A stretch of DNA of 33,436 nt from Candidatus Daviesbacteria bacterium (lineage in GTDB: Bacteria > Patescibacteriota > Microgenomatia > Daviesbacterales > UBA10151), in NCBI GenBank assembly GCA_016176465.1, contig JACOXD010000006.1, positions 135,878-169,313 of the forward strand. Direction: 5' to 3'. Below are positions 1 through 33,436 of this stretch, piece after piece. How positions within the stretch are numbered: position 1 is the first letter of the stretch; each line of letters opens with the position of its first letter. The notes below the pieces were generated by a model. The model worked only from the letters and a program-made list of their open reading frames with translations, did not search any database and was not told the origin of the DNA. The translations under genes and the position numbers were made by a program.

Positions 1-133
1 TTGTCCCATTACTTTGATATGAGTTAATCGGCAGATAAAGTTCTAATCCTTTTTCTGAAGGTAAACTTCCTAAAGCAGGCAGATGAACAGTATTTACCTG
101 ATTTGCTTGCCGCTCTGTTAATTCGGTCCTCAT
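1..133 (-). CDS. Unidentified gene, 5' end only
   Basis: An open frame begins with ATG (complement of 131-133) and runs off the left edge of the window after 44 codons without a stop. It starts 10 nt after the TAA stop of the nucleotidyltransferase gene on the same strand, so it is probably the next gene of that operon. The visible residues begin MRTELTERQANQVNTVHLPA and are soluble in character, with no signal peptide or membrane segment. I do not recognise the family. Position next to a sugar-nucleotide gene suggests a sugar-metabolism role, which is guesswork. A TATAAT-like hexamer overlaps the upstream stop codon, but no convincing -35 box is present. Confidence 0.5.
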   Translation of the reverse strand, partial: MRTELTERQANQVNTVHLPALGSLPSEKGLELYLPINSYQSNGT

Positions 134-143
134 AAATCAGGGA

Positions 144-1064
144 TTATACCAGTATTTGTCGATAGAGTGGGAATTGTTCTTTTTTGACTACAGTCTTAGG
201 TAGTACCAAACACTCATCCATCACTACAGAATTCTCAATAATTGATCTATCCCCCACTACTGATGACGAAACTCTAGAATTTTTTCCTAATTTAACTCCC
301 TCTCCAATCAGATTAGTTAAATTCTTCTCCTTTAGCACTCTTAAATTACATTCAAGTAAATCCTCAGGATAAGAAAGATTTACTTCCCACAAATCTTGCA
401 AATGGGAATATACTTTTCCTCCCCTATCAATTAAAGTTTGAATTGAATCTGTAAGCTCAATTTCTCCTCTAAGATTTGAGGGGGATGTTTTTTTAATCGC
501 TTCAAAAATCAAGGGAGAAAAAACATAAAGACCAATTCCTTTTACTAAAGTTGGAGGATTTTTTGGTTTCTCAACTACTTTTGTAATCCGATTATCTTTC
601 TCTGAAACAATAGCAAAGTTACGTTTTACTGCTTCAAAGGTAACCTCTTGCTTAGCAACCACAATTGCTTCAGCTTTGCTACCAGATGAATCTTTTAGTA
701 CTTTTGATAGGTCAATATTAGGCATAAATATATCCCCTAAGAAAAGTACAAAAAACCCATCAAGCAAATCTTTTGCCTTTAAAAGTGAGCTGGCAATTCC
801 TTTGGGATCTTCATCTACTACATACTTTATATTCATACACAAGCTGCTCCCATCCTGAAAGTAGGATTTAATTTTTTCTCCTAAACGTCCAATAACAATA
901 ATCAATTCATTTATTCCCTCATTCCTCATTGCCTCTATCTGATATTGGATCAAAGGCTTATTACAGATCGGTAATAGTGTTTTGGGATAATTAAGAGTTA
1001 AAGGTAACAACCTTGATCCTTTTCCAGCTGCTAGAATCACACCTTTTTTGATTTGATTTTTCAT
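144..1064 (-). CDS. Sugar-1-phosphate nucleotidylyltransferase (RmlA-like, long form)
   Basis: This 306-residue protein should join a sugar 1-phosphate to a nucleoside triphosphate, giving an NDP-sugar and pyrophosphate in the cytoplasm. The signature loop LAAGKGSRLLPLT lies at residues 11-23 (Gly14, Gly16, Arg18), followed by YPKTLLPICNKPLI. A GD pair (Asp111) marks the metal and sugar site, and VEKPKNPP matches the conserved EKP motif. The tail from about residue 245 (LIGEGVKLGKNSRV...SIIENSVV) looks like a left-handed beta-helix turn, as in the long RmlA and archaeal-type enzymes rather than short RmlA. The base and sugar specificity cannot be read from sequence. Its ATG overlaps the upstream stop by ATGA, implying translational coupling. 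Confidence 0.88.
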   Translation of the reverse strand: MKNQIKKGVILAAGKGSRLLPLTLNYPKTLLPICNKPLIQYQIEAMRNEGINELIIVIGRLGEKIKSYFQDGSSLCMNIKYVVDEDPKGIASSLLKAKDLLDGFFVLFLGDIFMPNIDLSKVLKDSSGSKAEAIVVAKQEVTFEAVKRNFAIVSEKDNRITKVVEKPKNPPTLVKGIGLYVFSPLIFEAIKKTSPSNLRGEIELTDSIQTLIDRGGKVYSHLQDLWEVNLSYPEDLLECNLRVLKEKNLTNLIGEGVKLGKNSRVSSSVVGDRSIIENSVVMDECLVLPKTVVKKEQFPLYRQILV

Positions 1065-2416
1065 TGTTGCGCTAATTTTTCGATTATATTTGCTGCTATT
1101 TCACCAGCTAATCTTTCTAAACCCTTTGGCCTGATAAAATTCCGTATAAATTTGAGCCGATTTTCTTTAAACCTATCTTTTCCCTCAAGCAACAAAGCTA
1201 AGTAGGCAACTAATTCATCCGGACTTTTTATAAAAGCAATAGCCTTATGGGTTATTAATTGTTGAAAATGCTCTGCTTGATCTTGAGTTTTAGAATACTG
1301 CTTTGTTATCATTGCTATAGTTGGTCTATTTAGAATCATAGCATCTATCATCCCGGAAGTATTAACCCCTACTACTGCCAAAGAAAACATTAAACAATCG
1401 TAAAAAAGTTGTCTAGCTTTTTTTTCATCTGGCAGTGTTCCCCTCTTTGGATAAACAACTAAGTTCGGCAGAGTGAAGTTTTGGTAAAAGCTACTGTTGT
1501 GGGGGTGTGGCCTAACAATAATCTGGGTGTTTTTCAAACTTTTATTTTTATCCAAAGCTTCCCTAATCTTTGTTATTAGCCATCTTTCATCCCCCGCAGT
1601 ATCTACTGATGAGCCAAGGTAAGTAATTATTGGGTAATTTGGATTTAAGCCAAGTTTTTTACAAAACTTAAGCTTACTTGACAAGCTTCTGGAGTATTGA
1701 AACCAGGAATCAAAAAATGGTGAACCAGTTATTTCAATATCTTCCTTTTTAATATTATGAACTGTTTGCGCCTCCAATGATTGAACTTTATTCCAAACTA
1801 ACAGCTTATCAGGTTTAATGTGGATTAAACCCTTAGTTGTTAAATTATCCCAAGAAAAGACAGGTATAACAGTTGGAATCCCAAGTTTCTTGGCAGCCCT
1901 TAAATATTCCAAATCAGCCGAGGAAAATCCAAAATCACAGGGACTTGCAATTAATACATCAGGCTTGAAATTTAATATATATTCAATTGACTCTTTTTCT
2001 GCTGGAGCTGTTTTGACGATAAATTCAAGAACCTTACCCACTAGCTTAGTTAAAATAAGTGGGGTTATTCCAGGAATATTAAGAAATAACCTAATTGGCC
2101 AAGCAAGATTTCTCTTCCATCTGTCTCTATAAAAAACAGATTGAGTTTTGATCTTAAAATAGTTCCGATAGCTTAAAGTATCTTGAATATAAAAAAGAAC
2201 TTTTCTTATCTTAGAATCACTTCTTGGAGCAAAGTTTATAGCTATTTTTTTATCCACAAATTTACTAACATAGCTTAATGGTTTACTGCTACAATCCTTA
2301 TCAAATACCACGTTAATTTGATGCTTATTTTTTCTTAAAGCCTCTATTATGGATTGAAAGTATAGAATATGGTTGGTAGCTCTTATTACAAAAAGAATCT
2401 TATGTTTTTTTATCAT
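1061..2416 (-). CDS. GT-B-fold transferase, CDP-glycerol glycerophosphotransferase-like or glycosyltransferase
   Basis: This 451-residue cytoplasmic protein has a two-domain GT-B look. The N-terminal Rossmann strand is KILFVIRATNH. The mid region reads GIPTVIPVFSWDNLTTKG then ITGSPFFDSWF. The C-terminal half has IIVRPHPH and VVGVNTSGMIDAMILNRP, motifs like those around the nucleotide-binding site in CDP-glycerol glycerophosphotransferases and UDP-GlcNAc 2-epimerase-like enzymes. It probably transfers a sugar or polyol phosphate during surface glycan synthesis; donor and acceptor are unknown. The start is fixed by the first beta-strand beginning at residue 5. Its ATG lies 2 nt from the start codon of the divergent gene at 2419, so its promoter must lie inside that neighbour. 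Confidence 0.7.
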   Translation of the reverse strand: MIKKHKILFVIRATNHILYFQSIIEALRKNKHQINVVFDKDCSSKPLSYVSKFVDKKIAINFAPRSDSKIRKVLFYIQDTLSYRNYFKIKTQSVFYRDRWKRNLAWPIRLFLNIPGITPLILTKLVGKVLEFIVKTAPAEKESIEYILNFKPDVLIASPCDFGFSSADLEYLRAAKKLGIPTVIPVFSWDNLTTKGLIHIKPDKLLVWNKVQSLEAQTVHNIKKEDIEITGSPFFDSWFQYSRSLSSKLKFCKKLGLNPNYPIITYLGSSVDTAGDERWLITKIREALDKNKSLKNTQIIVRPHPHNSSFYQNFTLPNLVVYPKRGTLPDEKKARQLFYDCLMFSLAVVGVNTSGMIDAMILNRPTIAMITKQYSKTQDQAEHFQQLITHKAIAFIKSPDELVAYLALLLEGKDRFKENRLKFIRNFIRPKGLERLAGEIAANIIEKLAQQ

Positions 2417-2418
2417 TT

Positions 2419-3576
2419 ATGAGAAATCGTTCAAAATATAAGATTTTATATTTAACTTTGTTTCCTCACATTGGTGGAGGTGAAACTAGCCTGTTGTATT
2501 TGATTAACCATCTTAATAGAGATCTTTTCGAACCGATTGTAATATTACCACAGCCCGGGCAATTTTCCCGCAGGCTAGCGCAAGATAATATCTCAATCTA
2601 TTACCAATATTTATCTCCTTATTTTATAAGATATCTTTTTATTCCAGGTATCTCTTTAATTGGAGCCTTTAACCTATTTAGAATCATTAAGAAAATTAGA
2701 CCCTCACTTATTCATGTAAATCATTTAACATTGGCTTTTTATGCAGGTATTTGTGGGAAGATACTCAATATTCCAATAATAGCAACTGCCCATGGTCCCT
2801 GGGATTCTTATATTTTTATTCAAGATATCATCTCCTATCTGTTTATAAACAAAATTGTTGCCAACACGGAAGAAGTAGCCAAATCTATTTTAAAAAGAGG
2901 TCTTATCAAGAAAGATAAAGTAGAAATAATCCCTTTTGGAGTAGACACAAAATATTTTAAACCGGGTGATAAAGATCAAGCTAGAAACAAGTTGGGATTG
3001 CCAAAAGATAGTTTTGTTGTCACAATAGTTGGACGCATTGATCCTATTAAAGACCATTTAACTTTCTTAAAAGCTGCAGATATTGTTATAAAAAGTTATT
3101 CTAATATAGTATTTTATATAGTAGGATCATCCTTGGGAGATTTCTCAAATAAAGGAGACAGTTATAAAAAAGCAATAAAAAAGTTTCTAAATACCCATAT
3201 GCCACTTGCTGAAAGAGTTAAATTTGCAGGATATATTGACTTCATGCCTAGCGTTTATCAGGCTTCAGATATACTAGTTTCTACTTCCCTCTTTGAATCT
3301 TTTTCTTTAACACTTTTAGAAGGAGCAGCATCAGGCTTATCCTTAATCGCCACAAATCAAGGAGGAGCAAACGAAGTAATTAAAAATGGTTCTAATGGAT
3401 ACTTAATAAATGTGGGTGACCATGTATTGCTAGCAAAGTTAATTTTAAAGCTTGCTAAAAATCGTAGTTTAAGAGAAAAATTTGGGAAAAAATCCCGAGA
3501 ATATACTTTAAAGAAGCCTTCTTTAGATAATTATACTCGCAAGATAGAAACCGTATACCTTAATCTAATCAAATAG
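2419..3576 (+). CDS. Glycosyltransferase family 4 (GT-B)
   Basis: This 385-residue retaining glycosyltransferase should move a sugar from an NDP-sugar to a membrane-associated acceptor. The N-terminal loop is LFPHIGGGETSLLYLI (residues 14-29). The nucleotide-sugar domain has VGRIDPIKDH (Arg206, Lys211) and the family E-x7-E motif in FESFSLTLLEG (Glu293, Glu301). The length is normal for GT4. It is the only plus-strand gene in the left 11 kb and is wedged between minus-strand genes: its start is 2 nt from the divergent ATG, and its end overlaps the flippase gene by 8 nt. No Shine-Dalgarno sequence is visible. This placement suggests it was inserted into, or inverted within, a surface-polysaccharide cluster. 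Confidence 0.92.
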   Translation: MRNRSKYKILYLTLFPHIGGGETSLLYLINHLNRDLFEPIVILPQPGQFSRRLAQDNISIYYQYLSPYFIRYLFIPGISLIGAFNLFRIIKKIRPSLIHVNHLTLAFYAGICGKILNIPIIATAHGPWDSYIFIQDIISYLFINKIVANTEEVAKSILKRGLIKKDKVEIIPFGVDTKYFKPGDKDQARNKLGLPKDSFVVTIVGRIDPIKDHLTFLKAADIVIKSYSNIVFYIVGSSLGDFSNKGDSYKKAIKKFLNTHMPLAERVKFAGYIDFMPSVYQASDILVSTSLFESFSLTLLEGAASGLSLIATNQGGANEVIKNGSNGYLINVGDHVLLAKLILKLAKNRSLREKFGKKSREYTLKKPSLDNYTRKIETVYLNLIK

Positions 3577-5092
3577 GTTTGAACTTACCTAAAATAATAT
3601 TTAGCAGTTTAAAAATAATCCTAAAATCAGCAATAACCCGCTCCTTCATCAAAAGAAAAAGTAATGATAAATAAAGCAGCCCTCCTAACAATGAGACTGC
3701 AAGTAGCTCTAAGATATTATCTATCAAGATTAGGCGAGCCAAAATGTAAACCACTATTGCACTGAGTAATGATGCAAAAAAGGGGAATTTTAATATCTTA
3801 AAATAAGATATATTAATATATTTTTTGATATAGAAAAGAGCCCAAATTGCAGTTAGCGATACCAAAATACCTGCTAAATTTACTCCAGTGAATCCAAATA
3901 TTAATATCAGCGGAATAGAAAATGCCCACTGCAATATTGCCCAAAGCAGATTCATATTCCGGAAAAATTTAGCTTCTCCAAAAGCAAGCAGGGAACTCAT
4001 TGCCAAGGTGGTAGTGGCAATTAATAAAATTTGTATTAGAGAAAACCTAAGGGCGCTAGTCGCAGGTAACCATTTATCCGTGTATATTATTTTTATTGTT
4101 TCAGGAGCTAAGGCAATTAAAATAGCTACGGCAATAAAAGTAACAATAGCAACTACTCTAAGGGCCCAAGAAAAGACCTTTGACCTTGATTCTTTATTAC
4201 TCTGAACTTTAGACATTAAAGGAAATATTATTTGGTCGACAATAAGAGCAAAAGTTCCTACAAATGAGCCCACGCCTAATGCCCAAGTAACAAACCCTAC
4301 TGCCGCGGGCCCACTCCACCCTCCCGGGCCAGGGAAACGACCCAAAAAAAGAGGAATTACAGCTGTGTTTACTATTCCCATCCAAGTGCTAATTTGGAAT
4401 GGAACTCCAAATGACAAAAGCATTTTTAATTTTTCCCACCTCCACCCAAAACCCCATGGCCAGGGAGCCAAAATAAAAGTTATAAATACCCCAAATATTT
4501 TTCCAATAAAAAATCCATAAATAAAACTCTTAACACTAAATCCCTGTAGTGCCAATATTATTGTGACTACTTGGGTCATTAGAATCATAGAGACATCTGA
4601 TATAAGAATTCGCTTAAAGTTTAAAGATCGCTCCAGTAAATTCCAGGAAACTAAGGAAATGTTGGCAATAGCTTGGGAGAAAGCGAGCCAACGCAGCCAA
4701 AAAACTGCTTCGCTGCTAAGAGCTCCCGAGTAGTATTTGGCAAATAAAGGGCTAATTAAATATATTAAACCCGCCACTAATATGGCTAAACCTACTTGAG
4801 TCCACCAAATTGTTCGAAGGAGAATTACCTCTGGTTCTTTTTTTCGCTGAATAAGTGCTTTTCCCAACCCTAAGTCTGTAAAAACCCAAAAAATATTTAC
4901 TAAAAATAAAACAATGGCAAAGGAACCAAAATCTTTAGGAAATAGCAATCTAACTAGAATAAGGTTAGATAAAGATAAAACAAGCTGAGTTAATAACCTT
5001 TTTAGTGCTAACCAACCAACACTGCTTATTAAAAGATTCTTTAGTTTACTCTCAGAAAATTCCAGAGGATTGGAATCTTTTTGTCTTTTCAT
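3569..5092 (-). CDS. Wzx-type polysaccharide/oligosaccharide flippase
   Basis: This 507-residue integral membrane protein has about 12-14 hydrophobic helices and belongs to the polysaccharide transporter branch of the MOP superfamily. The N-terminus shows the family pattern LLFPKDFGSFA followed by DLGLGKALIQRK. It should flip polyprenyl-diphosphate-linked glycan units across the cytoplasmic membrane. Neighbours are GT-B glycosyltransferases on one side and GT-C membrane proteins on the other, consistent with export of a surface glycan. Its 3' end overlaps the convergent GT4 gene by 8 nt. A 46-nt gap separates it from the upstream minus-strand gene. Confidence 0.88.
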   Translation of the reverse strand: MKRQKDSNPLEFSESKLKNLLISSVGWLALKRLLTQLVLSLSNLILVRLLFPKDFGSFAIVLFLVNIFWVFTDLGLGKALIQRKKEPEVILLRTIWWTQVGLAILVAGLIYLISPLFAKYYSGALSSEAVFWLRWLAFSQAIANISLVSWNLLERSLNFKRILISDVSMILMTQVVTIILALQGFSVKSFIYGFFIGKIFGVFITFILAPWPWGFGWRWEKLKMLLSFGVPFQISTWMGIVNTAVIPLFLGRFPGPGGWSGPAAVGFVTWALGVGSFVGTFALIVDQIIFPLMSKVQSNKESRSKVFSWALRVVAIVTFIAVAILIALAPETIKIIYTDKWLPATSALRFSLIQILLIATTTLAMSSLLAFGEAKFFRNMNLLWAILQWAFSIPLILIFGFTGVNLAGILVSLTAIWALFYIKKYINISYFKILKFPFFASLLSAIVVYILARLILIDNILELLAVSLLGGLLYLSLLFLLMKERVIADFRIIFKLLNIILGKFKPI

Positions 5093-5138
5093 AAAGTTTT
5101 ATATGGAGTTTACCAAATTATTTTCCTTGAGGAAGTTG

Positions 5139-7223
5139 TCAAAAAATTTTAAGCTTAGATCTAAATTTAAGCCAAATAATTCCTGCTATTGTAGCTATGG
5201 TAAATAAATACCCTACTATCTCCTCCCAAGATACACCATGGTGCAACTCTATCTCAAACTTGCCTACTTTAGGATATAACATTAGATAGCCCATTAAATC
5301 CTTACCTATCCCCACCCCTTTTCCATTTAATTTATCTTTAGCTCTCCAACCTGAATCTGCACTCATTTGAACTAATAACCCCTCTCCCTCTCCTATTTCT
5401 CCCCTGATAACATAATTATCATTATCTTTAACCTCAAAGGTAGTCTCAGTTTTGCCTGAGTTTTCTAACCAGTCTGCATAATTTAGCAGATTTTCCTTAT
5501 CATCTGCTTTTTCTGGAACTTTTAAGCTTTTTAGACTTGCTAGATTAACAATTTTAGCCATAGATGGTCGAACTAAATTTGTTTCATAAAAGATATCTCC
5601 TTTATCTTGATAAACTACTTTAAATTGCTCAAATCTTGGGAAGTTTTTAATCTCTTTATAGAGCTCACCTGAGCCTGGAGTAGTAATAATTGCATACTTA
5701 GCATTTATTATTGTTAGCCAGGCTTTAGCAATTTCGCTATCATCTCCATTTGCCATCTGATAATGGGTATGATCAGGCCAATAATTAGAAGAGGCCTGGA
5801 ATAACCCTCCACGAAGCTGCCATATATTTGTATAGAAGTTAAGATAAAACCCGTAATTTCCTGGGATAAAAATTCTCTCCCCCTTTTTTTGGTCTATATT
5901 TTTTTCCAACCAAGTTGAAACTTCCTTTTCTCTGGTTATGTTGAGATCAACCACACTTGAAGAAGACTCCTGGGCAATAACAAAATAGGGTTTTGCATAA
6001 AGGTAAGTTAAAGCAATAATCCCCATAACTAAAAAAGATTCTAGATATCTTAAGATTTTAACTTTTTTAGTCACTAAACTAAAAATCCAAGCGACTATTA
6101 CTCCTAAAAGCAGTGAAAAACTTAAATCAACCTCAACCATATACCTTAGGGCTTGTGGTAAAACTTCAACTCTGCGAAAAGATTCATTTGCTGGCGCAGA
6201 AAGATAATATATAGCAACTACTCCAAAAAAAACCAAAAACCACCACAAAGAAGTAGCTATGGCAAAATTCTTAATAATTTTCCTATTAACAAAATATAAC
6301 AAAATAACTGCTACTGCCCCAATTACCCAACCCCAAGGGAAAGTTGAAACTAAAAAGCTACTCCCCCCAGAACCTTCTTGGAAAAAATTACTGATAAATT
6401 TCAAGTTGTACCAAAATGAAACAAACCCTAAAGATACCCAGCCGGTTATTATTGCCAATTTTAGATATTTTATTGGATTTTCTTTAGCTTGTGAAAGTTT
6501 GACAAAAGTCACTATGCCTATAAAAAGAATTACGGAAAATAATCCAATCGCATTGGTCAAGGCTGTTAATCCTACAAAAATCGCAGTCAAGATCAGGTTT
6601 TTATAATTTCGTTTTTCTATGAATCTAAGATAAAAAAGTGCGGCCAAGGGCATAAATACTATTGATAAAAGATGTGGTCCTTCGCCCCAGCGGACTAAAT
6701 TGGTAAATCTTCTAGGATCCCAAAAATCAAGAGCTATCCTATCATCTGCTACTTCCTTACCGGCAGCAATAAAATAAAAGAGTGTTGGCCCAACCGAGAA
6801 AAGTGCTCCGGCTATTAATCCGCCGATAATTTTTTTAGATAATTTCCAACCAAGGAAAAAGACACTTATGGGGCCTAAAATAAAGGCAATTCCGGTCAGT
6901 AACCTGTAACCTTCCCATAAAGGCACTCCCAACAAATTATGCAATAAAGACTCTAAAATTGGCAAAAGCGGGGTATAAAAAATATGGAAAGGAAAACCTA
7001 AATACCAATAAGGTGCCCAAGTTTTAAAGCCAAAGTCAACTAAAAACCTCCCCATCGAGACATAAGAAACTTCAATTGAGCCTAAATTAGCCGGGCCATT
7101 TTTTCCAAACCACGAAGTGATAATTGAATAGTTGACCCAAAAAAGAAAAGCCACAGAGATTAAAACCAAGAAAAAATTAATAGCTATTTGATAATTGCTA
7201 AGTGTTAATTGCTTCTTTTCCAT
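5139..7223 (-). CDS. GT-C-like membrane protein, PTPS-related family
   Basis: This 694-residue protein has an N-terminal membrane segment (about 12-33), about ten more helices, an extracytoplasmic C-terminal region and a final helix (about 665-682). The first outside loop holds Glu51, a candidate catalytic acid, followed by APYWYLGFPFH, typical of '6-pyruvoyl-tetrahydropterin synthase-related' membrane proteins, a GT-C group with a misleading name. GEGPHLL and SFWYNLKFI are shared with the next two genes. The soluble part has IWQLRGGLFQASS and SGWRAKD, a beta-sandwich motif of YfhO-like proteins. It probably transfers sugar from a polyprenyl-phosphate donor outside the membrane. An AAGGGGAT ribosome-binding site precedes the ATG and overlaps the upstream gene's stop region. 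Confidence 0.72.
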   Translation of the reverse strand: MEKKQLTLSNYQIAINFFLVLISVAFLFWVNYSIITSWFGKNGPANLGSIEVSYVSMGRFLVDFGFKTWAPYWYLGFPFHIFYTPLLPILESLLHNLLGVPLWEGYRLLTGIAFILGPISVFFLGWKLSKKIIGGLIAGALFSVGPTLFYFIAAGKEVADDRIALDFWDPRRFTNLVRWGEGPHLLSIVFMPLAALFYLRFIEKRNYKNLILTAIFVGLTALTNAIGLFSVILFIGIVTFVKLSQAKENPIKYLKLAIITGWVSLGFVSFWYNLKFISNFFQEGSGGSSFLVSTFPWGWVIGAVAVILLYFVNRKIIKNFAIATSLWWFLVFFGVVAIYYLSAPANESFRRVEVLPQALRYMVEVDLSFSLLLGVIVAWIFSLVTKKVKILRYLESFLVMGIIALTYLYAKPYFVIAQESSSSVVDLNITREKEVSTWLEKNIDQKKGERIFIPGNYGFYLNFYTNIWQLRGGLFQASSNYWPDHTHYQMANGDDSEIAKAWLTIINAKYAIITTPGSGELYKEIKNFPRFEQFKVVYQDKGDIFYETNLVRPSMAKIVNLASLKSLKVPEKADDKENLLNYADWLENSGKTETTFEVKDNDNYVIRGEIGEGEGLLVQMSADSGWRAKDKLNGKGVGIGKDLMGYLMLYPKVGKFEIELHHGVSWEEIVGYLFTIATIAGIIWLKFRSKLKIF

Positions 7224-7225
7224 TT

Positions 7226-8590
7226 TTATCCCCTTTTATGTAAGGATTTGAAAAATAGAAATAGGAGAATTATTAAGGTAATTGCTGAGACTGAGATTGA
7301 AAAAATTGTAGCTGGGTCCTGAAAGTTAAAGCTACGCTGCAGATTTCCAATACCTTTAATTGAGGAAGTAATCAAAGAGTCAAGATAGAGTTTTGGATAA
7401 TCAATTTTAATAAAGTTAAAGTAACCTACTAAAAGTAAAAGCCCGGCAAATGTTGCTGCTAGAAGTTCATATACTACTATGACGAATTTACTATGAGTGC
7501 TTAAGATATATTTTTTCCAAAAATATTGAAATAAAAATGAAGTCATCAGCGCAAAAAAGAATGCAGCTGCAAAAGAAAGCTCCAAAATATATCTCTCGGG
7601 AGTGAAAATTCCAGGAATTTCAAGAGTTTTGGAAGCTATATAAAGCAAATCATAGATCAAAAATAAGCTAAATCCCAAAAAAATAGGCTGGAGTTTTTCC
7701 CTCCTGTCAAAAAACATAAAAGATAATATCCCTAAAATGAGAATTACTGGTGCAGCAAAAGGTAGAGTTGAGTAAAATTTAGAAAAAGCAACTCTAACCG
7801 ATGGAAGTAATTGGATTTGAGAAAGAATTTGCGGGCTATACCAGAAAAAAGATAGACTAAGTATAGCAATAAGCACTCCTATGACTTTCCCAAACTTTGC
7901 CCTAAACCCTCCCAAAAAACCCTCCCCTATTCCCAGTAGAAAATATACCAGCAAAAAATTAAAAAAGGCGAATGGGGAAATAATTGCGATAAATGCTCCT
8001 CCCAAAGCAGTAAACAACCAGTATGTTTTTACTCCGCTTATCAAATATTGCTGCATATACATTAGGAAAAAAAGGATAAAAGGAAAGGCCAGTAAATGGG
8101 CTCCATCCCCAGAAAAAAGCGCAAAAATCAAAGGTATATGATTACCAAATAGCGGATTTGGCAAAATAAAAAGTAAAGTAGCCAAAAAAGCCGGCAGTTC
8201 TTGATTTAGAACATTATTTCTGACAAAAAAGTAAAACGCTATGGGGGTAAAATTAAAAGAAATTAAGGTTAATAGTAGATAAAATGCTGATTTGCCTAAA
8301 ATTCCTCGTATCGATAAAAAATTTGCTACCAATTCTAAAATGCTGGAATGATAAAAAGGACTCAAATCAAGGAGCAAAATGGGTAAAGTAATAAAAAGGT
8401 TGATCGAAAAAATTAAAGCTACGATCAAATAGGTTAACTTGTTTCGCTTGCTTCCATAGTAGAGACCAAAGTTGGATTCTAAATTCCCATCGGTTGTGCG
8501 ACCCGAAAGGTATATCCCTCTTTTAACATCTAATTCTTCCAGCCCTTCAGTTATCTGGTCTTTGGAAGAAACAGTCTTTATTTTCCTCAT
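7226..8590 (-). CDS. Polytopic membrane protein, shortened relative of PTPS-related GT-C proteins
   Basis: This 454-residue protein has a charged N-terminal segment of about 50 residues, then about ten membrane helices, and ends SLHKRG. It shares two landmarks with both neighbours: GDGAHLLAFPF (compare GEGPHLL and QDGLHHL) and SFFWYSPQIL (compare SFWYNLKFI and TIWYSLGFW). It lacks the first outside loop with the YWYLG motif and also lacks the C-terminal extracytoplasmic domain. It may therefore be a non-catalytic partner or a degenerate copy, but the frame is intact and uninterrupted. It is 2 nt from the downstream gene, so the two are probably co-translated. Function unknown. Confidence 0.65.
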   Translation of the reverse strand: MRKIKTVSSKDQITEGLEELDVKRGIYLSGRTTDGNLESNFGLYYGSKRNKLTYLIVALIFSINLFITLPILLLDLSPFYHSSILELVANFLSIRGILGKSAFYLLLTLISFNFTPIAFYFFVRNNVLNQELPAFLATLLFILPNPLFGNHIPLIFALFSGDGAHLLAFPFILFFLMYMQQYLISGVKTYWLFTALGGAFIAIISPFAFFNFLLVYFLLGIGEGFLGGFRAKFGKVIGVLIAILSLSFFWYSPQILSQIQLLPSVRVAFSKFYSTLPFAAPVILILGILSFMFFDRREKLQPIFLGFSLFLIYDLLYIASKTLEIPGIFTPERYILELSFAAAFFFALMTSFLFQYFWKKYILSTHSKFVIVVYELLAATFAGLLLLVGYFNFIKIDYPKLYLDSLITSSIKGIGNLQRSFNFQDPATIFSISVSAITLIILLFLFFKSLHKRG

Positions 8591-8657
8591 AGAATATGCT
8601 GAGTAATTATTTAATAATAAAGGGCTAATTTTAAAAATAGCAAGACCTAAAAGTTAA

Positions 8658-10469
8658 CTAGTCTTCCAAATCTCTTAATCCCCAATATTTAGTATATTTT
8701 GATACTTTTGGATATATTTTCTGAGAATTAATTAAAATCAAAAATAAAAATGCGGCAACTATCAAGGGAAGGATTATTTCTGCTATTGATTTTTTATACT
8801 CTAAAACTAATTGTTTATCCTGCGAAGTTAATCTCTTTACGATCAAATTACCTACTGGATCCTTAACAATTTCCCCCTCCCCTTTTACCAATCTCCAATT
8901 AGAGTTAAAAGGAACGGCTAACCAAAGAGGAGAAGAGTTATCTTTTAAATTTAGATAAATTCGATTTTTATCGAGGTGATAATCGATCGGCTCTTTTAAA
9001 AAACTAACATAGTTGTTGAGTGCTGCTAAATCTGCACCACCTTTTGGTTTTTCAACATTTAAAATTTCTATATCAACTCCTCTGGCAATAGATGATGATC
9101 TATTTTGATATAAAAAATTACCTTCTGATTGAATTACTTGAGCAAACTGTTGGTATTTTTCCAAGTTTTTGAAGTCCTGGTAGAATTCTTTTGAAGCTTG
9201 ATTATTTACCAGAATATATTTAGCACCAAGGATCTGAAGCCAGTAATCAGTTAGTAGCGCTTCCTCCCCTTCTCTTATTTGGTATGCACCGTGAATCCAA
9301 AAGGGATGAATAGAACTTGCGTCACTTCCTCCTCTAATTTGACTTATATCTATTTTAGAATTAGCCCAAAAAACAGTTGAACCAGATAGAAAAACTCGAT
9401 CCGAGGGAAAGACCTTCTCTAAAGAAAAGATTATAGTTTGTTTATATGTTTGGCTTTCTTTATTTACCCAAGGACTAATAGCCAATACCCAAATACTTAA
9501 AGAAAATATAACAAGAAAAGCTGTTAATATAAAACTTTTTAACGAAGATGCGTTGCTAATTAAAACCCCAAAGATAATAGATACAGCAAATTGAATTTCT
9601 AAACCATAGCTTATCCAATCTAGGATAAAATCTGGATCTGAAATAAACCGTACCAAGCTCAAAAATAAAAAGGAGATTAAAAAAAGCAAACCAAACTGTA
9701 AAGTTTTAGATAAATTAAAACTTTTAAATCTAACTACATATACAGCCCCTGCTAATGGCAATAAATTCAACAACAAGTCAAACAGGTAGGAAAACAGGTT
9801 TGTAAGAGTCCTACCTCCTAAAGAAGGATTTTGCATTAGAGTTACCCAAAATCCCAGACTATACCAAATGGTAGCTAACGAAAAGCTGGTTAAAAAGATT
9901 AATATTAATCTTAAAATTAAAGATTCGATCTCTTTGATTACTTCCCTATAGATAATTATCAAGACTGTAAATCCGATCAATAAAATAGGTAATATAGAAA
10001 TATCTATTAAGGATACTAAAGTAGTCAAAATACACAGTAAAAGATCAATTTTTAGACTCTTTTTTCCCAAAAAACTAATAAAAATGCTAAAAATAAAAGG
10101 TAATACGGAAAATGCTAAATGGTGTAATCCATCTTGAAAGTTAAGCAAAAAGAAGCTAAATGGCAAAATTAGAAAAATCGCCGATGCAATTATTCCCTCT
10201 TTTTTTAAAGAACCAAGTTTTTTTAAAAAAAAGTAAGTTCCAAAACAGGTTAATAAAAAACTTAAGATAAGTAAAAGTAAGTAACTTAAATTAAAGGGCA
10301 AAAAATTACTTAGGATAGTAGTTAACACTGGTACAACTGGGCCAATTAAGTAGTTAAATGGGTTTCCTAGATACCAATAAGGATACCACCAAAAGTTAGG
10401 GAAGCTTTCACTAAAATACTTAGATAAAGCTAAACTTGAGGGAATTAAAGATGTCTGAGGAAAATCCAT
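8658..10469 (-). CDS. GT-C-like membrane protein, PTPS-related, lacking the first helix
   Basis: This 603-residue membrane protein is a clear paralog of the one at 5139-7223. Both have PYWYLG near the N-terminus, a D/EG-H-L motif in the third outside segment, an IWYS-type motif, QIRGGSDASS (compare QLRGGLFQASS), GAKYILVNNQ (compare NAKYAIITTP) and a last helix after an NSNWRL motif. It begins with MDFPQTSLIPSS, so it has no counterpart of transmembrane helix 1 and no acidic residue where the paralog has Glu51 (Pro10 aligns there). The upstream sequence is the end of another gene in a different context, so a longer start is not available. It may be catalytically altered. Confidence 0.68.
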   Translation of the reverse strand: MDFPQTSLIPSSLALSKYFSESFPNFWWYPYWYLGNPFNYLIGPVVPVLTTILSNFLPFNLSYLLLLILSFLLTCFGTYFFLKKLGSLKKEGIIASAIFLILPFSFFLLNFQDGLHHLAFSVLPFIFSIFISFLGKKSLKIDLLLCILTTLVSLIDISILPILLIGFTVLIIIYREVIKEIESLILRLILIFLTSFSLATIWYSLGFWVTLMQNPSLGGRTLTNLFSYLFDLLLNLLPLAGAVYVVRFKSFNLSKTLQFGLLFLISFLFLSLVRFISDPDFILDWISYGLEIQFAVSIIFGVLISNASSLKSFILTAFLVIFSLSIWVLAISPWVNKESQTYKQTIIFSLEKVFPSDRVFLSGSTVFWANSKIDISQIRGGSDASSIHPFWIHGAYQIREGEEALLTDYWLQILGAKYILVNNQASKEFYQDFKNLEKYQQFAQVIQSEGNFLYQNRSSSIARGVDIEILNVEKPKGGADLAALNNYVSFLKEPIDYHLDKNRIYLNLKDNSSPLWLAVPFNSNWRLVKGEGEIVKDPVGNLIVKRLTSQDKQLVLEYKKSIAEIILPLIVAAFLFLILINSQKIYPKVSKYTKYWGLRDLED

Positions 10470-10472
10470 AAC

Positions 10473-11381
10473 CTACTCTGCATCTTTTGTAGCTGGGGAG
10501 GCAGATGGAGAGGGGGATGCACTTGGTTTTGCAGAAGCACTTGCTTCTGGGGATTCGGTTAAACTACTTGATGTCCTCCACTCAACAGCTAATTTATAGT
10601 AAGAAAACTCTTTGGAGGTTGATTCTGTTTCAAATTTAGCAATTTCAAAAGAAGGAATCGATTTATCAAATTGAGCTGCAAATCCAACTTTAGTATCCAC
10701 AACATTATCAGTACTATCAAAAAATGAAGCGGTTATTTTTACCCAATAAACTTTTTCAGGAACCGTATTCATAACCTCTCCTACTACCTTTTTTAAACCT
10801 GCTTTAGTTTTAAGTTCATGGTTTATTACCCGCACTGATTGAGGTTCAATAGTTGCACTATACGCTCCCAAGATCTCTTGAATTTTTTGATCTGAGTTGG
10901 CAACCTCTTGTCTTTCCTTGATCTTGGCTAAATCCTCTTTTTCCTTTTTTTTCAAAGCCTCTTCTTCAGTTAATCCTCTTTCAACCAATTGTTGCAATTG
11001 AGAATTTTTTGTCCGGTACGTTGCTGTAACCTCAACTACACTTTTTCCTTGGGGAATAGTGATAATAGCCGTAAAACTACCATCGCCATTTTTAGCAACC
11101 GGTTGACCATTTACTTCAACTGAAGAACTGGCAGGAATAACTATTCCTTTAACAAAAAGCTTATCACCTACAATAGCTTCGGTAGGTATCTCAAGAGTTA
11201 GTGTTGGAGAAGGAGAGCTTATGTAATATTTATAAAAACCATAAAATAAAAGTAATAATAAAAAAATCAAAATAAGGAAGAAAATTTTTTTCCTGCTTAC
11301 CTGAGGTAAATTTATACTACCGATAGCTTTTAAGAATAAGTTACCGATTTTTTTGAATTGTTCGGTTTGGACAGTGATCAT
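10473..11381 (-). CDS. Membrane-anchored extracytoplasmic protein with Ig-like and FxLYD-like domains
   Basis: This 302-residue protein has a cytoplasmic N-terminus, one membrane segment at about residues 34-52 and an outside part. Residues about 57-125 (LTLEIPTEAIVGDKLFVKG...NGDGSFTAIITIPQG) look like a bacterial Ig-like or glucodextranase-B-type beta domain. A charged, probably helical stretch (LTEEEALKKKEKEDLAKIKE) follows. Residues about 190-265 (VVGEVMNTVPEKVYWVKI...FFDSTDNVVDTKVGF) fit the FxLYD domain pattern. The tail is Ser/Pro/Ala/Lys-rich (ASAKPSASPSPSASPAT), a plausible acceptor for O-glycosylation by the neighbouring GT-C enzymes, which is inference. It heads the minus-strand operon and is followed after 3 nt by the GT-C gene. 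Confidence 0.7.
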   Translation of the reverse strand: MITVQTEQFKKIGNLFLKAIGSINLPQVSRKKIFFLILIFLLLLLFYGFYKYYISSPSPTLTLEIPTEAIVGDKLFVKGIVIPASSSVEVNGQPVAKNGDGSFTAIITIPQGKSVVEVTATYRTKNSQLQQLVERGLTEEEALKKKEKEDLAKIKERQEVANSDQKIQEILGAYSATIEPQSVRVINHELKTKAGLKKVVGEVMNTVPEKVYWVKITASFFDSTDNVVDTKVGFAAQFDKSIPSFEIAKFETESTSKEFSYYKLAVEWRTSSSLTESPEASASAKPSASPSPSASPATKDAE

Positions 11382-11483
11382 TGCTTAATAATATCTAAAA
11401 ATGACAAATAAAGGAAGTAAACAAATTTACAACAAATGTAACACCTTGAAAAATTTCCAGTTTTTTGCCAAAATCGCAAAGAG
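11382..11483. promoter_or_regulatory. Divergent intergenic region, probable back-to-back promoters
   Basis: These 102 AT-rich bases separate the divergent operons reading left from 11381 and right from 11484. It is the only divergent gap in the window with room for promoters, so both operons are probably started here. I see TTGAAA near 11453 facing right and a TTTACT/TAGATA-like pair facing left, but neither has a strong matching partner at ideal spacing. The exact promoters are not resolved. No palindromic operator stands out. Confidence 0.4.
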
Positions 11484-14108
11484 ATGAATTCTAAAAAGAT
11501 CCACCTGCTGCCTCTCTTTTTAGCAATATTTGCTTTCTTGGTTTATTGGTTTACTAAACCCCCATCAATTTTATGGATTGATTCCGGAACAATGTTGGCA
11601 GCATCTGCCTCTCTAGGAATACCTAACCCACCGGGGTTTCCTTTTTATATGTTTTTAAGCCACTTATTTGGACAAATTATGCCTTTTGGAAGCTATTTAC
11701 TAAAAATGGAGACTTTCACAATTTTATTCTCATTAGGTCTTCTTTTTTGTATCTACAAAATAATCCTGACTATTTTGGAATCCGACTTCTTTTTCTTTAA
11801 AAAAGCTAGTCCTTTATCTTCCACCTTCCAGGTGGACAGAGCAGACACCTGGAAGGTGCACATGCCCAACTTAAGTGCTGCTTTTGGCACAATAGCTTTA
11901 GCTTTTTCTTACCAGTATTGGTCCCAGACCCAAAATACTGAGGCTTTTATCCCCACTTACTTTTTTGTAGCCCTTTTTGCATACCTTTTGATCCTCATAA
12001 ATATAAAGAAAAAGGCATTTTTAGAAGACAAGTTAAATTTTACTAAATATTCCTCTTACTCTTTCTCAATCCTCCTGCTCATTGCTTTTTTATATGGTTT
12101 AGCAGCAGGTATGAACCCAACTGCTGCAGCGCTCGTGCCTGCAGTTTTATATGTCATGTTTTTAAACAGAAAAACCCTTAATATAAGCAAACTTTTTATC
12201 CTAGGTTTAATTTTTGTAACCACTATTGTTGCTGTATATTCCTATTTACCGATCCGTGCTAGTACCTGGCCTTTTGTTAACTGGGGAAACCCGCAGACCC
12301 TAGATTTATTTTTAGGACATTTACATGGAAGGGGTTTAGATATTTATGAGCCTGAAAGTGGCTCAATTAATGGTTTTACAGGCTCTCCCTTAATTTTTTT
12401 CCAAACTGTCTCCTATTTCCTGCTTAACTTTATCCTTCAGTTCACACCTATTCTTTTCCCATTCATTGTTGCAGGAATGTATTTAACCTTTAAAAAAAAT
12501 AAATACTTATTTGTCTTCTTAGTATCTGTTCCAGTTCTTGATCTTGTTTATTCTGGTCTTTATACCTCAGGAAACCAGGAATCATGGTTTATTTTGTCTT
12601 GGATGTTTTTTGCTGTATTTTTAGGCCTAGGTTTTTATTTTTTTGTAAATAAACTAAGCCTTCAAGGAAGATGGTTCTCCTTAAGTTTTGCCCTTTGTTT
12701 TCTTCCTTTAATAGTTTTTTTCACCATGTTAAACAGGTCCTGGCATACTTTTTCATCTGACTATGCTTATAACCTTTATTCTAATCTTGAAAAAAATGCA
12801 ATTTTAATAGGCACGGGTGATTTTTTTAATTCTCTTTCCCATTATCTTCATGAAGCTGATATCTTTAGACCAGATGTAACACCTTTAACTGCCAATGTTT
12901 TTTATGTTAACCAATGGTCAAGAGATGGTCTACGCATGGCAACCAATCTTTCTATATCCAAAAAAATTGATGAAATAATTCAGTACCGGGAATATTCCGA
13001 GTATAACGAAGCCATGAATCAATTTATCGGGGAAAATATTGATAAGAGACCCATTTATGTAACTCATTTAACCCTGCGTGCTTCTGCTTTAGCTGCAACT
13101 GATGGTGGACAATTGCGACTCGATGAACGCTTCAAATTTTTGCCTTATGGACTAGTTTTAAAAGTTGTTAGGGCAACAGATTCTGCAGTTCCTGATTTAT
13201 CCAAATTTGACTTTAAATTTAAAACTCTCCTGTCCAACACTCCTACATATCTGGAAAGAAATTATAAAGGAGCTTTTAAGAATATATTAAATGATTACAT
13301 CTATGCAGATGTGTATCTAGCAAACTGGTTTTCTGAGAAAGGCGAAAAAGATTTAGCATTAAAATATTATAAAAAAGCTTTAGAGGTTGACCCTTATAAT
13401 TCTGAGACTTTGGCTCAAATTGGCACTTTTTATGCAAATAATGGGGATTTAAATGCAGGATACCAATATCTTCAAAAAGCAGAAAGATTAGATGTCAAAA
13501 ATGCTTCAGTACATTTTAACTTAGGATTAATTTTTAGCCAACTAAATAGAATAAGAGAAGCGCTGCAGGAATTTCAATCAGTTACTAAAGTAGCCCCAAT
13601 TGGCGATCCAATAGTTCCAGAGGCACAGGATCGTATAAAACAATTGACTGCCTTAAACTTAAATAATGAAACAAATCTTGAGCAAACCAAAAATTGGCAG
13701 AAAGTTACTGATGAGAAAAACAATATTTCAGTTAAAATTCCTCCTGGATTTGAGCTTGAAACGCCAAAAGGATCAAAAACTAGCCTTTTATCAGATAAAA
13801 AGCCTGCTAATTTAGGACTTAATTTAGAAATTTATGGGGAAAAACTACCAGATGGCACAAATATAGAAGAAGTTCTTAAGAGCTCTCCGCTTTTAATGAA
13901 TGGGATGGTACTTGATCTACAACCTATTAATTTCCCCGGATATTCAGCATTTGTCCAGGTTTTTGGGACAACAAATGGGGATTCCAGTCAGCGTATAATT
14001 TTAATTAGAAATGGCTGGATGTGGCAGTTTAAAGCATATCCAGGCAATTCTGTTAATTTCCAACTAACCTATGACATAATTTCAACTTTTGAACCTTTAA
14101 ATAAATGA
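11484..14108 (+). CDS. DUF2723-type GT-C membrane protein with TPRs and a PsbP-like tail
   Basis: This 874-residue protein starts with the DUF2723 signature: helix 1, then WIDSGTMLAASASLGIPNPP (Asp33 is the candidate catalytic acid) and GFPFYMFLSHL. About twelve helices run to residue ~420. A soluble region follows with about three TPRs at ~615-720 (DLALKYYKKALEVDPYN and repeats), then a ~140-residue beta-rich tail from NWQKVTDEKNNI ending DIISTFEPL, which resembles PsbP-like domains. It probably glycosylates exported proteins outside the membrane. Residues ~113-125 (TFQVDRADTWKV) are encoded by a perfect 13-nt inverted repeat lying in the first cytoplasmic loop. Its stop overlaps the next ATG (ATGA). 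Confidence 0.82.
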   Translation: MNSKKIHLLPLFLAIFAFLVYWFTKPPSILWIDSGTMLAASASLGIPNPPGFPFYMFLSHLFGQIMPFGSYLLKMETFTILFSLGLLFCIYKIILTILESDFFFFKKASPLSSTFQVDRADTWKVHMPNLSAAFGTIALAFSYQYWSQTQNTEAFIPTYFFVALFAYLLILINIKKKAFLEDKLNFTKYSSYSFSILLLIAFLYGLAAGMNPTAAALVPAVLYVMFLNRKTLNISKLFILGLIFVTTIVAVYSYLPIRASTWPFVNWGNPQTLDLFLGHLHGRGLDIYEPESGSINGFTGSPLIFFQTVSYFLLNFILQFTPILFPFIVAGMYLTFKKNKYLFVFLVSVPVLDLVYSGLYTSGNQESWFILSWMFFAVFLGLGFYFFVNKLSLQGRWFSLSFALCFLPLIVFFTMLNRSWHTFSSDYAYNLYSNLEKNAILIGTGDFFNSLSHYLHEADIFRPDVTPLTANVFYVNQWSRDGLRMATNLSISKKIDEIIQYREYSEYNEAMNQFIGENIDKRPIYVTHLTLRASALAATDGGQLRLDERFKFLPYGLVLKVVRATDSAVPDLSKFDFKFKTLLSNTPTYLERNYKGAFKNILNDYIYADVYLANWFSEKGEKDLALKYYKKALEVDPYNSETLAQIGTFYANNGDLNAGYQYLQKAERLDVKNASVHFNLGLIFSQLNRIREALQEFQSVTKVAPIGDPIVPEAQDRIKQLTALNLNNETNLEQTKNWQKVTDEKNNISVKIPPGFELETPKGSKTSLLSDKKPANLGLNLEIYGEKLPDGTNIEEVLKSSPLLMNGMVLDLQPINFPGYSAFVQVFGTTNGDSSQRIILIRNGWMWQFKAYPGNSVNFQLTYDIISTFEPLNK
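11822..11858 (+). repeat. Perfect inverted repeat inside the DUF2723 gene
   Basis: CACCTTCCAGGTG (11822-11834) and CACCTGGAAGGTG (11846-11858) are exact reverse complements, 13 nt each, around an 11-nt loop. The element is much richer in G+C than the surrounding gene and is translated in frame as part of the first predicted cytoplasmic loop. Neither arm was noticed elsewhere in the window. Confidence 0.85.
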
Positions 14109-15892
14109 AAGCTAGTGACTTGAAATTTTGGAAAATACTTGGTGCAATTTTCTCGCTACTGATTTTTGCTTCCTTAATTTCTCCTTTTTTAAAGCCAGGA
14201 TTTTTCGCGGGTCATGATACAATCATTCACTTTATTTATATCTCCAAGTTCACTGATGCACTTTCACAGGGCCAATTTCCTGTTAGGTGGATAGACTGGA
14301 ATGTGCCTGGATTTAACCACCCTGTATTTAATTTCTACCAGCCTGGATTTTTCTATTTATTCTCATTTTACAAAGAACTTGGATTTTCCAACCAGTTTTC
14401 CATTCATTCCTTATCTTTGATAATTTGGCTTGCCTCATCAGGGTTTATGTATTTATTTTTAAGAAGGCATTTCTCTTTATTTCCTGCGCTTTTAGGATCA
14501 ATTCTTTATACTTTTGCGCCCTATCACATACTAGATATTTTTGTTCGTTCTGCTTTTCCTGAATTTAGTGCAATCGCGGTTTTACCAGGAGTTTTTTGGG
14601 CTATTAAAGCAGCGTATGACTCTGGTAAAGGATATTGGTATTGCCTTTTGGCCATTTTTCTAAGCCTGGTATTAATATTCCATCCCCCAACTCTACTTAT
14701 GTTTTCACCAATTATTGTTCTTTACATAATTATTTTAAGTTTAGAAAATAAAGATAAACGCTTTTTTATCCAATCTATTATTGCACTCATAAGTGGGTTA
14801 GGACTTACTTCCTTTTTCATATTGCCTGCTTTTGTCGAACAAAAATATATTCAAACCCTTTATTTAAGAGAGGGTTTTTATGATTTTAAGAATCATTTTG
14901 TTTGTTTATCTCAGCTTATTATTCCATTTTGGGATTATGGCACAACTCAGGTTGATTGCACTGATGGAATTTCTTTTCAAGTAGGTTTAATGAATTGGTT
15001 TATGGCTCTGGCAGTGCTTTTGTTCCTTGGGGTTAAATGGTTTAAAAAATTTAAGGAAGATTTATCTAGTATTGTGGATTTTACAACCACAAATATTGAC
15101 TATTATTTAATACTACTTTTTATATCATTTTTCTTCATTTCTTTATATATGACAACCGCAATTGCACTGCCTCTTTGGGAAAATTTGCCCTATTTAGCAT
15201 ATATTCAATATCCCTGGAGGTTTTTAATAGTTGCAGTATTTTCTTCTTCATTTTTAGGTGCTTTTTTATTATCCCGCATAAAAATTCCACCATTAATGCT
15301 AATAATATATGTAGTTTCAGTTTTGTTAATTATTTTAGCTTATGGGTCATATTTGAAACCTATTAAATATTTAGATGAAACAGAAGTTGACTTTAAAACC
15401 TGGGAATTTAAACCTGGTTTTTGGCAAGCAGAAAACTTTGTCCCTGAGCCTGGATATCTTCCTAAGTGGACAGAGGTTTTACCAGGACCGCAAGATCGCC
15501 CAATAAAAGAAATAGGATTTTTTATCCCAAGTGAAATTACTAGCTCGAATTTGAATGTTGCCACGGATTCTGCCACACTCAAGTCATCATCACTGAAGGC
15601 TCACGAAAAATCTTATTCGCTTGAGATTAATAAACCATCTATTGTGCAATTTTATACTCATTTCTACCCTGGCTGGAAGCTAATAATTAATAGAAAAGAG
15701 GTTATTCCAAGCTATGAAAATATGTATGGATTTATGAGAGTTCTTCTTGAACCTGGGAAGTATGAAGCTTCCATTAAATTTCAAAATACTCCTTTAAGAT
15801 CAGTTGCTAATTTAGCAACCATAAGCTTTGCTTTTGTAGCTATATCTTTTATTTTCCTCTTCAATAAAAAAGAAAATGGAAAAGCTCTATAA
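14105..15892 (+). CDS. GT-C-like membrane protein, PTPS-related family
   Basis: This 595-residue protein is a textbook member of the '6-pyruvoyl-tetrahydropterin synthase-related' membrane family. After helix 1 comes FFAGHDTIIHF with Asp38 and His42, the candidate catalytic pair, then a long outside loop with PVRWIDWNVPGFNHPVFNFY. About ten helices follow. The C-terminal outside domain has FYTHFYPGWKLIINRKEV, a YfhO-like beta motif, before the last helix at ~570-588. It should use a polyprenyl-phosphate sugar donor, with an unknown acceptor. It overlaps both neighbours: 4 nt with the upstream gene and 17 nt with the downstream gene, making a tightly coupled three-gene operon. No repeat insertion was seen in it. 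Confidence 0.8.
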   Translation: MKASDLKFWKILGAIFSLLIFASLISPFLKPGFFAGHDTIIHFIYISKFTDALSQGQFPVRWIDWNVPGFNHPVFNFYQPGFFYLFSFYKELGFSNQFSIHSLSLIIWLASSGFMYLFLRRHFSLFPALLGSILYTFAPYHILDIFVRSAFPEFSAIAVLPGVFWAIKAAYDSGKGYWYCLLAIFLSLVLIFHPPTLLMFSPIIVLYIIILSLENKDKRFFIQSIIALISGLGLTSFFILPAFVEQKYIQTLYLREGFYDFKNHFVCLSQLIIPFWDYGTTQVDCTDGISFQVGLMNWFMALAVLLFLGVKWFKKFKEDLSSIVDFTTTNIDYYLILLFISFFFISLYMTTAIALPLWENLPYLAYIQYPWRFLIVAVFSSSFLGAFLLSRIKIPPLMLIIYVVSVLLIILAYGSYLKPIKYLDETEVDFKTWEFKPGFWQAENFVPEPGYLPKWTEVLPGPQDRPIKEIGFFIPSEITSSNLNVATDSATLKSSSLKAHEKSYSLEINKPSIVQFYTHFYPGWKLIINRKEVIPSYENMYGFMRVLLEPGKYEASIKFQNTPLRSVANLATISFAFVAISFIFLFNKKENGKAL

Positions 15893-17354
15893 TAATAAAC
15901 TTCTTTTATATATTTTTTTGCTTTTCCTTCTTATACGGTTTATATTTATTTTCAACTTCCCCCCCTTTATTGATGAATCAAATTATATCCAGGCAGGTAA
16001 GATCTCTTTGAGCCAGGAAAGTTTTAGATTCTTTGCAACTGATTATTGGGGAAAAGAAGCTCTGCCAATCTGGTTTTTTGGGTTTGGGGGGAATTTAACT
16101 GAAGATCCAATAATAGGGGCAAGGTTGCTTGTTCTTTTCGTATCTTCAATTAGTTTTTTCTATCTTTTCTTTCTCACTAAAAAAATCTTAAGTATTCAAG
16201 CCGCTTTTGTAGCAACTTTTTTATACGCAATTTGCCCAGGGTTCATCATTTTCAACTCCCTAGCTCAACAAGACTCTCTCCTTTTGGCCTTAAATATAAT
16301 AATTCTTTATTATTTGTTTGAGTTTAAGGAAAGTTTTAGAGTTAAAGATTCTATAATTATAGGTATTTTAATCTCAACCCTTGTTTGGATTAAAGCTACA
16401 TCAGTAATAATTTTAGCTCTAACAAGCTTCACTTTTGTTTTTTTCTTCTTAACCCACGAAAAATTTAACTTAAGAAAAATTTACCTTTTGATTATCCCCT
16501 TTATAACCTTAATTCTCTCAATAATTATTCTTACAAAAACCACAGATTTATCTTTAATACTTGAGCAAACAAGTAAGTACTCAAGTTTAAAAGATAGCAA
16601 TCTATCTTTAATTTCTTTATGGCTGAAAAATTTTTTGTTTGTAACTTTAACCTTAATGATTTATCTTTCCCCTTTAGTATTTTTCTCTTTCATATTCTCA
16701 CTCAATAAGCTTAAGAAAAGAAATTTTTTTATACTTAGCCTCTGGACTATTGTACCTTTAATTTTCTTTATTCTTGCCTCAAATGAAATTAAGGCAAGGT
16801 ATTTTATTTACTCACTTGGTGCCTTTCTTCCAATTATCAGTTATTCAATCTATAACTTAATAAAACAAAGAAAAAAATACTATATCAGCGCTTTAGGAGT
16901 TTTATTATTTCTTGAGACCATTCTTCTGATCTTTAATCCTTATCTTTTTTTCTCTATATTTCCCAAAAATAGTCTAGTTGAAGCTGAAAGGGATTATGCA
17001 TACTCTTGGCCCTCAGGATATGGTGTAAAGGAAGCTTTAAATTATTTCAAGGATATTCGTCCTGATAAACCGGTATTTCTCATTCTGCACGATCATCCTT
17101 CAAACCTACCCTCCTCTTATATTATGTCTTACTATTTCAACAGAGAATTTGAGAATACTAAACTTATCATTGCCTCCTTTGAAAGTAAAGAAAATGTTGG
17201 TTCGCTAAAAAATAACATTAAAAATGAGAGTGGATATTTTATTTCAAACAGCATATTTGTTCCTAAAGCTTTAAAACCTAATCTAACATTGATAAAAAAG
17301 TTTGAAAAACAAGGTTCAGAGGATTTTACTGGAGTTTACTCACTCAAATTTTGA
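15876..17354 (+). CDS. PMT/ArnT-like GT-C glycosyltransferase (GT39/GT83-type)
   Basis: This 492-residue polytopic protein carries the PMT_2/ArnT hallmark DE motif in the first outside loop: FIDESNYI with Asp33 and Glu34. A second acidic motif, LAQQDSLLLALNI, follows a membrane segment, matching the second conserved acid of the family. About ten helices run to ~365, followed by a soluble tail of ~120 residues. It probably transfers a sugar from polyprenyl phosphate to lipid or protein on the outer face. The start is set by the 17-nt overlap with the previous gene. Its 3' end overlaps the convergent TMTC-like gene by 19 nt, so no terminator fits between them. Confidence 0.8.
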   Translation: MEKLYNNKLLLYIFLLFLLIRFIFIFNFPPFIDESNYIQAGKISLSQESFRFFATDYWGKEALPIWFFGFGGNLTEDPIIGARLLVLFVSSISFFYLFFLTKKILSIQAAFVATFLYAICPGFIIFNSLAQQDSLLLALNIIILYYLFEFKESFRVKDSIIIGILISTLVWIKATSVIILALTSFTFVFFFLTHEKFNLRKIYLLIIPFITLILSIIILTKTTDLSLILEQTSKYSSLKDSNLSLISLWLKNFLFVTLTLMIYLSPLVFFSFIFSLNKLKKRNFFILSLWTIVPLIFFILASNEIKARYFIYSLGAFLPIISYSIYNLIKQRKKYYISALGVLLFLETILLIFNPYLFFSIFPKNSLVEAERDYAYSWPSGYGVKEALNYFKDIRPDKPVFLILHDHPSNLPSSYIMSYYFNREFENTKLIIASFESKENVGSLKNNIKNESGYFISNSIFVPKALKPNLTLIKKFEKQGSEDFTGVYSLKF

Positions 17355-19420
17355 TTAAGGCGCAGTGAACTGATTATCTGATTAAAGGTAGCAATGGCTA
17401 AAGAATCAGCTGGGGAAACGTTAATGATTATAACTTTCTCATCTTTAAAAAGAAAAAATTGCAACTGCTCCCTAGTGCCTAGTGCCCTATCACTTTTCTC
17501 CCAAACTTTTACATAGGCATAATCAAAATTAGAAGTTTGAACTAAACCTTCATTAATAAGTTTTCCATAATCACTTTTCTCAGCTTTTATGAAATCTTCA
17601 GGTTTTTGAAAACTTGGCTTTATATCCTCACTAATTTCAATTTCAAGACCTTGATTTGGATCATTTAAAGTAACTGAATCATCTTTTTTAACTATTTCCC
17701 AATTAAATGGAAAAGAAAATATAAAACCTGAAGGAAGATTATAATCAATAAAGCTAATACCTGATTTAAAAAAAGCTGAGTTTGTTGATTCTATTATCAA
17801 ATCCTTGTTTTTAATTGCATTTTCAGCAGACTTTAAAGTCGGATTTATTTTTAAAGCATTAGAAAAATAGTTCATAGATTTTTCTATTTCTGCGTTTTCC
17901 AGATAAATTTCACCTAGCCCGTAGTGCACTTCAAAAAGGTTAGGTTCGGCTGCCAAGGCCTGGTTAAAATGAGCTATTGCAAGCTCGTCTTGATTTATCT
18001 CCTTATAGAGCCTTGCAGAATGGAAATTAGCTATTACATCAGAGGGAGACTGCTGGGCTAATTTAGCCCACAGGGCTAAAGAGTCCTTCCAATCTCTGTT
18101 CCTTAAAAAAGTCTTTGCGCTGTAAAATATAAGCACAACAACTAAAAAAATAATAATTGAAAAATGAACTATTTGTTTTACATCTTTATTCCATTTGTAG
18201 CTATACAAATATCCAACTAACCAAGCCAGTAAAATTACGTATCCAAAGGAGGCAATATAAATATACCTTTCCTGAAAAATTGTTCCCTGAGGGATAATGT
18301 GAAGCACCGGAAGTATGGATATAAAAAACCATCCTATGGAAAATGTAACAATAGGGTATTTTTTAAAACAATAGACGGCTAAAACTAAAGAAACTGATAT
18401 TAATGCAATTGAAAATAAAATCGCAGGTTCAAAAATAGATTGTTGAATAATGCGTTCTGGGTGAGATAAAGGATGATTCCAGGCGCTAATCCCACCCGGG
18501 AGCGTTGGATTTATTGATAAATTTAAAGGAAAAATAAGCCACTCAAAGTATCTTAAAATAACCTTGAGCATAGTAAGGAAAGTAAAATAGATACTCCCTC
18601 CCAAATACTCTCCCCTAACATTTATTTGCATAACTGCGAATCTGATGAATAAAAAGAAAAATGCTGAAATAAAATAAGGAGCATATTGAGGAATTTTTAA
18701 TTTCCAATTTTTAATTTTTAATTTGTTAAAACAGAAATCATATAAAATTATTAACAAAGGGAGGGTAAGTGTCATTTCTGAGTGATAAAAAGCTAAATTA
18801 GCAAAAATTATAGAAAAGATAAACGGTGTCATCCTGAGCGTATTCCTTGTCATCTTGATGGTTTTTTTTGTCATCCTGAGCGCAAGCGAAGGATCTAGAT
18901 TCTTCGTCTTCGCCTCAGAATGACAAGCATATAAATAAAGTAAAAATGATCCAAAAAAGAAAATATAAGCAATAATGTCAAAATTAGCAGTTAAATAATC
19001 TACAGCTTCAGTATGAACAGGATGGAGACCAAATAAAATTGCAGCAAGCATAGCTAAAAGGCCGTTTCTGAAAATTATTCTGCTAATAAAAAATATGAGT
19101 AAAGTTATACTTAAATGAACAACTAATGCTTGAAGATGATATAAAAAAGCATTTTCTCCACCAAAAAGGCTATAGCTTAATGCGTAAACAATGGCTCTAA
19201 CAGGCCTGTATGCTCCCCAATTCCCTGTAGGAATGGTGTCTCCTGCAATCATTTTAGGGATATTGACAAGATTTTGAGTAAGGGGCCAATTACTGATAAA
19301 AGTTTGGTCTTCAATAACAAACCCGTTTGCTAAGGTATTAGCATAAACCAGGAATGTAGCAATAATTATGATTAAAATTTGGATCTTTAAATCTTTAAGA
19401 TAATTTAAATACTGTTTCAT
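17336..19420 (-). CDS. TMTC-like GT-C O-glycosyltransferase with TPRs and C-terminal module
   Basis: This 694-residue protein matches the TMTC (GT105-like) plan. Helix 1 is followed by NGFVIEDQTFI (Glu37-Asp38, where the family usually has two Asp). Then come YRPVRAIVYAL, LFGLHPVHTEAV, FQERYIYIASFGY and FLRNRDWKD, then about three TPRs (~455-535) and a C-terminal module (~553-694) with LNDPNQGLEIEI, YGKLINEG and YVKVWE. TPRs and module should be extracytoplasmic. Repeat-derived residues occupy cytoplasmic loop A (~166-198), loop B (~232-244) and a turn of the module (~645-650). Its ATG overlaps the upstream stop by 4 nt. Dpm1-made polyprenyl-phosphate sugar is the likely donor. Confidence 0.8.
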   Translation of the reverse strand: MKQYLNYLKDLKIQILIIIIATFLVYANTLANGFVIEDQTFISNWPLTQNLVNIPKMIAGDTIPTGNWGAYRPVRAIVYALSYSLFGGENAFLYHLQALVVHLSITLLIFFISRIIFRNGLLAMLAAILFGLHPVHTEAVDYLTANFDIIAYIFFFGSFLLYLYACHSEAKTKNLDPSLALRMTKKTIKMTRNTLRMTPFIFSIIFANLAFYHSEMTLTLPLLIILYDFCFNKLKIKNWKLKIPQYAPYFISAFFFLFIRFAVMQINVRGEYLGGSIYFTFLTMLKVILRYFEWLIFPLNLSINPTLPGGISAWNHPLSHPERIIQQSIFEPAILFSIALISVSLVLAVYCFKKYPIVTFSIGWFFISILPVLHIIPQGTIFQERYIYIASFGYVILLAWLVGYLYSYKWNKDVKQIVHFSIIIFLVVVLIFYSAKTFLRNRDWKDSLALWAKLAQQSPSDVIANFHSARLYKEINQDELAIAHFNQALAAEPNLFEVHYGLGEIYLENAEIEKSMNYFSNALKINPTLKSAENAIKNKDLIIESTNSAFFKSGISFIDYNLPSGFIFSFPFNWEIVKKDDSVTLNDPNQGLEIEISEDIKPSFQKPEDFIKAEKSDYGKLINEGLVQTSNFDYAYVKVWEKSDRALGTREQLQFFLFKDEKVIIINVSPADSLAIATFNQIISSLRLNQNLSE
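17472..17487. repeat. Tandem 8-mer in the C-terminal module
   Basis: On the coding strand GGCACTAG repeats twice (GGCACTAGGCACTAGG) and encodes part of SDRALGTREQ between KVWE and QLQFFLF. A related sequence with GATAGGCAACAGG sits at the same place in the paralog at 19417-21681, so this is probably one diverging repeat family. Confidence 0.55.
18691..18725 (-). repeat. AT-rich 'KIKNWKLKI' repeat in loop B
   Basis: Tandem AATTTTTAATTTcC-like units encode KLKIKNWKLKI in the loop after the LPLLIILYD helix. The same type of sequence forms the start of the gene at 23161-24741 and is present in intergenic spacers at 24742-24835 and 31568-31679. The product is strongly basic, fitting a cytoplasmic loop. 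Confidence 0.6.
18827..18925 (-). repeat. Family 1 palindromic element with two extra half-arms (loop A)
   Basis: The full element spans 18869-18925 (57 nt). Read on the coding strand it starts TGTCATTCTGAG and ends CTCAGGATGACA, arms that pair with one G-T wobble, with inner arms GAAGAATCT and AGATCCTTC. Two further right-arm copies lie at 18849-18860 and 18827-18838. It is translated as CHSEAKTKNLDPSLALRMT followed by KMTRNTLRMT, in the cytoplasmic loop after helix 4. Confidence 0.9.
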
Positions 19421-21681
19421 GTAATTTTTAGTGAGGTTATTATACTCTCAAATTGAATCATCCTATCTGATGAGGCTGGATATACCACTACCTTAACTAG
19501 TTTAGTATTTTTAAAGAGAAAAAACTCCAATATTTGCTTAGTGCTTTGTGCCTGTTGCCTATCTTCCCAGACTCTAACATATGCTTTATCAAAATTAGGG
19601 ATTAATGCCTCACCTTGATTAATTAATTTCCCATATGAGTGCTTGTCATCCTGAAGCACAGCTGAAGGATCTAGTCTATTTAGATTCTTCTGGTCGACTG
19701 GACCATCAAAAATGACAAATAAATTACTATTTGGAGCTTCCAGAATAATGTGACTTCCTTCCTTCTTAAGACTCCACTTTGGAGGGTAGTTAAAGATTAT
19801 TCCTTCCTTATCTTGGTAAGTTCTCCAACCTGATGTTTTGACCAGGTTTTGACTTTCTCCCCTTTTAACTAATTCCAGTTCTAAATATTCTCCCTTATCG
19901 ATCGCTTTAAACATCATGTTTTTCTTTTTAAGAAAATTACTTTCATTAAAATCTCTTAAGCTATTAAGCATTACCCTTTCCCATAAAATTAATCTATATC
20001 CTTTATTTTTTAGATCAAGTAGGTTCTTAACTGTATCTTCTATAAAAATATTAGCGTGAAATGGGGTATTAAAACCTACTTGGGGAAAGTTGTAGCGGTA
20101 GTTGTAATAACCATCAATACTACTAATTAGAAATACTTTTTCATCCTTTTGATCAAAAAGTTTGGGAGAGCTATCAATTCGAAGATCCAGAGGATGAGTC
20201 TGGATAATTTGTCCTGTTGAGATTTTGTAGCGTACTTGATCAAGCTTATGCAAAAGAAAACGGGTAAAAGAAACTGAGGAAAAAACTATTAATAATGAGG
20301 CAACCAAGTATACTACCTTTTTAGATCGATAATTTTTGGCTAAGTAATTTAAGGAAATAAAAAGCATTAATATAAAAATGCCTGAGATATTTAAAAGGTT
20401 ATGATCAAGTGATGCTCCATAAAAATATAAAAGCTGGACCACCCCCAAACCTAAAAGAAGCAAATAAAGATTCCTTAAAGGATTATCTTTTTTTTCTTTG
20501 CTAACTAGACTTAAATATAGTCCAAAAATGGGCAAAATTACCCAAAATACAGATCTATTGGAGATTGGCTGGAAGTAAAGTCTTAAGTGTTGATAAAGTT
20601 GTGCTTGCTGGGAAAAAAGACTGCCAAATAAAGAAAATCTTAATAAAAAACTTAAAAGAATTGGCAAAAACATGATTGCAGATTTAAGCTGAAATTTTTT
20701 TCTCTCCTTAACCATTATCCAAATCACCATAATCAAATAAACTGCCAAATAAATCGCTCCAAAAAAGTTGTCCAATAAGTAAACCAATGCAAAGCTAAAA
20801 GAGGTAATCAAAGATAATAAACCAAATCTGTAAACTATAATTAAAAGCGGTACCCAAACCTCAAGACGAAGTGGTGTTACCTCAACAATAGCATTAGGAT
20901 CATGCTTGATGACAAAAAATCGGAAAGCTATAAGTGTAACCATGAATAAAAAAAGTAAGAATCTATCTTTAATCAGTTTTGAGGCTAAATAAAAATAAAA
21001 CCCATACCAAACAATAAAAATTGCCCCAAAAATAAGGTGCATTTGGGTTAATTGAAGTTTTAATTTAAGCAACAGTGTAAAAAGAAGGGTTAATGGCATA
21101 CCATATGAGATTTGGAATGAGTTTAGACTCTCACCTTGGATCAGCTTTAATGTTGGAGCAATAATGAAGCTGTAGCTAAAAGGCGCTGCCAAATCCATTG
21201 ATAAAAAAACCAAACCGGCAAAGAGAACCCAAAGTAATACAAATATTAGAGTATTAATAGGTTTAGATTTTTTAAATTTAAAGAAAAGATAACTAATATA
21301 GAGAAGGCTTAAAGTTGCAACAATGAGTATAAAATTTAACCAAGGGTCTCTAGAAAAACTAAATATCTCAGAACGGGTTCTAATGATAATTAAAATTAAA
21401 GGTATTAGTAACATAATTTGGACCAATCTATTGGAAAACCAGGCCATTTTTTTCAGCAGTAAATATACTAACCCCAAATAAATAATCATCCCAAAGAACA
21501 TAAAATAAGCCTCTATCCCCTCTGATGGAGATAAGTGAGATCTAAGCCAAGGGGTTATTTTGTTTTCATCAACCGGAGGATATAGAAAGTGGACCTGATT
21601 ATAAAAAAGCATAAATAGCAGATAAAATATTGTGGTAGCTAGAGAAACAACGGCTAGAACTGGAAGAATTTTAGTCTTCAT
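19417..21681 (-). CDS. GT-C-like polytopic membrane protein with shared C-terminal module
   Basis: This 754-residue protein has about 13-15 membrane helices (to ~490) but no TMTC, PMT or DUF2723 motif that I can recognise. The first outside loop (YPPVDENKITPWLRSHLSPS) is acidic and could hold a catalytic residue. There are no TPRs. After a soluble region of ~110 residues it ends in the same module as the TMTC-like proteins (from GWRTYQDKEGIIFNYPPKWS; YGKLINQGEALIPNFDKAYV; VWE; LEFFLFKNTKLVKVVVYP). Family 1 repeat sequence encodes ~655-679 within that module. It overlaps genes on both sides by 4 nt. A glycosyltransferase role is inferred from company and architecture only. Confidence 0.6.
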   Translation of the reverse strand: MKTKILPVLAVVSLATTIFYLLFMLFYNQVHFLYPPVDENKITPWLRSHLSPSEGIEAYFMFFGMIIYLGLVYLLLKKMAWFSNRLVQIMLLIPLILIIIRTRSEIFSFSRDPWLNFILIVATLSLLYISYLFFKFKKSKPINTLIFVLLWVLFAGLVFLSMDLAAPFSYSFIIAPTLKLIQGESLNSFQISYGMPLTLLFTLLLKLKLQLTQMHLIFGAIFIVWYGFYFYLASKLIKDRFLLFLFMVTLIAFRFFVIKHDPNAIVEVTPLRLEVWVPLLIIVYRFGLLSLITSFSFALVYLLDNFFGAIYLAVYLIMVIWIMVKERKKFQLKSAIMFLPILLSFLLRFSLFGSLFSQQAQLYQHLRLYFQPISNRSVFWVILPIFGLYLSLVSKEKKDNPLRNLYLLLLGLGVVQLLYFYGASLDHNLLNISGIFILMLFISLNYLAKNYRSKKVVYLVASLLIVFSSVSFTRFLLHKLDQVRYKISTGQIIQTHPLDLRIDSSPKLFDQKDEKVFLISSIDGYYNYRYNFPQVGFNTPFHANIFIEDTVKNLLDLKNKGYRLILWERVMLNSLRDFNESNFLKKKNMMFKAIDKGEYLELELVKRGESQNLVKTSGWRTYQDKEGIIFNYPPKWSLKKEGSHIILEAPNSNLFVIFDGPVDQKNLNRLDPSAVLQDDKHSYGKLINQGEALIPNFDKAYVRVWEDRQQAQSTKQILEFFLFKNTKLVKVVVYPASSDRMIQFESIITSLKIT
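19538..19563. repeat. GATAGGCAACAGG-type repeat in the C-terminal module
   Basis: The coding strand carries GATAGGCAACAGG followed by CACAAAGCACTAAG, encoding DRQQAQSTKQ between RVWE and ILEFFLF. The same 13-mer GATAGGCAACAGG occurs inside the unrelated aminotransferase gene at 26520-26532, so this is a dispersed repeat and not ordinary coding sequence. Confidence 0.6.
19644..19717 (-). repeat. Family 1 palindromic element, diverged, in the C-terminal module
   Basis: This 74-nt copy has the left arm TGTCAT, inner AAGAATCT and AGATCCTTC, and right end CTTCAGGATGACA on the coding strand. It is translated as VIFDGPVDQKNLNRLDPS then AVLQDD, an acidic product. The site corresponds to that of the copies at 29951-30027 and 31955-32019. 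Confidence 0.8.
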
Positions 21682-23183
21682 AAATCATCCCTCCAACAAT
21701 CAAGTGATAATGGAACAATTTGGTTTTTATTAAAATCGTAAATTTTAACTTGATGGCAATACAAATTATTCCAGAGGCAGGATCCTGCAACGGCCGGGTA
21801 AATTAGGTTATATCCAAACCTTTGACACTTAGCGGGTTTTCCTTTCTCATCAGCACAAATTAGTGATAAGTCCTCTTTATGAACTTGAGCAATAAAGTTA
21901 TTTAGAGATTTTTGAGGGGTTTTATCAGTATAAAACCAGGCTCCCTCACGATAATTACTTGGTTGCTTCAAGTATTGAAAATTAGCAGGGAGAGCTAATA
22001 GATGATGAACTAAAAGTAAAGACAAAATCCCTATTAATGTAAATTTAAGGTGTTTATTAATCTTTTTTTCAGCTACTAGGTAACAAAAACTAAATACAAA
22101 AAGAATATAAAATATCGCTAAAACGCTTGTTGCTCTCCTTATCCCTCCTATTGTGCCAGTTAAACTGGTAAAGATAATATTGGTAAAAAAATAAATTAAA
22201 AGTAATCCTAAAATTAGGCTCGTGTTTTTCTTTTTTAGGAAAAAATAACCACAAATTAATAAAACAGCTATAACAGGAATTATTGGATAAATTGATGAAA
22301 ACTCTACCTCGGCAAGTTCAAAATAATAACTTGAAGGTAAATAAAATAAATCTTTAAGAGTAGTTAATAAATTATCCCAAATAATACTTAAATCTAAATT
22401 TACTCCCCCATTCCCTCTAAATAATCCGGAGTTATTGCGAGGATCATATAAAAGCATCGACTTATTTTTAACAAATAAGATTCCTAAAATTAAAGGGGTG
22501 AGGAAAGCTATTAAGTTAACTAGCACAAGCCTTAAAATAATTCCTTTTTTGCCTGCCTTAGCTTTTTGTTGTCTATAAATAAATAAGCATAGCTTTTCTA
22601 CGAATAAAAACAAAAGTATTGGCAGATAAGAGAGAAAAGTAGGATATGACATCCAAGCAATCATGGCTATTAGCCAGAGTAAAACTTGCTTAAAGTAGTC
22701 AAATGGCTGATTGTTAAATTTAAGCCTTAATACAAGATATAAACAAATTGGAAAATAAACTAAATCCATCCCAAAATGAATGCTTAGAGAGTTAAAGTAA
22801 AGTAAGGTTGGAGACAAACCAATGATTAAAAGAGGAAACCAGGCTGCCCTCTCCCCCAAATACTTTTTCAAGATCGCTGCCAAACAAAAAAGTGAAATTG
22901 CAATCAAAAATAGCTTATAAATTTTAATAACAGCCAGATTAAACCCAAAAATGTTATAAACAAACATTAACTGGTAATACCAACCAATATTTGTAGTAAT
23001 CCCACTGCAGACATTTCCTTTTTGCAGCCAATAGACATTGCTAACAGATTCAGTCAACTCTTCCTGGCGGATATGGATTAAAGATTGATTGATGTAAATT
23101 AACTGAACCAGGACTAAAAAAATTGGGATCAACCAATATAACTTTTTACTTATATCCCCTTTATTCTTCCTTAGAATTCTCAT
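21678..23183 (-). CDS. PMT-like GT-C membrane protein with cysteine-rich tail
   Basis: This 501-residue protein has about ten membrane helices. The first outside loop contains RQEELTESVSNVYWLQKG (Glu41, Glu42), placed like the DE motif of PMT-type enzymes. FGMDLVYFPICLYLVL resembles the second acidic motif after helix 4. The C-terminal ~70 residues have five cysteines (ICADE, KCQ, SCLW, YCHQ, DCWRDDL), and one more lies in the first loop (NVCSG). All are predicted outside, where they could form disulfides, while neighbouring proteins have few cysteines. The 23-nt overlap with the upstream gene and 4-nt overlap downstream indicate one transcript. Donor and acceptor unknown. Confidence 0.65.
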   Translation of the reverse strand: MRILRKNKGDISKKLYWLIPIFLVLVQLIYINQSLIHIRQEELTESVSNVYWLQKGNVCSGITTNIGWYYQLMFVYNIFGFNLAVIKIYKLFLIAISLFCLAAILKKYLGERAAWFPLLIIGLSPTLLYFNSLSIHFGMDLVYFPICLYLVLRLKFNNQPFDYFKQVLLWLIAMIAWMSYPTFLSYLPILLFLFVEKLCLFIYRQQKAKAGKKGIILRLVLVNLIAFLTPLILGILFVKNKSMLLYDPRNNSGLFRGNGGVNLDLSIIWDNLLTTLKDLFYLPSSYYFELAEVEFSSIYPIIPVIAVLLICGYFFLKKKNTSLILGLLLIYFFTNIIFTSLTGTIGGIRRATSVLAIFYILFVFSFCYLVAEKKINKHLKFTLIGILSLLLVHHLLALPANFQYLKQPSNYREGAWFYTDKTPQKSLNNFIAQVHKEDLSLICADEKGKPAKCQRFGYNLIYPAVAGSCLWNNLYCHQVKIYDFNKNQIVPLSLDCWRDDL

Positions 23184-24741
23184 TTCTGTATAAGCTTTCC
23201 AGCCTTTCTTTCGCCGGCTGATAAGTTGGATTTAATTCAAAAGCTTTCTTATACTCTTCTATTGCCTTTTCTTTAAATCCCAAGGTTGTATAGGTATTTC
23301 CTAAATTAAAATGAGCAGCCCAAAAATTTGGGTTAGCTGAGATAGACTTTAAATAGGCACGCGACGCCTCATTATAGAGACCTTTCTGCGAATATCGAAC
23401 CCCTAAGTTGTAGTGCTGTAAGTAATTATAAGGCGAGGAATCAGAAATACTTTTATTTAAAGCTATATCATCTCTCCAGTCTTTATTTCGGGCATGAACT
23501 TTCCAGACATAAGATAACAACATAGTAGTCAATACTATTAGTAAGAATGTGTTTATCAATTTATTTTTTTTATATCTATTTAGAAAAGTTATAAATAGCC
23601 ATGCAAGCATTAAGCAAAAAGCAAATGAGGCTAGATAGATATACCTTTCTTGCATAATCACTCCTGTTTGGAGAATATTGGCAAAAGGCAGGAAAGTTAA
23701 GAAAAACCAAGTCAGCGAAAATGAGATCAGCGGGAGGCTACGATAAAATCTAAAGACTAAAAAAATCAGGCTAACAATCACCAAAAGATAAAAAAGATTG
23801 TTGACATCAAAGAAAGACTGATTAGCTAGTATTCTATTTAAATCCGCTCTTTCAATATGGGCGTAGATCCCTCCTTCAACTCTAGGCTCAAGAGAGAGGT
23901 TAAGGGGAAAAATTAGCAGGTAGATATATTTTATAAAAGCTTTGATCATAACTAAAAAAGTAAAATAACCATTATCACCCAAAGCACTATTCCTGGTAGT
24001 TATATGAACCAAAAACAATCTGACATAAAGATAAATTAATAAAGGCACAAAATAACCTAAATAAATTAGACTTGTCTTTGAGAGAAATTTTGATAGCTCT
24101 TTTTTTCTGAATAAAAGATCATAGGTAATAATTAAAAAAGGTAAAATTAAAGTTGCTTCATAGGTAAAGAAAGCCAAAGTAGAGAAGAAAATAGAAAAAA
24201 ATAAAAAGATTGTTGATTTTTTAAGAGTGTACTTAAGGTAGAGTAAAAACGATCCCAGCAAAAAAGTGATTCCCATACTATCAAAACTGGCTGTTATAAA
24301 TGTCACAGCTTCAGTGTGAATTGGGTGAAGGGCAAAAAGTAATGCTGTTATAAAGGGTAAAAATCTAAGCTTGGATATATTTTTAACTATTAAATAGAAA
24401 AATAAAGTATTAGCAAGATGAATTAGAATCGATAAGAGATGATAACCAAAAGGGTGTTCTCCAAAAAATTGATAAGCAAAGGCCATAAGAGATGTTCTTA
24501 CTGGTCTATAACCTATGTGGGAAGTGTTTGCAGGTAAACCCTCAGCGGTAAATAATTTAGGGAGATTTCCAAGGTCTTGAAGCATCTCCCATTCTAGAAA
24601 AAAAGTTCTATCATCTATTACAAACTCATTTTGAAAGATGTTAGAGTAAGACAGAAAAGTTAAAAAAGCTATAATTGCTAGTTGGATTTTGGTTTGCTTA
24701 ATTTGTCTAATAATTTTTAATTTTAAATTTTTAATTTTCAT
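23161..24741 (-). CDS. TMTC-like GT-C O-glycosyltransferase with TPRs
   Basis: This 526-residue TMTC-like protein has NEFVIDDRTFF (Asp43, Asp44), YRPVRTSLMAF, LFALHPIHTEAV, MQERYIYLASFAF and HARNKDWRDD. Two to three TPRs (~430-515) follow the last helix. It lacks the C-terminal module and ends RNENSKEE after the TPRs. Loops A and B are short here (KYTLKKS; FRKKELSKFLSK) and free of repeats, so this paralog shows the unfilled state. Its N-terminus is unusual: MKIKNLKLKI comes from an AT-rich repeat that contains the start codon. The next in-frame Met is far inside, so this start is best supported. It overlaps the next gene by 23 nt. Confidence 0.82.
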   Translation of the reverse strand: MKIKNLKLKIIRQIKQTKIQLAIIAFLTFLSYSNIFQNEFVIDDRTFFLEWEMLQDLGNLPKLFTAEGLPANTSHIGYRPVRTSLMAFAYQFFGEHPFGYHLLSILIHLANTLFFYLIVKNISKLRFLPFITALLFALHPIHTEAVTFITASFDSMGITFLLGSFLLYLKYTLKKSTIFLFFSIFFSTLAFFTYEATLILPFLIITYDLLFRKKELSKFLSKTSLIYLGYFVPLLIYLYVRLFLVHITTRNSALGDNGYFTFLVMIKAFIKYIYLLIFPLNLSLEPRVEGGIYAHIERADLNRILANQSFFDVNNLFYLLVIVSLIFLVFRFYRSLPLISFSLTWFFLTFLPFANILQTGVIMQERYIYLASFAFCLMLAWLFITFLNRYKKNKLINTFLLIVLTTMLLSYVWKVHARNKDWRDDIALNKSISDSSPYNYLQHYNLGVRYSQKGLYNEASRAYLKSISANPNFWAAHFNLGNTYTTLGFKEKAIEEYKKAFELNPTYQPAKERLESLYRNENSKEE

Positions 24742-24835
24742 TGAATTTTTAATATTTTAATGCTTGAAAATTTAATTATTGATATTTGATTGTAAATTGA
24801 AAATTGTTATTTGAAAATTGATTTATTGATATTAT
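24711..24835. repeat. AT-rich repeat tract spanning a start codon and the spacer upstream
   Basis: From 24711 to 24741 the tract encodes MKIKNLKLKI and includes the ATG. It continues through the 108-nt spacer as TTGAAAATT/ATTGTAAATTGA units. The stretch around 24789-24820 closely matches 31649-31680 (ATTGTAAATTGA.AATTGTTA.TTGAAAATT). It is the only sequence between the acetyltransferase stop and this gene, so any promoter would have to lie in it. Confidence 0.6.
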
Positions 24836-24841
24836 GCGCAT

Positions 24842-24870
24842 CATACATACTACATGCTACTTACTACTTT
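24842..24870. repeat. TACTACATGCTACTTACTAC low-complexity tract at a gene end
   Basis: Short TAC/ATG/CTAC units run across the stop codon of the acetyltransferase gene and supply its last few codons. A small ATGCGCAT palindrome lies just left of it (24834-24841). It is not present elsewhere in this window. Confidence 0.45.
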
Positions 24871-25446
24871 TTCTAACACCCAGGAATCCACAAGTTGAAA
24901 CTTACTTCTAAAGCCCATCTTGTTATAAAATCCCAAAGCTTGTTGATTTTCTAGAAGCGTATCCACCATAATCAGCTTTATTTTTTCTCTACTTAGGTCT
25001 CGAATTAATCTCACTAGAAGTTGCCTACCTATTCCTTTTCTTTGGAAAGATTTATCCACTGCTAAGGTCAAAATAGCAATAAAAGGGTTAAATGTTAGTG
25101 ATTTAGTTTCAAATTGTGAGCTAAACCGGTAGTGATTGTAAAGCTCCTTAATTCCCAACTTACCTAAAAAAATAGCCTTTAAAGTATCTATAAAAACCTC
25201 CGGTGAGTAAATTTTATTTAAAAGTTTTTTTGTGTTTGGATAATTTCTGGTCGCAACGAGTATCCCTACTATTTTTCCATCCAACTCTGCAACCAGGCTA
25301 ATATTATCTTTAGGATTAGAAAGTAATAAATTGTAGAATTTAATTAGAAATCTCTTACCAATTTTTGAGCCTGGACCTGGTATGGTTTTTTTGTGAATTA
25401 GGGAAACTGCCTCAATATCCAACCTTCTCATTTCTCTAATAATCAT
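24850..25446 (-). CDS. GNAT-family N-acetyltransferase
   Basis: This 198-residue cytoplasmic protein should transfer an acetyl group from acetyl-CoA to an amine. The CoA-binding motif is SFQRKGIGRQLLVRL (Gln135-Gly140 within the R/Q-x-x-G-x-G pattern), followed by VDTLLENQQALGFYNKMGF, the usual motif B with the Tyr general-acid region. Beside an aminotransferase, a plausible substrate is an amino sugar on a nucleotide, but this is inference. It overlaps the Dpm1-like gene by 4 nt. The last residues VVSSM and the stop are encoded by a low-complexity tract (GTAGTAAGTAGCATGTAG), suggesting a repeat replaced the original end of the gene. Confidence 0.85.
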   Translation of the reverse strand: MIIREMRRLDIEAVSLIHKKTIPGPGSKIGKRFLIKFYNLLLSNPKDNISLVAELDGKIVGILVATRNYPNTKKLLNKIYSPEVFIDTLKAIFLGKLGIKELYNHYRFSSQFETKSLTFNPFIAILTLAVDKSFQRKGIGRQLLVRLIRDLSREKIKLIMVDTLLENQQALGFYNKMGFRSKFQLVDSWVLEKVVSSM

Positions 25447-26195
25447 GGGAATTTTTTTAAAATATACCTTTCATAAAGAAGTCTAAAGGTCAGAAAAATA
25501 TATTTAATTCCCCTTTTAGAGTATTGCCATAAATTTGAGCCTGTTTTAGATTCTCCTTTGCGTCTTGGTAAACAAACATAAGGCAACTCGATAACCGTAA
25601 ATTTAAAGATAAAAGCTTTATATATAAAATCTATAAAATACTCTCCATAATCTCCCCGCAAAGTTATTTTATTAAAAACTTCTCTTTTAGCTGCCACAAA
25701 ACCACTGGTGTAATCTCTAAAATGCCTACCAAGCAGAAATTGTATTGTGAAGTTCATTAATCTACTAAGAACTATTGCAGCCAGAGAATCTTTTTTCCCC
25801 GCTTTTTTAATCTTTCCACCTTTTATGAATCTTGATCCTACTGCTATATCAAAACCTTCTTCTGTTTTTTTTATCAGGAGATTTAGAATTTTAGGAGGCA
25901 TTGAAAAATCTGCATCCATCCAGGCAACTGTGTCTCCTTTTGAGGCTTTAATACCATCTTTTAGACTGTTTGTTAATCCTCTATTTTTCTTGCGCAAAAT
26001 TACCTTAATTGATCTTTTATTATTTCTTTTGATATATTTGTTAACTTCATCACTAGTGCCATCAGGAGAGCTGTCATCAACAACTATAATTTCATTTTTA
26101 AATTTCACCTCTTTCTCTAAAGTCTTAATAAGAGAAATTATATTATCTTTTTCATTAAAAGTAGGAAGAATAATTGAGACTAATTTAACATTCAT
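25443..26195 (-). CDS. Polyprenyl-phosphate sugar synthase (Dpm1-like GT2)
   Basis: This 250-residue GT-A enzyme should transfer a sugar, probably mannose or a similar hexose, from an NDP-sugar to polyprenyl phosphate. It shows VSIILPTFNEKDNI at the N-terminus, IIVVDDSSPDGTSDE (Asp40, Asp41, Asp45), the DxD motif WMDADFSMPP (Asp94, Asp96), and SGFVAAKREVF with RRKGESKTG, all typical of dolichyl-phosphate mannose synthases. It has no C-terminal membrane helices, like the soluble Dpm1 class. Its product is the donor class used by TMTC, PMT and other GT-C enzymes, making it the likely supplier for the cluster. It overlaps the acetyltransferase gene by 4 nt. Confidence 0.9.
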   Translation of the reverse strand: MNVKLVSIILPTFNEKDNIISLIKTLEKEVKFKNEIIVVDDSSPDGTSDEVNKYIKRNNKRSIKVILRKKNRGLTNSLKDGIKASKGDTVAWMDADFSMPPKILNLLIKKTEEGFDIAVGSRFIKGGKIKKAGKKDSLAAIVLSRLMNFTIQFLLGRHFRDYTSGFVAAKREVFNKITLRGDYGEYFIDFIYKAFIFKFTVIELPYVCLPRRKGESKTGSNLWQYSKRGIKYIFLTFRLLYERYILKKFP

Positions 26196-26218
26196 AAGTT
26201 ACAAAATCTCATGGCTAG

Positions 26219-26284
26219 TGTCATTCTGAACGAAGTGAAGAATCTAACCAATTTAGAGATCCTTCGCTAGCGCTCAGGATGACA
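26219..26284 (+). repeat. Family 1 palindromic element supplying a stop codon
   Basis: This 66-nt copy runs from TGTCATTCTGAA (26219) to CTCAGGATGACA (26284), with inner GAAGAATCT and AGATCCTTC. It is the only copy in the opposite orientation relative to the minus-strand genes. Its right arm overlaps the 3' end of the aminotransferase gene: the last codons (SLSS) and the TGA at 26274-26276 come from the repeat. The rest fills the spacer before the Dpm1-like gene. A hairpin could form there, but there is no T-tract typical of a terminator. Confidence 0.88.
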
Positions 26285-27404
26285 AACTATATATTGATTC
26301 CTTAAGTGCTTTTACTACTTCATTAATTTGTTTTTCAGTTATAGCTAAACCTGAGGGAATATAAAAGCCCCTTTTGGATAAATCTAAGCTCATGGGATAT
26401 TTTTCTCCTTTAAAAAGACCTAATTTTAGAAGTGCTGGCTGTAAATGTAATGGCACAAAAAACTCCCTGGTATCAACTCCTTTTTGCTTTAGAATCTGTA
26501 GCAATTTATCTCTCTGCAACCTGTTGCCTATCGCCTGTAATCTCACAGCGTACATCCACCAGACAGATTTTGTCCCAGGTTGTTCAAATGGCAACTCTAA
26601 TTCCTCTATCGTGCTTAATCTTTGCTCATAAAGCTTCGCCATCCATCTTTTTTTAGCCAGGTATTTTTCTGCCTCCTCCAACTGCCCTAAACCTAAGGCA
26701 GCTTGCAGATTTGACATCCGGTAGCTAAAGCCAATCTCTTTATGGAAGAACCGCTTCTTAGGATCATGAGCTAAGTCCCTTAAACTTTTAACTTTTTGAT
26801 AAATCTTTTCATCATTGGTGGTAACCATTCCACCTTCCCCGCTTGTTACAATCTTATTTCCATAAAAACTAAAACAGCCCACATCTCCTATACTGCCCAC
26901 TTTTTTCCAACCTGCATTAATCTTAACTTCTGCTCCATGAGCCTCTGCAGCATCTTCTATTACTGCTAACTTATGTTTTCTAGCTATTTTTAAAATAGGA
27001 TTCATCTCTGCAGGCTGACCATACAGATGAACTACCATAATAGCTTTAGTGTTCTTAGTAATTTTCTCTTCGATTTTATCTGGATCAATATTTCCTGTAC
27101 TAGCCTCAACATCTACTAATACAGGTGTAGCTCCCATATAAACAACTGCTAAGGCAGTTGAAATAAGAGTTAGATCTGGAACAATCACCTCATCCCCTAT
27201 TTTAACTCCCAAAGCAGCTACAGCCAGATGTAGCGCTGCTGTACCATTTGAGGTAGTTAGTGCATAATTGGTACCTATAAAATTAGCGAATCCTTTCTCA
27301 AATTCTTCTATATATTTACCGCTTGCTACCCAACCAGATTCTAGACAGTCCAAAACATACTTTTTTGAAGCTTTAGAAATTAATGGCTCATTTACAGGAA
27401 TCAT
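26274..27404 (-). CDS. DegT/DnrJ/EryC1/StrS-family PLP aminotransferase
   Basis: This 376-residue enzyme should aminate a keto sugar on a nucleotide carrier using PLP. Seen motifs are TSNGTAALHLAV (~51-62), VIEDAAEAHGAE with Asp151 pairing to the PLP nitrogen, and SFYGNKIVTSGEGGM with the PLP lysine Lys184. FFVPLHLQP and LSKRGFYIPSG match the C-terminal part of the family. An insertion RLQAIGNRLQR (~285-296) sits in a predicted turn and is encoded partly by the repeat GATAGGCAACAGG. The last four residues and the stop come from a palindromic element. It lies 2 nt after the cupin gene, so the two are probably co-translated. Confidence 0.93.
   Translation of the reverse strand: MIPVNEPLISKASKKYVLDCLESGWVASGKYIEEFEKGFANFIGTNYALTTSNGTAALHLAVAALGVKIGDEVIVPDLTLISTALAVVYMGATPVLVDVEASTGNIDPDKIEEKITKNTKAIMVVHLYGQPAEMNPILKIARKHKLAVIEDAAEAHGAEVKINAGWKKVGSIGDVGCFSFYGNKIVTSGEGGMVTTNDEKIYQKVKSLRDLAHDPKKRFFHKEIGFSYRMSNLQAALGLGQLEEAEKYLAKKRWMAKLYEQRLSTIEELELPFEQPGTKSVWWMYAVRLQAIGNRLQRDKLLQILKQKGVDTREFFVPLHLQPALLKLGLFKGEKYPMSLDLSKRGFYIPSGLAITEKQINEVVKALKESIYSLSS
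26520..26532. repeat. GATAGGCAACAGG repeat within the aminotransferase
   Basis: The coding strand has GATAGGCAACAGG inside the stretch encoding QAIGNRLQ, a short extension of a turn in the aminotransferase. The identical 13-mer occurs at 19551-19563 in an unrelated membrane protein gene, read in a different frame. Confidence 0.6.
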
Positions 27405-27406
27405 TT

Positions 27407-27817
27407 TTAGAAAGATTTTAATTTTATGGTTGAATTTTCTAAGAAAGGTCCTTGTTTTACTTCCAGAAGTTCTGATGACTCTAAAAATTCTATTCCATGC
27501 CCCCCCTCCAGAATTAAGATTCCATCCCCTGTTTTTAATACCACACTCTTTATTTTTTGATCATTTTCCTCAAAAAAATCTACTCGTACCTTTCCTTTTC
27601 TTAAAAATAAAAATTCCTGTATTGATGAAACTTTAAGTGGTCTTTTTAAAAGATGCTTATGGAAACCGATTCTTTCTCCTCTGCCGCGGCTATGAATACC
27701 AAATTGAAGTGGGTTTTTATCCAAGGTAAAAAATTCTCTCTCCTTTGGCCTAAACGCCTGGCGGAGAATTATTGCAAAAGTTTTATTTTGATGTATTATT
27801 TTTTCTAAACCTTTCAT
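27407..27817 (-). CDS. Small cupin-fold protein
   Basis: This 136-residue soluble protein is all-beta in character and fits a cupin. Residues RGRGERIGFHKHLL could give the first metal motif (His-x-His), and FLRKGKVRVDFFEEND then LKTGDGILILEGGHGIEFLES give the second half with a further His. It resembles the small cupins encoded next to nucleotide-sugar aminotransferases, some of which are ketoisomerases, but I cannot assign a reaction. It sits just upstream of the DegT aminotransferase in the same operon, supporting a role in making an amino sugar or in binding one. Confidence 0.7.
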   Translation of the reverse strand: MKGLEKIIHQNKTFAIILRQAFRPKEREFFTLDKNPLQFGIHSRGRGERIGFHKHLLKRPLKVSSIQEFLFLRKGKVRVDFFEENDQKIKSVVLKTGDGILILEGGHGIEFLESSELLEVKQGPFLENSTIKLKSF

Positions 27818-27871
27818 AATCTTAGGTATCTTATCAAAATCGCTAAAGGTTTTGCCTTTCTTTTTCTTCTT

Positions 27872-29578
27872 TCATTTTTTGGGTAATGAATCAAGTTCTT
27901 GCTGCGCAACAAAAAGAAGCTGAATAGCTTCCTGGTTGCCTGGATAAATAGCAAGTATCTTTTCAAACTCTCTCTTTGCTTCAGGAAATTTTTCCTGCTT
28001 TAAATAAATTTTGCCAATCTCCCTATAAGCTTCCCAAAAATAAGGATCTTTGCTTAAAAGTTCATTATAGAGTTTTAGCGCTGTATTTTTATCCCCTGCT
28101 AAATCATAAACTTGCGCTAAAGAGGCAAAAGCAACGGAAAAGTTTGGGTTAATTTGATAAGATTTTTGATAGTTTTTAACTGCTAATTCTAAATTTCCTT
28201 TTTCTCTATAAGCATTTCCTAGCTGAAAGTAAGCATATGCGTTATGTTCTGGGTAAACCTTTGCATCTTTAGCCCAGATTGTGAGGTTATCTTTCCAATC
28301 TTTGTTTCTGACAAAAGTAAAGAAGCTAAAGATTAAAGAAATAATTAAAACTATAATTAAAACTTTCTCCTTAAGGTATTTAAAGCCAAGCCAAACTAGT
28401 AAAAATATAATCCCAAAGGAAGGAAGATACAAAAACTTCTCATTCATTAAAGACCCTTGAGGAACTATTCCTAATACTGGCAACAAACTAATAAAAAATA
28501 CTCCCAGACCAAATGCGATAAAGGGTAATTTCTTAAAGGATTTAAATGCTAAGATAAATAATCCTATATATATCAAAATATAAACTAGTATTTCAAAATT
28601 TAAAATATTTAATTGTTTAAAAGGTTCTTGATTATATCCCCGGTAGATAAAAGCTTCGGCGTTATTGATAAGGATATGATTGTTAACTTGATTTATGGGC
28701 AAAATTATTAATTTTAAGTACTCAAAAAAGACATCAAACATGGCTAAAAAAGTTATATACAAACTATCCCCGGGATATGGTGCCCTTCCCTTTATCCCAG
28801 TTACTAATAAACGAACTAAAAAGTAAAAAAATAATCCCAAAAAATAAGGTAAATAGACTAAAGATCTTTTAAGTACCATCCTAAGAGTACTCTTTGTCAT
28901 CCTGAGCGCCAGCGAAGGATCTAATCTAGGGATTCTTCGGCTTTGCCTCAGAATGACACTATAAAGCACAATCAATAAAGGTAGTGTTAAAGTCATTTCA
29001 TAAGTAAAAAAAGCCAGTAGGGCAAAAATTATAGATCCCAAATAGAGTGTCATCCTGAGCGTAGCGAAGGATCTATTGAGATTCTTCGGCTTTGCCTCAG
29101 AATGACATAGGAGATATAGATAAAATGATACAAGCATATAGACTAAGCCTGTTGCCTCCATGCTAGCTGAAATATAAGTAATAGTTTCTGTGTGAATTGG
29201 GTGAGATGCAAAAATTAACGCTGTCCCGAAACCAATTAAGTTGTTTTTGGAAATTTTTGTAGCGATTAAATAGATTAGGATACTGGCAGATAGGTGAACG
29301 AATAATCCATATAAGTGAAACCAAAAGGGAGAGGAACCAAAAAATAGATGAACTAGGACATAAATTAAACCCCTAATTGGTCGGTAAACCCCTTCATGTC
29401 CTAAAGGTAGCTCTCCTTTAAAGATATTCCAAAAATCGCTCAAATTTTTGCCTTGGGCCCAATTAAGGAAAATAGAATCATCTATCACAAACTCATTTTG
29501 AAAAATATTAATATAAGGAATAAGCGCAAAAAGCAAGATTATTATTATTTGAAATTTTGTTTTATTTAAATACTTCAT
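27872..29578 (-). CDS. TMTC-like GT-C O-glycosyltransferase with TPRs
   Basis: This 568-residue paralog has NEFVIDDSIFLNW (Asp33, Asp34), YRPIRGLIYVL, IFASHPIHTETI, MNEKFLYLPSFGI and FVRNKDWKDN. Three to four TPRs (~425-560) follow the final helix; it ends QQELDSLPKK without the C-terminal module. Loop A (~158-177, CHSEAKPKNLNRSFATLRMT) and loop B (~207-235, VILRQSRRIPRLDPS then LALRMT) are both made of family 1 palindromic repeats, entered in different reading frames. Without them the loops would match the short ones of the paralog at 23161-24741. It sits 54 nt downstream of the cupin gene. Confidence 0.82.
   Translation of the reverse strand: MKYLNKTKFQIIIILLFALIPYINIFQNEFVIDDSIFLNWAQGKNLSDFWNIFKGELPLGHEGVYRPIRGLIYVLVHLFFGSSPFWFHLYGLFVHLSASILIYLIATKISKNNLIGFGTALIFASHPIHTETITYISASMEATGLVYMLVSFYLYLLCHSEAKPKNLNRSFATLRMTLYLGSIIFALLAFFTYEMTLTLPLLIVLYSVILRQSRRIPRLDPSLALRMTKSTLRMVLKRSLVYLPYFLGLFFYFLVRLLVTGIKGRAPYPGDSLYITFLAMFDVFFEYLKLIILPINQVNNHILINNAEAFIYRGYNQEPFKQLNILNFEILVYILIYIGLFILAFKSFKKLPFIAFGLGVFFISLLPVLGIVPQGSLMNEKFLYLPSFGIIFLLVWLGFKYLKEKVLIIVLIISLIFSFFTFVRNKDWKDNLTIWAKDAKVYPEHNAYAYFQLGNAYREKGNLELAVKNYQKSYQINPNFSVAFASLAQVYDLAGDKNTALKLYNELLSKDPYFWEAYREIGKIYLKQEKFPEAKREFEKILAIYPGNQEAIQLLFVAQQELDSLPKK
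28874..28958 (-). repeat. Family 1 palindromic element plus a half-arm (loop B)
   Basis: The full copy is 28895-28958 (64 nt); a further right-arm fragment lies at 28874-28887. On the coding strand it reads TGTCATTCTGAG to CTCAGGATGACA and is translated VILRQSRRIPRLDPS then LALRMTKSTLRMV. The product carries about five net positive charges and sits in a predicted cytoplasmic loop. Confidence 0.9.
29048..29107 (-). repeat. Family 1 palindromic element (loop A)
   Basis: This 60-nt copy on the coding strand reads TGTCATTCTGAG to CTCAGGATGACA with inner GAAGAATCT and AGATCCTTC. It is translated CHSEAKPKNLNRS then FATLRMT. It occupies the same protein position as the element at 18869-18925 in the paralog. 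Confidence 0.92.
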
Positions 29579-29587
29579 AATCTAGTG

Positions 29588-29700
29588 TACTTCTCCACTT
29601 TGGTCTAAAAATACTTGTGCTGAGAAGAGCCAAAGTATTATTGTTCGAGTGAAATCGAGAACTACCATATTTTTGAGTTTTGACATTTGACATTTGAGTT
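29588..29700. repeat. Family 2 element and TTTGACA tandem in the intergenic spacer
   Basis: The 121-nt spacer between two TMTC-like genes holds a copy of the TAGTTCTCgA...TCGAGAACTA family (about 29588-29665), followed by TTTTGACATTTGACATTTGAG-type tandem units reaching the downstream stop codon region. The same order, family 2 followed by a short T-rich tandem, occurs within the coding region at 33128-33225. No clear promoter is seen for the gene starting at 29578. Confidence 0.65.
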
Positions 29701-31565
29701 TACTCTATCTTTATTGATCCTAATATCCCATCTACTTCTCCCATAAGCTCAGGTATAGCTGGGTTTACTAATACCTTAATAACTTTATTATCTTTAAATA
29801 AAAAAAACTGCAAGATTTGCCCTTGCACTTGTCCTGTACCGTCTGGTACGGGATCCCATACCTTTACATAAGCGCTATCCCACCCTGGTATAAGTGCCTG
29901 ACCTTGATTAACTAAGTTTCCATGAGTTTCCTTGTCATCCTGAGAGTCTTTGTCATCTTGAGCGTAGAGAAAGATCTCTAGATTAGTCTTGAGATTCTTC
30001 TCCGGCGAAGCCGGATCAAGAATGACATTAGAAATGGTGAGACTAAGTTTCTGATTTGGATCCTTTAAAATAACTCTGTCCTCAGACTCCTCTACTTTCC
30101 AACTCTTTGGGTATAAAAACTCAATCCCATTTTTAGACCTAAAAAGTATGGGAAAATTAGTTAATTTTTGTTTATAGACTAAATTGCTTGGATCAAATTT
30201 AACCGCCATTTCATATTCTTTTTTGGATTCTTCCAATAATCCATGACTTAAATAAAGTTCTCCCCTTTGGAAATATGCTCTCGCATAGCTTGGATCTAAC
30301 CTAATCATTGCAGAATATGAGGTAATATTATCCTTCCAATCCATATTTCTATTAAAAACCACCCAAAAACAAATAATTCCTAATATCCCCAATACTCCTA
30401 ACCCCCACTTCCAACTCCGAGTTGTCAAGCTAAGTCTTAAGGTTTCAGTAATAATTAAAGCCACTCCTACGCTTGCAAAGAACAAATATCTCTCAGAGAA
30501 TAAAAACTCACCTATTTTATTTATAAAAACCAAAGCAGGCAGAATTGATAAATTAATCATTAATAGTCCCAGCACAAGCACCCTAAATCCTTTCTTCCAG
30601 AACCAAACTATCAAACTTAAATTTATAATTGCTAACAAAATTCCAACGGCAACCCCGGGGGTTGCAGCGTGAATTGGGAGGAATATCTGCTGGAAGCTTA
30701 AAGGCAAAGGGTAAATGAGTTTTAAAATATACTTCCCATAAAAATAAAAGGCATTTAGTATTTGTTCATAGCTTGATAATTCATAATAACCTTCATATTG
30801 ATAAACTACCCTGCCTAAAACAACAACCCTGATTACAAAAAATAACATAACCATAAAAGCTGATGCAAACATAAGCGATACGAGATATGTGATACGTTTC
30901 TTTCTTATCTCGTTTCCCGTATCTCGTATCTCCTGAGATTTGAAGATAAACAAAATAAGTACCAAAGGAACTAAGAATACGGCCGTCTCTTTAGAAAGAA
31001 GTGCTAAAAATAAAAAAACCAAACTAAGCACAAATTGCGCGATTTTTGCACTTTGAGCGAACTTTATGGCAAAAATTAGGGAAAGAATGATAAATATACT
31101 CATCAGGAGCTCAGGAGCGCTGGAGATCCAATTAACTACTTCAGAAATAATTGGGTTTATTAAAAAAATGATCGTGCCTAAAAATGCAAATTTCCATTTC
31201 TTTAGTATGAGCTTAAAGAATAAATAGACCACTAAGCTTAGGATAAAAAGTAATGTTATGTTTAAAAAATGAAACATCCACGGCTGGTCCGAAATCTGGT
31301 AAATAAGAAGGTACGATATATTTTGTAATGGTCTGTAGTAGTAACCTCTTTCAGAACAGCTACCTATTAAATCCTCACCAATACAGCCACTGAATATTTT
31401 TGGTATCTTTTGAATGCTTTTGATATTTTTATTTGTTTCTACTTGCCAAACATCATCATGAACAAATCCATTAGATAAGGTATTGCCATAAAAAATGGCT
31501 ATTAAAAGGGCAAATATTAATATCTGGACTTTTGTTTGTTTTAAGTAGGTAAGATATTTATTCAT
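29700..31565 (-). CDS. TMTC-like membrane protein with one TPR and C-terminal module
   Basis: This 621-residue paralog keeps NGFVHDDVWQV (Asp37, Asp38), YYRPLQNISYLL, FSERYLFFASVGV and FNRNMDWKDN. The HPxHTEAV motif is replaced by NPIISEVV, so it is the most divergent TMTC copy here and may differ in activity. About one TPR (~430-465) precedes the C-terminal module (GIEFLYPKSWKVEE; LKDPNQKLSLTI; YVKVWD; LQFFLFKDNKVIKVLVNP). Repeat-derived stretches encode ~211-230 (loop B), ~380-390 (loop C, TTRSWKWG), ~513-545 (acidic insert) and ~572-577. The spacer upstream is AT-rich repeat. Confidence 0.78.
   Translation of the reverse strand: MNKYLTYLKQTKVQILIFALLIAIFYGNTLSNGFVHDDVWQVETNKNIKSIQKIPKIFSGCIGEDLIGSCSERGYYYRPLQNISYLLIYQISDQPWMFHFLNITLLFILSLVVYLFFKLILKKWKFAFLGTIIFLINPIISEVVNWISSAPELLMSIFIILSLIFAIKFAQSAKIAQFVLSLVFLFLALLSKETAVFLVPLVLILFIFKSQEIRDTGNEIRKKRITYLVSLMFASAFMVMLFFVIRVVVLGRVVYQYEGYYELSSYEQILNAFYFYGKYILKLIYPLPLSFQQIFLPIHAATPGVAVGILLAIINLSLIVWFWKKGFRVLVLGLLMINLSILPALVFINKIGEFLFSERYLFFASVGVALIITETLRLSLTTRSWKWGLGVLGILGIICFWVVFNRNMDWKDNITSYSAMIRLDPSYARAYFQRGELYLSHGLLEESKKEYEMAVKFDPSNLVYKQKLTNFPILFRSKNGIEFLYPKSWKVEESEDRVILKDPNQKLSLTISNVILDPASPEKNLKTNLEIFLYAQDDKDSQDDKETHGNLVNQGQALIPGWDSAYVKVWDPVPDGTGQVQGQILQFFLFKDNKVIKVLVNPAIPELMGEVDGILGSIKIE
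29836..29849. repeat. GTACC/GGTAC inverted repeat in the C-terminal module
   Basis: GTACC-GTCT-GGTAC lies in the stretch encoding DPVPDGTGQVQG, between KVW and QILQFFLF. The other paralogs have different repeat-like sequences at this position. Confidence 0.5.
29933..30027 (-). repeat. Family 1 palindromic element with an extra half-arm, in the C-terminal module
   Basis: The full copy is 29951-30027 (77 nt), with an extra right arm at 29933-29944 and a small internal hairpin TCCGGCGAAGCCGGA at 30001-30015. It is translated VILDPASPEKNLKTN...AQDDKDSQDDKE, with a net charge of about -5. The position matches the insert at 31955-32019. Confidence 0.88.
30412..30424. repeat. CAACTCCGAGTTG palindrome and GGGAGT-like tract (loop C)
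   Basis: A 6-bp-arm palindrome and neighbouring TTGGAAGTGGGGGTTAGGAG units on the coding strand encode TTRSWKWGLGVLG, in the loop before the last helix. The stretch is more G-rich than its surroundings. The paralog at 31680 has a family 1 element in the same loop. Confidence 0.45.
30649..30665. repeat. GC-rich palindrome GCAACCCCGGGGGTTGC
   Basis: This 17-nt near-perfect palindrome encodes part of HAATPGVAV in an outside loop. On the opposite strand it differs by one base from GGAACCCCCGGGGTTGC at 32553-32569. Both stand out against the AT-rich background. Confidence 0.6.
30877..30932. repeat. GATACGAGATA-type inverted repeat (loop B)
   Basis: GATACGAGATATGTGATACG (30877-30896) faces CGTATCTCGTATCTC (about 30918-30932). 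On the coding strand the element contains GAGATACGAGATACGGG and encodes QEIRDTGNEIRKKRITYLV in loop B, where other paralogs have different repeats. It is not repeated elsewhere in the window. Confidence 0.7.
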
Positions 31566-31567
31566 AC

Positions 31568-31679
31568 TTAGAAATTTTCAATTTTTAATTTGCAATTTTC
31601 ATTCAAGATTTAAATTTTTAATTGTTTAAACATTGATATATTAAAAATTCATTGTAAATTGATAATTGTTACTTGAAAA
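31568..31679. repeat. AT-rich repeat tract in the intergenic spacer
   Basis: The 114-nt spacer between two TMTC-like genes consists of AATTTTTAATTTgCAATTTTC and ATTGTAAATTGATAATTG-type units, closely matching the spacer at 24742-24835. No other feature is visible. If the gene starting at 31565 has its own promoter, it must be embedded here. Confidence 0.6.
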
Positions 31680-33436
31680 TTATTCCACCTTTATTGATCC
31701 TAATATCCCATCAAACTCTCCCATTAGCTCAGGAACAACTGGGTTGACTAATACTTGAATAACATTCCCATCTTTAAATAGAAAAAACTGCAAGATTTGT
31801 TTTCCTCTTGATTCCCTTCGGGTCTGAGCCTCAGAGTCGAAGACTTGATCCTTCCGACTTAACTCTCCATTATCTTCCCAAACTCTAACATGAGCATCAT
31901 CCCAGCCAGGTATAAGGGCTTTACCTTCATTAACTAACTTTCCATAAGACTCCTTGTCATCCTGAAGCGCAGCTGAAGGATCCAGATTCTTCTCCGGCGA
32001 AGCCGGATCAAGAATGACACGAGAAAGAGTAACACTCAACTGCTCATTTGGATCCTTTAAAATCTCCTTATCATCTCTAGATTCTATGCTCCAGTGCAGG
32101 GGAAATAAAAGAAAAAAGCCCTGCTTGCTTTTATAATTCACAAGGATCTGATCATTTAAAACTCCTGACTTAGTACTTTCTCTTAAAACTTGGATATTTG
32201 ACAGTGCATTTTTTGCAGCGATGAGATTAGGATGGGTTTTTACCAGTGTGTCATACTCTGCTGTAGCTTTATCAAAATCCATACCTCTTAGATAAAGATT
32301 TGCCAAATTAAACCTAGCTTCCCAAAAATTTGGGGCTTTTTCTAATACCCTTTTGTAGTATCCCTCAGATTTTGCTAAATCATTGCTCTTTCCATACCAA
32401 ATCCCCAAAGTATAATTAGCCATTAAGTTATCAGGGGATTTTGCAACAACATCAGAAAAAAGCGAAATATCATTTTTCCAAATAAAGTTTCTGTTAAAGG
32501 TAAGAATAAAATAAATTAAAATCAACAACCCAAATCCTCCAAACATTAGCTTGGAACCCCCGGGGTTGCGCCTCAGTTTTGTCATCCTGAGGGCAAAGCC
32601 CGAAGGATCTAATCCTGAGATTCTTCGCCTTTGGCTCAGAATGACAAAGAAAAACCATCCTACTAATAAACAATATCCTAACGAGGCAATATAAAGATAC
32701 TTTTCAGCCATTGCTCCTCCATGAGGGATAATATAAGAAACTGGTATAAGTGCTATAAAAAACCACAATATACAAAAAGATACTAAACTATACCTTTTGA
32801 TATATTTGAAAGCAAATATTATGAGACCTAGTAATAGAGCAGCTGATATTAAAACTTCAGAATCAAAAATACTCTGGTTTAAAATTGGCTCAAGTGAGTC
32901 ATAAGGAATCATAGATGAAGGAAAATCCCCTACTAGATTGTGTATTGCTGTTTGGTTAAAAGGAGCAATCAAAAGCAGAATATATCTTGCAAAAACTTTA
33001 ACCATTGTTAGCTGTGTTAAATAAAAGCTATAACCTAGATAATCAGTTCTTGAGACTAAACTAAGCATAGAAGTTCTAATAAAAATAAAAATTAAAACTC
33101 CCAAAAAATAAGGAAGATAGATTAGTGTAGTTCTCCATTTCAGTCGAACCATAAATATTATTCGAGCGAGCGAAGTGAGTCGAGAATTACCATAATTTTG
33201 ATTTTTGATTTTTGATTTTTGATTTAAAACCATGTCATATAAAACAATCAACAATGGTAAGGTTAGTGTCATTTCATAAGTAAAAAAAGCAAGAAAAGCA
33301 AAGAAAATAGAAGCTATATAGAGAAGTAGTTCTCGACTACGCTCGAACAATAATATTCTTCGAGTGAGGGAAGTGAATCGAGAAGTTCCTAATACATAAA
33401 GATAAAAGCTCAGGAAAAAAAACAAACTCCCCCATG
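31680..33436 (-). CDS. TMTC-like GT-C protein with TPRs and C-terminal module, 5' end missing
   Basis: The open frame continues to the right edge (first whole codon at 33434), so helices 1-3 and the DD motif lie outside the window; a start at TTG 33425 would fall mid-helix and is not real. The visible part has FFLSFYLYVLG, FLAFFTYEMTLTLPLLI, MAEKYLYIASLGY, FNRNFIWKND, two to three TPRs, then the C-terminal module (FFLLFPLHWSIE; LKDPNEQLSVTL; VRVWED; LQFFLFKDGNVIQVLVNP). It is the most repeat-loaded gene: family 2 in loops A and B, a TTTTGAT tandem in loop B, family 1 and a GC palindrome in loop C, and two different elements in the module. Confidence 0.8.
   Translation of the reverse strand, partial: WGSLFFFLSFYLYVLGTSRFTSLTRRILLFERSRELLLYIASIFFAFLAFFTYEMTLTLPLLIVLYDMVLNQKSKIKNQNYGNSRLTSLARIIFMVRLKWRTTLIYLPYFLGVLIFIFIRTSMLSLVSRTDYLGYSFYLTQLTMVKVFARYILLLIAPFNQTAIHNLVGDFPSSMIPYDSLEPILNQSIFDSEVLISAALLLGLIIFAFKYIKRYSLVSFCILWFFIALIPVSYIIPHGGAMAEKYLYIASLGYCLLVGWFFFVILSQRRRISGLDPSGFALRMTKLRRNPGGSKLMFGGFGLLILIYFILTFNRNFIWKNDISLFSDVVAKSPDNLMANYTLGIWYGKSNDLAKSEGYYKRVLEKAPNFWEARFNLANLYLRGMDFDKATAEYDTLVKTHPNLIAAKNALSNIQVLRESTKSGVLNDQILVNYKSKQGFFLLFPLHWSIESRDDKEILKDPNEQLSVTLSRVILDPASPEKNLDPSAALQDDKESYGKLVNEGKALIPGWDDAHVRVWEDNGELSRKDQVFDSEAQTRRESRGKQILQFFLFKDGNVIQVLVNPVVPELMGEFDGILGSIKVE
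31816..31842. repeat. Inverted repeat in the C-terminal module
   Basis: CTTCGGGTCTGAG (31816-31828) and CTCAGAGTCGAAG (31830-31842) pair at 11 of 13 positions around a single base. The element encodes most of KDQVFDSEAQTRRES, which extends the turn between RVWED and QILQFFLF by about 15 residues compared with the paralogs. Confidence 0.7.
31955..32019 (-). repeat. Family 1 palindromic element in the C-terminal module
   Basis: This 65-nt copy carries a TGTCATT left end, an internal TCCGGCTTCGCCGGA hairpin, GAAGAATCT and a CTTCAGGATGACA right end on the coding strand. It is translated VILDPASPEKNLDPS then AALQDD, with a net negative charge. Confidence 0.9.
32553..32569. repeat. GC-rich palindrome GGAACCCCCGGGGTTGC
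   Basis: This element lies 10 nt from a family 1 copy and encodes LRRNPGGSK in loop C. It matches 30649-30665 in reverse orientation with one difference. Confidence 0.6.
32580..32646 (-). repeat. Family 1 palindromic element (loop C)
   Basis: This 67-nt copy on the coding strand reads TGTCATTCTGAG to CTCAGGATGACA, with inner GAAGAATCT and AGATCCTTCG. It is translated VILSQRRRISGLDPS then GFALRMTK, basic, in the loop before the last membrane helix. Confidence 0.92.
33128..33225. repeat. Family 2 element plus TTTTGAT tandem (loop B)
   Basis: TAGTTCTCC at 33128 and TCGAGAATTA at 33180-33189 are the outer arms; TCGAA and TTCGA are inner arms. Next to it lie about four TTTTGAT heptamers (33197-33225). 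Together they encode QKSKIKNQNYGNSRLTSLAR and IIFMVRLKWR, strongly basic, in loop B. Confidence 0.75.
33327..33388. repeat. Family 2 element (loop A)
   Basis: Outer arms TTCTCGA/TCGAGAA and inner arms CTCGAA/TTCGAG form a nested inverted repeat. The coding strand gives GTSRFTSLTRRILLFERSRE in loop A, the same site that holds family 1 elements in the paralogs at 17336 and 27872. Confidence 0.78.

Follow-up and report, generated by a model that had tools for sequence, protein, structure and literature searches.

Why do the same loops of several paralogous membrane proteins hold different repeat sequences? The question is raised by a window of 33,436 nt, the terminal stretch of contig C5 (positions 135878-169313) in a genome of 1.07 Mb and 33% GC assembled in 18 contigs. 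The closest named relatives of its host among the homologs scanned are Candidatus Daviesbacteria. Genes were called with a home-made ORF caller, and contig C9 (55,510 nt) of the genome sequence as read consists of N. On its minus strand the window encodes five TMTC-like proteins, named here after the first coordinate of their genes (17336, 23161, 27872, 29700 and 31680), in which a GT-C-type membrane domain is followed by TPRs. Three of the five also have a C-terminal domain, which is PsbP-like in the one that was modelled.

The order of a GT-C membrane fold and then TPRs is common to these paralogs and the TMTC protein O-mannosyltransferases. However, the match to the Pfam TMTC domain expected of the latter is absent, the Pfam matches being limited to TPRs and one PMT_2. 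In Foldseek the fold matches ArnT, PglB, STT3 and Pmt4. A search of PDB sequences with a profile gave matches dominated by TPRs. Rfam gave no match within the window and PADLOC none for three proteins.

The initial annotation had placed repeats at three shared sites of the membrane domain, loops A, B and C, and had read them as insertions of unrelated families. The contents it listed were all recovered (Table 1): in loop A, which follows the SFxLYL helix, family 1 (F1) in 17336 and 27872 and family 2 in 31680; in loop B, the AT-rich KIKN run in 17336, F1 in 27872, family 2 with a TTTTGAT tandem in 31680 and the GATACGA element in 29700; in loop C, F1 and a GC palindrome in 31680 and CAACTCCGAGTTG in 29700. 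No repeat is present in loop A of 23161 and 29700 or in loop B of 23161. The sites are equivalent among the paralogs, as was seen in MAFFT alignments of the five proteins and then of 30 proteins including relatives, where the repeats occupy equivalent gaps, and in AF2 models of 27872 and 29700, where the footprints coincide with turns between helices, in most cases at a dip of pLDDT. Two of the fillings are weak entries: neither the KIKN run of 17336 nor CAACTCCGAGTTG of 29700 lengthens its loop in comparison with the orthologs of a relative, genome G015, and insertion was ruled out for the KIKN run on this ground. A fourth loop (loop 0), filled in a relative, and two sites of the C-terminal domain that paralogs have in common had not been annotated before.

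Table 1. TMTC-like genes of the window and repeats found in them and elsewhere in the window (window coordinates).
Feature	Gene and site	Position	Strand	Remarks
TMTC-like (GT-C + TPR) paralog	17336	17336..19420	-	
TMTC-like paralog	23161	23161..24741	-	loops without inserts
TMTC-like paralog	27872	27872..29578	-	AF2 pTM 0.92
TMTC-like paralog with PsbP-like domain	29700	29700..31565	-	AF2 pTM 0.83
TMTC-like paralog	31680	31680..33434	-	5' end truncated at contig end
F1 REPIN-like doublet	17336, loop A	18867..18926		read as ACHSEAKTKNLDPSLALRMTK
AT-rich heptad run (AATTTTT)n	17336, loop B	18692..18729		peptide KIKNWKLKI
F1 doublet	27872, loop B	28893..28958		about residues 207-229; AF2 loop 216-228, pLDDT about 60
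F1 doublet	27872, loop A	29048..29108		about residues 157-177; AF2 loop 159-168
GATACGA element	29700, loop B	30871..30935		about residues 211-232; AF2 loop 213-217
R12 palindrome CAACTCCGAGTTG + tag	29700, loop C	30412..30424		residues 381-385; AF2 loop 380-384
R1 palindrome AACCCCCGGGGTT	29700, loop end before helix 303-324	30651..30663		predicted catalytic side
F1 doublet	31680, loop C	32578..32648		VILSQRRRISGLDPSGFALRMTK
R1 palindrome (AACCCCCGGGGTT type)	31680, loop C	32555..32567		read as AACCCCGGGGGTT
Family 2 two-hairpin element	31680, loop A	33311..33389		
Family 2 copy	31680, loop B	33125..33190		
TTTTGAT tandem	31680, loop B	33196..33225		
Family 2 fragment	intergenic	29633..29666		
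F1 doublet	3' edge of gene 26274-27404	26219..26285		
F1	19417, C-terminal domain	19643..19718		RLDPSAVLQDDK
F1	29700, C-terminal PsbP-like domain	29950..30027		residues 513-539, low pLDDT
F1	31680, C-terminal domain	31954..32019		site equivalent to 29700 copy
CTAGTGC heptad run	17336, C-terminal domain	17465..17500		peptide DRALGTREQ
R2 palindrome doublet	inside TMEM260-like gene 11484-14108	11822..11858		

Counted on insert-free homologs and on homologs from outside, the net charge of loops 0, A, B, 9/10 and C is +10 to +20 per 100 residues, and that of the remaining loops is 0 or below. By the positive-inside rule the filled loops A, B and C therefore lie on the cytosolic side, and it is the opposite face which bears the conserved DD, HPIHTE and ERYLY motifs. 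Across 31 homologs outside Daviesbacteria, from other phyla, loops 0, A, B and C vary in length (13-22 for A with a maximum of 37, 19-25 for C with a maximum of 34), and in TM3-4, TM5-6 and the ERYLY loop the length is constant (SD 0-0.5). The catalytic-side loops are mostly constant in length and nearly free of repeats, the one exception being an R1 copy in 29700, an extra AACCCC palindrome that was missing from the initial annotation. Cytosolic-side segments, which account for 6-15% of the TM domain, hold 11 of the 12 footprints; random placement gives this with p = 8.7e-9 (three-residue margin) or lower, the footprints being not fully independent. In the TMTC cluster as a whole, 1.2 elements would be expected inside genes and 10 are found (p = 4e-7, about 8-fold enriched).

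F1 is a REPIN-like doublet of two hairpins (TGTCATYCTGA-hp-AAGRATCT..AGATYCTT-hp-TCAGRATGACA) of 57-90 nt, present at 68 loci in the genome, with 33 within called ORFs, among them those of DnaX, SecA, PolA, CysS, MurC and AtpG. Covariation in its stems amounts to 121 against 53 in the control, and its end motif was detected in 23 of the 38 genomes searched, own genome included. It has the two inverted palindromic units within one larger hairpin that characterise a REPIN but differs in the RAYT link, since F1-type palindromes adjoin no RAYT either in this genome or at about 30 RAYT loci of relatives. Family 2 shares this arrangement of two hairpins, is low in copy number and is likewise unlinked to any RAYT in these same loci. 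Single-seed nhmmer searches with family 2 and with two heptad-type elements yielded no dispersed family; a longer seed of family 2 recovered a few copies. The TTTTGAT, AATTTTT, GATACGA and CTAGTGC runs are of the heptad type and constitute a separate class.

The genome contains nine Y1_Tnp (PF01797) genes, all above the curated cut-off. GC-rich k-mers common to both flanks were found for 7 of the 8 RAYTs tested, as compared to 42 of 1071 other genes (3.9%). The palindromes which flank the RAYTs are dispersed in the genome as families R1-R12, with 6-21 copies per family, 111 in total and a length of about 26-40 nt. R1 and R12 are present in the window, and the RAYT gene at C13:103193-103838 is likewise flanked by the R1 palindrome AACCCCCGGGGTT. 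At least five copies were counted for 20 palindrome cores, as opposed to 2 cores in a Markov genome. The families carry a common 12-nt tag (TCAAGCTAAWTC-like), the last four bases of which are complementary to the foot of the hairpin: 33 of 100 copies carry the complement of the foot at offset 11, as against a mean of 0.8 and a maximum of 4 in the control, and foot and end covary between families (CACC/GGTG, AACC/GGTT). This complementarity resembles the pairing of guide and cleavage site in IS200/IS605 elements. We assign these REPs to the RAYTs because of the RAYT flanks occupied by their own palindromes, the common tag and the end complementary to the hairpin foot. The GC palindromes (AACCCC, CAACTC and others) are thus one RAYT-associated superfamily. 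No GTAG or CGTC head was found beside the palindromes, where the TCAAGCTAAWTC-type tag stands instead, and with at most 21 copies per family the more than 100 copies per genome of RAYT-associated REPs are not reached. As to the supposed unrelatedness of the families, it holds for the heptad runs, which are separate, and not for the GC palindromes, nor fully for families 1 and 2, which are alike in layout.

Inside genes both classes are depleted. Coding sequence covers 91.6% of the genome, but called genes contain 33 of the 68 F1 loci (49%, p = 4e-20) and 40 of the 111 REP loci (36%, p = 4e-48), and most insertions in genes have therefore been lost. The in-gene copies are without stop codons in the frame of the host gene, so that a frame-keeping insertion can be read as peptide. 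Ten insert-bearing proteins were checked against NCBIfam (DnaX, CysS, a RarA-type ATPase, MurC, PolA, SucC, AtpG with two inserts, PurH, SecA and PcrA/UvrD), and in most the match spans the insert, running through it in CysS, MurC, AtpG, PurH, SucC and DnaX. Further hosts, named by sequence only, include the CCA-adding enzyme, ArgS, LepA and GatB.

We consider it probable that the loops were filled by dispersal of several mobile palindrome families together with purifying selection that spares cytosolic loops. Several short families of this kind would insert genome-wide, and only nearly harmless copies would survive selection. The GC-rich palindromes, being REPs of RAYT (Y1 HUH) transposases, would be mobilised by these enzymes, and F1 and family 2 are REPIN-like two-hairpin elements. 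An insertion that keeps the frame would be translated into a peptide as long as 20-30 residues. The TMTC-like GT-C proteins would absorb such peptides in cytosolic loops 0, A, B and C, off the active-site face, which is why independent families would accumulate there. Tolerance would also explain why these loops hold the heptad runs, whose origin is probably replication slippage. Of the two explanations offered in the initial annotation, selection for tolerated sites finds good support in the depletion in genes and in the variable length of the filled loops in other phyla.

The other one was a shared mechanism which targets existing repeats or hairpins, the first insert in a loop seeding later ones. 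REPs are known to be targeted by certain IS elements (PMC1525189), and in 31680 F1 and R1 stand 10 nt apart in loop C, and TTTTGAT and family 2 are adjacent in loop B. Genome-wide, however, pairs of different families within 60 nt of each other number 8 against a null mean of 7.3, a count reached in 433 of 1000 permutations; this lack of excess argues against repeat-targeted insertion, as do the empty loops of 23161 and of several orthologs, and we regard the mechanism as distinctly improbable. Selection for the inserts themselves, whether for the basic residues that they add to cytosolic loops or for hairpins in the mRNA, would fit the often basic inserted peptides, which suit the positive-inside side, and the enrichment of the TMTC cluster. 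Yet the peptides differ and are unrelated, orthologs have empty loops and the same elements are found in many soluble enzymes, which makes a benefit of this kind very unlikely.

The comparison with G015 bears on whether common positions go back to few events, the repeats having been inherited or having spread from paralog to paralog through gene duplication or conversion. In G015 the ortholog of 27872 (L095:6815-9073) has a CACCCC doublet in loop A, where the window has F1, and the ortholog of 31680 has AT-rich runs in place of family 2 and F1, so that the loops hold different families also between orthologs. A 104-nt element (3 copies) and the CACCCC doublet (5 copies) are restricted in G015 to the TMTC cluster, the linkers of the doublet being specific to the loop. 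Since they are confined to the cluster and the linkers are loop-specific, these copies were more likely passed down or exchanged among paralogs than acquired by separate insertions; that all inserts of G015 are independent was rejected. Within the window, 36 identical nt are common to the F1 copies in the C-terminal domains of 29700 and 31680, and in 27872 the two F1 copies match one another best. Against copying as a general explanation, the loops of the window genome are filled by different families. In loop A, the F1 copy of 17336 and that of 27872 are not the most closely related pair, the former having its best genome match elsewhere, at C5:69005, and the ortholog of 17336 (L096:5294-7381, G015) has an empty loop A. 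Copying is hence an unlikely account of the common positions. The existence of two element types of G015 in TMTC-like genes only, with loop-specific linkers, could also mean that the TMTC-like loops are preferred sites of insertion or exchange, by targeted insertion or by conversion between paralogs at the inserts, a process that would add new loop sequence to a family of membrane glycosyltransferases; we likewise hold this to be unlikely.

Dispersal with selective survival in tolerant loops has precedents in intragenic REPs and in the protein-coding palindromes of Rickettsia. Intragenic REPs of the GTAG and CGTC superfamilies occur in frame as monomers and dimers, many of them in replication and repair genes; at roughly one position of recB, two Xanthomonas species carry different REPs, RAYTs are present in many of the host species, and loops and linkers were proposed as tolerant sites (PMC3733652). 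The elements described here differ in their TCAAGCTAAWTC-like tag, in the low copy number per family and in the share of loci within genes (about 36% for REP, 49% for F1), and the equivalence of the loops was here checked on structure models. Rickettsia palindromic elements, described as 105-146 bp long, are found in frame in conserved proteins, whose function tolerates them, and in intergenic sequence (PMC2229807). The in-frame insertion into genes of conserved proteins is similar here, with 33 F1 and 40 REP copies in called ORFs, but our elements are shorter (26-90 nt), belong to several families and, in the case of the GC-rich ones, adjoin RAYT genes. In RAYT/REPIN systems a Y1_Tnp gene is flanked by dispersed palindromes, and paired palindromes form doublets (PMC2817692, PMC3116915); both traits recur in this genome, here without the GTAG head, with fewer than 100 copies per family and often inside genes. 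Our literature search, whose coverage left most subscription papers outside, gave no report for Patescibacteria.

The repeats amount to a natural insertion scan of proteins in a lineage that is streamlined and uncultured. In-frame mobile palindromes occur in dozens of core enzymes, and the surviving copies would mark sites that tolerate 20-30 extra residues. The presence of protein-coding palindromes beside RAYT genes points to a plausible mover for insertions of the Rickettsia type, at least for the GC-rich families.

The PsbP-like C-terminal domain of some TMTC-like proteins has two more repeat sites in common, and these extend to 19417, a neighbouring gene outside the TMTC-like group. In the window, a TMEM260-like gene also carries an in-frame doublet of the R2 palindrome. 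In the relative G015, TMTC-like genes (stretches L094-L096) are the sole carriers of an element of 104 nt, GTTGC..GCAAC, and of a doublet of CACCCC whose linkers are specific to the loop.

Coordinates of repeat-bearing features
Feature	Position
Repeat sites, PsbP-like C-terminal domain	window 17465-17500, 19500-19720, 29950-30027, 31760-32019
TMEM260-like gene	window 11484-14108
R2 doublet	window 11822-11858
QVFDSE..QTRR repeat, 31680	window about 31800-31860
DnaX	G000:C12:14457-16124
DNA polymerase I	G000:C6:35938-38208
RAYT gene	G000:C13:86027-86653
TMTC-like genes, G015	G015:C6:30000-75000

In the window's own genome (G000), a repeat coding for QVFDSE..QTRR is common to the 31680 product and DnaX, and DNA polymerase I holds F1, the REPIN-like doublet, plus another repeat-like stretch, TPRNDVIASEAKQSSS. 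The inner hairpin tips of F1 loci are modular, with several types paired in differing combinations, as though exchanged between copies.

One RAYT transposase gene holds two copies of AGGGTCCGACCCT within its own reading frame and is also flanked by this palindrome, whose family is intragenic in 9 of 11 cases. Genome-wide, all R3 (10/10) and R9 (8/8) palindromes are intergenic, whereas the majority of R4 palindromes are intragenic; compatibility with coding varies strongly among families.
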